This document shows positions 1-64,000 of a stretch of 64,000 nucleotides of DNA, one piece after another. Each line of letters begins with the position of its first letter. The first letter of the stretch is position 1. The notes beneath the pieces were generated by a model. That model searched no databases. It was given only the letters and a program-made list of their open reading frames with translations, and was not told the origin of the DNA. Origin of the DNA: Ideonella aquatica (GTDB lineage: Bacteria; Pseudomonadota; Gammaproteobacteria; Burkholderiales; Burkholderiaceae_C). The stretch spans positions 1 through 64,000 of the forward strand of contig NZ_JAGQDE010000003.1 in the NCBI RefSeq assembly GCF_018069755.1. Direction: 5' to 3'. A program made the position numbers and the translations under genes.

Positions 1-59
1 CAGCGAGGGCGGTCGGCTGCGCCGACTCCCCTGCGCTGCTCGAACTGCAGGGCGGCCCC

Positions 60-110
60 CAAACTCGCTCCGCTCGCCTGCGGCTCGCTGTGCTCAGACA
101 ATGTGGGCCA
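60..110. repeat. Probable dispersed GC-rich intergenic repeat fragment
   Basis: This stretch reads as alternating CTCGCT / CGGCTCGCTGTGCTCAGACA-like words. From memory, such words are common in intergenic repeats of Burkholderiales genomes. It lies upstream of pyrC. I see no convincing gene in bases 1-295: open frames run through it on both strands, but they lack a ribosome binding site or any recognisable protein. The repeat call rests on recall of the word pattern, not on a second copy in this window. Confidence 0.3.
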
Positions 111-283
111 AGTCAGAAAGACTTGCCCTGCAGTCCTGCGCTGCTCGGCGCCCTCCAATGGCCGGCTCTGCCTGCCTGCCCAGCCCTTGGCGGCACGGTT
201 GGGGTAGCGCGATGGCCCCGAAGCGGCCTACGGCCGCTCCGGGCAGGTTGCCGACCTCAACCATGAGCCGCCGGGGGGAATGG

Positions 284-289
284 GACAAT
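284..289 (+). promoter_or_regulatory. Putative -10 element (GACAAT) of pyrC
   Basis: The hexamer GACAAT sits in TGGGACAATC, only 7 bases before the pyrC start codon. The same TGGGACAATC word precedes rnpB, where it is correctly placed for a -10 box. A start of transcription 6-8 bases downstream would fall on or next to the pyrC ATG, giving a leaderless mRNA. No good -35 match lies 16-18 bases upstream. The call is inferred from the repeated pattern. Confidence 0.4.
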
Positions 290-295
290 CGGGGC

Positions 296-1330
296 ATGAG
301 CGATACCCTGACACTGATTCGCCCCGATGACTGGCACCTGCATGTGCGCGATGGCGCGCCGATGCAGGCGGTTGTGCCCTATACCGCACGGCAGTTCGGT
401 CGCGCGATCATCATGCCCAATCTGCGTCCGCCGGTGACCACGGCGGCGCAGGCGGTGGCCTACCGTGAACGCATCCAGGCGGCGGTGCCGGCGGGCGTGG
501 ACTTCACGCCGCTGATGACGCTGTACCTGACCGACAACACGCCGCCCGACGAGATCCGACGCGCCAAGGACGCGGGCGTGGTGGCGCTCAAGCTGTACCC
601 GGCGGGTGCCACCACCAACAGCGATGCCGGTGTCACCGAGCTGCGCAAGACCTACGCCACGCTCGAGGCCATGCAGCGCGAGGGCCTGCTGCTGCTGGTG
701 CATGGCGAGGTGACCGATCCAGCGATCGACCTGTTCGACCGTGAAGCCGTGTTCATCGAGCAGGTGATGCAGCCGCTGCGCCGCGACTTTCCCGAGTTGA
801 AGGTGGTGTTCGAGCACATCACCACGCAGGAGGCCGCGCAGTATGTGGCGGCTGCCGGTGCGCACACGGCAGCCACGATCACCGCGCACCACCTGCTCTA
901 CAACCGCAACGCGATCTTCCAGGGGGGCTTGAGGCCGCACTATTACTGCCTGCCGGTGCTCAAGCGCGAGGTGCATCGCCAGGCCCTGGTGGCGGCGGCC
1001 ACCAGCGGGTCAGACCGCTTCTTCCTGGGCACTGACAGTGCGCCGCACGCGTCGGTGATGAAGGAGGCGTCGGTGTGTGGCGCGGGGTGCTTCACCGCGC
1101 TGAGCGCGCTGGAGCTGTATGCCGAGGCCTTCGATGCTGCAGGCGCCCTGGACAAGCTCGAGGGCTTTGCCAGCCGCCACGGTCCGGCGTTCTACGGCCT
1201 GCCCGTCAACACCGGAACCGTCACGCTGCGTCGCGACGCGCTGACGCTGCCCGAGTCCGTGCCCTTCGGCGACGCGCAGCTCAAGCCGCTGCGCGGCGGC
1301 GAGACCCTGGCCTGGCGCCAGATCGACTGA
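296..1330 (+). CDS. pyrC: Dihydroorotase, class II (PyrC)
   Basis: The 344-residue product should cyclise N-carbamoyl-aspartate to dihydroorotate in the cytosolic pyrimidine pathway. The N-terminal zinc motif HLHVRDG is at residues 14-20. The likely carbamylated metal-bridging lysine lies in VALKLYPAG (about residue 99). A metal-binding histidine is seen in LVHGEV and another in VFEHITT. The C-terminal GTDSAPH carries the catalytic aspartate. Length and motifs match the E. coli-type single-domain enzyme. I chose the ATG at 296 because the protein family begins just before the HLHVRDG motif. An upstream in-frame extension to base 101 is possible but resembles no protein. There is no Shine-Dalgarno sequence, in keeping with a leaderless transcript. 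Confidence 0.96.
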
Positions 1331-1334
1331 CGCG

Positions 1335-1391
1335 CCCCGCCAGGCGGGGTCGGGCCAGGCCCACCGCCAGGGAGGCGCCTCCAGCGCCTCC
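1335..1391. terminator. GC-rich hairpins between convergent genes
   Basis: Two inverted repeats lie between the converging pyrC and the first secreted-paralog gene. The first is CCCCGCC/GGCGGGG at 1335-1349. The second is GGAGGCGC/GCGCCTCC at 1371-1391. Neither is followed by a T run, so intrinsic termination is uncertain. Position between convergent genes is the main support. Confidence 0.35.
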
Positions 1392-1401
1392 CCGCCGTGC
1401 A

Positions 1402-2196
1402 TCACTGGGTCACGTAGACGTTGTCGAAGATGCCGACGATGCCGCCCTTGATGCGCTGGGTGAGGCAGTTCTGGATCTCGTTGCGCAGCGACACGTTGGC
1501 AAACACCGCGACCGGCGCCACGCTGTCGTCCTGGGTGTAGGTGATGGTCGCCGTGATCGCGCCGTCACGGGTATAGGTGAAGGTGTTGGTCTTCTTGTCC
1601 CACGCGAACTGCAGGCGCATCGGCGTGCCCGGCGTCACGCTGCCCAGCGAGACCACCAGCGGCACGCCCGGCAGCGCGGCGCTGGCCGAGCAGTCGGCGA
1701 CGGTGCACTGCGACAGCACGCCCTGAACCTGCAGCACGCCCGGCGCGTCGACCGAGTTGCTGGTGCGGCGCGCGCGCACCTGCGCCAGCACGTCGCCGGT
1801 GCGATCACCCGGGACCGGGCCGCCCGGACGGATGTTGAAGAACGAGCCGAGCAGGCGGGCCGAGGAGATGCCGACCGAGGTGTTGGCGGCGCAGCTCTCG
1901 TCCTGCTTGATGTCGTCGATGGTCAGATCCGCCCGCAGGCCCTTGACCGGCGCGAGGATGGGCACGCTCATGTTCCACGACTCCATCGTCAGCCCGGTGT
2001 CCGACAAGGTGTTGCCGTACAGGAAGCGGCCCAGCGTCAGCTTGTTGCCGTCGATGTAGCGCGCGGCTTCGCTCTCGCTCCACTTGACGCGGTCGATGCC
2101 GGTGGTGACGTTGAAGTCGTCGTACTTGACGGGGGCAGCGTGGGCGGTCAGTGCCAGCAGGCTGGCAACGGCGGCGGGGATCAGGCGAATCTTCAT
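1402..2196 (-). CDS. Secreted protein of unknown function, tandem paralog 1
   Basis: This 264-residue protein has a clear Sec signal peptide (MKIRLIPAAVASLLAL, cut after AHA). The mature part begins near a KYDDFN motif. It shares with its two upstream neighbours DDF, W.ES/RYI, LGRF.YG, DIK.DE.CAAN, RLLG.FFN.RPGGP, GD.TGDVLAQ, QC...DCS, and a C-terminal NC...GI...FDNV. All three proteins keep four cysteines (CAAN, QC, DC, NC), so two disulfides are likely after export. The pattern of short beta-like segments suggests a beta-sandwich, but I do not recognise the family. I chose the ATG at 2196 because it starts the signal peptide and has a CGGAG ribosome site. Transcription may come from the upstream paralogs or from its own CTAGGGGG-containing promoter. 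Confidence 0.75.
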   Translation of the reverse strand: MKIRLIPAAVASLLALTAHAAPVKYDDFNVTTGIDRVKWSESEAARYIDGNKLTLGRFLYGNTLSDTGLTMESWNMSVPILAPVKGLRADLTIDDIKQDESCAANTSVGISSARLLGSFFNIRPGGPVPGDRTGDVLAQVRARRTSNSVDAPGVLQVQGVLSQCTVADCSASAALPGVPLVVSLGSVTPGTPMRLQFAWDKKTNTFTYTRDGAITATITYTQDDSVAPVAVFANVSLRNEIQNCLTQRIKGGIVGIFDNVYVTQ

Positions 2197-2302
2197 GGGA
2201 CGGCTCCGGAGCGTGTGGGTGTGGTTGTGGTGAGAGGCGCTTGCGCCACCGCCTCGATTGTGGGCAGCCTCGCATGCGGTGCCCAGTATCGGCACGGCGC
2301 AG

Positions 2303-2310
2303 CCCCCTAG
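2303..2310 (-). promoter_or_regulatory. CTAGGGGG element upstream of secreted paralog 1
   Basis: The plus-strand octamer CCCCCTAG (CTAGGGGG in the sense of the gene) lies 107-114 bases before the start codon of paralog 1. The same octamer lies 102-109 bases before paralog 3. No copy precedes paralog 2, which is only 28 bases from paralog 3. The matched distance suggests a shared activator site or promoter element. Confidence 0.4.
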
Positions 2311-2311
2311 A

Positions 2312-2359
2312 ACGCCAGACGGCCCGGCGTGAAGCGTGTCACGACCGGGCCGTTGGCGT
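2312..2359 (-). terminator. Strong stem-loop after secreted paralog 2
   Basis: The arms at 2312-2327 and 2345-2359 pair almost perfectly with one bulge. They form a GC-rich stem of about 15 bp, closed by a further CGTG/CACG pairing. It starts 15 bases past the stop of paralog 2 on the minus strand. No U tract follows, so it may stabilise the upstream mRNA or attenuate read-through rather than terminate fully. Confidence 0.5.
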
Positions 2360-2373
2360 GCCGGAGGTGGGGC

Positions 2374-3159
2374 TCAGTGCACGATGCCGTAGTTGTCGAA
2401 CTGCGCGCCGATGCCGGCCTTGGCACGGCCGGCCATGCAGTTGGCCACCTCGGCTCGCGCCGTCAGGCTGTTGAACGGACGGGCCGGCGTGCCGGTGATC
2501 GTCACCGTGTAGGGCACGGCCAGTGGCGTGCCACCGTCGCGGATGAACAGGAACTGGTTGTTCGCCGCATCCCACTCGATCTGCAGCGTGACCTTGTCAC
2601 CGACGTTGGCGGTGCCCAAGTCGACGCTGCCCAGGTTGTTCGAGGTCGAGCAGTCGAGGTTGGTGCACTGCGGCACGCCGCCAGCCACCCGCAGGACGCC
2701 CGGCGCATCGGTGGAGTTGGACGAGCGGCGCAGCCAGGCCTGGGCCAGCACGTCGCCGGTGAAGTCACCGGCCACCGGACCACCCACGCGGGTGCTGAAG
2801 TAGTTGCCGATCACCCGCGCCCGCGCCGTGCTGGGCGTGGTGTTGGCGGCGCAGCCGTCGAGGCGATCGATGTCCTCCACCGCGATCGTCACCTTGACCG
2901 CGCGCGCGGGCGAGGTATCGAGCTGGCTGAGCCCCAGCTGGGTCACGGTGACCCCGCTGTTGCTGGCCGTGTTGCCGAAGCCCCACTGGCCCAGGTACAG
3001 GCGGCCGTTGTCGACGTAGCGGTAGCTCTCGGGCGCCGACCAGCGGGTGGCGTCGATCTCGGGCAGGTTGAAGTTGTCGCTCACCGTGGCGGCGACCGCG
3101 GACAAGCTGGCCAGCACCAGGGTGCTGGCGGCAAACAGGCGCTTCGTGTGCGTCATCAT
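2374..3159 (-). CDS. Secreted protein of unknown function, tandem paralog 2
   Basis: This 261-residue protein has a signal peptide (TKRLFAASTLVLASLSAVAA) and a mature region homologous to paralogs 1 and 3. Conserved landmarks are DNFN, RYVDN, LGQWGFGN, DGCAANTT, ARVIGNYF, RVGGPVAGDFTGDVLAQ, PQCTNLDCS, and a C-terminal NC...GIGAQFDN. Four cysteines are kept. It is the most divergent of the three (for example VGGPVAGDF instead of PGGPVPGDR). Two adjacent ATG codons (3159 and 3156) are available; the AGGAG upstream is better spaced for the second. Only 28 bases separate it from paralog 3, so the two are probably cotranscribed. Confidence 0.75.
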   Translation of the reverse strand: MMTHTKRLFAASTLVLASLSAVAATVSDNFNLPEIDATRWSAPESYRYVDNGRLYLGQWGFGNTASNSGVTVTQLGLSQLDTSPARAVKVTIAVEDIDRLDGCAANTTPSTARARVIGNYFSTRVGGPVAGDFTGDVLAQAWLRRSSNSTDAPGVLRVAGGVPQCTNLDCSTSNNLGSVDLGTANVGDKVTLQIEWDAANNQFLFIRDGGTPLAVPYTVTITGTPARPFNSLTARAEVANCMAGRAKAGIGAQFDNYGIVH

Positions 3160-3187
3160 GGACTCCTGTGTGATGTCGCGGCGCGGC

Positions 3188-3979
3188 TCAGTAGCTGAAG
3201 CGCACGTTGTCGAAATCCGCGACGATGCCGGCCTTCACCTTGGGCGTGCTCAGGCAGTTGGCCACCTCGTTGCGGAGGCTCGGCTGCACGAAGCCCTGCA
3301 CCGGCGGCGTGCCGCTTGAGCCGGTGTAGGCCACGGTCTGTGTCACGCCGTTGGCGGTGAAGTCGAAGGTCTTGGCCTTTTTGGCCCAGTCGACCCGGCT
3401 GATCACCTTGGTGCCCAGCGCCACCGGCGCGAAGTTGACGACGCCGATCGCGGTCGAGGCGCTGCAGTCAGCGTTGTTGCAGGTCGACAGGATGCCCTGC
3501 ACCTCGACCTGGCCCGGGGGCAGCGCGGAGTTCACCACCCGGCCCAGGCGGATCTGGGCCAGCACGTCACCGGTGCGGTCGCCCGGCACCGGGCCACCCG
3601 GGCGCTGGTTGAAATAGGCGGCGATCAGGCGCGCCCGGGCGCCGGTGATGAACGCGTTGGCGGCGCAGGTCTCGTCGGTCTTGATGTCGACGACGGTGAT
3701 GTCGGCACCCATCGCCTTGGGCGGCGTGGCGTCGAGCAGCGGCTCGTTGAAGGTGTCGGCGACCAGCCCGCTGTCGCTGGCAGAGCCACCATAGGTGAAG
3801 CGCCCCAGGCGCAGCTGCTTGGCCTCGATCCAGCGGCCCTGCTCGCTCTCGATCCACAGCGCGCGGTTGAGGCCCGGCGTGCTGAAATCGTCCTGCGTGG
3901 GCACCTTGACCGCCCAGGCCGACCCGGCCAGCGTCAACGCCGCCAGTGCGGCGACCTGCCGGGGAATCCTGCTTTCCAT
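3188..3979 (-). CDS. Secreted protein of unknown function, tandem paralog 3
   Basis: This is the first gene of the trio in transcription order. It is 263 residues long with a signal peptide (QVAALAALTLAGSAWA) and a mature start near QDDFSTPGLNRALW. It carries the shared LGRFTYG, DIKTDETCAAN, RLIAAYFNQRPGGP, GDRTGDVLAQ, STCNNADCS and NCL...AGIVADFDNV segments, including all four conserved cysteines. The ATG at 3979 is preceded by a near-ideal GGAGG ribosome site. Function is unknown. A role as secreted or surface binding proteins is possible from the signal peptide, the disulfides and the aromatic-rich strand pattern, but this is inference. Confidence 0.75.
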   Translation of the reverse strand: MESRIPRQVAALAALTLAGSAWAVKVPTQDDFSTPGLNRALWIESEQGRWIEAKQLRLGRFTYGGSASDSGLVADTFNEPLLDATPPKAMGADITVVDIKTDETCAANAFITGARARLIAAYFNQRPGGPVPGDRTGDVLAQIRLGRVVNSALPPGQVEVQGILSTCNNADCSASTAIGVVNFAPVALGTKVISRVDWAKKAKTFDFTANGVTQTVAYTGSSGTPPVQGFVQPSLRNEVANCLSTPKVKAGIVADFDNVRFSY

Positions 3980-4080
3980 GTTCACCTCCAGGAACTGCTG
4001 CCGGAGCGTGAACCCCACGACCGGTCGAAATCGATTGTTCCGACCGACGTGGCGGGGGTCATCCACACAATGCCCGATGA

Positions 4081-4088
4081 CCCCCTAG
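4081..4088 (-). promoter_or_regulatory. CTAGGGGG element upstream of secreted paralog 3
   Basis: This is the second copy of the octamer found before paralog 1, here 102-109 bases before the ATG of paralog 3. On the gene strand it is preceded by TTGACGGCAGTCAAA, itself a small TTGAC/GTCAA inverted repeat. The pair could be an activator site near a promoter between cysK and the paralogs. Confidence 0.4.
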
Positions 4089-4099
4089 TTTGACTGCCG

Positions 4100-5020
<921 letters not shown>

Positions 5021-5131
5021 GGCGGTCTCCTGTGGTGCGCCGATGATGCCGCAAGCCGTGTGCCGCCACGGGCATAAGCTTCTTTCCACTTCTCATGAAC
5101 CGCCGCGGGGCGCGGGCTTTCGCCGGCATGG

Positions 5132-5137
5132 GACAAT
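5132..5137 (+). promoter_or_regulatory. Putative -10 element (GACAAT) of rnpB
   Basis: TGGGACAATC lies with its GACAAT hexamer ending 9 bases before the expected 5' end of RNase P RNA, as expected for a sigma-70 -10 box. No clear -35 hexamer is visible at the usual distance. The identical decamer precedes pyrC. Confidence 0.5.
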
Positions 5138-5146
5138 CGCCGCCGT

Positions 5147-5537
5147 GAAGCCGACCAGACCGCCGCTGGTGCATTCGCCGAAAGGCCGCACTGGAGGAAG
5201 GTCCGGACTGCATAGAGCAGCGTAGCGGGTAACGCCCGTCCACCGCGAGGTGCGGATCAGAGCCACAGAGACGAGTCGCCCAAGGGTTCCCGAAGCGGAG
5301 GCACAGCCTGGACGCCAGTTCAGCGCCGTGCTCACCCGCCCAGGGGTTCGACCCCTGGGCGGGTGAAACGCGGCAATCTCTACGCGCAGCAACACCAAAT
5401 AGGCCGGCATTGAAGCGGCTCGCTGAGCCGGCGGGTAGGTGGCATCGAGCCAGGGTGGCAACACCCCGGCCCAGAGGAATGGCGGTCACGGTGGGGCGAC
5501 CCACCGCACAGAATCCGGCCTATCGGTCGACTTCACT
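5147..5537 (+). ncRNA. rnpB: RNase P RNA, class A
   Basis: This is the catalytic RNA of ribonuclease P, which trims the 5' leaders of pre-tRNAs. The sequence starts GAAGCCGACCAGAC and carries the conserved core GAGGAAGGTCCGGACTGC near 5193. Further along are the CACAGAGACGAGT-type region, the late core AGAGGAATGGCGGTCAC, and the 3' signature ACAGAATCCGGCCTATCGG. The 5' and 3' ends pair (GAAGCCGACC with GGTCGACTTCAC), forming P1. The length of about 390 nt is usual for bacterial class A. The ends are set by comparison with the E. coli RNA as I remember it. The GC-rich hairpin at 5333-5365 is a species-variable helix. No U-tract terminator is obvious. Confidence 0.93.
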
Positions 5538-5557
5538 CTTTTCATGACATTCACCGG

Positions 5558-6766
5558 ATGAACCCCGAAGCTTCCCGTGTCTGGCGCGGTCCGCGCTGGT
5601 TGCTGGCCGCGCTGCTGGCCGGCCTGGGCATGCTCGGGCCGTTCTCGATCGACACCTACCTACCGGCCTTCACCGGCATTGCGCAGAGCCTGGGTGCCAC
5701 GCCGGTGCAGATGCAGCAGACGCTGTCGGCCTACCTGCTGGGCTTTGCGCTGATGAACCTGTTCCACGGCGCGCTGGCCGACAGCTTCGGCCGCCGGCCG
5801 GTGGTGCTGGCCGGGCTGGCAGTGTTCACGCTGGCCTCGCTGGGCTGCGCGCTGAGCCAGAGCATCGGCCAGCTGGTGCTGTTCCGCGCCTTGCAGGGCA
5901 TGTCGGCAGGTGCCGGCATGGTGGTCTCGCGGGCCATCATCCGCGACCTGTTCCATCCGGACCAGGCGCAGAAGGTGATGTCGCAGGTCACCATCTACTT
6001 TGGCGTGGCGCCGGCGGTGGCGCCGATCATCGGCGGCTGGCTGTACGTGCACCTGGGCTGGCACGCGATCTTCTGGTTCCTGGTGGGCGTGGGCCTGGTA
6101 CTGATGGCCACGATGGCGCGCATGCTGCCCGAGTCGCTGCACCCCAGCCAGCGCCAGCCCTTTGAGGCGCAGCCGCTGATGCAGGGCTACTGGCAGATGG
6201 TCAGCAACCCGGTGTTCCTGGCGCTGGCCTTTGCGTCGGGGGTGCCCTTCAACGGCATGTTCCTCTACGTGCTGTCGGCGCCGGTATTCCTGGGTGACAT
6301 CCTGCACCTGGGCCCCACCGAATTCTTCTGGTTCTTCCTGCTGACCATCGGCGGCATCATGGCCGGGGCCTGGTGGTCCGGTCGGCTGGCCGGGCGCATC
6401 GAGCGCACCCGGCAGATCCGCCGGGGTTTTCGCATCATGGTCGGCGTGTCGCTGCTGAACGTGGCGATGAATGCGCTGCTGACACCGCACCCGGCCTGGG
6501 CGCTGCCCCTGATCGCGGTGTTCGCCTTCGGCTGGGCGCTGATGGTGCCGGTGGTCACGCTGCTGGTGCTGGACCAGGCGCCTGAGCGGCGCGGCATGGC
6601 CAGCTCGCTGCAGGCCTGCCTGGGCAGCGTGGCCAACGCCTTCGTGGCGGGGGTGATCGCACCCCTGGTGATGCATTCGGCGCTGGCACTGGCGCTGACC
6701 TCGCTGGGCCTGATGGGCATCGGGCTGCTGGCCTGGCACTGGGTGCGACGCCGCGTGCCCGCCTGA
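5558..6766 (+). CDS. MFS drug efflux transporter, Bcr/CflA type
   Basis: This 402-residue, 12-helix inner-membrane protein belongs to the DHA1 branch of the major facilitator superfamily. Such proteins export drugs such as bicyclomycin or chloramphenicol by proton antiport. The first helix has the Bcr-type text MLGPFSIDTYLPAF. Motif A, ADSFGRRPV, follows helix 2. RALQGMSAGAGMVVSRAIIRD is typical of helix 4 and the following loop. The actual substrate cannot be told from sequence. It starts 20 bases after rnpB and may share its promoter by read-through. The rhodanese gene follows 41 bases later with its own putative promoter. The ribosome site is weak. Confidence 0.85.
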   Translation: MNPEASRVWRGPRWLLAALLAGLGMLGPFSIDTYLPAFTGIAQSLGATPVQMQQTLSAYLLGFALMNLFHGALADSFGRRPVVLAGLAVFTLASLGCALSQSIGQLVLFRALQGMSAGAGMVVSRAIIRDLFHPDQAQKVMSQVTIYFGVAPAVAPIIGGWLYVHLGWHAIFWFLVGVGLVLMATMARMLPESLHPSQRQPFEAQPLMQGYWQMVSNPVFLALAFASGVPFNGMFLYVLSAPVFLGDILHLGPTEFFWFFLLTIGGIMAGAWWSGRLAGRIERTRQIRRGFRIMVGVSLLNVAMNALLTPHPAWALPLIAVFAFGWALMVPVVTLLVLDQAPERRGMASSLQACLGSVANAFVAGVIAPLVMHSALALALTSLGLMGIGLLAWHWVRRRVPA

Positions 6767-6777
6767 GCCGAAGCGGC

Positions 6778-6783
6778 GACAAT
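6778..6783 (+). promoter_or_regulatory. Putative -10 element (GACAAT) of the rhodanese gene
   Basis: This is a third GACAATC word, here 24 bases before the rhodanese ATG. That leaves room for a short leader containing AGGAGA. No matching -35 is visible. The pattern parallels pyrC and rnpB. Confidence 0.35.
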
Positions 6784-6807
6784 CCGGTCGACTACCCAGG
6801 AGACCCG

Positions 6808-7254
6808 ATGGACGCCGCCGACACCCCTGACCAGCCCGACACCGAGGGCCTGGAGATCTCGCTGGCTGCCGCGCTGGAGCTGTGCAAGCTGGAGCTGGGC
6901 ACGCTGATCGACATCCGCCAGTCCTTCGAGATCGAGATGAAGGGTGCCATTCCCGGCACCGTCCACATCCCGCTCTTCGAGGTCAAGGTGATGCTGGGCG
7001 ATTCGCTCAGCGAGGACGAGCAGGACATCCTGGACGCCGGCACGCCCAAGGACATCGACGCCAAGACCTTCTTCACGATGATCAACCAACTGCACCACGC
7101 GCGCGACCACCTGCTGCTGTGCGTGTGCAACAGCGGCCGCCGCAGCCTGGCGGCGGCGCGCATGCTGCGCTCGCTGGGCTACCCCAAGGCCTTGTCGGTG
7201 GCGGGGGGCTTCCAGGCTTGGAAAAAAAGTCAGAGCGTGCCGGCAGCACGCTGA
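6808..7254 (+). CDS. Rhodanese-like domain protein
   Basis: This 148-residue cytosolic protein has a single rhodanese fold. The N-terminus carries the substrate-side DIRQSFEIEMKGAIPG segment (residues about 34-49). The active-site loop is CNSGRRS with a catalytic cysteine near residue 107, and AGGFQAW is the typical final strand-helix. Such proteins move sulfane sulfur to cyanide, thiols or protein partners; the acceptor here is unknown. The loop has the usual six-residue length for sulfur transfer. The start at 6808 follows AGGAGA. It is followed after 73 bases by a carbonic anhydrase gene. No shared role is evident. Confidence 0.85.
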   Translation: MDAADTPDQPDTEGLEISLAAALELCKLELGTLIDIRQSFEIEMKGAIPGTVHIPLFEVKVMLGDSLSEDEQDILDAGTPKDIDAKTFFTMINQLHHARDHLLLCVCNSGRRSLAAARMLRSLGYPKALSVAGGFQAWKKSQSVPAAR

Positions 7255-7327
7255 GGCGCCTCAAGTTGGCCAGCGGGTGTCCGATACAGGACGGTGAGGT
7301 CCGGATCGGCCGGATCGGAGAACACCC

Positions 7328-8389
7328 ATGTCCGACAGGTTCCACCCCCGTCTCGCCCTCCTGCTGCTGGCCCTGAGCGCCGCGCCGGCCTGGTCCGCTG
7401 ACCATGGCCATGCTGAACCGGCGGCCAAGCCCGCCGCCAAACCCGCGGCGGAGCCCAAGGCCGAGGGCAAGGCCAGCCATGGCAAGGAAAGCATTTCGAT
7501 GGACGAGCTGCGCGAGCGGCTCGCCGCGCGGCTGGGCGCCACCAAGGCGCCCGAGGCCAAGAGCGGCTACGTGCTGCGGGTGACCAACAAGTCCGAGGCG
7601 CCGTCCGAGCCGGTGCGCCGTGCCGCGCCCAAGGCGGCCGAACACGCAGGGGACGGGCATGGCGGCCATGCCAGCCCCGGGGTGGCAGCGCAACTGCTGC
7701 CGCACGCCGCCCACGACCCGCACTGGGCGTACGAGGGCGTCAACGGCCCGCAGGCCTGGGGTGCGCTCAAGCCGGAGTTCGCCACCTGCGCCAGCGGCCA
7801 GCGCCAGAGCCCGATCGACATCCGAGACGGCATCCCGTTGGAGCTGCAGCCCATCGAGTTCGCCTACATCCCCACCGGCTTCTCGGTGATCGACAACGGC
7901 CACACCGTGCAGGTCAACCTGCCGCAGGGCAATTCGATCAGCGTGCAGGGCAAGCGTTTCGAGCTGCTGCAGTTCCACTTCCACCGCCCGTCGGAGGAGC
8001 GCATCAACGGCCGCCAGTTCGACATGGTCGTTCACCTGGTCCACAAGGACCTGGACGGCCGCCTGGCGGTGGTGGCGGTGATGCTGGACCGCGGCACCGC
8101 CCACCCGCTGATCCAGGCGGTGTGGAACGCGCTGCCGCTGGAGAAGGGCGTGGCCGAGCCGGCGCCCACCGCGCTGGACCTGAACCAACTGCTGCCCAAG
8201 GATCGCCGCTACTACACCTACATGGGCTCGCTGACCACGCCGCCGTGCAGCGAGGGCGTGCTGTGGATGGTGATGAAGGAGCCGGTGCAGCTGAGCCCGC
8301 AGCAGATTGGCATCTTCGCGCGCCTGTACCCGATGAACGCCCGGCCGATCCAGAAGACCGCGGGGCGGATGATCAAGGAAGGGCAGTGA
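7328..8389 (+). CDS. Periplasmic alpha-carbonic anhydrase with long N-terminal extension
   Basis: This exported zinc enzyme should interconvert CO2 and bicarbonate in the periplasm. A Sec signal peptide ends near AAPAWSADH. It is followed by about 100 residues rich in Ala, Lys and Glu (AEPAAKPAAKPAAEPKAEGK) and a predicted helical MDELRERLAARLG segment. The catalytic domain then starts at HWAYEG. It holds GQRQSPIDI, the three zinc histidines in FHFH and the following VVHLVH, and SLTTPPCSEG, all classic alpha-CA signatures. The domain itself, about 225 residues, is full length. The extension is unusual and could span or tether to the cell wall. Together with the SbtA permease at 45-46 kb it could serve inorganic-carbon supply. 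Confidence 0.92.
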   Translation: MSDRFHPRLALLLLALSAAPAWSADHGHAEPAAKPAAKPAAEPKAEGKASHGKESISMDELRERLAARLGATKAPEAKSGYVLRVTNKSEAPSEPVRRAAPKAAEHAGDGHGGHASPGVAAQLLPHAAHDPHWAYEGVNGPQAWGALKPEFATCASGQRQSPIDIRDGIPLELQPIEFAYIPTGFSVIDNGHTVQVNLPQGNSISVQGKRFELLQFHFHRPSEERINGRQFDMVVHLVHKDLDGRLAVVAVMLDRGTAHPLIQAVWNALPLEKGVAEPAPTALDLNQLLPKDRRYYTYMGSLTTPPCSEGVLWMVMKEPVQLSPQQIGIFARLYPMNARPIQKTAGRMIKEGQ

Positions 8390-8446
8390 ACCACCCCTGA
8401 GGCTGCCCGGCGCGGCCGTGGGCTGCCCGGGGCGCCTGAGCACGCG

Positions 8447-9973
8447 CTACTGCACCCGCTTGTAGGTGGTGTAGCCCTCGATGGGCGCGGTGTCCGGGCT
8501 CAGCACCAGCACACCCCAGGCCGGCACGGTCACGCCCAGCAGACCGGCCACCGGCACGATCGGGGACGGCTCGCCCGTCAGCAGGTCGCGCAGCGGCGAG
8601 AAATTCATGATCTTCGAGTTGGCCACCAGCACGTGGTCCTCGACCGGCTGGTCGCTGGGGTTGGCCAGCACCAGCACGGTGTCGGCCACGCGGTCGGTGT
8701 GGCGCTCGAAGGCCAGCAGCCGGGCGCTGGTGATCTCGCGCAGTTCGCCCACCCGCAAAGCCCGGTGCGCGCGGCGCAGCGCGATCAGCTGCTTGGTCCA
8801 GCGCAGCTCGGGGTGATCGTCGCTCACCTGGTCCCAGGGCATCGGGGCGCGCATCTCCGGGTCGTCACCCCCGGCCAGGCCCAGCTCGCTGCCGTAGTAC
8901 AGGTTGGGCGCGCCAGGCAGGGTGAACTGCAGCACCTGGGCCAGGCGCCGCGCCGCAGGGTCGGGCAGCGCGGTGGCCAGGCGGATGGTGTCGTGGTTGT
9001 CCAGCATCAGCCAGCTGCGCAGCATGTTCTCGATGCCGGCTTCGTCGACCACGCGCTGGATCATCCGCGCCGCCACCGGGCCGGGGATCTGGCCGCGCAT
9101 CGTGCGCAGCAGCACCTCGCGCACGGTGAAGTTCATCACCGCGTCCAGCGACGGGAACCACTCCCTGGGGTAGTTCCAGGTCTCGCCCACCACCAGTGAG
9201 CCGGGCTTCTCGGCGTGGGCCGAGCGGGTCAGGTCTTCCAGCAGGTTGAAGCCGATGTCGTGCGCCACGTCCAGGCGCCAGCCATCGACGCCATCGCGCA
9301 GCGCCTGGCGCACCACCGAGTTCGCACCGGCATGGATGTGCTCGCGCACCGCCGGGTGCTCCATCACCACCTCGGGCAGGTTCTGGGCGCGGAACCAGGC
9401 GCGGGCGCCGCCGGGCAGTGTGTCGTTGAAATCAAACCACGCACGGGTGGGCGCGGCCGGATCGGCCAGGGCCTGCTGGAAGGCCGGGGCGTTGCGGCCC
9501 ATGTGGTTGAACACGCCGTCGAGCACCAGCTTCATGCCGCGGGCATGCACCGCATCGGCCAGTGCGCGCAGGTCGTCGCGGCTGCCGAACTCGGGCGACA
9601 CGGCGGTCCAGTCGAGCGCGTCGTACTTGTGGTTGGTGTACGCGGCGTGGATGGGGTTGAGGTAGAGCACGTCGGCGCCCAGGCCCTGCACATGGTCCAG
9701 GCGGCTGGCGGTGCTGGCGAGGTCGCCGCCCCAGAAATCGATCTCGTGGCTCCAGACCTTGGCGTCGGCCAGGTACTGTCCGGCGCGCGGCTGTTCGTGC
9801 CAGGCGCGCAGGCGCTTGGGCGCGGGGTAGAGGTGGCGCTTGGCGTCCAGATCGGCGCTGGGCGCAAAGCGGTCGACCAGCACCTGGTAGACCACGGCGC
9901 CGCAGCGCCAGTCGGCCTCGCGGCGCTCGAAGGTGCCGGCCAGGGCCTGGTCGTGTCGGTTGGCGTAGTCCAT
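8447..9973 (-). CDS. Cytosolic GH13 glucanohydrolase (maltodextrin glucosidase / cyclomaltodextrinase-like)
   Basis: This 508-residue alpha-amylase-family enzyme lacks a signal peptide. The catalytic barrel is complete: DGVFNH (D152, H157), GWRLD with nucleophile D235, VVGE with acid/base E264, and LDNHD with D328. The MPW.Q segment and C-terminal beta domain (VLANPSDQPVEDHVLV) follow. It is the last gene of the six-gene mal operon, 3 bases after its close paralog. The paralog has the same layout but a signal peptide, so one enzyme works inside and one outside. Likely substrates are maltodextrins or cyclodextrins imported by MalEFGK. The exact specificity cannot be assigned. The N-terminal [20 protein letters not shown] text resembles neopullulanase-type GH13 members. 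Confidence 0.88.
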   Translation of the reverse strand: MDYANRHDQALAGTFERREADWRCGAVVYQVLVDRFAPSADLDAKRHLYPAPKRLRAWHEQPRAGQYLADAKVWSHEIDFWGGDLASTASRLDHVQGLGADVLYLNPIHAAYTNHKYDALDWTAVSPEFGSRDDLRALADAVHARGMKLVLDGVFNHMGRNAPAFQQALADPAAPTRAWFDFNDTLPGGARAWFRAQNLPEVVMEHPAVREHIHAGANSVVRQALRDGVDGWRLDVAHDIGFNLLEDLTRSAHAEKPGSLVVGETWNYPREWFPSLDAVMNFTVREVLLRTMRGQIPGPVAARMIQRVVDEAGIENMLRSWLMLDNHDTIRLATALPDPAARRLAQVLQFTLPGAPNLYYGSELGLAGGDDPEMRAPMPWDQVSDDHPELRWTKQLIALRRAHRALRVGELREITSARLLAFERHTDRVADTVLVLANPSDQPVEDHVLVANSKIMNFSPLRDLLTGEPSPIVPVAGLLGVTVPAWGVLVLSPDTAPIEGYTTYKRVQ

Positions 9974-9976
9974 TGG

Positions 9977-11542
9977 TCAGGGCACCCGCTTGTAGCGGTC
10001 GTAGCCGCCCATCGGCTCGGGGCGGGGCTGCAGCACCAGCACGCTCTGCGGTGGCACCTCCACCTCCAGCAGACCGGCGATCAGCGTGAAGCGGGCTGGC
10101 GTGCCGCCCGCGCTGTTCAGCACATCGACCATTGGCGTGCCGTCCATCAGCCAGGCGTCGGGCACCGGCAGGCGCTCCTTCACCGGCTCGCGGGTGGGGT
10201 TGGCCACCACCACGCGGCTGTCCAGCGGCCGGTCGGTGTGGCGCAGGAAGGCCAGCAGGCGCTCGCCATCCAGCGCGACGTGGTCGCCGATGCGCAGGGC
10301 GCGGTGTTCGCGGCGCAGCGCGATCAACCGCCGCACCCAGGCCAGCTCGGGGTGGCTGGCCTGCACGCGATCCCAGCGCATCGGGCCGCGGTTGGCCGGG
10401 TCGGGGCCGCCTTCCATGCCCACTTCCACTCCGTAGTACAGGTTGGGTGCGCCGGGCAGCGTGAACTGCAGCGCCTGCAGCAGACGGCGCGGCGCGGCTT
10501 CGGGGAATTCGGTGTGCAGGCGCGGCAGGTCGTGGTTGTCCAGCAGGTTCCAGGAGCGTAGCGTGGGCAGGATGCCGGAGGTCTTCACCAGCGCGTCGAT
10601 GCGCCGGCCGGTGGTGCCGCCACTCACCTGGCCGCGGGCCAGGTCGAACAGCATCAGGCGCAGCGTGAAGCCCATCACCGCGTCGTGCGAGCGCAGCCAG
10701 CGGTCAGGCCAGTTGACGATCTCGCCCACCACCAGCGAGCCGGGCTTCTCGCGGTGGGCGGCGTCGGTCAGCTCACGCAGGAAGCGCGGGCCCAGCTCGT
10801 AGGCGGTGTCCAGGCGCCAGCCGTCGGCGCCATCGCGCAGGTAGCTGCGCAGCACCGAATCGCGGTCCAGCCACAGGTGGCGGCGCACCGGCAGGTGCTC
10901 GAGGTTCAGCTCGGGGTGGTTCTGGAATCCCGTCCACACCCGCGCGCCACCGGCGTACTGCGGACCGATCGCGAACCAGTGGCGGTAGGGGCTCTTCGGG
11001 TCGGCCAGCGCCTGCTGGAAGATCGGCGCGTTGCGGCCCATGTGGTTGAACACGCCGTCGAGCACCACCCTCAGCCCCAGGCCATGGGCCTGCGCGGCCA
11101 GGCGCTTGAAGTCAGCGCGGCTGCCGTACTCGGGCGAGATGGCCTGGTAGTCCAGCGCGTCGTACTTGTGGTTGGTCCAGGCCAGGTGGATGGGGTTGAG
11201 GTACAGCACGTCGGCGCCCAGGTCGCGCAGGTGCGACAGGTGGGCGCTGGTGCTGGCCAGGTCGCCGCCCCAGAAGTCCAGTTCGGCCGAGTTGACCTTG
11301 TACTCGGGCAGCTGCACGCCGGCCGCGGGCACCTCGTCCCAGCCGCGCAGGCGTTTGGGCGCAGGGTAGAGCGCCCGCTTGGCCTCCAGGTTGGCGCTGG
11401 GCGCGAAGCGGTCGACGATGACCTGGTAGACCACCTCACCGTTGCGCCAGTCGCGCTCGCGGCGGTCGTAGACGCTGTCGGCGGCCAGGGCCGGGCCCAG
11501 GCCGGCCAGGGCCAGCGCGGCCAGCATGCTGCGGCGTTTCAT
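9977..11542 (-). CDS. Exported GH13 glucanohydrolase, paralog of the next gene
   Basis: This 521-residue protein starts with a signal peptide ([21 protein letters not shown]) and then aligns without large gaps to the downstream gene product, offset by 10 residues. Catalytic residues are D162 (DGVFNH), nucleophile D245 (GWRLDTAYE), E274 (VVGEIVNW) and D338 (LDNHDLP). It should cleave alpha-glucans in the periplasm or outside, feeding the adjacent importer. The ATG at 11542 overlaps the malG stop by 4 bases. The twin arginine-like start (KRR) is followed by a hydrophobic stretch; Sec export seems likelier than Tat because there is no RRxFLK motif. Confidence 0.9.
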
Positions 11543-12429
11543 CCCTTGACACCTCCGGAGGTCAGGCCCGAGACGATCCAGCGCTGGGCCAGCAGGAACA
11601 CCGCGGTGATCGGCAGGCCCGACAGCACGGCGGCCGCGGCAAAGTCGCCCCACAGGTACTTCTGGTCGTAGAGGTAGTACTTGGAGCCCACCGCCAGCGT
11701 GAGGTGGGGCTCCTCGCGCAGCAGCACCGAGGCGATCGGGTACTCGATGATGGTGCCGATGAAGGCCAGCACGAAGACCACCACCAGGATCGGCACCGCC
11801 ATCGGCAGCAGCACACGCCAGAAGGCCTGCCAGCTGGTGGCGCCGTCGACCTTGGCGCATTCCTCGATCTCGGCCGGCACGGTGTCGAAGTAGCCCTTGA
11901 TCGTCCAGACGTGCATGCCGATGCCGCCCAGGTAGGCCAGGATCAGGCCGCCGTGGGTCTCCACGCCCAGCCAGGGCACCCAGCGCCCGATCGCGTCGAA
12001 GATGGCGTAGACCGCCACCAGCGCCACCGCTACCGGGAACATCTGCAGCAGCAGCAGGCTGTTCATCAGCGGCGCCTTGAAACGAAAGCGCAGCCGCGCA
12101 AACGCATAGGCCGCGGTGGTGGAGAGCAGCACGATGCCGGCCGACGAGATGAAGGCCACCTTTATCGAGTTCCACAGCCACAGCAGCACCGGAAAGGGCG
12201 GCTGCACGACGGTGCCGTCGGGCTGCGTGACCGGGATGCCCAGCGCCAGCTGCCAGTGCTCGAAGCTGATGCGCTCGGGGATCAGCTGGCCGATCGCGAA
12301 ATTGCCCGGCCGCAGCGAGATGCTGATGATGGCCAGCAGCGGAAACAGCGTGACGGCGATCAGCGCCCACAGCGCCGCATGGGTGGCGATGACACGCCAG
12401 CGGTGACTCTTGCCGGTGACGATGGGCAT
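11539..12429 (-). CDS. malG: Maltose/maltodextrin ABC transporter permease MalG
   Basis: This 296-residue inner-membrane permease has six hydrophobic segments. It carries the EAA-type cytoplasmic loop seen in [20 protein letters not shown], which docks to the MalK ATPase. The N-terminus ([20 protein letters not shown]) and the C-terminus ending in LTSGGVKG match the MalG family, where the ending protrudes toward the substrate site. The preceding gene malF overlaps by one base (TGATG). The next gene, the exported GH13 enzyme, overlaps by 4 bases. Six coupled genes in this order suggest equal expression of importer and enzymes. Confidence 0.93.
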
Positions 12430-13931
12430 CAGCGTTTCCCTTCCTGCGCCTGGGTGAGTTTCAGGTTCAGCAGCGACAGCACCGCCACCAGCGCGAAGAT
12501 CACCGTGGAGATCGCTGCGGCCAGGCCGAAGTTGGCGCCGGCGTCGGTGAAGGCGATGCGGTAGGTGTAGCTGACCAGGATGTCGGTGGTGCCGGCCGGC
12601 AGCTTGGTGTTGAGGTAGTCGGGCCGGCCGTCGGTGAGCAGGCTGATCAGCACGAAGTTGTTGAAGTTGAACGCGAAGGCGCTGATCAGCAGGGGGGTGA
12701 GCGGGCGGATGATCAGCGGCAGCGTGATGCGCCGGAAGTTCACCCAGGGGCTGGCGCCGGCGATGGCCGAGGCCTCGTACAGGTCCGACGGAATCGCCTT
12801 GATCAGGCCGGTGCACAGCACCAGGAAATACGGGTAGCCCAGCCAGGTGTTGACGATCAGGATCATCGTGCGGGCCAGCGCCGGGTCGGCGAACCAGGCG
12901 GGCTTGATGCCGAAGAGGTGGTCGAGGATGGCGTTGATCTCGCCAAAGTTCTGGTTGAACAGGCCCTTGAACACCAGGATGGAGATGAAGCCCGGCACCG
13001 CATACGGCAGGAACAGCAGCGTGCGGTAGAGCGTGCGGTACTTCAGCGCCTCCCAGTTCAGCACCACCGCCAGCGTGCCGCCGATGGCCGCCGAGAACAG
13101 GACCGTCAGCCCGGCAAAGGCCACGGTCCAGATGAAGATCGAGCCGAAAGGGCCGCGCATGTCCGGGTCGCCGAACAGGCGCTGGTAGTTGCCCCAGCCG
13201 ACGTTGACCTGGAAGCCCGGCTGCAGCCGGGTGCCGTCGGGCGCGGTGAAGAAGCCGCTGTCGCGGTCGGGCGCGTACAGTGTGCCGGTGACGGGCTGGC
13301 GCAAGGCGCCGCCGTCAGCGGCCGTCCACAGCGGCGTGAAGGGGGCGAACTCGCGCAGGCCGGCATAGGCCAGCACCGTGCCGTCGGGACCGGTCACCTT
13401 CAGCGGCCGCAGCGTTTCACGCAGGGCGATCAGTGCGCGCAGGTCCAGCGCCTCGCCAGGCTCGCCAGCCAGCGCTTGCAAGGGCAGCGGTGTGGAGGGG
13501 GCCTCCCCGAGTACCGGCGTGGCCAGGCGGCTGCCGTCGGTGGCGCTGAACACCAGGCGCACCTGGCCACCGGCGTCGCGGTGCGCGGTGTAGGGCAGGG
13601 CGCGCTCCATGGCCACCTCGGCCTGCTCGAGCAGGTAGGCGCGGGCGCGTTCCTCGGTGAGCAGGTTGTTGGCCGAGTAGTTGGTGAAGCCGATCTGCAC
13701 CGTGTAGAGCAGCGGGAAGGCGATGAAGACGATCATCGCCACCACGCCCGGGTACAGGTAGCGCCAGGCCAGCGAGCGGCCCAGGCCGTAGGTGGCAATC
13801 GCCGAGCTGCCCAGCACCAGCACGGCCACCGCCCACACGGGGTTGTCGGCGCGCATCATGCCGGTGACCAGCCACAGCAGGGCCATCTCGGCCAGCAGGC
13901 TGGCGGCCAAGGTCCAGCGGCGGGGCGTCAT
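12429..13931 (-). CDS. malF: Maltose/maltodextrin ABC transporter permease MalF
   Basis: This 500-residue inner-membrane permease has three N-terminal helices, a large periplasmic insert (about residues 85-255), and a core with the coupling loop [20 protein letters not shown]. The insert corresponds to the P2 domain that in E. coli MalF contacts the binding protein. It begins after TNYSANNLL and ends near [13 protein letters not shown]. The first residues (two hydrophobic segments before [12 protein letters not shown]) match the long MalF type rather than short sugar permeases. The start overlaps malE by 4 bases. Confidence 0.93.
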
Positions 13932-15114
13932 CGGGCCTGCATCCGGGCTGCGGCGCCGTCCAGCGCCTCCTTCGGGGACTGGCGGCCCTGGGTGATGGCC
14001 TCCAGCGCGGCGTCCATCGCCGGCCAGAAGCGGCCGGTTTCAGGAATGTTGGGCAGCGGCTCACCGGCGCGGGCGTTGGCCATGGTGGCGGCGATCTTCG
14101 GGTCACCGGCCAGCTCGGCGTAGTAGGCGGTGTTGGCGGGCGTGCCCAGCGGCACGTCGGCCGAGATGGTCTTCAGGCTGTCAACGCGCAGCAGGTGCTC
14201 CTCGATGAACAGGCGCGCGATGTCCTTGTTCGGGCTGGGCGCAGCGATCATGCAGCCCAGCACGCCGGCAAAGGGCTTGCTGGGTTGGCCGGGCACCACC
14301 GCGGGCAGCGGCGCCACGCCGATGTCGATGCCGGCCTTGCGCGCGTTGTCCCAGGCCCAGGGGCCGGTGATCATCATCGCCACCTTGCCCTGGGCGAAGC
14401 CGGCTTCCATCTCGGAGTAGCGCGCGCCGCGTGGCATGTGGCCGCCCTCGATCAGGCGCGCCAGCGCCTGGGCGCCGCGCACCGCGCCGGGGGTGTTGAC
14501 GCCGATCTGCGCCGGGTCCAGCTCGCCCTGCGCATTGCGGCCGAAGACAAAGCCGCCGGCACCGGCCAGCAGCGGCCAGGTGAAGAAGCTCTTGTTGTAG
14601 TCCCACAGCAGCGCATGCCGGCCCTGGGTCTGCAGCTGGCGATCCAGCGCGATCAGCTCGTCCACCGTGGCCGGCGGCGTGGTCACCAGCGCCTTGTTGT
14701 AGACCAGGCCGATCGCTTCGATGGCCAGCGGGTAGCCCCAGGTCTTGCCGCGGTAGACGAAGGCCTTCCAGGCGAAGTCATCGATGCCCTGGCGCACGGC
14801 GGGCGAGGGGTGCACCGGCACGATCAGGCCCGAGCGCGCCCATTCGCCGGCGCGGTCATGCGGCCAGCAGAAGATGTCGGGGCCCTTGCCAGCCGCGGCG
14901 GCGGCCTGGAACTTGTCGGGCGCGCCCTCGGGGTGCTGCACCACCACCGGCACGCCACTGACCGCGGTGAAGGCATCGCCCACCTGCTGCAGGCCGTTGT
15001 AGCCCTTGTCGCCATTGATCCAGACCAGCAGGCGCGGCGGCGCCGCCAGCACGCCCGTGCAGGCGGCCAGCAGCAGCGCCGCCAGCGGGCGGCGCAGGAT
15101 CCGGGCGCGTGCGG

Positions 15115-15118
<4 letters not shown>
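13928..15118 (-). CDS. malE: Maltose/maltodextrin-binding protein MalE
   Basis: This 396-residue periplasmic solute-binding protein has a signal sequence ([17 protein letters not shown]). The C in LAAC could make it a lipoprotein, while VLA-APP offers a signal peptidase I site; I cannot decide between them. The mature protein begins [14 protein letters not shown], as in MalE (the [11 protein letters not shown] motif), with [16 protein letters not shown] and [14 protein letters not shown] following. These are strong MalE signatures. It should deliver maltose and maltodextrins to MalFGK. It overlaps both malK and malF by 4 bases. In this operon malK comes first, unlike the E. coli layout. Confidence 0.94.
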
Positions 15119-16230
<1,112 letters not shown>

Positions 16231-16272
16231 GCCGGTCTCCGAAAGGCTGTGACCGGTGTTGGCCGGTCGGAA

Positions 16273-16287
16273 TGTAGCGAATATACA
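16273..16287. promoter_or_regulatory. Putative operator TGTA-N7-TACA (malK side)
   Basis: The 15-mer TGTAGCGAATATACA, preceded by AA, lies 43-57 bases upstream of the malK start in the malK/glgP intergenic region. It matches the three other sites listed in this window. The next copy is centred 114 bp away. Position close to the malK start suggests repression of the mal operon. Confidence 0.6.
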
Positions 16288-16386
16288 TCGCAAGACGGGT
16301 GCTTCGAACCGATGTGATGGCGGGGTTTTCCCGGTCATGCACCTATGTAGAACTTGATTGACTCGCCTCATTTTCACGACCTGGAA

Positions 16387-16401
16387 TGTAGTCAAACTAC
16401 A
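16387..16401. promoter_or_regulatory. Putative operator TGTAGT-CAA-ACTACA (glgP side)
   Basis: A perfect 6+6 palindrome with a 3-base centre, TGTAGTCAAACTACA, again preceded by GAA. It lies 89-103 bases upstream of the glgP start. A weaker half-site TGTAGAACTTG lies at 16346. The arms are the best of the four copies and define the probable consensus AATGTAG-N5-CTACA. Confidence 0.6.
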
Positions 16402-16489
16402 CAAATCGTCGGAAATTGGTGATACTGGCCTCCATCGCGCCGAAGCCGCCGCACCGCAGCCTGGCGCCATCCTTGCCTGGAGGACCGTG

Positions 16490-18937
<2,448 letters not shown>

Positions 18938-18950
18938 GGACGCTGCCACG

Positions 18951-21140
18951 ATGCTGACCGACCACGACGCCCAGGCGCTGCTGAACGCCCACCACCCGGA
19001 CCCGTTTGCGGTGCTGGGCCTGCATGCCGACGCCGACGGGCGGCTGTGGGTGCGCGCGCTGCTGCCGGGCGCCACGGCCGTGGAGGTGGTGGCGGTGGCC
19101 ACCGGCCAGCGGGTGGCCACGCTGAGTGCCCGCGCCGACATGCCGCTGTTCGAGGGCCTGGTGCCGCGTCGCAAGCTGCGCTTCGACTACCGCCTGCGCA
19201 TCACCTGGGACCACGGCGGCAGCAGCCTGCTGGCCGACCCCTATGCGATCGGCCCGCTGCTGGGCGACGCCGACCTGCATTACTTCGCCGAGGGCAGCCA
19301 CCTGCGCCCCTTCGAGATGCTGGGCGCGCTGCCGATGACGCTGGGCGAGGGTCCGCATGCGCTGGCGGGCACCCGCTTTGCGGTCTGGGCGCCCGACGCG
19401 CGCCGCGTCAGCGTGGTGGGCGACTTCAACGCCTGGGATGGCCGGCGCCACCCGATGCGCGCGCGCGGCAGCTCGGGCGTGTGGGAGTTGTTCATCCCCG
19501 CCGCCGGCGTGGGCGATCGCTACAAGTTCGAGATCCTCGGCGCCGCCGGCCAGGTGCTGCCGCTGAAGGCCGACCCCTATGCCCGCGCCGCCGAGCTGCG
19601 ACCGGGCACTGCCAGCATCATTGCGCCGCTGCCGCAGCGGCGCGAGCGCGCCCCCGAGCGCCGCGTGGCCGACACCCGCGGCCAGCCGATCAGCGTCTAC
19701 GAGCTGCACGCCGGCAGCTGGCGCCGCCACCCGGATGGCCGCTGGCACGACTGGGACGAACTGGCCGCCGCGCTGCCCGCCTACGTGGCCGGCCTGGGCT
19801 TCACGCACGTGGAGCTGCTGCCGATCAGCGAGCATCCGTTCGATGGCAGCTGGGGCTACCAGACCCTGGGCCTGTACGCGCCCACCGCACGCTTTGGCGG
19901 GCCCGAGGCCTTCCAGCGCTTCGTTGACGCCTGCCATGCGCATGGTCTGGGCGTGGTGCTCGACTGGGTGCCGGCACACTTTCCCACCGACGCCCATGGC
20001 CTGGCACAGTTCGATGGCAGCGCCCTCTACGAGTACGCCGACCCGCGCGAAGGCTTCCACCGCGACTGGAACACGCTGATCTACAACTTCGGCCGCCGCG
20101 AGGTGGCCAACTTCCTGGTCGGCAGCGCGCTGTACTGGGTCGAGCGCTACGGCATTGACGGCCTGCGGGTCGACGCGGTGGCCTCGATGCTCTACCGCGA
20201 CTACAGCCGCCCGGCCGGTGAATGGGTGCCCAACGTGCACGGCGGCCGCGAGAACCTCGAGGCGATCGCGCTGCTGCGCCGCACTGCCGAGGTGCTGGGC
20301 CAGGAAGCGCCCGGCGCGCTGCTGTTTGCCGAGGAGTCCACCGCCTTCCCTCAGGTGTCGGCGCCCACCTTTGCCGGCGGCCTGGGCTTTCACTACAAGT
20401 GGAACATGGGCTGGATGCACGACACCCTGGCCTACCTGCGCGAAGACCCGGTGAACCGGCGCTGGCACCACGACAAGATGAGCTTCGGCCTGGTCTACGC
20501 GTTCAGCGAGCACTTTGTGCTGGCGCTCTCGCACGACGAGGTGGTGCATGGCAAGGGCTCGCTGCTGACCAAGATGCCGGGCGACGCCTGGCAGCAGGCC
20601 GCCAACCTGCGCGCCTACTACGGCTTCATGTGGGGCCACCCCGGCAAGAAGTTGCTGTTCATGGGCCAGGAGTTCGGCCAGCCCAGCGAGTGGAACCACG
20701 ACGCCGAGCTGCCCTGGGGCCTGCTGGGCCAGCCGCGCCACGCCGGCATCCAGCGCTGCGTGGCCGACCTCAACCGCCTGTACCGGGATGAACCGGCGCT
20801 GCATGCGCTGGACTGCGACGGCGCCGGCTTCGAATGGCTGCTGGTGGATGCGCGCGAGCTGTCGGTCTTCGCCTGGGTGCGCCGCGACGGCCAGGGCCGC
20901 GAGGCCATCGTGGTGTGCAACTTCACGCCGGTGCCGCGGCCCGGTTTCCGCCTGGGCGTGCCGGCCGGCGCCGGGGCCTGGCGCGAAGCGCTCAACAGCG
21001 ATGCGGCGGTCTACGGTGGCAGCAACCAGGGCAATGGCGGGCAGACGCTGGTGGTGCAGGCCGAGCCCGCCACCGGCCGCGGGCAGTCCATCACGCTGAC
21101 GCTGCCGCCGCTGGCCACACTGATCCTGCTGCCGGCATGA
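18951..21140 (+). CDS. glgB: 1,4-alpha-glucan branching enzyme
   Basis: This 729-residue cytosolic GH13 enzyme cuts alpha-1,4 chains and makes alpha-1,6 branches. The N-terminal domain starts at [16 protein letters not shown]48-type domain carries [22 protein letters not shown] (about residues 142-163). The barrel has nucleophile D408 ([11 protein letters not shown]), acid/base E461 (FAEEST) and D529 ([12 protein letters not shown]). The long form with the extra N-terminal module is the usual proteobacterial type. It follows glgP by 13 bases and precedes glgX by 19, so it is in the operon. The ATG at 18951 was chosen because it is the first codon after the glgP stop that fits the family. Confidence 0.96.
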
Positions 21141-21159
21141 GGCTTGCACCGCACTGGCC

Positions 21160-23265
21160 ATGAACGTGCATCTCCCCACCCAGCTGCTGGAAGGCCGGCC
21201 CGAGCCGATGGGCGCGCTGGCGCGCGACGGCGGCGTCAACATCGCGGTGTTCTCGCAGCATGCCGAGGCCGTCGAATGGTGCATCTTCGACGCCAGCGGC
21301 ACGCGTGAGCTCAAGCGCTACCGGCTGCACGGACCGCACGACCAGGTCTTCCACGGCTTTCTGCCCGGTGTCGGGCCCGGCCTGGTCTACGGCCTGCGTG
21401 CGCACGGCCCCTACCAGCCCGAGCAGGGCCACCGCTTCAACCCGCACAAGCTGCTGCTCGATCCCTGCGCGCGCGAGATCGTCGGCCGCTTCCACTGGTC
21501 CGATGAGCACCATGGCTACGAGGTGGGCCACCCCGAGGGCCCGCGCAGCTTCGACCGCCGCGACAACGCCGTCAGCGCCCTCAAGGCCCGCGTGCCCGAG
21601 GCCATCGGCCCGGCGCCCGGCCGCGCCAACGCACCCCGCGTGCCAGCGTCCGACCTGGTGCTCTACGAAGTCCACGTCAAGGGCTTCAGCCAGCAGCACC
21701 CGGCCATTGCGCCAGCGCTGCGCGGCAGCTATGCGGCGCTGGCCCACCCGGCCAGCCTGGCCCATTTCAAGCGCCTGGGGGTGACCACGCTGAGTCTGCT
21801 GCCGGTGCAGCAGCGCCTGGATGAATCGCACCTGGCCGAGCGCGGCGCCACCAATTACTGGGGCTACAACACGCTGGGCTTCTTCGCCCCCGAGCCGCGC
21901 CTGGCCAGCGCGGCGGCGCGCCACGATCCGGCGCTGGTGCGCGAGGAGTTCCGCGCCATGGTCGATACCCTGCACCAGGCCGGCCTGGAGGTGGTGCTCG
22001 ACGTGGTCTACAACCACACGCCCGAAGGCAGCGAGGCCGGCCCCACGATCAGCTGGCGCGGCCTGGACCACGCCGCCTGGTACCTGCTGCGTGCCGACGA
22101 CGCCAGCCACTGCGAGAACCACACCGGCTGCGGCAACACGCTCAACGTGGCGCACCCGCGCGTCACGCAGTTCGTGCTGGACAGCCTGCGCCACTGGGTC
22201 GAGGCCTATGGGGTGGATGGCTTCCGGTTTGATCTGGCGCCGGTGCTGGGCCGTGGCCGCCATGGCTTCGACCCGCAGGCCGCCTTCTTCACCGCGCTGC
22301 GCCAGGACCCGCTGCTGGCCCAGGTCCACCTGATCGCCGAGCCCTGGGATGCCGGCTGGGGCGGCTACCAGCTGGGCCGCTTCCCCGGCAGGTTCCTGGA
22401 GTGGAACGACAAGTTCCGCGACACCGTGCGCCGCTACTGGCTGGACCGCAGCGTGCGCCGCGGCGAGCTGGCGCGGCGCTTCACCGCCTCGTCCGACCTG
22501 TTCCACCACGGCCAGCGCAGCCCCAGCGCCAGCGTCAACTTCATCACCGCACATGATGGCTTCACGCTGGCCGATGTGGTCAGCTACGCTGGCAAGCACA
22601 ACCGGGCCAATGGTGAAGACAACCGCGACGGCCGCGACGGTGAACCCTGCGCGCCCTTCGGCCCCGAGGGACCGAGCGAGGACCCGGCGGTGATCGCGCT
22701 GCGCGGCCGCGTGCAGCGCGCCATGCTGGCCACGCTGCTGCTGGCCCAGGGCACGCCGATGCTGGGCGGTGGCGACGAGTCCGGCCGCAGCCAGCAGGGC
22801 AACAACAACGCCTACTGCCAGGACAACCCGCTGACCTGGCACGACTGGACGCAGCCCGACGAGGCGCTGACCCAGGTCGTGGCCGACCTGATCGCGCTGC
22901 GCCGCGCCGAGCCTGCGCTGCACCACGACCGCTGGTTCCAGCACGCACCGGCCGCGGCCGGCGAGCGCAGCCTGATGTGGTTCACCCCCAATGGCCAGGA
23001 GATGCAGGTGGCCGACTGGCACGACAGCCACAGCCACGCCTTCGCCTGCAAGATCCTGCCCGGCGCCGATGCGCCCCCCGCTGAGCGCCGGCTGATGCTG
23101 GCCTTCAACCCCGACATCCTGCCCACCCGCTTCACACTGCCGCCCGGGCGTTGGCAGGTGGCGCTCGATTCCTCTGGTGAACTGCTGCGCGGCCTGGAGC
23201 CGCCACGCGGTGCGCCGCTGATGGTGCCTGCGCATGCGCTGGTCGTGCTGCGCAGCCTCGATTGA
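21160..23265 (+). CDS. glgX: Glycogen debranching enzyme GlgX
   Basis: This 701-residue cytosolic isoamylase-type GH13 removes short alpha-1,6 side chains left by phosphorylase. An N-terminal CBM48-like domain (VNIAVFSQHAEAVEWCIFD) precedes the barrel. Catalytic landmarks are DVVYNHTPEGSE, FRFDLAPVLG (nucleophile Asp), LIAEPWDAG (acid/base Glu) and ITAHDGFTLADVVSY. The GEDNRDG segment is typical of GlgX. Length is in the normal 650-720 range. It lies between glgB and malQ, which together form a complete glycogen degradation and recycling set with glgP. Confidence 0.95.
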   Translation: MNVHLPTQLLEGRPEPMGALARDGGVNIAVFSQHAEAVEWCIFDASGTRELKRYRLHGPHDQVFHGFLPGVGPGLVYGLRAHGPYQPEQGHRFNPHKLLLDPCAREIVGRFHWSDEHHGYEVGHPEGPRSFDRRDNAVSALKARVPEAIGPAPGRANAPRVPASDLVLYEVHVKGFSQQHPAIAPALRGSYAALAHPASLAHFKRLGVTTLSLLPVQQRLDESHLAERGATNYWGYNTLGFFAPEPRLASAAARHDPALVREEFRAMVDTLHQAGLEVVLDVVYNHTPEGSEAGPTISWRGLDHAAWYLLRADDASHCENHTGCGNTLNVAHPRVTQFVLDSLRHWVEAYGVDGFRFDLAPVLGRGRHGFDPQAAFFTALRQDPLLAQVHLIAEPWDAGWGGYQLGRFPGRFLEWNDKFRDTVRRYWLDRSVRRGELARRFTASSDLFHHGQRSPSASVNFITAHDGFTLADVVSYAGKHNRANGEDNRDGRDGEPCAPFGPEGPSEDPAVIALRGRVQRAMLATLLLAQGTPMLGGGDESGRSQQGNNNAYCQDNPLTWHDWTQPDEALTQVVADLIALRRAEPALHHDRWFQHAPAAAGERSLMWFTPNGQEMQVADWHDSHSHAFACKILPGADAPPAERRLMLAFNPDILPTRFTLPPGRWQVALDSSGELLRGLEPPRGAPLMVPAHALVVLRSLD

Positions 23266-23281
23266 TGGAGACAAGACCCCC

Positions 23282-24796
23282 ATGGACCTGACCCAACGCG
23301 CCAGTGGTGTGCTGCTGCATGTCACCTCGCTGCCCGGCCCGCACGGCATCGGCGACTTCGGCCCCGACGCGTACCGCTTCGTCGACTGGCTGGCCAGCGC
23401 CGGCCAGCGCCTGTGGCAGTGGCTGCCGACCACGCCGATCGGCCCGGGCAACTCGCCCTACCAGAGCGTCTCGGCCTTTGCCGGCAGTCCGCTGATGGTG
23501 GCGCTGGAGCCACTGGTCGAGCGCGGCTGGCTGCGCCTGGACACGGTGCCCGACTTCGACGCCAGCCGTGTCGATTTCGGCCGCATCGTGCCCTGGCGCA
23601 TGGACCGCCTGCGCGACGCCTTCGCCGGCTTCGAGCGCCACGCGCTGGCCAGCGACCGCGCCGCGCTGGCCGAGTGGCAGGCCGCCCAGGCCCACTGGCT
23701 GGACGACTACACGCTGTTCATGGCGCTGGAGACGGCGCACGGCGGCCAACCCTGGTGGACCTGGGACGACGGCCTGCGCCGCCGCCTGAAGAAGCCGCTG
23801 GCCGCCGCGCGCACGCAGCACGCCGCCGAGATCGCCTTCTGGGCCTGGGTGCAGTGGTGCTTCGACACCCAGGCCGCGGCGCTCAAGGCCTATGCCAATG
23901 CGCGCGATGTGCACCTGATGGGCGACCTGCCGATCTTCATCGCCCACCACAGCGCCGACTGCTGGGCCCGCCCCGAGCTGTACTACCTGGACGAGCAGTG
24001 CCAGCCCACCGTGGTGGCCGGTGTGCCGCCCGATGTCTTCACCGCGCTGGGCCAGCGCTGGGGCAATCCGCTGTACCGCTGGGACAAGATGAAGAAGGAG
24101 GATTTCGCCTGGTGGAGCGCCCGCATCCGCCGCGCGATGGACCAGGCCGATGTCTTCCGCATCGACCACTTCCGGGGCTTTGCCGGCTACTACGAGATCC
24201 CGGCCAGCTGCCCCACCGCGGTGGAAGGGACCTGGAAGCCAGGGCCGGGGAAGGCCTTGTTCGAGGCGATCGAGCGCGCGCTGGGCCCGCTGCCCATCAT
24301 TGCCGAGGACCTGGGCCTGGTGACGCCCGACGTGATCGAGCTGCTCGAGGCCACCGGCTTTCCGCGCATGAAGATCGTGCAGTTCGCCTTCGGCGACGAC
24401 GGCACGCACGAGTTCCTGCCGCACAACTACGATCCCAACACCGTGGTCTACACCGGCACCCACGACAACGACACGGTGCGCGGCTGGTGGGCCACGGCCA
24501 CGCCGCGCGAGCGCGAGTACGCCTGCTGCTACATGGCCTGCGGCGAGCACGACATCCACTGGGGCATGATCCGCGCCGCGGCCAACTCGGTGTCCAACCT
24601 GGCGGTGTTTCCGCTGCAGGATGTGCTGGGCCTGGGACCCGAGCACCGCATGAACCTGCCGGGCAGCCTGGGCGATCACAACTGGAGCTGGCGCTTCGGC
24701 TGGGAGATGCTGGGCGCCGAGCCGGCGCGGGTGCTGGGCCTGATCACCGCAGCGGCCGGCCGCGGGCCGTTCGAGCTGCTGAAACTGCCGGCTTAA
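23282..24796 (+). CDS. malQ: 4-alpha-glucanotransferase (amylomaltase)
   Basis: This 504-residue GH77 enzyme disproportionates short maltodextrins, extending them so that phosphorylase can act and freeing glucose. Signatures are HVTSLPGPHGIGDFG at the start, VFRIDHFRGFAGYYEIP (nucleophile Asp), IIAEDLGLVTPDV (acid/base Glu) and YTGTHDNDTVRGWW. Length matches the short bacterial form lacking the extra N-terminal domains of E. coli MalQ. It is the last gene of the glg operon, 16 bases after glgX. It converges on the small membrane protein gene, overlapping its end by 4 bases. This convergent overlap leaves no room for a terminator. Confidence 0.95.
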   Translation: MDLTQRASGVLLHVTSLPGPHGIGDFGPDAYRFVDWLASAGQRLWQWLPTTPIGPGNSPYQSVSAFAGSPLMVALEPLVERGWLRLDTVPDFDASRVDFGRIVPWRMDRLRDAFAGFERHALASDRAALAEWQAAQAHWLDDYTLFMALETAHGGQPWWTWDDGLRRRLKKPLAAARTQHAAEIAFWAWVQWCFDTQAAALKAYANARDVHLMGDLPIFIAHHSADCWARPELYYLDEQCQPTVVAGVPPDVFTALGQRWGNPLYRWDKMKKEDFAWWSARIRRAMDQADVFRIDHFRGFAGYYEIPASCPTAVEGTWKPGPGKALFEAIERALGPLPIIAEDLGLVTPDVIELLEATGFPRMKIVQFAFGDDGTHEFLPHNYDPNTVVYTGTHDNDTVRGWWATATPREREYACCYMACGEHDIHWGMIRAAANSVSNLAVFPLQDVLGLGPEHRMNLPGSLGDHNWSWRFGWEMLGAEPARVLGLITAAAGRGPFELLKLPA

Positions 24797-25077
24797 CGGC
24801 GGCGCCACAGCAGGTAGGCCAGCAGCCCCAGCGAGCCGCCCGCCAGCGTCAGCAGCACCCAGGGCCAGGCCGCGCGGCCCTGCGCGCGGCATTCGGGCAC
24901 GACATAGCCCAGTGCCACCCCGCAGGCCAGCACCAGATCGATCGTGATCTGCGTGCTGCCCAGGCCGGCGAAGCCCTCGCGCCAGATGCCCAGGTAGCCC
25001 ACCTGGGCCATGACCCACAGCGAGAAGGCGCCGAAGGCCGCGGTGACGATCCACAGAAGGGGCTGGAGGGGGGACAT
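24793..25077 (-). CDS. Small three-helix membrane protein
   Basis: This 94-residue protein has three hydrophobic segments (about residues 5-24, 38-54 and 67-88), is preceded by GGAGGGG, and ends in RRR. The layout, with GYLGIWREGFAGLGSTQITIDL between helices 1 and 2, recalls small DUF2834-like membrane proteins, but I am not sure of the family. No function can be given. It is divergent from the XRE regulator 97 bases away and converges on malQ with a 4-base overlap. Confidence 0.65.
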   Translation of the reverse strand: MSPLQPLLWIVTAAFGAFSLWVMAQVGYLGIWREGFAGLGSTQITIDLVLACGVALGYVVPECRAQGRAAWPWVLLTLAGGSLGLLAYLLWRRR

Positions 25078-25174
25078 GAACGGCTCCTTGGGGCTTGATG
25101 TCCGGCACTGTCGGTCCGGCCGCGCACCGCCGCAATGACCTGCCAGGTCATCGGCGCCATCACCCGGCTCGCCT

Positions 25175-25924
25175 ATGCTCACGCCCATGCACCCCCTCAC
25201 CGCCCTGCGCCGCGAGCGGCGCGTCAGCCAGCTGGAACTGGGCCTGCGCGCCGGTGTGTCGCAGCGTCACCTGAGCTGCATCGAGACGGGTCGCGCCCGA
25301 CCCTCGCGCGCCACGCTGCTGGCCCTGCTGGATGCGCTGGACGCCCCCTTGGCCGAGCGCAACGCCGCGCTGCTGGCTGCCGGTCTGGCACCCGCCTACT
25401 CGCAGCACGGCCTGGATGCGCCACAGCTGGCGCCAGCGCTGGATGCGGTGCGGCAGATGCTGCACGCCCCCGGCAGCCCGCCCGCGCTGGTGCTGGACGC
25501 TGAATGGAATCTGCTGATGGCCAATGCCGGCGTGCAGCGCCTGCTGGCATTGATCGAGCTGCCGCTGCCTGAAGGCCCGCTGAACCTGCTGGACTGGTTG
25601 CTCAGCCCGCAGGGCCTGCGCAGCCGCCTGCTCAACGAGGCCGAGACCTGCGGCGAGGTGCTGCACCGCGCCCGGCGCGAAGCCCAGCACCTGCCGGCGC
25701 TGGCAGCCCGGCTGCAGCGCCTGTCGGCCGGCCTGCCGGACTGGCCGATGCCCACTGCAGCCACGCCGCTGCTGCTGACCCGACTGCGGTCCACAGCGGG
25801 AGATCTGAGCCTGTTCTCGATGTTCAGCAGCTTCGGCGCCCCTCTGGACGTGACCCTGGCCTCCCTGCGCATCGAGCACCTGTGGGCCGCCGATGCCCGG
25901 ACCGCTGCGCTGCTGCAAGGCTGA
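25175..25924 (+). CDS. XRE-family transcriptional regulator with MmyB-type ligand domain
   Basis: This 249-residue protein has an N-terminal helix-turn-helix (LRRERRVSQLELGLRAGVSQRHLS, residues about 9-32) followed by IETGRARPSR. The C-terminal part holds PALVLDAEWNLLMANAG, the landmark of MmyB-like ligand-binding domains that resemble PAS folds. Such regulators control small-molecule or redox responses; the ligand is unknown. The start may be 25175 or the Met four codons on (25187). It is divergent from the small membrane protein gene, which may be its target. Confidence 0.8.
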   Translation: MLTPMHPLTALRRERRVSQLELGLRAGVSQRHLSCIETGRARPSRATLLALLDALDAPLAERNAALLAAGLAPAYSQHGLDAPQLAPALDAVRQMLHAPGSPPALVLDAEWNLLMANAGVQRLLALIELPLPEGPLNLLDWLLSPQGLRSRLLNEAETCGEVLHRARREAQHLPALAARLQRLSAGLPDWPMPTAATPLLLTRLRSTAGDLSLFSMFSSFGAPLDVTLASLRIEHLWAADARTAALLQG

Positions 25925-26042
25925 GCAACGCACCGATTCGGCGCACCGCCAGGAAAGACCGGTGGAACCCGTCTTCTCCGCGCTCAGGCACCGGGCGTTT
26001 GCGCCGATAGTGTGGACATGCGTTTCATGCGAAGGTCAGGCC

Positions 26043-26300
26043 ATGCTCCGTCACAAGGATTCGATTCGGCTGTCCGCTGTTGACCAGCGCCTCTTCGAGG
26101 CCCTGACCGGTCCGGGCCAGCCCACCCCCACCACGGTGGCCGACTACAACCAGCGCCTGCGCCTGGCAGCGCAGAGCTGGAGCCAGGCGCGCACGCGCGA
26201 TGAGCGGCACCTGGGCGAGATCGCCTCCGGCCTGCTGCTTGACGAGCACGACCACGCGGCGGTGATCGACCACCACCGGCTGGCCCGCGTGCGCCACTGA
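26043..26300 (+). CDS. Hypothetical protein, 85 residues
   Basis: This small soluble protein is charged and histidine-rich at the C-terminus (DEHDHAAVIDHHRLARVRH). It includes a helical segment VADYNQRLRLAAQSWSQARTRDERHLGE. No family is recognised. Its codon use fits the neighbouring genes, which supports a real gene. The ATG at 26043 follows AAGGTCAGG. It converges on the LtrA gene with only 9 bases between stops. The 118 bases before it show no clear promoter. Confidence 0.5.
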   Translation: MLRHKDSIRLSAVDQRLFEALTGPGQPTPTTVADYNQRLRLAAQSWSQARTRDERHLGEIASGLLLDEHDHAAVIDHHRLARVRH

Positions 26301-26309
26301 GGGGTCGCC

Positions 26310-27284
26310 TCAGCGGGCCCGGCGCAGCAGCGCCAGCCCCAGCGCGATCAGCGCCACGCCACCCCCGTACAGCGCCCACTGTGGCGCGCCCCAGGCATCG
26401 TCGCCGGCCATCGCCACCGTGCCGGCTGCCAGGCTGAAGACGCCCAGGTAGATCGGCACGTGGCCGTACGCCCACAGACGCAGTTGCCGACCGCCGGCCG
26501 TGCCGTGGACCACGCGTTCGTCGTGCGCCCGGGTCACCTCGAAGTAGCCCAGCCAGGTCAGGAAGGCCAGCGCCGCGCCCAGCAGCGCCGCGACCACCGC
26601 GGTGCCATGCAGCACCGGTCCATGGTCCAGTGCATGCACCACCGAGGCCACGCCCTCGCCCAGCAGGATGATGGTGAACAGGCCGAAGCGCTCGGGCAGG
26701 TGCTCGGGATGCGGCGGTACCGCGGCGGTGTAGCGCGCCACCCACCAGGGCGAGGCCAGGTCCAGCGCCAGCGCCAGCCCCCACAGGACCAGCCGCGGCG
26801 TCGGCGGCAGCCCTGCCGAGACCGCCCACAGCAGCGCCTGCAGCCCGTACAGGCCGCTGTAGGCGGCGATCAGGCCGTGCGCGCCGCGCCAGCGCCGCTC
26901 GGCCTGGTAGGCCAGCACCAGCAGCGCCTTGAAGGCCGCCAGTCCCAGCGCGAAGCCGGCGGCCCGCTCGCCGAAGGCATCGCTGACGCCATAGGCGATC
27001 ACGCAGACCGCCCCGATCTGCGCCAGGCCCAGCCAGCGCTGGTCGGGGCGCTGCTGGTCGAAGCGGGTGGCGTGGAAGGTGTGGCCCAGCCAGCACCACC
27101 ACATCGCCATCAGCAGCAGGGCGCTGCCGGCCGCTCCCGCCAGGTCGAAGTGGTGCGCATAGCGGCCCGACAGCTGGGCCACCGCCACCACGAACACCAG
27201 GTCGAAGAACAGCTCGAACCAGGTGGCCTTGCGGGCATGCACCTGCGGTGGCAGGTCCTCGCCTCCAGCGTGGTGCACGCTCAT
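26310..27284 (-). CDS. LtrA-type membrane protein
   Basis: This 324-residue protein has about nine hydrophobic segments. It begins with the family's hallmark KATWFELFFDLVFVVAVAQL and later has LPERFGLFTIILLGEGVASVV. This is the bacterial low-temperature-requirement A family, whose biochemical role is not established. The ATG at 27284 overlaps the stop of the NADP oxidoreductase gene by 4 bases, so the two are translationally coupled. It is the last gene of a three-gene minus-strand operon with a DJ-1/PfpI protein. Confidence 0.85.
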   Translation of the reverse strand: MSVHHAGGEDLPPQVHARKATWFELFFDLVFVVAVAQLSGRYAHHFDLAGAAGSALLLMAMWWCWLGHTFHATRFDQQRPDQRWLGLAQIGAVCVIAYGVSDAFGERAAGFALGLAAFKALLVLAYQAERRWRGAHGLIAAYSGLYGLQALLWAVSAGLPPTPRLVLWGLALALDLASPWWVARYTAAVPPHPEHLPERFGLFTIILLGEGVASVVHALDHGPVLHGTAVVAALLGAALAFLTWLGYFEVTRAHDERVVHGTAGGRQLRLWAYGHVPIYLGVFSLAAGTVAMAGDDAWGAPQWALYGGGVALIALGLALLRRAR

Positions 27285-27907
27285 CGGCTCAGTCGCGCGA
27301 AAGCGAACTGCCGGCCCAGGCCCTGCTTGAACGCCAGGTGGATCCACACCATCGCCAGCGGCTCCAGATAGCGCGCGGCGCTGAGCGGGCCCATGTCGAT
27401 GGCGTCGAAGCCGATCAGCGTGGCCAGCGCCAGCACCTGCTGGCGCGCTGCGGCGTCATCGCCGGCCACCGGCATCATCGGCTGGCCGGCGGGGAAGTGG
27501 CTGTCGGCCATGTTCTCGGCGCCGGTGGTGTTGAAGGCCTTGACCACGCGAGCCCCGCGGGCCCGCTCGGCGATCTGCTCGGCACCGCTGGTGGTGGTGC
27601 CCAGGCTCAACCCGGCCAGCCCGGGCGAGAGCGGGTTGGTGGCATCCACCAGCACGCGGCCCTGCCAGTCGGCCCGCTCGGCCGCGATGGCCAGCGCGGC
27701 CGAGTAGGGCACGGCCAGGATCACCAGCTCAGCGCTGTCGATGGCCGCGGCGCTGCCGGTCAGGCGCGCCTGTGGGCCCAGCGCTGCCACGGCGTCGGCA
27801 TAGCGGGCCGGCTCGGGCACGCCCAGGGTCACCGGCTGGCCGGCGCGCAGCAGCGCGCGGGCCAGCGCCATGCCGACGTTGCCGGCACCAAGAATGCTGA
27901 TCGTCAT
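27281..27907 (-). CDS. NADP(H)-binding oxidoreductase, F420-reductase-like
   Basis: This 208-residue protein opens with a Rossmann motif, ISILGAGNVGMALARALLRAG, and has the SAELVILAVPYSA and FNTTGAENM segments of the COG2085 family, which includes F420H2:NADP oxidoreductase-like proteins. Most bacterial members outside actinobacteria do not use F420 and their substrates are unknown. It lies 17 bases after the DJ-1/PfpI gene and overlaps the LtrA gene. The product is soluble and full length. Confidence 0.82.
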   Translation of the reverse strand: MTISILGAGNVGMALARALLRAGQPVTLGVPEPARYADAVAALGPQARLTGSAAAIDSAELVILAVPYSAALAIAAERADWQGRVLVDATNPLSPGLAGLSLGTTTSGAEQIAERARGARVVKAFNTTGAENMADSHFPAGQPMMPVAGDDAAARQQVLALATLIGFDAIDMGPLSAARYLEPLAMVWIHLAFKQGLGRQFAFARLSR

Positions 27908-27924
27908 CGTCGTCTCCTGCGGCT

Positions 27925-28695
27925 TCAGCGGCCCAGCGCTTCGATCACCAGCCGCGCGGTCTCGCCGCCCGAGAAGTTCTGCTGGCCGGTCACCAGGTTG
28001 CCGTCGCGCACCGCAAAGCTGCGCCACAGCCCGGCCTGCACGTAGTTGGCGCCCAGCGCCTTGAGGCGATCCTCGATGCGCCAGGGCATCACATGCTGGT
28101 CGCGCGGCAGCAGGCCGTAGGACCACACCGCGTTGTCGGCGAAGTCCTCCTCGACGTTGGCAAAGCCGGTGACGGTGCGGCCCTTGGCGATGTACTCGCC
28201 GCGGCTGTCGCGGGCATAGGCCAGGATGGCGCTGCCGTGGCACAGCGCGGCGGCCACCTTGCCGGCCTCGAAAAAGGCAGCGAACACGCGGTGCAGCTCG
28301 GTCGCTCCCTCGAACGTGAACATCGGCGCCTGGCCGCCCGCCACGACGATGGCGTCGAAGGCGGCCACATCGATCTCGGCCACCGGCCGGGTGTGGTCGA
28401 CCAGGGCCTTCAGCGCAGGCGTGTGGATGAAGCCCTGGCTGATCAGGTCGGTCTGGCTGTAGCCGCTGGCGTCGTTGGGATCGCTCATGGCATCGGCGGC
28501 GCAGGCGCCGCCGGCGGGGCTGAAGACCTCGACCTCATAGCCGACTTCAGTGAAGGCGTGGTACGGGTGGCTCAACTCGCTCCACCAGAAGCCCACTGGC
28601 CAGCCGGTGGTGGTAGACACCGCGGGGTTGGCGATCACCATCGCCACGCGCTTGCGGCGCTGGGGGTTCAGGACGTTGGGGTCTTGCAGGCTCAT
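27925..28695 (-). CDS. DJ-1/PfpI family protein (Hsp31-like)
   Basis: This 256-residue protein of the class I glutamine-amidotransferase-like fold has the nucleophile elbow ALCHGSAIL (Cys) and the preceding FDAIVVAGGQAPMF. A glutamate early in the chain (GYEVEVFSPAGG) is typical. The layout matches the Hsp31/YDR533C branch, whose members act as glyoxalase III or protein deglycases on methylglyoxal damage. The operon with an NAD(P) oxidoreductase and the divergent LysR gene suggest a reactive-carbonyl stress response. This is inference from family and context. The ATG at 28695 follows GAGG. Confidence 0.82.
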   Translation of the reverse strand: MSLQDPNVLNPQRRKRVAMVIANPAVSTTTGWPVGFWWSELSHPYHAFTEVGYEVEVFSPAGGACAADAMSDPNDASGYSQTDLISQGFIHTPALKALVDHTRPVAEIDVAAFDAIVVAGGQAPMFTFEGATELHRVFAAFFEAGKVAAALCHGSAILAYARDSRGEYIAKGRTVTGFANVEEDFADNAVWSYGLLPRDQHVMPWRIEDRLKALGANYVQAGLWRSFAVRDGNLVTGQQNFSGGETARLVIEALGR

Positions 28696-28797
28696 GGCGA
28701 ACTCCTCTGGGGTGAATGCATGGGCGTCAGTCTGTGCGCTGGCTCGGTTGGCTTCAATCCATCACAATGAGACTTACTGTTGCCCAGATTGACAACA

Positions 28798-29685
28798 ATG
28801 GATCTCTCGTCCTTGCAGGCGTTCGTGAAGGTCGTGCAGACCGGCAGCTTCACCCGCGCGGCCGACACGCTGCAGACGCACAAGGCGCGTCTGTCGCGCG
28901 TGGTCAGCGATCTGGAGCGCGAGCTGGGCGTGCGCCTGCTGGAGCGCAGCACGCGCGCGCTGTCGCTGACCGAGGCCGGGCGCGAATTCTTCGAGCGCGC
29001 CCACGCCATCCTGGGCTCGGTCGACGACGCCAAGCAGGCGATGCAGCGCGTCCGCGGCGAGCCGCAGGGAACGCTGCGTCTGACCTGCGGCGTCGAGTTC
29101 GGCCTGGTGGCCGTGGGTGGCTGGATCGCCGACTACCTGGCCGCCTACCCGCAGGTGCAGGTCGAGGCCGACTACACCAACCGGGTGGTCGACATCGTGC
29201 ATGAAGGTGTCGACCTGGCAGTGCGCGTCGGCCCGCTGGCCGACTCCTCGCTGGCCGCACGGCGCCTGGGTGTGCTGGACTACGGGCTGTATGCCTCAGC
29301 AGCGTATCTGCGGCGCCATGGCCGGCCGGCCAGTCCGGCCGAGCTGGCGCAACACCCGCAAGTGGTCTACGCCGGCACCGCACCGCAAGGGCACTGGACC
29401 CTGGTCCGGGGCGACGAGCAGCAGCGGGTCAAGCTGCTGCCGCGCCTGCGCGTGAACACCAGCCTGGCCGCACGCGAGGCGCTGCAGCGCGGCCTGGGCA
29501 TCGGCCTGCTGCCGCGCCGCGTGGCCGAATCAAACGAGCTGCGCAGCGGCCTGCAGCGCGTGCTGCCGGCGTGGTCGGCGCCGGAGGTGCCGGTGCACGC
29601 GGTATTCGCCAGCGCGCGCTACCTGACCCCCAAGGTGCGCGCCTTCATCGACCTGGCGGCGCAGCAGTTCAGCGGGGCCGCCTGA
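28798..29685 (+). CDS. LysR-family transcriptional regulator
   Basis: This 295-residue regulator has an N-terminal winged helix (SLQAFVKVVQTGSFTRAADTLQ, then LSRVVSDLERELGVRLLERSTR) and a C-terminal periplasmic-binding-like effector domain. I placed the start at the ATG 28798. A TTG at 28780 would add six residues that are not part of the family. It diverges from the DJ-1/PfpI operon with 102 bases between starts, the classical arrangement for a LysR protein that controls its neighbour. A GTTG-N10-CAAC inverted repeat at 28779-28796 ends just before its ATG. Confidence 0.88.
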   Translation: MDLSSLQAFVKVVQTGSFTRAADTLQTHKARLSRVVSDLERELGVRLLERSTRALSLTEAGREFFERAHAILGSVDDAKQAMQRVRGEPQGTLRLTCGVEFGLVAVGGWIADYLAAYPQVQVEADYTNRVVDIVHEGVDLAVRVGPLADSSLAARRLGVLDYGLYASAAYLRRHGRPASPAELAQHPQVVYAGTAPQGHWTLVRGDEQQRVKLLPRLRVNTSLAAREALQRGLGIGLLPRRVAESNELRSGLQRVLPAWSAPEVPVHAVFASARYLTPKVRAFIDLAAQQFSGAA

Positions 29686-29691
29686 GGAACA

Positions 29692-30702
<1,011 letters not shown>

Positions 30703-30793
30703 GTGCTCCTCCTGGTGTGTGTTCGCCCTTATCGGTGACTGCCTGGGGGCTGTCAAGCCCTGCGCAGCACCCCTGCCGACACCCAGGGCAACA

Positions 30794-30844
30794 CTGAACA
30801 AGTGCCTCGCGGCGCGCGCATCCCTGCTTCGGCGACTTGTTCAG
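30794..30844. repeat. Perfect 10-bp inverted repeat upstream of the di-haem peroxidase gene
   Basis: CTGAACAAGT at 30794-30803 and its exact complement ACTTGTTCAG at 30835-30844 are separated by 31 GC-rich bases. The pair lies 92-142 bases upstream of the peroxidase start and just after the protease stop. It could be an operator pair or a long hairpin ending the protease message. No U tract follows. Confidence 0.4.
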
Positions 30845-30858
30845 CGTCGCCCGAGGAC

Positions 30859-31857
30859 TCAGCGATCGGCGGTGAGCGTGTTCAGCACATCGGCGTACCA
30901 GGCGAGGTTCAGGCCCAGCGACTCATCCTGGGCCTCGTCGCGAGGGTGCATGTCCATGCGGGTCGAGTGCACGCCGATCAACTGCCAGGGCATGCCGCTG
31001 CCGGCATCGTGCTGGCGCCGTCGACGCAACACCGGCGCGCCGCTGCTGCCCCGGTGCGTGCGTGCATCGGTGAGAAAACAGCCTTGGCGCTGGAAGCGGA
31101 TGCCGTAGGCCGAGGCCAGCGACGCACTGCGCGCCACCGCCAGGTGATGCACCGTGTCATGAAAGCCCATCGGAAAGCCGACGATGGTCAGCGCATCGCC
31201 GATGGCGATGTCCTCGTCGCCGGCCTGAAGGTCGCTGGCCTCGAAGGCCTGCAGCACCGCGTTGGCCGGCAACTGCCCAGGGGCGATCTCCAGCACGGCC
31301 ACATCCACGGGGCCGGCCTGGTCGCTGGCCTCGCGCCACAGCGGCAGGCCGTCGCGGAACAGCGGCAGGCCCAGCACAGTGGCGCGGCTGAGGTCCTGGA
31401 CGTCGGTGTGCACAACGACTTCCAGGTGCTCGGGCTGGTGGCCACTGGCGGCATCGGCAAACACATGCCGGTTGCTGACCAGGAACAGGCGTGCGTCGCG
31501 TCGGAAGAAGAAGCCGCTGGCGCGGGTCAGCGAGCGGTAACGTGCAAAGGTGGTGATCGCGGCGGTGGTCAGCAGCAGCGCCTCGACCGGCCCGGACTGG
31601 GCAGCGGTGGCCACCCGGCGCAGGCTGGTGGCGATGCGCGCCACATCGCGCTCGAAGCTCGACAACACCAGGTCGGAGATGTCGGCAGGCAGCATCAGGG
31701 TGCGCGCCACCTCGGCATGGGTGTCGAACGAGCCTTGCAGCCGGGCCCGCACGGGCGCGGGCAGGGCGTCGATCAGCGCGGGCACCAGCGTGTCCAGGGC
31801 CACCAGGCTGCCCTTGAGTTCGCAGATGCGCTCGGTGGCTTCTTGCAGGTTCTTCAT
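30859..31857 (-). CDS. Trypsin-like serine protease
   Basis: This 332-residue protein has an N-terminal helical region of about 110 residues followed by a chymotrypsin-fold domain. His is in SNRHVF, Asp in VDVAVLEI, and the nucleophile Ser in HRGSSGAPV, so the triad is complete. GVHSTRMD follows as the usual final strand. No signal peptide or membrane segment is seen, so it is probably cytosolic, which is less common for this fold; the N-terminal part may be regulatory. The start at 31857 is chosen over the Met five codons earlier because the csp terminator lies just upstream. Substrate is unknown. Confidence 0.75.
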   Translation of the reverse strand: MKNLQEATERICELKGSLVALDTLVPALIDALPAPVRARLQGSFDTHAEVARTLMLPADISDLVLSSFERDVARIATSLRRVATAAQSGPVEALLLTTAAITTFARYRSLTRASGFFFRRDARLFLVSNRHVFADAASGHQPEHLEVVVHTDVQDLSRATVLGLPLFRDGLPLWREASDQAGPVDVAVLEIAPGQLPANAVLQAFEASDLQAGDEDIAIGDALTIVGFPMGFHDTVHHLAVARSASLASAYGIRFQRQGCFLTDARTHRGSSGAPVLRRRRQHDAGSGMPWQLIGVHSTRMDMHPRDEAQDESLGLNLAWYADVLNTLTADR

Positions 31858-31886
31858 GGGCGTCCTTCGCAACGGCAGCGCACAAC

Positions 31887-31913
31887 GAAAAAGCGCGGCC
31901 GGGGCCGCGCTTT
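31887..31913 (-). terminator. Intrinsic terminator of the cold-shock gene
   Basis: The arms AAAGCGCGGCC (31890-31900) and GGCCGCGCTTT (31903-31913) are perfectly complementary. On the minus strand the stem is followed by TTTTTCG. It begins 20 bases after the stop of the cold-shock gene. This is a textbook intrinsic terminator. Confidence 0.85.
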
Positions 31914-31932
31914 CAGGGGCGAGGCGAGGGCC

Positions 31933-32145
31933 TCAGCCGATCGAGCGGATGCGCGAGGCTTGCGGGCCCTTTTGGCCTTGGGTCACCTCGAACTCCACGC
32001 GCTGGTTCTCGGTCAGGGTCTTGAAACCCGTGCCCTGGATTTCCTTGAAGTGGGCAAACAGGTCCTTGCCGCCGTTGTCGGGGGCGATGAAGCCAAAGCC
32101 CTTGCCTTCGTTGAACCACTTCACGGTGCCGGTTTCAGTCGTCAT
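31933..32145 (-). CDS. Cold-shock protein, CspA family
   Basis: This 70-residue protein is a single OB-fold nucleic-acid-binding domain. It shows [16 protein letters not shown], containing RNP1 (KGFGFI), and RNP2-type DLFAHF, with the C-terminal [10 protein letters not shown]. It binds single-stranded RNA and melts secondary structure. AAGGA precedes the ATG at 32145. The monocistronic unit ends in a strong terminator, and about 500 non-coding bases lie upstream, consistent with the long 5' leaders of cold-shock mRNAs, though no cold box was identified. Confidence 0.95.
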
Positions 32146-32654
32146 GTCATCAATCCTTGCTGGATGCGTTGAGAAAAATGCCCCAGCTTTCGCCAGTGCG
32201 GGCCAACAGCTGCCGCACAGGGCCGCTGAAAGTCTTGAGAAAAGGGTGCGACGCCGGGAGATCGGGGCCAGTGCAGGCCACGGCGAGCTCCGGGGTCAGA
32301 TCGAGCTCGGCGCTGAGGGCAGCCCGATGCGAGGGACGGGAGGTACGGATGGGAGAGTCCTTGGGGCGTCGTCACCGCAGCAGCGGTGTCGGCGCGGGGC
32401 CAGTCTGTCGGGGGTGATCGCGCGGAAATGCGCGGGCGGGGGTCGAGCTCTGTCCGGCGTCTGGCCCGCGGGGTCGTTCGCGGCGGGCCAAAGGCAGCCA
32501 GAAAAGAGAGACGGCCGGGGCGATCAGACAGTCTGGCAGGGGATGGAGATCAGCGGGTGATCTCGGTGCCGAACCGTGGGCCGGCACCAAAAAGCAGAGG
32601 CAGTCTAGCACGCATCCATCCGACGTGCCGGATTCTTTCGTGCCACACTGGTCC
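32146..32654. other. 509-base gap between cspA-like and lipase-like genes
   Basis: This divergent intergenic region must hold the promoters of both flanking genes and possibly a long cold-shock leader. I see no credible protein gene: the minus-strand frame of 77 codons overlapping the csp start has no family features. A GGTGCC/GGCACC hairpin sits at 32565-32588. The sequence shows no tRNA. Confidence 0.5.
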
Positions 32655-33878
32655 ATGACGCAACCCCTGCTGCAAGCCGCCGATCTGCGCGGCGCCACGC
32701 GCCTGACCACCGATGCGGTGGTCGGCCTCGCCAGCCTGGTCGAGGCCATGCATGCGCGCATTGCCCGGCCGCCCTGGCTGCCCCGCCTGGGCGGCGAGGT
32801 GCGCGACGACGAGCGCACGCGGGGCCTGACCGGTCTGGTCTACAAGACAGTGCGCGGCGTCACCCATCTGGTGGGCGGCAGCACCGAGCACCTGCTGGGC
32901 TGGATCGAGATGGCGATGGCCGAGCCGGGTGGCTCACTGGCACCGCGTGCCGAACGCAAGGCCGTACTGGCGGCACTCAATGGCGTGCTGGGCGACCATC
33001 TGGCAGCCACCGACAACCCCTTGGCGCTGAGCATGGCCTTTCGCCAGGCTGGCCGCGCGCTGCCGCTGGATCGGCCCGCGCTGCGCGCGCGCCTGCCCCA
33101 AGCCACACCCCGGCTGCTGGTGCTGCTGCATGGCCTGTGCATGAACGACCTGCAATGGCAGCGCGACGGCCACGACCACGGCGAGGCGCTGGCGCGGGCC
33201 GCGGGCTACACCCCGGTCTACCTGCACTACAACAGCGGCCTGAGCATCTCGACCAATGGCCGCATCCTGGCGGCGCTGCTCGAGCAGTTGTTCGATGCCT
33301 GGCCGGTGCCGATCGAGCGCCTGGCGCTGCTGGGCCACAGCATGGGTGGTCTGGTGGCGCGCAGCGCCATCTTCCACTCGGCGCAGTTGCGCCGCGGCGG
33401 CCTGCGCTGGCCGGCCCGGCTGGACGATCTGGTCTGCCTGGGTTCGCCCCACCTGGGTGCGCCGCTGGAGCAGGCCGGGCAGGGTGTCGACCTGCTGCTG
33501 GGCGCAGCGCCCTACGCCGGGCCGCTGGCGCGCATTGGCCGGCTGCGCAGTGCCGGCATCCAGGACCTGCGCCGCGGCAGCATCGTCGGCAGCGCGGCCG
33601 AGGACGGCGACGGGCCGCGCGCCGCGGCGGTGGCGCTGCCACCGGGCGTGCGCTGCTGCGCGGTGGCCGCTCGGCTGGGGGCGGCCGGTCGCGGCCTGGC
33701 GGGGCGCCTGCTGGGCGATGGCCTGGTGCCGGTGGCCAGCGCGCTGGGGCAGGACCCGGACCCGGCCCACCGGCTGGACTTTCCGCCGGAGCGGCAGATG
33801 ATCGCGGACGACACCGGTCACCTTGAGCTGCTGTCCTCGCCCGCGGTCTCCGAGCGCCTGGCGGCCTGGCTGAGCTGA
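32655..33878 (+). CDS. Alpha/beta hydrolase, lipase-like
   Basis: This 407-residue protein has an alpha/beta-hydrolase domain starting near residue 148 (RLLVLLHGLCMND). The nucleophile elbow is GHSMGG (Ser near residue 232), LGSPHLGAPLEQAG is lipase-like, and a C-terminal histidine is in DDTGHLELL. About 145 residues precede the domain, with a helical segment GLVYKTVRGVTHLVGGSTEHLLGWIE that may bind membrane or granule surfaces. No signal peptide is seen. Candidate roles are intracellular lipase or polyester-related hydrolase; substrate is unknown. The start is the ATG at 32655, although a GTG at 32625 is in frame. Confidence 0.78.
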   Translation: MTQPLLQAADLRGATRLTTDAVVGLASLVEAMHARIARPPWLPRLGGEVRDDERTRGLTGLVYKTVRGVTHLVGGSTEHLLGWIEMAMAEPGGSLAPRAERKAVLAALNGVLGDHLAATDNPLALSMAFRQAGRALPLDRPALRARLPQATPRLLVLLHGLCMNDLQWQRDGHDHGEALARAAGYTPVYLHYNSGLSISTNGRILAALLEQLFDAWPVPIERLALLGHSMGGLVARSAIFHSAQLRRGGLRWPARLDDLVCLGSPHLGAPLEQAGQGVDLLLGAAPYAGPLARIGRLRSAGIQDLRRGSIVGSAAEDGDGPRAAAVALPPGVRCCAVAARLGAAGRGLAGRLLGDGLVPVASALGQDPDPAHRLDFPPERQMIADDTGHLELLSSPAVSERLAAWLS

Positions 33879-33885
33879 TCGCCCA

Positions 33886-34368
33886 TCACGGCCCGGGGCC
33901 GATCTCGGCCCCGGGCACCACCGACAGCAGCTCGAAGACACAGCACACCACCGGCATGTCGGGCGAGGGCGTGCGGCCGATGCGGGCGCACTCACGGCCG
34001 AAGAAGGCCTCGTGGGCCTGGCGCCAGAAGGCCAGCGAGCCATCACCCTCGCCCTCGATCGCGGCGTAGCGCGCATCCACCTGGTCGAAGGCCCGGATGT
34101 CGACCTCGGTGAGCCGGGTGACCAGGGCCGGTTGATGGCGATGGTCGATCACCAGCTCGATGTCGCCCACCTGTGGCAGGTCCTCGCCGTCATGCTCGAG
34201 GGCCCACAGCAGGCCGGTGCCGGCGCGCTTGCGGCCGCTGACGATCAGCGCCAGCAGCTCGCGCGAGAGCGCGGGCGAGTCGCCATAGCCGTCCACCCGC
34301 AGGCGGCCAGGCGGCAGGGTCACGCCCAGGGCACTCAGCCGCTGCAGCACGGCGTCGACATCGATCAT
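33886..34368 (-). CDS. ASCH domain protein
   Basis: This 160-residue cytosolic protein matches the COG4405 type of ASCH proteins. Conserved landmarks are YGDSPALSRELLALIVSGRK, VGDIELVIDH, LTEVDIRAFDQVDARYAAIEGEGD, SLAFWRQAHEAFF and MPVVCCVFEL. ASCH domains share a PUA-like RNA-binding fold; one E. coli relative is an N4-acetylcytidine amidohydrolase, but this subfamily is uncharacterised as far as I know. The ATG overlaps the stop of the AraC-type regulator by 4 bases, so both are coupled. It converges on the lipase-like gene with 7 bases between stops. Confidence 0.82.
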   Translation of the reverse strand: MIDVDAVLQRLSALGVTLPPGRLRVDGYGDSPALSRELLALIVSGRKRAGTGLLWALEHDGEDLPQVGDIELVIDHRHQPALVTRLTEVDIRAFDQVDARYAAIEGEGDGSLAFWRQAHEAFFGRECARIGRTPSPDMPVVCCVFELLSVVPGAEIGPGP

Positions 34369-35294
34369 CTGGGGCCTCTGATGGGTGACGGTGGGCGCTG
34401 CGCCAGCGGCCCGTGGCGGCGGTAGTCGCGCGGCGAGCAGCCGTGCCGGCGCCGGAACTGCTGGCCGAAGTGTGACAGCGTCGGAAAGCCGCAGTCCAGC
34501 GCGATCGCGGCCACTGGCTCGTCGCACTCCAGCAGGCGCTGCGCAGCCCAGCTGCAACGGGCGTCATTGACGAACTCGGTGAAGCCGCAGCCCAGCTCGC
34601 GGCGGAAGAAGCGACCAAAGGCCGCGGGGCTGATGCCGACGATGGCCGCAGCGTCGGCCACGCGCAGCTCGTCGCCCAGGTGGCGCTGGATCCAATCGAG
34701 CAGGCGCGTCAGGCGGTCGCGGCGAGCGGCGTGCACGGCATCGCTGCCAGCCACTGGCGCATGGCGCGACAGAGGGCGCAGCGCGTGGGCAGGCGCCTCG
34801 GCCAGCACGGCCAACAGCTCGATCAGCAGCGCGACGCGGCGGGGTGCATCGGCGCTGGGCATGCGCGCCAGCAGCGGCTGCACCTGCGCGCGGGTGGCGC
34901 CCTCCACGGCCAGGCCACGGGCGGCGCGGGCCAGCACGCCCGCCAGGCCAGCCAGCTCGGGCCAGGCCGCCTGGGCGCACCAGTCCTGCGGGAACTGCAG
35001 CACCGTGGCCTCGTGGCGGCCCTGCGCGGCCGGGCCCGCGCTCAGCCAGACGTGCGGCAGCTCGGCACCCAGCAGCACCAGATCGCCGTCGCCAAAGGGC
35101 TCGACGCGGTCGCCCACCCAGCGCAGGCCGCGGCCGCGCTCGATCCAGGTCAGCTCGCAGTGGCCGTGCCGGTGCAGGCTGCCGCGAAAGGCCGGCAGCC
35201 GCAGCCGCATGCAGCGCATCGAGGCCTCGGGGTGGCGGATGATCTCGCGGGCGATCTTCACGCTTGGCCGCGCAATGGGTTTGAAAACAGTCAT
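34365..35294 (-). CDS. AraC-family transcriptional regulator (cupin sensor)
   Basis: This protein of up to 310 residues has an N-terminal cupin sensor (LHRHGHCELTWIERGRGLRWVGD, then GDLVLLGAELPHVW) and a C-terminal double helix-turn-helix (LRVADAAAIVGISPAAFGRFF and CGFPTLSHFGQQFRRRHGCSPRDYRR). Such proteins usually bind a sugar and activate the neighbouring operon. It diverges from the GH13-PhyH-esterase-GH92 operon, whose genes are probably its targets. The start is uncertain. The ATG at 35294 gives the longest form, but a GTG at 35261 (before KIAREIIRHPEAS) fits the family start better and would leave the left operator arm outside the gene. Confidence 0.88.
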   Translation of the reverse strand: MTVFKPIARPSVKIAREIIRHPEASMRCMRLRLPAFRGSLHRHGHCELTWIERGRGLRWVGDRVEPFGDGDLVLLGAELPHVWLSAGPAAQGRHEATVLQFPQDWCAQAAWPELAGLAGVLARAARGLAVEGATRAQVQPLLARMPSADAPRRVALLIELLAVLAEAPAHALRPLSRHAPVAGSDAVHAARRDRLTRLLDWIQRHLGDELRVADAAAIVGISPAAFGRFFRRELGCGFTEFVNDARCSWAAQRLLECDEPVAAIALDCGFPTLSHFGQQFRRRHGCSPRDYRRHGPLAQRPPSPIRGPR

Positions 35295-35357
35295 TATGGG
35301 TGCGATGCGCGGCTGAAAGCGCCGGGAATCTCCGCAAGACTGGCTGTTTTCAACCCC
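35277..35357. promoter_or_regulatory. Paired 14-bp operator arms between araC-type gene and GH13 operon
   Basis: GGGTTTGAAAACAG at 35277-35290 and the complement of CTGTTTTCAACCCC at 35344-35357 match at 13 of 14 positions in opposite orientation, 67 bp centre to centre. Each arm sits near the start of one of the divergent genes. This fits binding of a dimeric or looping AraC-type regulator. Confidence 0.55.
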
Positions 35358-35371
35358 GCAGGCAGGCCTCG

Positions 35372-37018
35372 ATGTCTGAACCATGGTGGCGCGGCGCCAC
35401 CCTCTACCAGGTCTACCCGCGCAGCTTTGCCGATGCCAACGGCGACGGCATCGGCGACCTGCCCGGGTTGATCGAGCGCCTGCCCTACATCGCCTCGTTG
35501 GGTGTGGACGGGCTGTGGGTCTCGCCCTTCTTTCCCAGCCCGATGCGCGACTTCGGCTACGACGTCAGCGACCACTGCGGCGTCGATCCGCGCTTCGGCA
35601 CGCTGGCCGATGTCGATCGGCTGGTGGCCGAGGCGCACCGCCTGGGCCTGAAGCTGCTGATCGACCAGGTCTGGAGCCATACCGCGGCCGAGCATCCGTG
35701 GTTCCAGGCCAGCCGCGCCAGCCGCGAGGGGCCGCTGGCCGACTGGTACGTCTGGGCCGACCCGAAGCCCGACGGCAGCCCGCCCACCAACTGGCAAAGC
35801 TGGATGGGCGGCCCGGCCTGGCGCTGGGAGGCGCGCCGGCGCCAGTACCACCTGCACCAGTTCCTGCCGCAGATGCCGGACCTGAACTTTCACTGCCCGG
35901 CGGTGCAGGACGCGGTGCTGGAAATCGCCCGCTTCTGGCTGGAGCGCGGCGTCGACGGCTTTCGCCTGGACACCGCCAACCTCTACGCCCACGACCCGCT
36001 GCTGCGCGACAACCCGCCCGCCGAGCCCGGCCAGCGCGGCGACAGCCCGGTGCTGATGCAGCGCCACCTGCACACCATGGACCAGCCCGAGTCGCTGGCC
36101 TTTCTGCGCCGGCTTCGGCCTGTGTTGAACAGCTACCCGGACCGCTTCACCGTCGGCGAGATCGGTGGCCCCGAGCCGCTGGCCACGATGCAGGCCTACA
36201 CGGGCAGCGGCGATGCGCTGCACACCGCCTACTCCTTCGCCTTCCTGGGCGAGCGGCCCGATGCCGCCGACGTGGCGCGACAGTTGGCGGCCTGGGACGA
36301 CAGCGCGGGCTGGCCGTCCTGGGCCTTCTCGAACCACGACGTGCCGCGGGTGGCCACGCGCTGGGGCGATGGCGGTGCGGCCGGCTTCGGCTTCGGTGGC
36401 GCCGGCGCCGCGTCCGCCCGCCCGGGTGCCGGGGCGCTGACCTGGATGGCGCTGCTGATCGCGCTGCGCGGCACAGTCTTCATCTACCAGGGCGAGGAAC
36501 TGGGCCTGCCGCAGAGCCAGGTACCGCCCGAGTTGATGCAGGACCCTTACGGTCTGGCGAACTGGCCGCTGCTGCCCGGGCGCGATGGCTGCCGCACGCC
36601 GATGCCTTGGGTGCATGACGCGCCGCAGGCCGGTTTCAGCAGCGCCCGGCCCTGGCTGCCGGTGGATCCGGCCCATGCGGCGCTGGCGGTGGACCTCCAG
36701 CATGCCGACCCGCGGTCGATGCTGCAGTACACCCGCGCACTGATCGCGCTGCGCCGCCGCGAGCCCGCGCTGCGCGTGGGGTCCAGCCGGGTGCGCTGGG
36801 CCGAGGGCGAGGTGCTGGTGCTGCAGCGCGGCGAGAGCCCGGACGCGGTGCTGGTGGTGTTCAACCTGGGCGCCCGGCCGGCACCGCTGCCGGCCATGTC
36901 CCCCGGGCTGCTCGATCCGGCCCACTGCCTGTGGGCCCATCCCGCGCCGCTGTCCGCCGATCGGCCACTGCCGGCCGGTGCCGCCGCCTTCTACCGTCTG
37001 ACAGGACACTGGACATGA
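35372..37018 (+). CDS. GH13 alpha-glucosidase (oligo-1,6-glucosidase type), cytosolic
   Basis: This 548-residue enzyme has no signal peptide. It begins WWRGATLYQVYPRSFADANGDGIGDL, typical of exo-acting GH13 alpha-glucosidases. Catalytic landmarks are IDQVWSHTA, FRLDTANLY (nucleophile Asp), TVGEIGG (acid/base Glu) and SNHDVPR (Asp). The text GLPQSQVPPELMQDPYG matches the alpha-glucosidase/oligo-1,6-glucosidase groups. It leads a four-gene operon with a PhyH dioxygenase, an esterase and a GH92 enzyme. It should remove alpha-glucose from short sugars or a glycoside inside the cell; the natural substrate may be special to this locus. Confidence 0.87.
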   Translation: MSEPWWRGATLYQVYPRSFADANGDGIGDLPGLIERLPYIASLGVDGLWVSPFFPSPMRDFGYDVSDHCGVDPRFGTLADVDRLVAEAHRLGLKLLIDQVWSHTAAEHPWFQASRASREGPLADWYVWADPKPDGSPPTNWQSWMGGPAWRWEARRRQYHLHQFLPQMPDLNFHCPAVQDAVLEIARFWLERGVDGFRLDTANLYAHDPLLRDNPPAEPGQRGDSPVLMQRHLHTMDQPESLAFLRRLRPVLNSYPDRFTVGEIGGPEPLATMQAYTGSGDALHTAYSFAFLGERPDAADVARQLAAWDDSAGWPSWAFSNHDVPRVATRWGDGGAAGFGFGGAGAASARPGAGALTWMALLIALRGTVFIYQGEELGLPQSQVPPELMQDPYGLANWPLLPGRDGCRTPMPWVHDAPQAGFSSARPWLPVDPAHAALAVDLQHADPRSMLQYTRALIALRRREPALRVGSSRVRWAEGEVLVLQRGESPDAVLVVFNLGARPAPLPAMSPGLLDPAHCLWAHPAPLSADRPLPAGAAAFYRLTGHWT

Positions 37019-37821
37019 CCGACCTCGACCAGCCCTACCCCCTGGCTGCCGAGGCCATCGCGCGCTTTCGCCGCGATGGCTTCATCAAGCTCAAGAACGT
37101 GCTGAGCCCCGCCACGCTGGCGCACTACGGCGCCGAGGTCACGCGCCTGACGCTGGCCCTCAACACCGATCATCGTCCGCTGGCCGAGCGCAGCACCTAC
37201 GACCGCGCCTTCCTGCAGTTGATGAACCTGTGGGAGAAGAGCCCGCTGGTGGGCCGCTTCGTGATGGGCCAACGCCTGGGGCGCATCGCGGCCGAGCTGC
37301 TGGAGGTCGACGGCGTGCGCCTGTACCACGACCAGTCGCTGTACAAGGAGCCCGGCGGCGGCCTCACGCCCGCCCATGCCGACCAGTACTACTGGCCGCT
37401 GGCCAGCGACCGCACGATCACCGCCTGGATCCCGCTGCAGCCGGTGCCACCCGAGATGGGCCCGCTGGGCTTTTATGCGCGCAGCCAGTCGGTCGAGTTC
37501 GGGCGCGACCTGGGCATCAGTGATGAGAGCGAAGACAGGATCAGCGCCAACATGGCGCGCCACGGCTTTGAGTTCGTCAGCGGCGCGTTCGAGCTGGGCG
37601 AGGTCAGCTTCCACCTGGGTTGGACCTTCCACAAGGCCGGCGCCAACCACAGCCAGCGCCCGCGCTCGGTGATGACCATCATCTACATGGACGCCGCGAT
37701 GCGCCTGCTGCCAGCGCTCAACGCCGTGCAGGCCAACGACCGCGAGCAATGGTGCCCGGGTGCCAATGAGGGCGAGGTGATCGACACGCGCAAGAATCCG
37801 CTGATCTGGCACCGCCGCTGA
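37015..37821 (+). CDS. Phytanoyl-CoA dioxygenase (PhyH) family oxygenase
   Basis: This 268-residue protein resembles non-haem iron, 2-oxoglutarate-dependent oxygenases of the PhyH family. The facial triad is H121 and D123 (in TPAHADQYYW) with H206 (FHKAGANHSQRPR), and the arginine a few residues on would hold 2-oxoglutarate. All key residues are present. Family members hydroxylate acyl-CoAs, ectoine, halogenated natural products and others; the substrate here is unknown. Its start overlaps the GH13 stop by 4 bases, so it is coupled to carbohydrate genes. This suggests that the sugar is attached to, or is itself, the oxidised molecule. Confidence 0.82.
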   Translation: MTDLDQPYPLAAEAIARFRRDGFIKLKNVLSPATLAHYGAEVTRLTLALNTDHRPLAERSTYDRAFLQLMNLWEKSPLVGRFVMGQRLGRIAAELLEVDGVRLYHDQSLYKEPGGGLTPAHADQYYWPLASDRTITAWIPLQPVPPEMGPLGFYARSQSVEFGRDLGISDESEDRISANMARHGFEFVSGAFELGEVSFHLGWTFHKAGANHSQRPRSVMTIIYMDAAMRLLPALNAVQANDREQWCPGANEGEVIDTRKNPLIWHRR

Positions 37822-37825
37822 CACC

Positions 37826-38743
37826 ATGATCACCCGCCGCCACACCCTGAGCCTGCCGCTGCTGCTGAGCGCCTGTGCGCAGCCGCCGCTGACCCGGAGC
37901 CCCGCGATGCCCACCGTGCAGTTCGGTCGCCTCGAGCGCCTGCCCGCCATGGCCTCGCGCCAGGTCGACCCCCGTCCGGTCGACGTGTGGCTGCCGCCCG
38001 GCTATGACGGCCGGCGCCCTCACGCCGTGCTGTACATGCACGACGGCCAGATGCTGTTCGACCCCGCCACCACCTGGAACAAGCAGGCCTGGGAGATCGA
38101 CCGCATGGCGGCGCCGCTGCTGGCCCGCGGCGTGCTGCGCGACTTCATCGTGGTGGCGCCCTGGAACCTGGACAAGCTGCGCTTTGCCGAGTACTTCCCG
38201 CAGGCCTGGCTGCCCCTGCTGGACGATACCTGGCGCCAGACCCTGGCCGAGCGTGCGCTGCAGGGGCCGCCGCGCAGCGATGCCTACCTGCGCTACCTGG
38301 TTGAAGAGCTCAAGCCGGCGGTCGACGCCCGCTACGCCACGCAGCCCGGTCGCGAGCACTGCTTCCTGGGCGGCTCCAGCATGGGCGGCCTGATCAGCCT
38401 GTACGGGCTGTGCGAGCACCCGCAGGTGTTTGGCGGCGCCGCCTGCCTGAGCACACACTGGATCGGGGGCTTCGAGCGCAACGAGGTGGTCCCGGCTGCC
38501 GCGCTGCGCTACCTGCACGACAGGCTGCCGCCACCAGACAGCGTGCGGCTGTGGATGGACCGCGGCGATCAGGAGCTCGACGCACTGTATGACCAGGCCC
38601 AGGACCGGGTCGACGCCTTGATGGCCGCGAAGGGCTTTCGGGCACCGCAGTTTGCCAGCCGGGTCTATCCCGGCACCGGCCACAACGAGCGCGCCTGGCG
38701 CGACCGTCTGCCCGAGGTGCTGGGTTGTCTGCTGGGGACGTGA
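37826..38743 (+). CDS. Esterase-type alpha/beta hydrolase lipoprotein
   Basis: This 305-residue exported protein has a short signal with lipobox LLSAC, so it is probably a lipoprotein. The core matches the putative esterase family related to enterochelin and feruloyl esterases: VDVWLPPGYDG, VLYMHDGQMLFDP, nucleophile elbow GGSSMGGLIS, and a C-terminal PGTGHNE histidine. The serine and histidine are evident; an aspartate in MDRGDQELD may complete the triad. It should hydrolyse an ester, perhaps releasing an acyl or phenolic group from the substrate of the operon. It starts 4 bases after the PhyH gene and its stop overlaps the GH92 start. Confidence 0.8.
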   Translation: MITRRHTLSLPLLLSACAQPPLTRSPAMPTVQFGRLERLPAMASRQVDPRPVDVWLPPGYDGRRPHAVLYMHDGQMLFDPATTWNKQAWEIDRMAAPLLARGVLRDFIVVAPWNLDKLRFAEYFPQAWLPLLDDTWRQTLAERALQGPPRSDAYLRYLVEELKPAVDARYATQPGREHCFLGGSSMGGLISLYGLCEHPQVFGGAACLSTHWIGGFERNEVVPAAALRYLHDRLPPPDSVRLWMDRGDQELDALYDQAQDRVDALMAAKGFRAPQFASRVYPGTGHNERAWRDRLPEVLGCLLGT

Positions 38744-40887
38744 TGCGCCGCTGGCTGTGCGGGCTGACGCTGGCCACCTGGGGGCTGTCGGCAGCGTCGG
38801 CGGTCCACCGCGAGGTCGACCCCTTCATCGGCACCGACGGCACCGGCCATGTGACGCCCGGCGCCACCGTGCCCTTCGGCATGGTGTTCCCCGCGCCCGA
38901 CAACGCCGACCGCGGCTGGCGCTACAGCGCCGGCTACCAGTTCCGCCACCCGCGCATCCTGGGCTTCTCGAACACCCACCACAGCGGCGCCGGCATTCCG
39001 GAACTGGGCGACGTCCTGTTGCAGCCGCGCGCCGGCACGCACTGGGGCGCGCAGACGCGCGACTTCAGCGCCCGCAAGTCCGAGGAGCGTGCCCGCCCGG
39101 GCCACTACGCCGTGCGCCTGGCCGCCCATGGCGTGCGCGTCGAGCTGAGCGCCGCACCGAAGGTGGCCTTGCAGCGCTACCGCTTCGACCGACCGGGCCG
39201 CGTCCAGGTGCTGGTCGACCTGCAGCACGGCTTGCACTACGTCGATGGGCCGGCGGCGCTGCGCGCTGAGGTGAGGGCGCGCGACGACGGCCTGCAGGGC
39301 ACGGTCTGGCGGCGCAACTGGGTGGAGCGGCAGCTGTCCTTCGTCGTCCAGTTCAGCCAGCCGGTGCGCAAGCGCCAGACACTGCCGCCGCGGCCTGGCG
39401 ATCGGGCACCGCGTGAATTGCTGGAGTTCGACCTCGGCCGGGCGCGCACGCTGGAAGCGCGCATCGCCTTGTCCACCGTGGACGAGGCGGGTGCGCAAGG
39501 CAACCTCGACACCGTGGCGGGACAGTCCTTCGAGACGGTGCGTGACGCCGCCGAGACGGCGTGGACCGCGCTGCTGCAGCGCATCCGCATCCAGGCGGAT
39601 GCGCGCACGCGGCGCCTCTTCTACTCGGCGCTGTACCGCGCCCTGCAGCACCCCAGCGACATCGCCGACGCCGACGGCCGCGTGCGCGGCCCGCGTGGCG
39701 AGGTGCTGCAGGCGCCGGGTGGCGTCTACTACTCGACACTGAGCCTGTGGGACACCTTTCGTGCCTCGCACCCGCTGTTCACGCTGGTCGTGCCCGAGCG
39801 GGTGCCCGGCTTCGTCAACACCTTGCTGGCCCACCACCGGCAGATGGGCTGGCTGCCCTTGTGGACCAGCTGGGGCCGCGAGACCTACACCATGATCGGC
39901 AACCCGGCGCTGCCGGTGATCGCCGACGCGCTGGTCAAGGGTCTGGGCGAGGGCGGTGCGATCGACGAGCGCGCCGCGCTGGCGGCCATGGTCGAGACCA
40001 GCACCCGCGAGCGGCCCGACGCCCCGGCCTGGGCCCAGCGCGGCTGGCTGCTGCTGGACCAGCACGGCTACCTGCCCTTCGATCTGCAGGCCGGCGAGTC
40101 GGTCAGCATGACGGCCGAGTTGGGCTACGGCGATGCGGCGGTGGCAGCCGTCGCCCAGCGGCTGGGCGAGCCGGCGCTGGCCGAGCGTTTCCGCACCCGC
40201 TCGCGCGCTTGGCTGCAGCTGTTCGACGAGCAGACGCGCACGCTGCGCGGCAAGGACAGCCAGGGCCGCTGGCGCACGCCCTTCGACCCGGTGGCTGCCA
40301 CCTCGCCGCTGAAGAACCCCGGCGACTACACCGAGGCCAACGCCTGGCAATACACCGCCACGCCCGCGCTGCACGATGTGGCGGGTTTCCGCCAGCGCCT
40401 GGGTGGCGCAGCGGGTTTGGAGGCCTGGCTGGACCGCTTCTTCAGCCTGCCGGTGCCCCACCCGGACAAGCACCTGGGCCAGGAGGCGCTGATCGGCCAA
40501 TACGCCCACGGCAACGAGCCCAGCCACCACATCAGCTGGCTCTACGCCTACACCAACGCCCCCGAGAAGGGCCAGCGCCTGCGCGAGCGCATCGTGCGGC
40601 GCTTCTACGGCATCGGCCCGGGCGGTCTGGTCGGCAACGACGATGTCGGCCAGATGAGTGCCTGGCTGGTGTTCGCGTTGCTGGGCCTGTACCCGGCGCA
40701 GCCCTTCAGCGGCGAGTACGTGCTGGGGCAGCCCATGCTCAGGCAGGCCGAGCTGCGCCTGGCGGACGGTCGCTGGCTGCGCATCAGTGGACGCGGGGCC
40801 CGCGCGCTGCTGGACGGCCGGCCGGTGGACGCACCGGCCGTGCGCCACCAGGACCTGGTCGGCGCGCAGCACCTGCATTGGCGCTGA
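38743..40887 (+). CDS. GH92 family alpha-mannosidase-like protein, exported
   Basis: This 714-residue protein has a signal peptide (RRWLCGLTLATWGLSAASA). The GH92 fold follows: DPFIGTDGTGHVTPGATVPFGM, SAGYQFRHPRILGFSNTHHSG, YTEANAWQYT, GNEPSHHISWLY and GNDDVGQMSAWLVF. These are the family's calcium and catalytic-region motifs. GH92 enzymes are calcium-dependent exo-alpha-mannosidases, best known from Bacteroidetes. Length is near normal. The start TGATG overlaps the esterase stop, so it is coupled in the operon. Specificity (alpha-1,2, -1,3, -1,4 or mannosyl-phosphate) cannot be read from sequence. Confidence 0.9.
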   Translation: MRRWLCGLTLATWGLSAASAVHREVDPFIGTDGTGHVTPGATVPFGMVFPAPDNADRGWRYSAGYQFRHPRILGFSNTHHSGAGIPELGDVLLQPRAGTHWGAQTRDFSARKSEERARPGHYAVRLAAHGVRVELSAAPKVALQRYRFDRPGRVQVLVDLQHGLHYVDGPAALRAEVRARDDGLQGTVWRRNWVERQLSFVVQFSQPVRKRQTLPPRPGDRAPRELLEFDLGRARTLEARIALSTVDEAGAQGNLDTVAGQSFETVRDAAETAWTALLQRIRIQADARTRRLFYSALYRALQHPSDIADADGRVRGPRGEVLQAPGGVYYSTLSLWDTFRASHPLFTLVVPERVPGFVNTLLAHHRQMGWLPLWTSWGRETYTMIGNPALPVIADALVKGLGEGGAIDERAALAAMVETSTRERPDAPAWAQRGWLLLDQHGYLPFDLQAGESVSMTAELGYGDAAVAAVAQRLGEPALAERFRTRSRAWLQLFDEQTRTLRGKDSQGRWRTPFDPVAATSPLKNPGDYTEANAWQYTATPALHDVAGFRQRLGGAAGLEAWLDRFFSLPVPHPDKHLGQEALIGQYAHGNEPSHHISWLYAYTNAPEKGQRLRERIVRRFYGIGPGGLVGNDDVGQMSAWLVFALLGLYPAQPFSGEYVLGQPMLRQAELRLADGRWLRISGRGARALLDGRPVDAPAVRHQDLVGAQHLHWR

Positions 40888-40899
40888 AGCGCGGGTCGC

Positions 40900-42540
40900 T
40901 CAACCGTCGATCGCGAACACCGCCACCGACTGCGGCGCCAGCATGAAGGCGCTGGCATCCGCGGGTCCTGGGCTGCTGCGCCACAACAGCGTCGGGCGCA
41001 CCCCGTCGGGCAGCCCGACGGGCCGGGCCAGCGCAGGACCCTGGCCGTAGTTGATCAGCACCAGTGTGCGTTCGTTGCCCAGACGGCGCTGGAAGGCCAG
41101 CAGCAGGCCATCGGCGCTGCTGTGCGCGAAGTCGCCCCGGGCCAGGCTGGGTCGGGCGTTGCGCAGGCCGATCACCTCGCGGTAGAAGTGCCACAGCGAG
41201 TGCGGGTCAGCGCGCTGCGCGGCCAGGTGGTGGGTGTCGGCATTGGGCGCGCGTCCGTTGTAGGGGCCTTTGGGGCTGAAGCCGGCGCCGGGGCGCTCCG
41301 CGTTCCAGCTCATCGAGCCGCGCACCGGCCGGTCGCCCGTCAGGCCCGGCAGGCTGGCCTGGCCGACCTCCTCGCCGTAGTAGACGAAGGGCGTGCCGGG
41401 CTGCAGCAGGTAGCCGGCGGCGGCCAGGCGGTAGCGGGCCTCGTCGCCGCCTACCTGGTCCCACAGGCGCAGGCCGGCGAAGATGTCATGGCTGCTGGTG
41501 AAGGTGGCCATGCGTGGCGACGCGCTGCGGTAGTACGTGGCCAGCGCCGCCACCGACGAGGCCTCACCCTGCGCCGCCTTGACGAAGTGGTGCTGGTAGC
41601 CAAAGGCGAAGGCGCCGCCGCACACTGCTGGGTCGCCATAGGCCTGCGGCTCGGCGGTGGCTTCGCAGACCACATAGCGGTTCGGGTAGGCGAGGATGGT
41701 GTCCTGCAGCCGCTTGGTCAGGGCACGGCTCTCGGGCTGGTCGTTCCAGCGCACCGCGTCGTTCTCGATCATGTGCGGCACGGCATCCAGTCGGAAGCCG
41801 TCCAGTCCGCGGTTGAGCCAGAAGCGCAGCGAGTCCAGGTGGTACTCGAAAACCTCCGGCCGGCGCAGGTTGAAGTCGGGCATGTGCGGCCCGAAGGTGC
41901 CGAAGAAGTGGTCCTTCGCGCCTGGCGGCGCGGGCGGCTGGGTTTTGGGGTCGCCGTGCTCCCAGGGGCGGCTGGGCAGCCAGTACCAGGGGTTGGCGTC
42001 CCAGATCTTCCAGCCCTGGGGCGCGTCCTGGCTGAAGACGAACCAGTCGCGCCAGGGACTGCGCGGATCGGCGATGGCCGCCTGGAAGGCCGGGTGCTGC
42101 CACGAGGCATGGTTGACCACGTAGTCCATCACCACACCGATGCCGCGGCGGTGGGCCTCGCGCAGCAGCGTATCCATGTCGTCCAGCGTGCCGTAGGCGG
42201 GCTCCACCGCGCGGTGGTCGGTGGTGGCGTAGCCATGGTCGTGGTCGGCGCTGGCGGTGATCGGCATCAGCCACAGGCCACGGATGCCCAGTGCCTGCAG
42301 CTCGTCCAGGCGGCTGATCAGGCCGCGCAGGTCGCCGATGCCGTCGCCATCGCTGTCCTGGTACGCCCGGACGAAAATCTCCATGAACACACCCTGCTGC
42401 CAGCCGGCGGGCAGGGCGCTGGGGGCGGCACGCATCGGCTGCGGGCTGCGGTCGAAGGCCGGCTCGGCGGCGGCCAGGGCCCAGGTGCTCCACAGGGCCA
42501 GGGTTGTTGCACGCAGCGTGTGTAGTATGGCTACATTCAT
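40900..42540 (-). CDS. Secreted GH13 alpha-amylase
   Basis: This 546-residue exported enzyme has a signal peptide (TLRATTLALWSTWALAAA) and a barrel with YQDSDGDGIGDL, MDYVVNHAS, FRLDAVPHM (nucleophile Asp), VVCEATAEP (acid/base Glu) and TSSHDIF (Asp). The last motif has Ser-His-Asp where Asn-His-Asp is usual. A C-terminal beta domain follows. It should cut starch or glycogen outside the cytoplasm. It diverges from the pullulanase gene with 92 bases between starts. A TGTA-N7-TACA palindrome lies inside its second to seventh codons. No other start codon that keeps the signal peptide is evident. Confidence 0.88.
   Translation of the reverse strand: MNVAILHTLRATTLALWSTWALAAAEPAFDRSPQPMRAAPSALPAGWQQGVFMEIFVRAYQDSDGDGIGDLRGLISRLDELQALGIRGLWLMPITASADHDHGYATTDHRAVEPAYGTLDDMDTLLREAHRRGIGVVMDYVVNHASWQHPAFQAAIADPRSPWRDWFVFSQDAPQGWKIWDANPWYWLPSRPWEHGDPKTQPPAPPGAKDHFFGTFGPHMPDFNLRRPEVFEYHLDSLRFWLNRGLDGFRLDAVPHMIENDAVRWNDQPESRALTKRLQDTILAYPNRYVVCEATAEPQAYGDPAVCGGAFAFGYQHHFVKAAQGEASSVAALATYYRSASPRMATFTSSHDIFAGLRLWDQVGGDEARYRLAAAGYLLQPGTPFVYYGEEVGQASLPGLTGDRPVRGSMSWNAERPGAGFSPKGPYNGRAPNADTHHLAAQRADPHSLWHFYREVIGLRNARPSLARGDFAHSSADGLLLAFQRRLGNERTLVLINYGQGPALARPVGLPDGVRPTLLWRSSPGPADASAFMLAPQSVAVFAIDG
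42521..42535. promoter_or_regulatory. Putative operator TGTA-N7-TACA overlapping the amylase start
   Basis: The 15-mer TGTAGTATGGCTACA is read on the minus strand as AATGTAGCCATACTACA, matching the malK/glgP sites. It lies within codons 2-7 of the secreted amylase, so a bound repressor would block both initiation and elongation. The next site is centred 88 bp away. Confidence 0.6.
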
Positions 42541-42608
42541 AAGCCTGGATGCTGGCACATGGCTGAGGAGTTGCCAAGAGATGCGGTTTCACGCATGGTC
42601 AAACTGGC

Positions 42609-42623
42609 TGTAATTTGGGTACA
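42609..42623. promoter_or_regulatory. Putative operator TGTA-N7-TACA before the pullulanase gene
   Basis: The 15-mer TGTAATTTGGGTACA, followed by TT (so AATGTA on the minus strand), ends 9 bases before the pullulanase ATG. It matches the four-base arms of the other three sites but has a weaker inner part. Together with the site at 42521 it brackets the divergent promoters. Confidence 0.5.
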
Positions 42624-42632
42624 TTTGACGCC

Positions 42633-45320
42633 ATGAATCGCCTTTGTTGGAACGCCATCTGGGCCTGGCTGCCGGCTCTGCTGGCACCTGCCGTGCAGGC
42701 CCAGGATGACTGCAACGACCCGGCGCCCTGGCGCGTGCTGACGGCGGCGGCCGAACCGGCGCCAGCGGCGCGCGCGGTGCTGGCCGATCGACATCGCCTG
42801 CTGTGGGCGGGGGCTCCTGCCGACGCAGAGGTCTGGCTGCTGGCCGCGCCCCAAGGGGGGCTGCGCACGCCGCTGGGCCAGGCCCCGCAAGGCGTGGTGC
42901 AGCGCTGGCGGCTGTCCGTCGACCGTGCGGTGCCGGCCGAGGCCGCTCAGCGCCTGCGCTACCTGGGCGACGGCGCCTGGCGCGCGCTGCCTGCGGAGGC
43001 GGTGGCCACGTTGCCGCAGCAGTTGCGTGGCGAGACGCGGGTGGTGCGCCTGGACGCCGAGGGCCGGGTCACCGCTGCTGCCGGCCTGCAGATCGCCGGT
43101 GCACTGGATGACCTCTACGCCGCCGCCGAGTCGCTCGATGACCTGGGGGCGCAGCCCGGCCCCAGCGAGAGCCGCTGGCGCCTGTGGGCGCCGACGGCGC
43201 AGGCGGTGTCGCTGTGCCTGTACCGCGCCGACGCCGGCCCGGCCCTGGCGCAGCACGCACTGCGCCGCGACGACGCCACCGGCAGCTGGCAACTGGCGCT
43301 TGCGGGCGATGCGCGCGGCCGCTACTACCGCTATCTGGTGGATGTGTGGACGCCCGGCACGGGCCTGGTGCGCCAGCGTGTGGCTGACCCGTATGCGGTG
43401 TCGGCCGGCGTGGACGCGCGCCGCGCCTATGTCAGCGGCCTGGATGAGCCGGCGGTCACACCGCTGGGCTGGGCCGCCGACCGCGCGCCTGCCAGTGTGC
43501 GCCAGGCCACCGACATGACGGTCTACGAGCTGCACCTGCGCGATTTCTCCATCGGCGACAGCAGCGTGCCGCGCGCCGATCGCGGCCGCTACACCGCCTT
43601 CACCCATGCCGACAGCGCCGGCATGCGCCACCTGCGCACGCTGGCCCGCGCCGGCTTGACCGATGTGCACCTGCTGCCGGTGTTCGACCATGGCGCCGTG
43701 CCCGAAGCCGGCTGCGTCACGCCCACTCCCCGCGGCGGCCCGGCCGACGCGACGCAGCAGGCTGCGGTGGCCGCCAGCGCGGCGCGCGATTGCTTCAACT
43801 GGGGCTACGACCCGGTGCTGTTCAATGCCCCGGAGGGCAGCTACAGCCGCCGGGCGGCCGATGGTGCGTCGCGTCTGCACGAATTCCGCCAGATGGTGAT
43901 GGCCCTGCACCGCGCCGGCCTGCGGGTGGGCATGGATGTGGTCTACAACCACACCGTGGCCTCGGGCCAGCACCCCAATGCGGTGCTCGACCGCGTGGTG
44001 CCAGGCTACTACCACCGACTCAACGCGGATGGTGTGGTCGAGCGCAGCACCTGCTGCGACAACACCGCCACCGAGCACCGCATGATGGGCAAGCTGCTGG
44101 TGGACTCGGTGCTGCTGTGGGCCCGGGCACACCACATCGACAGCTTCCGCTTCGACCTGATGGGCCATCAGCCACGGGCGCTGATGGAGCGCCTGCAGCA
44201 GCGCCTGCGCGCCGAGCTGCCCGACCGCGTGATCCCGCTGATCGGCGAGGGCTGGAATTTCGGCGAGGTGGCCAGCGGTGCGCGCTTCGAGCAGGCCAGC
44301 CAGCTCAGCCTGAACGGCAGCGGCATCGGCAGCTTCAACGACCGCCTGCGCGACGCCGTGCGCGGCGGCGGCGCCGGTGACAGCGGCGCCGCGCTGTTGC
44401 AGCGCGCCGGCTGGGCCTTCGGCCTGGCCGACCGCAGCGCGGACGATGCCGAGCTGCAGCGCGCCGCCCTGTGGCTACGCGCCGGCGCCGCCGGCAGCCT
44501 GCGCCACTATCCGCTGCGCCAGCAAGACGGCAGCGTGCGCGAGGCGCAGGCCGTCGACTACGCCGGTCAGCCGGCTGGCTACGCGAGCCAGCCCACCGAG
44601 GTGGTCAACTACGTCGAGAACCACGACAACCAGACGCTGTTCGACAACGGCGTGATGAAGCTGCCGCCCGACACGCCGCGTGAGGTGCGCGCGCGCGCCC
44701 AGCTGGTGGCCCTGGCCACCGTGGCCTTCAGCCAGGGGGTGGCCTATTTCCATGCCGGCGGTGAGCTGCTGCGCAGCAAGAGCCTGGACCGCAACAGCTT
44801 CGACTCGGGCGACTGGTTCAACCGCATCGACTGGACCGGCCAGCGCCATGTCTTCGGCACCGGCCTGCCGCCCGCGGGCGACAACCAGGCCGACTGGCCG
44901 GCGATGCGCGAGCGCCTGGCCGACACCCGCATCGCCCCGACCCCGCGCGAGATCGCACTGGTGCGCGAGGGCTTCCTGGACCTGCTACGCATCCGCGCCA
45001 GCACGCCGCTGCTGCGCCTGGCCGGCGCCGACGAGGTGCTGCAGCGCGTGCGCGTGCTGCCCGCCGAGCCCGCGCTGCTGGCCGTGCAGATCGACGGCCG
45101 CGGCCGGCCTGACGCCCAGTTCGGCCAGTTGCTGCTGCTGGTCAATGCCAGCCGGACACCCCGCCGCTTCGCGCTGCCCGAGGGACGCTGGACCAACCAC
45201 CCGGTGCTGGCCTCTGTGGCGGGAATCCTGCATCGCGGCACCGACTGCCTGGCCGGCACTGGCCAGGGCGGTTTGGATCTGCCGGCGCAGAGCGTGCTGG
45301 TCTGCGTGGCGCCGCGCTGA
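42633..45320 (+). CDS. pulA: Secreted pullulanase (GH13 alpha-1,6-glucosidase)
   Basis: This 895-residue exported protein has a signal peptide ([16 protein letters not shown]). An N-terminal region of about 150 residues precedes a CBM48-like domain ([18 protein letters not shown]). The barrel follows: [49 protein letters not shown] (nucleophile Asp), [10 protein letters not shown] (acid/base Glu) and [11 protein letters not shown] (Asp). NWGYDP is the type I pullulanase hallmark. It should remove alpha-1,6 branches from starch or pullulan outside the cell, in concert with the divergent amylase. No lipobox is present, unlike Klebsiella PulA. Confidence 0.92.
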
Positions 45321-45344
45321 AGTGGCGCGGCGTCCGGCGCACCG

Positions 45345-46340
45345 TCAGCCCGGCAGCAGCGCCCGCGCCGCCGCGGTGTACAGCGGAATCCCCAGCACCA
45401 GATTGAACGGGAAGGTCAGGCCCAGCGACAGGCCGACATAGACCGCCGGCCGCGCCTCGGGGACCGCGTGGCGCAGCACCGCCGGCACCGCGATGTACGA
45501 GGCGCTGGCGGCCAGCACCATCAGCACCGCGCCATCAGCGGCGCCTAGGCCCACCAGCGCCGCCAGGCCCAGCGCCAGCGTGGCGTGCACCAGCGGACCG
45601 CCCACGCCATACAGCCACAGCGCAGGCGGCAGGCCGCGCAGGCTGCCCAGCTGGCGGGCGGTCAGCAGGCCCATGTCGAGCAGGAAGAAGGCGAGCAGGC
45701 CCTTGAACAGGTCACCGGTGAACAGCGTCATCGAGCGCGCGCCGGCTTCGCCTGAGGCCAGGCCCACCAGCAGCGAGCCCATCAGCAGCAGCAGTCCGCC
45801 GTCGGTGCAGGCCTCGCGCAGGGCGGTGCCCAGCGCGGTGGCGCTCCCGGTGGTGGCAGCCGGGGGGTGTTCACCCGCAGGCAGGGTGGCGAGCCGGCTG
45901 CGCAGCACCTGGGCCGAGGCCACGGCCAGCAGGATGGCGGGCGACTCCATCAGCGCCATCGCCGCCGCCATGTGGCCACCGGCCGGCGTGCCCTGCTGCT
46001 CCAGCACATGCATCGCGGTGATGAAGGTCACCGCGCTCACGCTGCCATAGGTGGCGGACACCGCCAGCGCGTCGAACGGCGGCAGCAGTCGACGCAGCGC
46101 CACCCAGGCCAGCGCCGGCACCACCACCGACAGCACCACTGCGCAGGCCAGCGCCGTGGCAATGTCGAGTGTCAGACCCGAGCGGGCCAGTGCGAAGCCC
46201 CCCTTCAGGCCCAGCGCCATCAGCAGGTACAGCGCCAGGAAGCGCGACAGCTGGGGCGGTACCTCCAGCGAGGATTTCATCAGGCCCGCGACGATGCCGA
46301 GGGCGAAAAAGAGCAGGACGGGGTCGAGCAGCGCAGCCAT
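45345..46340 (-). CDS. SbtA-type sodium-dependent bicarbonate permease
   Basis: This 331-residue inner-membrane protein has about ten helices. The two inverted halves start near VLLFFALGIVAGLMKSSLEVP and RSMTLFTGDLFKGLLAFFLLDMGLL. The SATYGSVSAVTFITA and AASASYIAVPAVLRHAVPEA segments match the SbtA/DUF897 family of bicarbonate:sodium symporters. The second of these is a hallmark region in the family. It lacks a linked SbtB regulator in this window. It diverges from a LysR regulator with 74 bases between starts. The substrate is inferred from family only. Confidence 0.85.
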   Translation of the reverse strand: MAALLDPVLLFFALGIVAGLMKSSLEVPPQLSRFLALYLLMALGLKGGFALARSGLTLDIATALACAVVLSVVVPALAWVALRRLLPPFDALAVSATYGSVSAVTFITAMHVLEQQGTPAGGHMAAAMALMESPAILLAVASAQVLRSRLATLPAGEHPPAATTGSATALGTALREACTDGGLLLLMGSLLVGLASGEAGARSMTLFTGDLFKGLLAFFLLDMGLLTARQLGSLRGLPPALWLYGVGGPLVHATLALGLAALVGLGAADGAVLMVLAASASYIAVPAVLRHAVPEARPAVYVGLSLGLTFPFNLVLGIPLYTAAARALLPG

Positions 46341-46368
46341 GAGGCCCGGATGCTAGGGTGTCATGGCT

Positions 46369-46386
46369 TTATTGAAAAATCGATAA
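46369..46386. promoter_or_regulatory. Putative LysR-type binding palindrome between the permease and LysR genes
   Basis: TTATTGAAAAATCGATAA reads TTAT.GA-N4-TC.ATAA, an 18-bp near-palindrome of the TTAT...ATAA kind used by CbbR-like LysR proteins. A second ATCGA-N6-ATCGA direct repeat follows at about 46392. The AT-rich region separates the divergent starts and is the only possible control region for both genes. Confidence 0.5.
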
Positions 46387-46414
46387 TACTGATCGAGAAC
46401 ATATCGAAAGTGCT

Positions 46415-47320
46415 ATGAATCCGAGTTTTCGGCGTCTGCGTCTGCTGCTGGCGCTGTCGCGCACCGGCAGCATCACGGCCGCCGCGCGCGACTGCCATGT
46501 GAGCCAGCCCACCGCGTCGATGCAGCTGCGCGAGCTGTCCGAGGCGCTGGGCCTGCCGCTCCATGAGGCGGCTGGTCGCCGGGTGCGGCTGACCGCTGCC
46601 GGTCACGAGGTGGCCGCGGCCGCCCAGCGCATGGTCGACGAGTGGGAGGCGCTGGAGCAGCGCATCGCCGCGATGAAAGGCCTGGAGCAGGGGCGGCTGC
46701 GGGTGTGCCTGGCCAGCACCGCCAAGTACTTCCTGCCGCGCATGCTGGGCCCGTTCTGCCAGGCCCACCCCGGCATCGACATCACGCTGGAGGTGCTCAA
46801 CCGCGACCGCGTGGTGCAGCGCCTGCGCGAGCAGCTTGACGACCTCTACCTGCTGTCGCAGCCGCCGCGCGACATTGCCCACCAGGCCGAGACGCTGATG
46901 GACAACCCGCTGGTGCTGATTGCGCCGCTGCACCACCCGCTGGCCGCCGTGCCGCGGCTGCGCTGGCAGCGCCTGCGCGGCGAACCCTTCATCCTGCGCG
47001 AGCAGGGCTCGGGCACGCGCCTGGCCGTGGATGCCCACCTGGCGGCGCTGGGCCTGCAGCCGCGCGTGCGGCTGGAGCTGGGCGACAACGAGGCGATCAA
47101 GCAGGCCGTGGCCGCCGGCATGGGGCTGGGGGTGGTGTCGCGCCACGCGCTGGCGGCGGACCCGGCACGCGAAGGCCTGGCCCTGCCGTCGGTGCAGCGC
47201 TTTCCGGTGCCCTCGTCGTGGTCGGTGCTGTGGCCGACCGGTCGCCGCCTGTCACCGGCGGCGCAGGCCTTCGTGGCACACCTGCATGCGGCCTCGGCGG
47301 GGTGGGCAGTGCATTCATGA
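46415..47320 (+). CDS. LysR-family regulator, CbbR/CmpR-like
   Basis: This 301-residue protein has a winged helix (RLLLALSRTGSITAAARDCH, then VSQPTASMQLRELSEALGLPL) and an effector domain with PRMLGPFCQAHPGIDITLEVLNRDRV. The helix and effector text resemble CbbR and CmpR, which sense Calvin-cycle metabolites and control carbon fixation or bicarbonate uptake. The divergent SbtA-type gene supports that reading. No Calvin-cycle gene lies in the window. The ATG at 46415 gives the usual family start. Confidence 0.86.
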   Translation: MNPSFRRLRLLLALSRTGSITAAARDCHVSQPTASMQLRELSEALGLPLHEAAGRRVRLTAAGHEVAAAAQRMVDEWEALEQRIAAMKGLEQGRLRVCLASTAKYFLPRMLGPFCQAHPGIDITLEVLNRDRVVQRLREQLDDLYLLSQPPRDIAHQAETLMDNPLVLIAPLHHPLAAVPRLRWQRLRGEPFILREQGSGTRLAVDAHLAALGLQPRVRLELGDNEAIKQAVAAGMGLGVVSRHALAADPAREGLALPSVQRFPVPSSWSVLWPTGRRLSPAAQAFVAHLHAASAGWAVHS

Positions 47321-47503
47321 GGCTGCGGCGGGGCCGGAGCTGGTGATCCATCCAGCTCTGGCGCACCAGCCGTCTTGAGGGTTCACTTTCGAACCCCTTC
47401 CCAAGTCCTTGTTTGTGAAGCGAAATTTACGTGACGCTGCCTTTGCAATCGCGTGTAAGTGACTGATTTCATTGAATTTTTTGCTCGGATGCGTTGACCC
47501 GGG

Positions 47504-47535
47504 GTGGGTGGTGGGTTAAAGTGGGGGAAAGTGCA
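47504..47535 (+). promoter_or_regulatory. MraZ box upstream of the dcw cluster
   Basis: Three repeats spaced exactly 10 bp, GTGGGTTAAA, GTGGGGGAAA and GTGCACTTTT, start at 47511, 47521 and 47531, with another TGGG at 47505. This fits the known MraZ site of GTGGG-type words with 5-base spacers. It lies 16-47 bases before the mraZ GTG, as expected for autoregulation. Confidence 0.75.
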
Positions 47536-47550
47536 CTTTTGTAGGTTCTC

Positions 47551-47991
47551 GTGTCCGATTTTGTGTTCCAAGGCGAGTCTGCGCTGACGCTGGACGGCAA
47601 GGGGCGGGTCACCGTTCCCGCCCGTTTCCGCGATGCGCTGGCCGCCTTGTGCGCCGGGCAGATGACCCTGACCAAGCACCCCAGCCGCTGCCTGCTGCTG
47701 TTCCCGCGTCCGGCCTGGGTGGAGTTCCGCGCCAAGCTGATGGCGTTGCCGATGGGCTCCGAGGCCTGGCGGCGGCTGTTCATCGGCAGTGCCATGGATG
47801 TGGACATCGACGGCGGCTCGCGCGTGCTGCTGTCGCCCGAGCTGCGCGAGTGGGCTGGTCTGGGCAAGGAGCTGATGCTGGTGGGCATGGGCTCGCGCAT
47901 GGAAATCTGGGACCGCGCGCGCTACCTGGCCAATGAAGAGGCCACGCTGGCGGGCCCCATGCCCGACGGCCTGGCCAACATGGTGATGTGA
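47551..47991 (+). CDS. mraZ: Transcriptional regulator MraZ
   Basis: This 146-residue protein has two SpoVT/AbrB-like halves, each with the family word: [15 protein letters not shown] near the start and [14 protein letters not shown] in the second half. It forms ring oligomers that bind the MraZ box and repress the dcw promoter in E. coli and relatives. It begins with GTG at 47551 just after the box and is separated from rsmH by one base. The first residues [15 protein letters not shown] are typical. It heads the division and cell-wall cluster. Confidence 0.95.
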
Positions 47992-47992
47992 C

Positions 47993-48946
47993 GTGAGCGA
48001 TACCGGCTTCACCCACACCACCGTGCTGCTGAACGAGACCGTTGACGCGGTGCTCGCGCGGCCCGAGGGCTGCTATGTCGACGGCACCTTCGGCCGTGGC
48101 GGCCACTCGCGCCTGCTGCTGTCGAAGCTGGCGCCCGCCGGTCGCCTGATCGCCTTCGACAAGGACCCTGAGGCGGTGGCCGCGGCCACCACAGGCCCGC
48201 AGGCCATCGCCGACCCGCGCTTCGAGATCCGCCACGCCAGCTTCACCGCGATGGCCGAGCTGCTGGCCGAACGCGGCGCCGGCACGCTCGACGGCGTGAT
48301 GCTGGACTTGGGCGTCTCGTCGCCGCAGATCGACAACCCCGAGCGCGGGTTCAGCTTCCGTTTCGACGGCCCGCTGGACATGCGCATGGACCCGACCCGT
48401 GGCGAGTCCGCCGCGGATTTCTTGGCCCGCGCCGACGAGCGCCAGATAGCACAGGTGATTCGCGACTATGGGGAAGAACGGTTTGCTGTACCGATTTCAA
48501 AGGCGCTTGCTGCTCGCCGGGCGAGCGGGAAGCCTGTTCGAACCACAGGCGAGCTGGCCGAGCTCGTGGCTCGCACGGTCAAGACCCGCGAGCCGGGCCA
48601 GGACCCTGCAACGCGCACATTTCAGGCTCTACGGATTCTCGTCAACGCCGAGCTTGAAGAGCTCGAGCAGGGACTGAGCGCCGCACTGGATGGGCTGCGT
48701 GAGGGCGGCCGCCTGGCGGTGATCAGCTTCCACTCGCTGGAAGACCGCATCGTCAAAAGCTTCATCAACCGCGAGAGCAAGGCCGAGGTCGACCGCCGCG
48801 CGCCCTTTGCGCCGCCCACCCGCCCGCTGCGCCTGCAGGCGCTGGGCCGCATCCGCGCCGGCCAGGCCGAGCTGTCGGCCAACCCGCGCGCCCGCTCGGC
48901 GGTGCTGCGCGTAGCCCAGCGCACGTCGGAGGGCTTTGTCGCATGA
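47993..48946 (+). CDS. rsmH: 16S rRNA m4C1402 methyltransferase RsmH
   Basis: This 317-residue cytosolic enzyme N4-methylates C1402 of 16S rRNA with S-adenosylmethionine. SAM-site text is [15 protein letters not shown], with [10 protein letters not shown] and [20 protein letters not shown]. The C-terminus holds [13 protein letters not shown]. It begins with GTG at 47993. Bases about 48440-48680 use codons unlike the rest (many CTC, GCT, GTA, TTT, GAA), which stands out within the gene. Its stop overlaps ftsL. Confidence 0.96.
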
Positions 48947-49239
48947 TGCGCCTGTCCGTGCTGCTGCTGATCGCGCTGGTGGCCAGCGGTCTGTACCTGG
49001 TGCGCACCAGCTACGAGTCACGCCGGTTGTTCGTCGAGATCGAGCGCGCCAGGAACGACGAAAAGCAGCTGCTGGCCGATGAAAAGCGCCTGGACGCCGA
49101 GCGCCAGGCCCAGGCCACGCACCTGCGTGTCGAGCGCGTGGCGCGCGAGAAGCTCGGCATGCGCATGGCGGGGCCGGACATCACCGTCTACGTCAGCGAC
49201 GCGCGCAGCGCGTCCAGCGCCTCGGGGGCCCTGCGGTGA
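48943..49239 (+). CDS. ftsL: Cell division protein FtsL
   Basis: This 98-residue bitopic membrane protein has a short N-terminus, one membrane helix ([17 protein letters not shown]) and a periplasmic coiled coil (residues about 27-65, [21 protein letters not shown] and following). FtsL joins FtsB and FtsQ in the divisome. The sequence is poorly conserved but gene order, size and the [14 protein letters not shown] ending support it. It overlaps rsmH by 4 bases and ftsI by 4. Confidence 0.92.
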
Positions 49240-51014
49240 AGCTCTTCCAGCGCTCAGCGAGTACCGGCGTGCAATCGGTGCGTGGTGTCAACTACTCCAG
49301 CAGCCCGCTGCTGGCCTCCAAGACCCCGCCCTGGCGCAGCCGCTTCCTCGTGATGCTGTTCGGTGTGGGCTCGGTGGTGCTGGCCGGGCGCGCGCTGTAC
49401 ATCCAGGTGCTGCAGTCCGACTTCTTCCAGAAGAAGGGCGAGGAGCGCTATGCCTCCACCGTGGCGCTGCCGGCCAACCGCGGCCGCATCGTCGACCGTG
49501 AGGGCCGCATCCTGGCGATCAGCGTCAACGCGCCCACCATCGCCGTCAACCCGCAGCACTTCCAGGCCGACAGCGCGCAGAAGAAGGAACTCGCCACGCT
49601 GCTGAAGCTGCCGCTGAAAGAAGTGGACGCGCGCCTGGCCGACGGCGGCGCCTATGCGGTGCTGCGTCGCCAGGTGGATGACGGCGTGGCCCAGCAGGTG
49701 CGCGCGCTGAAGATCAAGGGCCTGCAGTTCGAGCCCGGCTACATCCGCCGCTACCCCGAAAGCGAGGCCGCCGCGCACGTGGTGGGCTTCACCGACATCG
49801 AGGACCACGGCCAGGAGGGCATCGAGCTGGCCCTGCAGCGCCAGCTCAAGGGCCAGGGCGGCTCGCGCGCGGTGGTCAAGGACCGGCTGGGCCGGGTGGT
49901 CGAGGAGCTGGGTGACCCGGTCGATCCGCGCGATGGCCGCGACGTCACGCTGACGATCGACTCCAAGGTCCAGGCGCTGGCCTACCAGCGCCTGCGCGAC
50001 GCGGTGCAGCAGCACAAGGCCAAGGCCGGCTCGGTGGTGGTGCTCGATGCGCAAAGCGGCGACATCCTGGCGCTGGCCAACTACCCCAGCTATGTGCCGG
50101 GCGACCGCCGCAACCTGAGCGGCAACCAGCTGCGCAACCGCGCGATCACCGACGTCTTCGAGCCCGGCTCCACCGTCAAGCCCTTCATCATCGGCCGCGC
50201 ACTGGAAGAAGGCCTGGTGCGCCCCGAGACCGTGCTCGACACCCGCCCCTTCATGGTGGGCCCGCTGCGCGTCAATGACGGCGACCACGGCCGCCCCGAG
50301 ATGTCGGTGGCGCAGATCATCCAGAAGTCGTCCAACGTCGGCACGGTCAAGCTGGCCCAGCGCATCGACACCCGCACCATGGGCGAGCTCTACCAGAGCG
50401 TGGGCTTCGGCCAGAAGCCGCAGATCGGCTTCCCGGGCACCGCCACCGGCAAGCTGCGGCCCTGGAAGAGCTGGCTTCCGGTGGAGAAGGCCACGATGGC
50501 CTATGGCTACGGCCTGTCGGCCTCGTTGCTGCAGATCGCCCGCGCCTACACCGCGATCGCCCGCGATGGCGAGCTGGCGCCGCTGACCCTGGTCAAGGGC
50601 GGCGAGGCGCTGCCCACCGCCCGCGTGTTCCGTCCCGAGACCGCCCGCACGCTGCGCCAGATGATGCGCGGCACGGTCAGCAAGGACGGCACCGCGCCGC
50701 TGGCGCAGCCGCTGGGCTACTCGGCCGGTGGCAAGACCGGCACCGCCGCCAAGCAGGAGGGCAAGGGCTACGCCAGCCACAAGTACCGCGCCTGGTTCGC
50801 CGGCTTCTCGCCGGTGGACCAGCCGCGGGTGGTGGTGGCCGTGATGATCGACGAGCCGAGCAACGGGGTGTACTACGGCGGCCTGGTGGCCGCGCCGGTG
50901 TTCAAGGTCGTCGTCGAGCAGGCGCTGCGCACGCTGGGTGTGCCGCCTGACCTGGAAGTCAAGCCGCAGGTGGTGGCGCAGGCCCCTGCCACCCCGTCCA
51001 ACAAGGTGCAGTGA
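49236..51014 (+). CDS. ftsI: Peptidoglycan transpeptidase FtsI (PBP3)
   Basis: This 592-residue class B penicillin-binding protein cross-links septal peptidoglycan. An N-terminal helix (RFLVMLFGVGSVVLAGRALYI) is followed by the pedestal domain with ANRGRIVDREGRILA. The transpeptidase has SxxK as STVK (S312, K315), SxN as SSN, and KTG in GGKTGTAAK. It begins with GTG at 49236, overlapping the ftsL stop. It ends one base before murE. Confidence 0.96.
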   Translation: MKLFQRSASTGVQSVRGVNYSSSPLLASKTPPWRSRFLVMLFGVGSVVLAGRALYIQVLQSDFFQKKGEERYASTVALPANRGRIVDREGRILAISVNAPTIAVNPQHFQADSAQKKELATLLKLPLKEVDARLADGGAYAVLRRQVDDGVAQQVRALKIKGLQFEPGYIRRYPESEAAAHVVGFTDIEDHGQEGIELALQRQLKGQGGSRAVVKDRLGRVVEELGDPVDPRDGRDVTLTIDSKVQALAYQRLRDAVQQHKAKAGSVVVLDAQSGDILALANYPSYVPGDRRNLSGNQLRNRAITDVFEPGSTVKPFIIGRALEEGLVRPETVLDTRPFMVGPLRVNDGDHGRPEMSVAQIIQKSSNVGTVKLAQRIDTRTMGELYQSVGFGQKPQIGFPGTATGKLRPWKSWLPVEKATMAYGYGLSASLLQIARAYTAIARDGELAPLTLVKGGEALPTARVFRPETARTLRQMMRGTVSKDGTAPLAQPLGYSAGGKTGTAAKQEGKGYASHKYRAWFAGFSPVDQPRVVVAVMIDEPSNGVYYGGLVAAPVFKVVVEQALRTLGVPPDLEVKPQVVAQAPATPSNKVQ

Positions 51015-51015
51015 G

Positions 51016-52527
51016 ATGCCGCTGACCCGTCTGAAGAATCCCGACGCCGCCGCCCGCTGGCTCAGCTCCTGGGTCACCGGGGCGCTGCGCACCGACAGCC
51101 GCCAGGTCCAGCCTGGCGATGCCTTCATCGCCTGGCCCGGCTATGCCACCGACGGCCGCCGCTTCGTGCAGGCGGCGCTGGACGCCGGTGCCTCGACCTG
51201 CCTGGTCGAGGCCGAGGGCATCGAGGCCTTCGGTTTCGATGACGCCCGCATCGCCGTGCTGCCCGGCCTGAAGGCCGCCACGCCACTGATCGCCCACGCC
51301 TTCTACCGCCAGCCCAGCGCCGCGCTGCGCGTGGTGGCCACCACCGGCACCAATGGCAAGACCAGCACCGCCTGGTGGACGGCTCAGGCGCTGGCGCTGC
51401 TGGGCCAGCGCTGCGGCGTGGTCGGCACGCTGGGCGTGGGCACGCCGCCCACGCCGGGCGCCGACGCTGGCGAGATCGTCTACACCGGCCTGACCACGCC
51501 CGACCCGGTGGTGCTGCAGCAGGGCTTTCGCCGCATGGTCGACGCCGGCTTTGCGGCCTGCGCGATCGAGGCCTCGTCGATCGGCATCGTCGAGCACCGG
51601 CTGGACGCCACCGCCATCGACGTGGCGCTGTTCACCAACTTCACCCAGGACCACCTGGACTACCACGGCGACATGGCCACCTACCGCGCCGCCAAGCGCG
51701 CGCTGTTCGACTGGCCCGGTCTGAAGGCGGCGGTGATCAATGTCGACGACCCCACCGGCGCCGAGCTGGTGGCCGAGCTGGCCGGCCGCGGCCCGGCGCT
51801 GTGGACGGTGTCGGTCGAGGGCGAGGCCCGCCTGTCGGCCCAGCATGTGCGCTGGGAGGATGGCGGCCTGGTGTTCTCGGTGGTCGAGGGCGATCGTCGT
51901 GTCGAGGCGCGCACCAGCCTGATCGGCGACTACAACGTCAGCAACCTGCTGGTGGTGATCGGCGCGCTGCGCGCGCTGGGCGTGCCGCTGTCCGAAGCCG
52001 TGGCCGCGGCCGCCCGCGTGACGCCGGTGCCTGGCCGTATGCAGCGAGTGGCGGGCGAGGGCGTCGGCCCCGAGGTGGTGGTCGACTACGCCCACACGCC
52101 CGATGCCCTGGACAAGGCCCTGGGCGCGCTCAAACCGCTGGCCGAGGCGCGCGGCGGCCAGCTGTGGTGCGTGTTTGGCTGCGGCGGCGACCGCGATCCG
52201 GGCAAGCGTTCACTGATGGGCGCGATCGCCGAGCGCTACGCGCACCGCGTGGTGGTCACCAGCGACAACCCGCGCTCCGAGGACCCGCAGGCCATCATCG
52301 AGCAGATCGTCAGCGGCCTGTCCGACGGTGCCGGCACGATCAAGCTGACGGTGGAGGTGGACCGCCGCCTGGCCATCCTGGAGGCGCTGGCCGCGGCCGG
52401 CCCGCAGGACGTGGTGCTGATCGCCGGCAAGGGCCACGAGGACTACCAGGAGGTGCACGGCGTGCGCCATCCGTTCTCGGACGCCGCGGTCGCGGCCGGC
52501 GCGCTGCACGCGAGGGCCACCGCATGA
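51016..52527 (+). CDS. murE: UDP-MurNAc-L-Ala-D-Glu:meso-diaminopimelate ligase MurE
   Basis: This 503-residue cytosolic ligase adds the third residue of the peptidoglycan stem. The ATP site is TTGTNGKTSTA. The lysine-carbamylation region and the DNPRSEDP motif are present. DNPR in this motif signals selection of meso-diaminopimelate rather than lysine. Length is normal. The ATG at 51016 follows the ftsI stop by one base. It overlaps murF by 4. Confidence 0.95.
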   Translation: MPLTRLKNPDAAARWLSSWVTGALRTDSRQVQPGDAFIAWPGYATDGRRFVQAALDAGASTCLVEAEGIEAFGFDDARIAVLPGLKAATPLIAHAFYRQPSAALRVVATTGTNGKTSTAWWTAQALALLGQRCGVVGTLGVGTPPTPGADAGEIVYTGLTTPDPVVLQQGFRRMVDAGFAACAIEASSIGIVEHRLDATAIDVALFTNFTQDHLDYHGDMATYRAAKRALFDWPGLKAAVINVDDPTGAELVAELAGRGPALWTVSVEGEARLSAQHVRWEDGGLVFSVVEGDRRVEARTSLIGDYNVSNLLVVIGALRALGVPLSEAVAAAARVTPVPGRMQRVAGEGVGPEVVVDYAHTPDALDKALGALKPLAEARGGQLWCVFGCGGDRDPGKRSLMGAIAERYAHRVVVTSDNPRSEDPQAIIEQIVSGLSDGAGTIKLTVEVDRRLAILEALAAAGPQDVVLIAGKGHEDYQEVHGVRHPFSDAAVAAGALHARATA

Positions 52528-53906
52528 CGCTGATGTCGCTCGGTCAGGCTGCCCAGTTGCTCGGCGCCGACGCCGTGCTGCTGGGTGACGCGGGCGTGTC
52601 CTTCGCCCGCGTGCACACCGATACCCGCACGCTGCAGCCCGGCGACCTGTTCGTCGCGCTGCGGGGTGAGCGCTTCGATGCGCATGACTTCCTGCCCCAG
52701 GCGCGCGCCGCCGGTGCGGTGGCCGCGCTGGCCGAGCGCGGCCTGGCCGAGGCCGGCCTGCCGGGCCTGCAGGTGGCCGACAGCCTGCGTGGCCTGCAGC
52801 GCCTGGCCGCCGGCTGGCGCGCCACGCAGACGCTGCCGCTGATCGCCGTGACCGGCAGCAACGGCAAGACCACGGTGACGCAGATGATCGCCAGCATCCT
52901 GCGCGCCGCCCACGGTGAGCGCGCGCTGGCCACCCGCGGCAACCTGAACAACCACATCGGCGTGCCGCTGACGGTGCTGGGCCTGAACGGCCACGCTGCG
53001 GCCGTGATCGAGCTGGGCATGAACCACCCGGGCGAGATCGCCGAACTGGCCGCCATCGCCCAGCCCACCGTGGCCCTGGTCAACAACGCCCAGCGCGAGC
53101 ACCAGGAGTTCATGGGCACGGTCGAGGCGGTGGCGCGCGAGAACGGCTGCGCGATCAGCGCGCTGCAGGCCGACGGCGTGGCGGTCTTCCCCGCAGACGA
53201 CGCCTACACCGCCGTCTGGCGTGAGCTGGCCGGCACGCGGCGCACGCTGAGCTTCGCGCTCGACGCGGCGGCCGACGTCACCGGCGAGGCGCGCTGGGAC
53301 ATCGACCACTGGGCGCTGCGTCTGCGCACGCCGCAGGGCGAGGCCGGTCTGGCGCTGCGCATCGCCGGCCGCCACAACGTCAAGAACGCGCTGGCGGCCG
53401 CGGCCGCGGCGCTGGCCGCTGGCACGCCGCTGGCGGCGGTGCGCGACGGCCTGGCCGCCTTCGAGCCGGTCAAGGGCCGCTCGCAGGTCAAGCCGCTGGC
53501 ACGCGGTGGCCGCGCGCTGACGCTGATCGACGACACCTACAACGCCAACCCCGATTCGGTGCGTGCCGCGATCGACGTGCTGGCCGCGCTGCCGGCGCCG
53601 CGCTGGCTGCTGCTGGGCGACATGGGCGAGGTGGGCGACCAGGGCCCGGCCTTCCATGCCGAGGTGGGCGCCTATGCGCGCGAACGCGGCATCGAGACGG
53701 TCTGGTGCGCCGGCACGCTGGCCGCCGACGCCGCGCGCGCCGCCGGCGGGCGCCACTTTGCCGACGTGCCCCAGCTGCTGGCGGCGCTGAACGAGGCGCC
53801 CGCGTTTGCGTCGGTGCTGGTCAAGGGGTCGCGCTTCATGCAGATGGAACGCGTGGTGGCGGCCCTGCAGGCTGCCGGTGCCGCGCAGGAGGGCGCATGC
53901 TGCTGA
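52524..53906 (+). CDS. murF: UDP-MurNAc-tripeptide:D-alanyl-D-alanine ligase MurF
   Basis: This 460-residue ligase adds D-Ala-D-Ala to make the pentapeptide precursor. The ATP site is [12 protein letters not shown]; the central [10 protein letters not shown] and [13 protein letters not shown] are conserved, as is [14 protein letters not shown]. It is coupled to murE by ATGA and its end overlaps mraY by 10 bases. Its substrate D-Ala-D-Ala is made by Ddl, encoded later in the same cluster. Confidence 0.95.
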
Positions 53907-55078
53907 GTCTGGCCCAATGGCTGCAAACGATGTACCCGGAGAGCCTGGGCTTTCTGCGCGTCTTCCAGTACATCACCTTCCGTGCGGTGCTGGCGGCGAT
54001 GACCGCGCTGCTGATCGGCCTGGCCTTCGGCCCCTGGCTGATCCGCCGTCTGACCGAGCTGAAGATCGGCCAGCCGGTGCGCGGCTATGCGATGGAGACC
54101 CACCTGGTCAAGAGCGGCACGCCCACCATGGGCGGCGCGCTGATCCTGATCGGCATCTTCGTCGCCACGCTGCTGTGGAGTGACTGGAGCAACCGCTTCG
54201 TCTGGATCGTGATGATCGTCACCTTCGGCTTCGGCGCGATCGGCTGGGTCGATGACTGGCGCAAGGTGGTCGACAAGAACCCCGAGGGCATGGCCTCGCG
54301 CGAGAAGTTCATGTGGCAGACGCTGATCGGCGTGCTGGCCGCGATCTACCTGGCCTTCAGCGTGTCCGAGACCAGCAACCTGCGCGTGATCGAGCTGTTC
54401 TTCCGCTGGATCCAGAGCGGCTTCTCGAACGACCTGCCGCCCAAGGCCGACCTGATGCTGCCCTTCTTCAAGACGGTCAGCTACCCGCTGGGCGTGTTCG
54501 GCTTCATGTTCTTCGCCTGGTTCGTCATCGTCGGCATGAGCAATGCGGTCAACCTGACCGACGGTCTGGACGGCCTGGCGATCATGCCGGTGGTGCTGGT
54601 GGCGGCGGCGCTGGCTATCTTCAGCTACGTCGTGGGCAATGCGGTGTACTCGAAGTACCTGCTGTTCCCGCACATCCCCGGCGCGGGCGAGCTGATGATC
54701 TTCTGCGCTGCGATCAGCGGGGCCGGCCTGGCCTTCCTGTGGTTCAACGCCTACCCGGCGCAGGTCTTCATGGGCGACGTCGGCGCACTGGCGCTGGGTG
54801 GCGCGCTGGGCACGGTGGCGGTGATCACGCGCCAGGAGATCCTGCTCGGGATCATGGGCGGCGTGTTCGTCGTCGAGGCGGCATCGGTGGCGCTGCAGGT
54901 GGGCTGGTTCAAGTACACCAAGCGCAAGTACGGCGAGGGCCGGCGCATCCTGCTGATGGCGCCGCTGCACCACCACTTCGAGAAATCGGGCTGGAACGAA
55001 ACCCAGGTCGTCATCCGCTTCTGGATCATCACCATGCTGCTGTGCCTGGTGGGTCTGGCCTCTCTCAAGCTCCGCTGA
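53897..55078 (+). CDS. mraY: Phospho-MurNAc-pentapeptide translocase MraY
   Basis: This 393-residue membrane enzyme with about ten helices links the precursor to undecaprenyl phosphate, giving lipid I. Motifs include [19 protein letters not shown] (catalytic/metal aspartates), [16 protein letters not shown] and [17 protein letters not shown]. Length is slightly above the 360 of E. coli because of a longer loop near [20 protein letters not shown]. It starts at 53897, ten bases inside murF. A 100-base gap follows before murD, the largest gap within the cluster apart from that before ftsZ. Confidence 0.95.
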
Positions 55079-55087
55079 ACATGTCTG

Positions 55088-55152
55088 CCCCCACGCTCAC
55101 TTCGTTCGCTGCCCCCCGAGGGGGCGCGCGGCCCGCTTGGGGCGGCCCGGCG
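55088..55152. repeat. Dispersed GC-rich repeat between mraY and murD
   Basis: The gap holds CCCACGCTCACTTCGTTCGC, then a CCCCCCGAGGGGG hairpin, then CCGCTTGGGGCGGCCCGGCG. From memory this word series recurs between genes in many Burkholderiales genomes. It splits the otherwise continuous mur/fts genes and might form a stem in the transcript. Confidence 0.45.
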
Positions 55153-55178
55153 CTGGCCGCGACTTCGGCCATCTGACC

Positions 55179-56927
55179 ATGAAGTACCTTCAAGGTCTTT
55201 CCGTGCTGATCCTGGGCCTGGGTGACTCCGGCCTGGCGATGGCGCGCTGGTGCGCCCGCCAGGGCGCGGCCCAGGTGCGGGTCTGGGACTCGCGCGAGGC
55301 GCCGCCGCAGGCCGCCGCGCTGGCGACCGACGTCCCCGCGGCCACGCTGTTCAGCGGTGCGTTGTCAGCTGAACAACTGGGCGATGCCAAGCTGGTGCTG
55401 AAGAGCCCCGGCCTGGCGCCCAGCGATGCGCGCATCGCGCCGCTGCTGGACGCCGCCCGCGCCCAGGGTCTGGCGGTGATGGGTGAGCTCGACCTGTTCG
55501 CCCACGCGCTGGCCGACCTGAAGGCCGAGCGCGGCTACGCGCCCAAGCTGCTGGCGATCACCGGCACCAATGGCAAGACCACGACCACCTCGCTGACCGC
55601 GATGCTGGTCGAGCGCGCCGGTCTGCGCGTCGGCCTGGCTGGCAACATCGGCCCGACGATGCTGGACACGCTGGCCGCCGCGCTGGCCAAGGAGCCGGCG
55701 CCGGCCACCGAGATCACTGAGGAAGAGACACCCGAGGACGTCGTTGGGCAGTACGCCGAACCCGCCGGAAACACGGACGGGGTGGCGATCGACGCGCCAG
55801 GGGTGAACGGGGAGCCCGCGGACGATAACGCGGACGGGTCTGAACCTGGGGAGGAGGAGGCGCCGCTCGTGCTGGCACCTCCCCCTCCCAAGGATCCGGT
55901 CTTCGCCCACCTGCCCCAGGTCTGGGTGCTGGAGCTCAGCAGCTTCCAGCTCGATGGCGTGCGCGGCTTCGAGCCCAGCGCCGCCACCGTGCTCAACATC
56001 AGCCAGGACCACCTGGACTGGCACGGCGACATGGCCGCCTACGCCGCGGCCAAGGCCCGCATCTTCGGCGAGCAGGGCCTGATGGTCATCAACCGCGACG
56101 AGCCCCTGGTGGAAGCCATGGTGCCGGCGCCCGTGATGGTCAAGGGCGGCCGCGGCAAGCCCGCCAAGGCCGTGGGTCGCGCGGTGCTGCGCTTCGGTCT
56201 GGATGCGCCGCAGCACCCTGGAGACTTCGGCCTGGTCACCGAAGGCGGCATGGCCTGGCTGGTGCGCGCGATGCCGGCCGATGAGACGATCAAGAAGCGC
56301 AAGGGCGAAGAGGAAGAGCTGATCATCCAGCGCTTGATGCCCGCCGATGCGCTGCGCATCCGCGGCCGCCACAACGCCAGCAATGCACTGGCCGCGTTGG
56401 CGCTGACCACGGCGATCGGCTGCCCGCTGGCGCCGATGCTGCATGGCCTGCGCGAGTACCGCGGCGAGCCGCACCGCGTCGAGCCGATCGGCATCCTTGG
56501 TGGCATCGAAGCGGTGGACGACAGCAAGGGCACCAACGTTGGCGCCACCGTGGCGGCGATCAAGGGCCTGGGCGAGGACCGCCTGAGCAGCCAACTGGTG
56601 GTGATTCTGGGTGGCGACGGCAAGGGCCAGGACTTCGCGCCGCTGGCGGCACCGGTGCAGCGCCACGTGCGCGCCGTGGCCCTGATCGGCCGCGACGCCG
56701 AGGCCATCGCAGCGGCACTGGCCGGCACCGGCGTGCCGATGCAGCGCCACGACTCGCTGGAGGCCGCCGTGCCCTGGTGCTTCGCGCAGGCCAAGGAAGG
56801 CGACGCCGTGCTGCTCAGCCCGGCCTGCGCCAGCCTGGACATGTTCCGCAACTACGCCCACCGCGCCCAGGTCTTTGCCGACGCGGTGCAGCAGCTGGCG
56901 CATGAGCGCGGGGAGCTGCTGTCATGA
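55179..56927 (+). CDS. murD: UDP-MurNAc-L-Ala:D-Glu ligase MurD with acidic insertion
   Basis: This 582-residue cytosolic ligase adds D-glutamate. The Rossmann-like start [24 protein letters not shown] site [27 protein letters not shown] and [11 protein letters not shown] are conserved. Usual MurD proteins are near 440-500 residues. Most of the excess is a low-complexity acidic stretch at about residues 170-245 (nt 55690-55910), rich in Glu, Asp, Pro and Gly. It lies between [16 protein letters not shown] and [15 protein letters not shown] shorter Lys/Glu-rich loop ([10 protein letters not shown]) lies near residue 372. The rest of the core is intact, so the enzyme is probably active. It overlaps ftsW by 4 bases. 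Confidence 0.94.
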
Positions 56928-58201
56928 ACTTCGCCGCCACGCTCAAGCCCGATGTGGCCGGCTGGCGCGCTCGCCTGGCGGGCCTCATCGGCCGCCGCGG
57001 CGAGGGCAGCGAGCCGCTGCCGCCGATCCGCGACTGGGTGGGCGGCAACGAGGGCCGCCCGGCCGCGATTGCCGGCATCGACCTGGCGCTGATCTGGGTG
57101 ACCGTGGCGCTGCTGGCGCTGGGCCTGGTGATGGTCTATTCGGCCTCGGTGGCGCTGCCCGACAACCCCAAGTTCGCCAAGTACACACCCACCTATTTCC
57201 TGGGTCGCCAGGCGATGTTCATCGCCGTGTCCCTGGTCGCCGCGCTGATCACGCTGCAGATCCCGATTGCGGTGTGGGAGAAGTGGGCGCCGTGGCTGTT
57301 CGCGCTGTCGCTGGCGATGCTGATCGTGGTGCTGATCCCGCACGTGGGCAAGGGCGTCAACGGCGCGCGGCGCTGGCTGCCGCTGGGGGTGATGAACTTC
57401 CAGCCCAGCGAGCTGGCCAAGCTGTCGATCGCGATGTATGCGGCCAGCTACATGGTCCGCAAGATGGACGTCAAGGAGAACTTCTTCAAGGCGGTGTGGC
57501 CGATGGCGGTGTCGCTGGGCGTGATCGGCGTGCTGCTGCTGGCCGAGCCCGACATGGGCGCCTTCATGGTGATCGCCGCGGTGGCGCTGGCCATCCTGTT
57601 CCTGGGCGGCGTCAACGGCCGGATGTTCCTGCTCAGCGTGGCGGTGCTGGTCGGCGCCTTCGTGCTGATGATCGTCTTCAGCGAGTTCCGCCGCCAGCGC
57701 ATCTTCGCCTACCTCGACCCCTGGAACCCCGACTATGCGCAGGGCAAGGCCTACCAGCTGACGCACTCGCTGATCGCCTTCGGCCGCGGTGAGCTGTTCG
57801 GCCAGGGCCTGGGCTCGTCGATCGAAAAGCTGCATTACCTGCCCGAGGCGCACACCGACTTTCTGCTGGCCGTGATCGGCGAGGAGCTCGGCTTTGTCGC
57901 CGTGCTGTCGGTGGTGGTGGGCTTTTTCTGGCTGACGCGCCGCATCTTCGTCATCGGCCGCCAGGCGATCGCGCTGGACCGCGTCTTCGCCGGCCTGATG
58001 GTGCAGGGCATCGGCGTGTGGTTCGGCGGCCAGAGCTTCATCAACATGGGCGTCAACCTGGGCGTGCTGCCCACCAAGGGCCTGACGCTGCCGCTGTTGA
58101 GCTACGGCGGCTCGGGCATCCTGATGAACCTGGTGGCGCTGGCGATCGTGCTCAGGGTGGATCAAGAGAATCGACAACTCATGCGCGGAGGCCGCGCATG
58201 A
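56924..58201 (+). CDS. ftsW: Septal peptidoglycan polymerase FtsW
   Basis: This 425-residue SEDS-family membrane protein polymerises septal glycan strands together with FtsI. About 50 cytoplasmic residues precede the first of roughly ten helices. Conserved text includes [26 protein letters not shown], and the extracytoplasmic loop with [21 protein letters not shown] followed by [18 protein letters not shown]. The key aspartate lies in that last motif. It overlaps murD and murG by 4 bases. Confidence 0.95.
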
Positions 58202-59271
58202 CGAAGCACCTCGTCGTCATGGCAGCCGGCACCGGCGGCCACGTGATTCCCGGCCTGGCGGTGGCGCGCGAGATGCTCTCGCGCGGCTGGACCGTCAGCT
58301 GGCTGGGCACCGAGGGTGGCATGGAGAACCGGCTGGTGCCGCCCAGCGGCATCAGCATCGACCGGCTGGCCTTCACCGGGCTGCGCGGCAAGGGCTGGCT
58401 GCACACGCTGACCGGCGGTGTGCGCCTGCTCAAGGCCTTCTGGGACGCGCTGCGCATCCTGCGCCAGCGCCGCGCCGACGCGGTGCTGGGCATGGGTGGC
58501 TATGTCTGCTTCCCGGGCGGGCTGATGGCCTCGCTGCTGGGCAAGCCGCTGGTGCTGGTCAATGCCGACGCCGCGCTGCTGATGAGCAACAAGGCGCTGC
58601 TGCCGGTGGCCGACGCGGTGGCCTTCGGCTTCGACGGCCCCGACGCCGCGCGCGTGCGCCACGGCAAGGTCACCGGCAACCCGGTGCGCCAGGAGATCGA
58701 GCAGATGCCGCAGCCCGCCGCGCGCTTCGCCGGGCGCGAGGGCCCGCTGCGCCTGCTGCTGGTGGGCGGCAGCCTGGGTGCCAAGGTGCTCAACGAGACC
58801 TTGCCGGCCGCGCTGGCCCACCTGCCGGCCGATGCCCGCCCGCAGGTCACGCACCAGACCGGCATGGCCCACCTCGATGACGTGCGCGGGCGCTACGCCA
58901 CGCTGGGCGTCGAGGCCGAGATCCTGCCCTTCATCGACGACATGGACCGCCGCCTGGCCGACTGCGACGTGGTGCTGTGCCGCGCCGGTGCGATCACGGT
59001 GAGCGAGCTGTGCGCCGGTGGCGTGGCCAGCGTGCTGGTGCCGCTGATCGTCTCGACCACCTCGCACCAGCGCGACAACGCGGCCTGGATGGCCGAGCGT
59101 GGTGCGGCGATCCATCTGCCGCAGACCGAGATGACCCCGCAATCGCTGGCCGACCTGCTGCAGGGCCTGACACGCGAGAGACTGCTGGCGATGGCCGAGG
59201 CCGCGCGCGGCCTGGCCCGCCCCCATGCCGCCGCGAAGGTGGCTGACGAGATCGAGGGACTGGTGGCATGA
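58198..59271 (+). CDS. murG: Lipid II synthase MurG
   Basis: This 357-residue peripheral membrane glycosyltransferase (GT28) adds GlcNAc to lipid I. Loop 1 is [18 protein letters not shown] and loop 2 is [37 protein letters not shown] is the conserved UDP-sugar site. Length is typical. The start overlaps ftsW (ATGA) and the stop overlaps murC. Confidence 0.95.
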
Positions 59272-60680
59272 AGCACGCCGTCAAGCACATCCACTTCGTG
59301 GGCGTCGGCGGTGCCGGCATGAGCGGCATCGCCGAGATCCTGCACAACCTGGGCTACACGGTGTCGGGCTCGGACCAGTCCGACAGCGCGGTCACGCGCC
59401 GCCTGGCCGAACTGGGCATCCGCATCCACACCGGCCACGACGCCGCCCACATCGCCGGCGCCGAGGCCCTGGTCACCTCCACCGCAGTGAAGGGCGACAA
59501 CCCCGAGGTGATCGCCGCCCGCGCGAAGCGCGTGCCGGTGGTGCCGCGCGCGGTGATGCTGGCCGAGCTGATGCGCCTGAAGAAGGGCATCGCGATCGCC
59601 GGCACCCACGGCAAGACCACCACCACCTCGCTGGTCACCAGCGTGCTGGAAGAAGCCGGGCTGGACCCGACCTTCGTGATCGGTGGCAAGCTCAACTCGG
59701 CGGGCGCCAACTCGGCGCTGGGCTCGGGCGACTTCATCGTCGTCGAGGCCGATGAGTCAGACGCCTCGTTCCTGAACCTGATGCCCATCCTGTCGGTCGT
59801 CACCAACATTGACGCCGACCACATGGACACCTACGGCCACGACTTCGCGCGGCTGAAGCAGGCCTTCGTCGACTTCCTGCACCGCATGCCCTTCTACGGC
59901 GCCGCCATCGTCTGCGGCGACGACCCCGGCGTGAAGAGCATCATCCCGATGATCTCGCGCCCGGTGGTCACCTACGGCCTGGGCGAGGACGTGCAGGTGC
60001 GCGCGATCGACGTGCAGGCCCTGCCCGGCGGCCAGATGCGCTTCACCTGCCAGCGCCGCAACGGCGTGGTGATGCCCGACCTGCAGATCACGCTGAACCT
60101 GCCCGGCGAGCACAACGTGCGCAATGCGCTGGCGGCGATCGCCATCGCCACCGAACTGGAGCTGCCCGACGCCCCCATCGTGGCCGCGCTGGCGAAGTTC
60201 AGCGGCGTCGGCCGGCGCTTCCAGCGCTGGGGCGAGGTGCGGCCCACCCAGGGCGGCGCGGTCACGCTGATCGACGACTACGGCCACCACCCGGTGGAGA
60301 TGGGCGCGGTGCTGTCGGCGGCGCGCGGCGCCTTCCCGGGCCAGCGCCTGGTGCTGGCCTTCCAGCCGCACCGCTACACCCGCACCCGCGACTGCTTCGA
60401 AGACTTCGTCAAGGTGATGGGTCAGGCCGATGCGGTGCTGCTGACCGAGGTCTACGCCGCCGGCGAGGCGCCGATCGTGGCGGCTGATGGCCGCTCGCTG
60501 GCGCGTGCGCTGCGGGTGGCGGGCAAGGTGGATCCGGTCTTCGTCGACGACGTGGCCGAGCTGCCGCAGCAACTGCTGGACTTCACGCGTGACGGCGACG
60601 TGGTGATCCTGATGGGCGCCGGCTCGATCGGCGGCGTGCCGGCCAAGGTGGTGGAACTCGCAGGGAGCAGCGCGGCATGA
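59268..60680 (+). CDS. murC: UDP-MurNAc:L-alanine ligase MurC
   Basis: This 470-residue cytosolic enzyme starts the peptide stem. It has [17 protein letters not shown] at the start, the ATP site [23 protein letters not shown], and [11 protein letters not shown]. Length and motifs are normal. It is coupled at both ends by 4-base overlaps (murG, ddl). Confidence 0.96.
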
Positions 60681-61654
60681 AGGCGATTGACGTCAAGACA
60701 CTGGGCAAGGTGGCGGTGCTGATGGGCGGCCACTCGGCCGAGCGCGAGGTCTCGGCCACGATGTCCGGCCCCGGCGTGCTGGCCGCGCTGCGCTCGCAGG
60801 GCGTGGACGCGCACCCCTTTGATCCGGCCGAGCGCGCGCTGGGTGAGCTCCAGCGCGAGGGCTTCCAGCGCTGCTTCATCGCGCTGCATGGCCGCGGCGG
60901 CGAGGACGGCACGGTGCAGGGCGCGCTCGAGCTGTTGGGCATTCCCTACACCGGCTCGGGCGTGATGGCCTCGGCGATCGCGATGGACAAGGTCATGACC
61001 AAGCGGGTCTGGATGGCCGAGGGCCTGCCCACGCCCGCCTGGCGTCTCCTCGGAAAAGGCCACCACACGCGGGAAGACACGCGCGCCGTGCCCGACGTGC
61101 TGGGCCTGCCGATGATCGTCAAGCCGGCGCGCGAGGGTTCGTCCTTTGGTGTAAGCAAGGTCGAAGGCTACTCAAATGTGATGGAAGCGGTCACTCTCGC
61201 GGCACAATACGACTCCGACGTGCTTTGCGAAGAATTCATCGATGGCGACGAAGTCACCTGCCCGGTGCTGGGAGAAGGTGACGCCGCCGTCGCTCTGCCG
61301 GTGGTGCGCATCGTCGCCCCCGATGGCAACTACGACTTCGAACACAAGTACGTCTCCAACGACACCACCTACCTCTGCCCGAGCGGGCTGCCCGAGGCCG
61401 AGGAGCGTGAGATCCAGCGCCTGGTGGTGCAGGCCTACCGCCTGCTGGGCTGCCGCGGCTGGGGCCGTGCCGACCTGATGATCCGCGCCAGCGACCGTCG
61501 GCCCTTCCTGCTGGAGATGAACACCTCGCCGGGCATGACCAGCCACTCGCTGGTGCCCAAGTCGGCGGCGCAGGCCGGCATCAGTTATGAGCAGCTGTGC
61601 CTGGGCCTGCTGGCCGGCGCCACGCTGGACAGCCTGGCCAGCCAGGGAGCCTGA
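60677..61654 (+). CDS. ddl: D-alanine:D-alanine ligase (DdlB type)
   Basis: This 325-residue ATP-grasp enzyme makes the D-Ala-D-Ala used by Mur[39 protein letters not shown], the grasp lysine segment [13 protein letters not shown] and [19 protein letters not shown] are all present. Bases about 61140-61300 show less biased codons (GTA, TCA, AAT, ACT, CTT, GAA) than either side. It is followed after 6 bases by ftsQ. Confidence 0.95.
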
Positions 61655-61660
61655 CCGACC

Positions 61661-62437
61661 ATGGCCAACGCCCTGCCCGTCGACATCCGCCTGATGAACG
61701 CCACCGCGGCGCTCGTGGGTGTGCTCGCGCTGGGCGTGCTGGCCTTGGGCGCCGCCTCGTGGGTGGCGCGGCAGCCGGCTTTTGCCCTGCGCCAGATCCG
61801 CCTGGAAGGTGAAACCGCGCGCAACAACGCGGCCACCGTGCGCGCCCACGTCATGCCGCGCCTGGCCGGCAACTTCTTCACCCTGAACCTGCAGGCCGCG
61901 CGCGAGGCCTTCGAGGCTGTGCCCTGGGTGCGCCACGCGGTGGTGCGCAAGGTCTGGCCCAACCGGCTGGTGGTGCAGCTCGAAGAGCACCACCCGGTGG
62001 CGGTGTGGAAGGGCGAGGAGGGCGATGACCGCCTGGTCAACAGCCATGGCGAGGTCTTCGAGGCCAATCTGGGCGACGTCGACGAGGCCCAGTTGCCCGA
62101 CTTCGCCGGCCCGCTGGCCGAGGCACCGCAGATCCTGGCGCTGTACCGTCGCCTGCGCCCGGTGTTCGAGCCGCTGGGCCGCGAGCCGGTGAGCCTGGCG
62201 CTGTCGGGCCGTGGCTCCTGGCGCGTCGAGCTGGACGACGGCGTGGCCGTCGAGCTTGGCCGCGGCAGCGAGGACGAGGTGCTCGAACGCAGCGCGCGCT
62301 TCGTGCGCACCATCACCCAGGTCGGTGGCGCCAGCCGCCGGCCCATCGATTACGCCGACCTGCGGCACGCCGACGGTTACGCGGTGCGCTTCAAGGGCGG
62401 TCCCGGGGCTGCCGCCACACCCACCGGAGCCCACTGA
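61661..62437 (+). CDS. ftsQ: Cell division protein FtsQ
   Basis: This 258-residue bitopic membrane protein has one N-terminal helix (ATAALVGVLALGVLALGAASWV), then a POTRA domain (FALRQIRLEG to about residue 106) and a beta domain. VPWVRHAVVRKVWPNRLVVQLEEHHPVAVW is the most conserved part. It recruits FtsL/FtsB. It lies 6 bases after ddl and 8 before ftsA. Confidence 0.94.
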   Translation: MANALPVDIRLMNATAALVGVLALGVLALGAASWVARQPAFALRQIRLEGETARNNAATVRAHVMPRLAGNFFTLNLQAAREAFEAVPWVRHAVVRKVWPNRLVVQLEEHHPVAVWKGEEGDDRLVNSHGEVFEANLGDVDEAQLPDFAGPLAEAPQILALYRRLRPVFEPLGREPVSLALSGRGSWRVELDDGVAVELGRGSEDEVLERSARFVRTITQVGGASRRPIDYADLRHADGYAVRFKGGPGAAATPTGAH

Positions 62438-62445
62438 GGAAGGCC

Positions 62446-63675
62446 ATGGCCAAGGAATACAAGGATCTCGTCGTCGGCCTGGACATCGGCACCGCCAAGG
62501 TGATGGCGGTGGTGGCCGAGGTCGTGGGTGGCGAATTGCGCGTCGCCGGTCTGGGGGTGGCCAGCTCGCACGGCCTGAAGCGCGGCGTGGTGGTCAACAT
62601 CGACGCCACCGTGCAAAGCATCCAGCAGGCGCTGAAAGAGGCCGAGATGATGGCCGCCTGCAAGATCGAGCGCGTCTACACCGGCATCACCGGCAGCCAC
62701 ATCCGCGGCCAGAACAGCACCGGCATGGTGATCGTGCGCGACAACCGCGAGGTCACGCCCACCGATGTGGCGCGCGTCATCGAGACCGCCAAGGCGATCA
62801 ACATCCCCAACGACCAGCGCCTGTTGCTGGTCGAGTCGCAGGAGTTCGTGATCGACGGCCACGAGGTCAAGGAGCCGATCGGCATGAGCGGCAGCCGGCT
62901 CGAGGTCAAGGTCCACATCGCCACCGGCGCGCAGAGCGCCGCCGAGAACATCGTCAAGTGCGTGCGCCGCTGCGGCCTGGAGGTCGAGCAGCTGTGCCTG
63001 TCGCCCACCGCTGCCGCCGCCGCGGTGCTGACCGACGACGAGAAGGACCTGGGCGTGGCGGTGGTGGACATCGGCGCCGGCACCACCGATGTGAGCATCT
63101 TCACCGGCGGCTCGATCCGCCACACCGCGGTCATCCCCATCGCCGGCGACCTGATCACCAGCGACATCGCGATGGCGCTGCGCACGCCCACCAAGGACGC
63201 CGAGGAGATCAAGGTCGAGTACGGCGTGGCCAAGCAGATGCTGGCCGACCCCAACGAGCAGGTCGAGGTGCCCGGTCTGGGCGACCGCGTGCCGCGCATG
63301 CTCAGCCGCCAGGCGCTGGCCGGTGTGATCGAGCCGCGGGTGGAAGAGATCTACTCGCTGGTGCACCAGGTGATCCGCGATTCGGGCTACGAGGAACTGC
63401 TGTCCTCGGGCATCGTGATCACCGGCGGCACGGCGGTGATGCCGGGCATGGTCGAGCTGGGCGAGGACATCTTCCTCAAGCCCGTGCGCAAGGGCCTGCC
63501 CACCTATTCGGGGCCGCTCTTTGACATGGTGGCCAACCCGCGCTCGGCCACCGTGATGGGTCTGCTGGAAGAAGCCCGGCTGGCCCATGCACGCGGCCAC
63601 AAGGCACAACAACAGGCCGGCTCGGTGAAGACCTTGTTCGGCCGGGCGAAGGACTGGTTCTTGGGAAATTTCTGA
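62446..63675 (+). CDS. ftsA: Cell division protein FtsA
   Basis: This 409-residue actin-fold protein tethers FtsZ to the membrane. It has the ATPase phosphate-1 motif [14 protein letters not shown], phosphate-2 [14 protein letters not shown], the [12 protein letters not shown] 1C-domain region, and a C-terminal amphipathic helix ([16 protein letters not shown]) that binds membrane. GGAAGG precedes the ATG at 62446. Confidence 0.96.
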
Positions 63676-63775
63676 CCGGCGGGGCCGGCACACAACGACG
63701 GACGTTGCAACGATCCGCACAGGTAGCAAGCGTTTTCAATTCAGGCAACTGCACACAGCACGACGGAGGTTCCAC

Positions 63776-64000
63776 ATGGCCATCGAGATGATCGAAGACT
63801 TCGACCAGGGCACGCAGATCAAGGTGATCGGCGTGGGCGGCGGCGGCGGCAACGCGGTCGACCACATGATCGCCCAGGGCGTCCAGGGGGTGGAGTTCAT
63901 CGTCGCCAACACCGACGCGCAAGCGCTCAACCGCAGCGGCGCCGGTCAGCTGGTGCAGCTGGGCAGCACCGGTCTGGGCGCCGGCTCCAAGCCCGAGGTG
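63776..64000 (+). CDS. ftsZ: Cell division GTPase FtsZ, N-terminal part
   Basis: Only the first 75 residues lie in the window; the gene runs off the end in frame. [18 protein letters not shown] is the first nucleotide-binding loop and [11 protein letters not shown] follows. The tubulin-like protein forms the division ring. GGAGG lies 7 bases before the ATG at 63776. A 100-base gap separates it from ftsA, long for this cluster, so ftsZ may have its own promoter; TTGCAA at about 63705 is a candidate -35 but no good -10 was found. Confidence 0.96.

What the first reader, a model, noticed from the sequence alone, without database searches (positions are those of the whole stretch)
16273..42623. 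One palindrome, TGTA-N7-TACA, marks both alpha-glucan control regions
Four 15-mers share TGTA arms and a 7-base centre: 16273, 16387, 42521 and 42609. Read in one orientation, each sits in AATGTA. Two lie between the divergent mal operon and glgP operon, and two between the divergent amylase and pullulanase genes. They are paired 114 and 88 bp apart. I noticed no copies elsewhere in the window, but I did not scan every base. The odd-length, non-CG centre differs from the usual LacI-type operators, and no LacI-type regulator is encoded here. This would join import, internal glycogen use and external starch digestion in one regulon under an unknown regulator.
Basis: partly seen in the sequence, partly recalled or inferred. 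Interest (0 to 1): 0.7.

Follow-up and report, generated by a model that had tools for sequence, protein, structure and literature searches.

The report
Starch-regulon operators of a glucokinase-fused repressor
The four repeated DNA marks are real control sites of one starch and glycogen gene network, and they most likely bind a HexR-type regulator, encoded elsewhere in the genome, that is fused to a glucokinase-like domain and seems to have lost the usual HexR sugar-acid sensor.

Summary
In detail: four TGTA-N7-TACA sites lie where stated (0.04 expected). They belong to a larger regulon. In the same genome (nearest named relative Ideonella alba) similar sites, mostly paired, precede a second maltose transporter, a second pullulanase, a TonB-dependent receptor, a TonB gene, and a glucokinase gene divergent from a glucokinase-HexR (Glk-RpiR) fusion.

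The pair is conserved between malK and glgP (12 of 13 genomes compared, most chosen for an exact site), upstream of 23 of 28 related pullulanase genes, and upstream of 52 of 80 fusion genes (at least one site in 70). Exact TGTAG-N5-CTACA occurs in 16 of 24 fusion genomes against 8 of 56 others. Raw genome-wide counts are not enriched over the reversed-motif control.

So the "unknown regulator" is most likely the Glk-HexR fusion. TGTAGT/ACTACA is a proven RpiR-family (RccR) site; the genome's other HexR sits beside zwf, which has TGTAA-type sites.

New: HexR-type control of a whole alpha-glucan regulon by fusions that keep about 3 of 9 KDPG contacts and lack an intact GGTN kinase loop. Binding, repression and ligand are inferred.

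The parts
16273..16287 (.). operator TGTAGCGAATATACA, malK side; read on the minus strand it contains TATATT, which I read as the malK -10
   Evidence: conserved as TGTAGAGAATATACA in most of the 13 aligned genomes. The -10 reading is by eye; the consensus scanner found no promoter
16387..16401 (.). operator TGTAGTCAAACTACA, glgP side; lies just upstream of a conserved GATACT that I read as the glgP -10
   Evidence: (28.4 bits)
42521..42535 (.). operator TGTAGTATGGCTACA, amylase side; overlaps codons 2-7 of the amylase ORF if it starts at 42540
42609..42623 (.). operator TGTAATTTGGGTACA, pullulanase side; contains TGTAAT, a possible -10, 10 bp upstream of the ATG
   Evidence: related genomes have a pair here
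15115..16230 (-). malK, ABC transporter ATPase
   Evidence: Pfam ABC_tran, OB_MalK, TOBE_2
13928..15118 (-). malE, solute-binding protein
   Evidence: Pfam SBP_bac_1
12429..13931 (-). malF
   Evidence: Pfam MalF_P2, BPD_transp_1
11539..12429 (-). malG
   Evidence: Pfam BPD_transp_1
9977..11542 (-). GH13, cyclomaltodextrinase-like
   Evidence: NCBIfam best match NF041090 below its cut-off
8447..9973 (-). GH13 alpha-glucosidase/amylase-type gene
   Evidence: Pfam Alpha-amylase
16490..18937 (+). glgP, glycogen/maltodextrin phosphorylase
   Evidence: Pfam Phosphorylase
18951..21140 (+). glgB, branching enzyme
   Evidence: Pfam GlgB_N, CBM_48, Alpha-amylase_C
21160..23265 (+). glgX-like debranching enzyme
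   Evidence: Pfam CBM_48, Alpha-amylase; the GlgX label is my reading
23282..24796 (+). malQ, 4-alpha-glucanotransferase
   Evidence: Pfam Glyco_hydro_77
40900..42540 (-). GH13 amylase
   Evidence: Pfam Alpha-amylase, DUF3459
42633..45320 (+). pullulanase
   Evidence: Pfam Pullul_strch_C, Pullulanase_N2, CBM_48

Best explanation
The four sites are operators of a Glk-HexR fusion protein (glucokinase domain joined to an RpiR/HexR helix-turn-helix and SIS domain) encoded at C3:116107-117981 of the same genome, outside the window. A dimer binds each 15-bp palindrome TGTAG[T/C]-N3-[A/G]CTACA; the sites come in pairs about 85-115 bp apart over divergent promoters. Because they overlap the probable -10 and -35 elements, the most likely action is repression in the absence of inducer, with release when alpha-glucans are broken down to glucose. 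The regulon covers both maltodextrin ABC transporters, both pullulanases, amylase, glycogen phosphorylase operon, a TonB-dependent receptor, TonB, glucokinase and the regulator itself. Shown: the sites, their positions, conservation, and association with the fusion gene. Inferred: binding, repression and inducer.
For: Same genome: sites between the fusion and glk (L040:6082, 6148), at the TonB receptor/GH13 region (11129), second malE operon (15830/15917), second pullulanase (L041:6152/6237) and a TonB gene (L042:869/903). 12 of 13 malK|glgP regions have at least two sites of 13 bits or more; 11 of the 12 relatives were fetched because they hold an exact site, G083 was not. Pullulanase promoters: 25 of 28 loci have a site of 16 bits or more, 23 a pair, not chosen by motif. 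Fusion promoters: 70 of 80 have a site, 52 two (matrix made without the fusion's own sites). In those 80 loci 245 sites in 1.47 Mb, none inside genes matched by my reference proteins, against 0, 3 and 2 in three Markov shuffles; 100 column-permuted matrices gave mean 9.6, largest 42. Exact sites in 16 of 24 fusion genomes against 8 of 56 without (Fisher 7e-6). The fusion closes the malK-E-F-G-GH13 gene run in four genomes and follows the glg-malQ-glk run in I. paludis-like G076. In genomes where glk-hexR sits in the zwf operon, the zwf promoter has sites of this type (six of six regions). RccR, an RpiR protein, binds TGTAGTTTTACTACT and TGTAGTAAAACTACA 68 bp apart (PMC5489143, passages).
Against: No binding or expression data. 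Raw motif counts are not enriched genome-wide over the reversed-pattern control. 8 of 24 fusion genomes have no exact site, and 8 of 56 non-fusion genomes do. One unrelated match of 16 bits occurs in 119 kb of this genome, so the matrix is not error-free. In five further fusion genomes glgP, not next to malK, has no site (one at a contig edge). L269 (G061) pullulanase has none. 2 of 20 fetched exact-site loci have no alpha-glucan neighbour (L120, L122). In Oxalobacteraceae-type genomes another HexR-like gene lies near a TGTAGAAAANCTACA site, so the motif may be shared there. No sigma-70 consensus promoter was found by the scanner. The sites' position near -40 of glgP would also fit an activator.
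Confidence: 0.85

Rival explanations
1. The stand-alone HexR encoded beside zwf (C22) binds these sites; the alpha-glucan genes are simply part of the ordinary KDPG-responsive HexR regulon.
For: Same protein family; it is the only other RpiR protein found in the genome; it keeps all nine KDPG contacts; one fusion-promoter site, GGTAACTTCACTACA, is intermediate.
Against: The 21 zwf promoters next to this HexR have a different half-site: position 5 is A in 26 of 26 half-sites scoring 11 or more of 12 (13 promoters; the other 8 score 10), against G in 407 of 490 half-sites at fusion loci (partly circular, as the matrix favours G). Many genomes with only the stand-alone HexR lack the sites.
Confidence: 0.08
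2. Another regulator, such as a LacI-type MalR or the MmyB-like XRE regulator at 25187-25924 downstream of malQ, uses the sites.
For: The XRE-type gene is close to the glg operon on the same strand; the genome has six LacI-type proteins.
Against: In the same-genus genome G076 malQ is followed by glk and the fusion, not by such a gene. The LacI genes are not near any site found, and the palindrome has an odd, non-CG centre. Nothing links these genes to sites.
Confidence: 0.04
3. Same regulator, but it acts as an activator at some promoters (glgP, where the site centre is about 40 bp upstream of the inferred start).
For: The glgP side has a conserved GATACT but a poor -35 under the operator. Dual action is reported for RccR (PMC5489143, passages).
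Against: On the malK side one operator covers the probable -10 and a second the probable -35, which fits repression. Start points are not mapped.
Confidence: 0.3
4. The four matches are a coincidence of palindromic words.
For: The bare TGTA-N7-TACA pattern is near chance genome-wide.
Against:: position, pairing and conservation far beyond shuffles and permuted matrices.
Confidence: 0.01

Closest known systems
RccR of Pseudomonas (RpiR family; PMC5489143 and PMC10810197, passages read)
   Same: RpiR helix-turn-helix plus SIS protein; same half-sites TGTAGT/ACTACA, 15 bp, two copies 68 bp apart upstream of aceE; closest solved structure to the fusion's RpiR part is RccR 8K3B.
   Different: RccR controls pyruvate metabolism, glyoxylate shunt and gluconeogenesis and binds KDPG; the fusion sits at alpha-glucan genes, carries a glucokinase domain, and has replaced most KDPG contacts.
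HexR of Proteobacteria (RegPrecise reconstruction, PMC5343134, passages; Leyn 2011 not held)
   Same: RpiR family, odd-length pseudo-palindrome, glk among targets; NCBIfam places the fusion nearest to HexR and to PRK14101, but below their cut-offs.
   Different: Reported targets are zwf, edd, eda, glk, pykA and other central genes; the words maltose and starch do not occur in PMC5343134.
Burkholderiales zwf-glk-hexR operons
   Same: Homologous Glk and RpiR parts; zwf promoters carry sites of the same type.
   Different: There the regulator is linked to zwf; kinase loop GGTN intact; four separate-gene HexR rows keep nine KDPG contacts, two fused rows four.
GlvR of Bacillus subtilis (mentioned in PMC2860498, passages; RpiR membership recalled)
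   Same: An RpiR-family regulator of maltose genes.
   Different: Controls a maltose phosphotransferase system and phospho-alpha-glucosidase, without a kinase domain (recalled).
ROK-family repressors such as Mlc and NagC (recalled)
   Same: A sugar-kinase fold turned into the sensing part of a repressor.
   Different: Different kinase family and DNA-binding domain; here the sensing role of the Glk domain is only inferred.

Membership tests
RpiR/HexR-family regulator | RpiR helix-turn-helix (HTH_6) plus SIS domain | tested here: met
   Pfam HTH_6 66 bits and SIS 52.5 bits, both above cut-off
RpiR/HexR-family regulator | 15-bp TGTA..TACA-type operators at its own and target promoters | tested here: met
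   binding itself not tested
HexR proper | NCBIfam HexR / bifunctional regulator-glucokinase model above cut-off | tested here: not met
   NF008451 232 of 296 bits, NF010701 831 of 920 bits
HexR proper | KDPG pocket: nine contact residues of RccR 8K3B | tested here: not met
   own fusion keeps R152, S183 and S185 equivalents only; 94 fusion rows keep 3.0 on average, largest 5. The stand-alone HexR keeps 9 in 22 of 23 rows
HexR proper | control of zwf and Entner-Doudoroff genes | tested here: inconclusive
   In this genome zwf and edd carry TGTAA/GGTAAC-type sites that I assign to the stand-alone HexR
Glucokinase (active enzyme) | phosphate loop DxGGTN and catalytic Asp | tested here: inconclusive
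   Loop Asn is Tyr, Phe or Trp in 102 of 105 fusion rows groups (Asn in 2, gap in 1); Asn in 85 of 85 stand-alone Glk2; Asp103 kept in 101, Asn in 4; E160, H163, E190 kept in 105 of 105. Activity not tested
LacI-type maltose regulator | LacI HTH gene in or near the loci; even CG-centred operator | tested here: not met
   six LacI genes, none on the window or beside the sites; odd-length centre

The most novel reading that the evidence does not exclude
The fused glucokinase has become the sensor. In alpha-glucan-linked fusions the RpiR part has lost most KDPG contacts and the kinase phosphate loop is altered (none of 82 has GGTN), while residues that I recall as glucose ligands stay fixed and a separate glucokinase gene sits beside it. 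The protein would be a glucose-sensing repressor built from a worn-out kinase, taking over a whole starch regulon after moving out of the zwf operon.
Probability: 0.35. Interest if true: 0.8.

Novelty: new variant of a known kind. Interest (0 to 1): 0.62.

Why it matters
It names a testable regulator and a consensus site for the starch, maltodextrin and glycogen genes of a large group of freshwater and soil bacteria (Sphaerotilaceae and relatives such as Undibacterium), for which my searches found none described. It also offers a case of regulator rewiring: a central-carbon repressor family moved to polysaccharide use while its ligand pocket and fused kinase changed. If the kinase domain is the sensor, it is an independent parallel to the ROK repressors.

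Tried and rejected
LacI-type control: rejected because the six LacI genes are elsewhere and the centre is odd. Motif frequency alone as proof: rejected, counts do not exceed the reversed-pattern control. Simple consensus promoter scan: nothing found, so promoter overlap rests on reading the alignments by eye. Recognition-helix residue 376 (Gln in 103 of 105 fusion rows, Lys in 18 of 20 HexR rows) looked like the specificity switch, but zwf-linked glk-hexR rows have Gln too, so it marks the lineage. A predicted structure of the fusion was made (mean pLDDT 74.5, pTM 0.54) and not used for any claim. Whether the fused Glk domain lost activity could not be settled.

Rows dropped or relabelled: 13 non-fusion genomes were left out by the 80-handle limit and 7 for low completeness (56 of 76 used). 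Of the exact-site places outside the fusion promoters I fetched 20 stretches and left the rest. In one search four zwf-linked rows (L301-L304) fell out because glk and hexR are separate genes there, and one duplicate was dropped. In one search the script labelled L299 and L300 zwf+glucan because of sugar-transporter genes 28-57% identical to MalK/MalG; I treat them as zwf-linked only. In one search the group named glucan is every row not named zwf or unknown, and includes 10 loci in which saw only glk nearby. The 80 named loci and the G-handle genomes overlap in part (for example G062 and Roseateles toxinivorans), and the fusion rows are close relatives, so counts are not independent events.

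Literature: (open-licence papers only) showed no report of a Glk-RpiR regulator of starch or maltose genes. Leyn 2011 is not held, and the RegPrecise tables could not be opened, so an earlier computer prediction there is not excluded.

Full report
What was checked first. The pattern TGTA-N7-TACA occurs four times in the window, at the stated places, against 0.04 expected. The two regions are a malK-malE-malF-malG-GH13-GH13 run divergent from glgP-glgB-glgX-malQ, and a GH13 amylase divergent from a pullulanase. In the whole genome (5.17 Mb, 58 contigs, window = C33:1-64000) the bare pattern is common: 22 places against 15 for the reversed pattern. A loose search for TGTAGT-N4-CTACA with up to two mismatches gives 315 against 813. 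So counts prove nothing, and I looked at which matches are paired and where they lie.

The rest of the regulon. Among the close matches several were paired again: C1:105151/105236, 100-200 bp upstream of the ORF of a second, PUD-bearing pullulanase; C3:118081/118147, between a divergent glucokinase gene and a gene for a glucokinase-RpiR fusion; C3:123128, between a GH13 gene and a TonB-dependent receptor followed by a tryptophan-halogenase-type gene; C3:127829/127916, upstream of a second malE-malF-malG run; and C27:869/903, upstream of a gene with a TonB C-terminal domain. A matrix made from these 13 sites scores them 16.9-31.5 bits. In 119 kb of this genome the 19-column version has, besides the window sites, one match at 16 bits and nothing else above 11. 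At the TonB receptor a second, weaker site (13.3 bits) lies 144 bp away.

The candidate regulator. Only two RpiR-type proteins were found in the genome. One is the fusion at C3:116107-117981: glucokinase domain 367 bits, RpiR helix-turn-helix 66 bits, SIS 52.5 bits; nearest NCBIfam models are the bifunctional regulator/glucokinase PRK14101 and HexR, both below their cut-offs. The other lies directly downstream of zwf, the classical HexR place.

Conservation. In 100 genomes of the family the fusion is near full length in 24 by my reading of the match ranges. Upstream of it, a matrix made without its own two sites finds sites in most: I count 16 of 24 with at least one close upstream, 15 with two or more. 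Of the other eight, three (L060, L065, L067) have the fusion behind glk in one run, one is at a contig edge (L069), and four (L071-L074) have it at the end of a malK-E-F-G-GH13 run. In 80 named loci (Ideonella, Roseateles, Rubrivivax, Paucibacter, Pelomonas, Mitsuaria, Aquabacterium, Undibacterium, Leptothrix and others) 70 fusion genes have a site within 700 bp upstream and 52 have two; 245 sites lie in 1.47 Mb, none inside genes matched by my reference proteins, nearly all beside the fusion, glk, the TonB receptor, amylase or pullulanase. Markov shuffles gave 0, 3 and 2; 100 symmetric column permutations gave mean 9.6 and largest 42.

The two window regions in relatives. Between malK and glgP, 12 of 13 genomes including this one have at least two sites of 13 bits or more; L112 has one. 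Eleven of the twelve relatives were fetched because they hold an exact site; G083 was found by glgP alone. As a control, 23 glgP genes of genomes without the fusion have no upstream site above 13.6 bits (three have one of 13.0-13.6). Five further fusion genomes with glgP away from malK also have none. For pullulanase the loci were chosen by protein alone: 21 of 24 fusion genomes and 0 of 56 others have a homologue at E 1e-60, and of 28 loci outside this genome 25 have a site of 16 bits or more and 23 a pair, in most about 77-119 bp apart. The exceptions are L269, L274 (partial match) and L275 (contig edge). Exact TGTAG-N5-CTACA sites occur in 16 of 24 fusion genomes (44 places) and 8 of 56 others (10 places), Fisher p 7e-6; even so the reversed-pattern control outnumbers the motif in most of these genomes. 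Of 20 fetched stretches around exact sites, 11 are malK|glgP, 2 amylase|pullulanase, 1 TonB receptor, 2 upstream of runs with ExbB (ExbD confirmed in one; the first gene had no Pfam match), 1 a GH13 gene, 1 near GH13 and malK, and 2 (L120, L122) have no such neighbour.

Why the fusion and not the other HexR. The 21 zwf promoters beside the stand-alone HexR carry a site with A at the fifth base of the half-site: 26 of 26 half-sites in the 13 that score 11 or more of 12. The fusion-linked sites have G in 407 of 490 half-sites, though the matrix itself favours G. The edd gene of this genome has GGTAACTTGGTTACA about 50 bp upstream. In other Burkholderiales families glk-hexR sits in the zwf operon, and the zwf promoter has sites of the fusion type in six of six regions (31.2 bits in L299). 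RccR of Pseudomonas, an RpiR protein, was shown by ChIP-seq, surface plasmon resonance and footprinting to bind TGTAGT/ACTACA palindromes of 15 bp, two of them 68 bp apart (PMC5489143, passages).

How it probably works. In the malK-glgP alignment of 13 genomes the malK-side operator, read towards malK, contains TATATT, and where a second operator exists it covers TTGTAT 17 bp further up; I read these as the -10 and -35. The glgP operator lies just before a conserved GATACT. In the window the pullulanase operator contains TGTAAT. This fits repression by covering promoters, with pairs serving two divergent genes. It is a reading by eye: the scanner found no consensus promoter, and the glgP site could also suit activation.

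What the protein may sense. The RccR-KDPG structure 8K3B names nine contact residues (PMC10810197, passages). Aligned through the stand-alone HexR, which keeps nine in 22 of 23 rows, the 94 fusion rows keep 3.0 on average and at most 5; S139 is Tyr in 81, H148 Phe in 72, H164 Arg in 82. Against a simple reading, the same paper reports that changing S139, H148 or H164 to Ala abolished RccR's DNA binding, so the fusion must couple these positions differently. Four separate-gene HexR proteins in zwf operons keep nine, two zwf-linked fusions four. In the kinase domain the loop GGTN is intact in stand-alone Glk2 at Asn (85 of 85) and in the zwf-linked rows (seven of seven), but in none of 82 alpha-glucan-linked fusion rows. 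Catalytic Asp103 is kept in 101 of 105 and is Asn in four. E160, H163 and E190, which I recall as glucose ligands in E. coli Glk, are fixed. I conclude that KDPG is unlikely to be the ligand, and offer glucose sensing by the kinase domain as the bold reading. A tree of 35 fusion proteins groups the family's fusions into several supported branches, with some deep forks weak.

Verdict. A real, conserved regulon with a named candidate regulator; the class (HexR/RccR-type) is known, while the alpha-glucan targets, the pocket loss and the kinase change make it a new variant. Papers were seen only as listings or passages.

Noticed in passing
window 42521-42540: The amylase-side operator overlaps codons 2-7 of the amylase ORF if it starts at 42540; the true start of this gene is uncertain.
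   Followed up: partly
window 16340-16370 and the alignment: Most of the aligned relatives have a conserved block reading AAATCAAT..CTT between the two operators, of unknown meaning; the window does not share it clearly.
   Followed up: no
window 25187-25924 (+): An XRE-type regulator with an MmyB-like ligand domain follows the malQ operon; not seen after malQ in the same-genus genome G076.
   Followed up: partly
window 7328-8389 (+) and 45345-46340 (-): A eukaryotic-type carbonic anhydrase gene beside the mal operon, and a bicarbonate transporter gene (Sbt_1) beside the pullulanase.
   Followed up: no
L192:4694, L207:3795, L326:17228: Sites like TGTAGAAAANCTACA near a HexR-like gene in genomes that also have the fusion; a third RpiR protein may share the motif.
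   Followed up: no
L325:8796-8988: A glk-hexR fusion with intact GGTN whose upstream region has three TGTAAT..ATTACA sites and no zwf or alpha-glucan gene matched nearby.
   Followed up: no
L301-L304: glk and hexR are neighbouring separate genes in these zwf operons, perhaps the state before fusion.
   Followed up: partly
L311-L314: Fusions at the end of malK-E-F-G runs in which the catalytic Asp of the kinase domain is Asn.
   Followed up: partly
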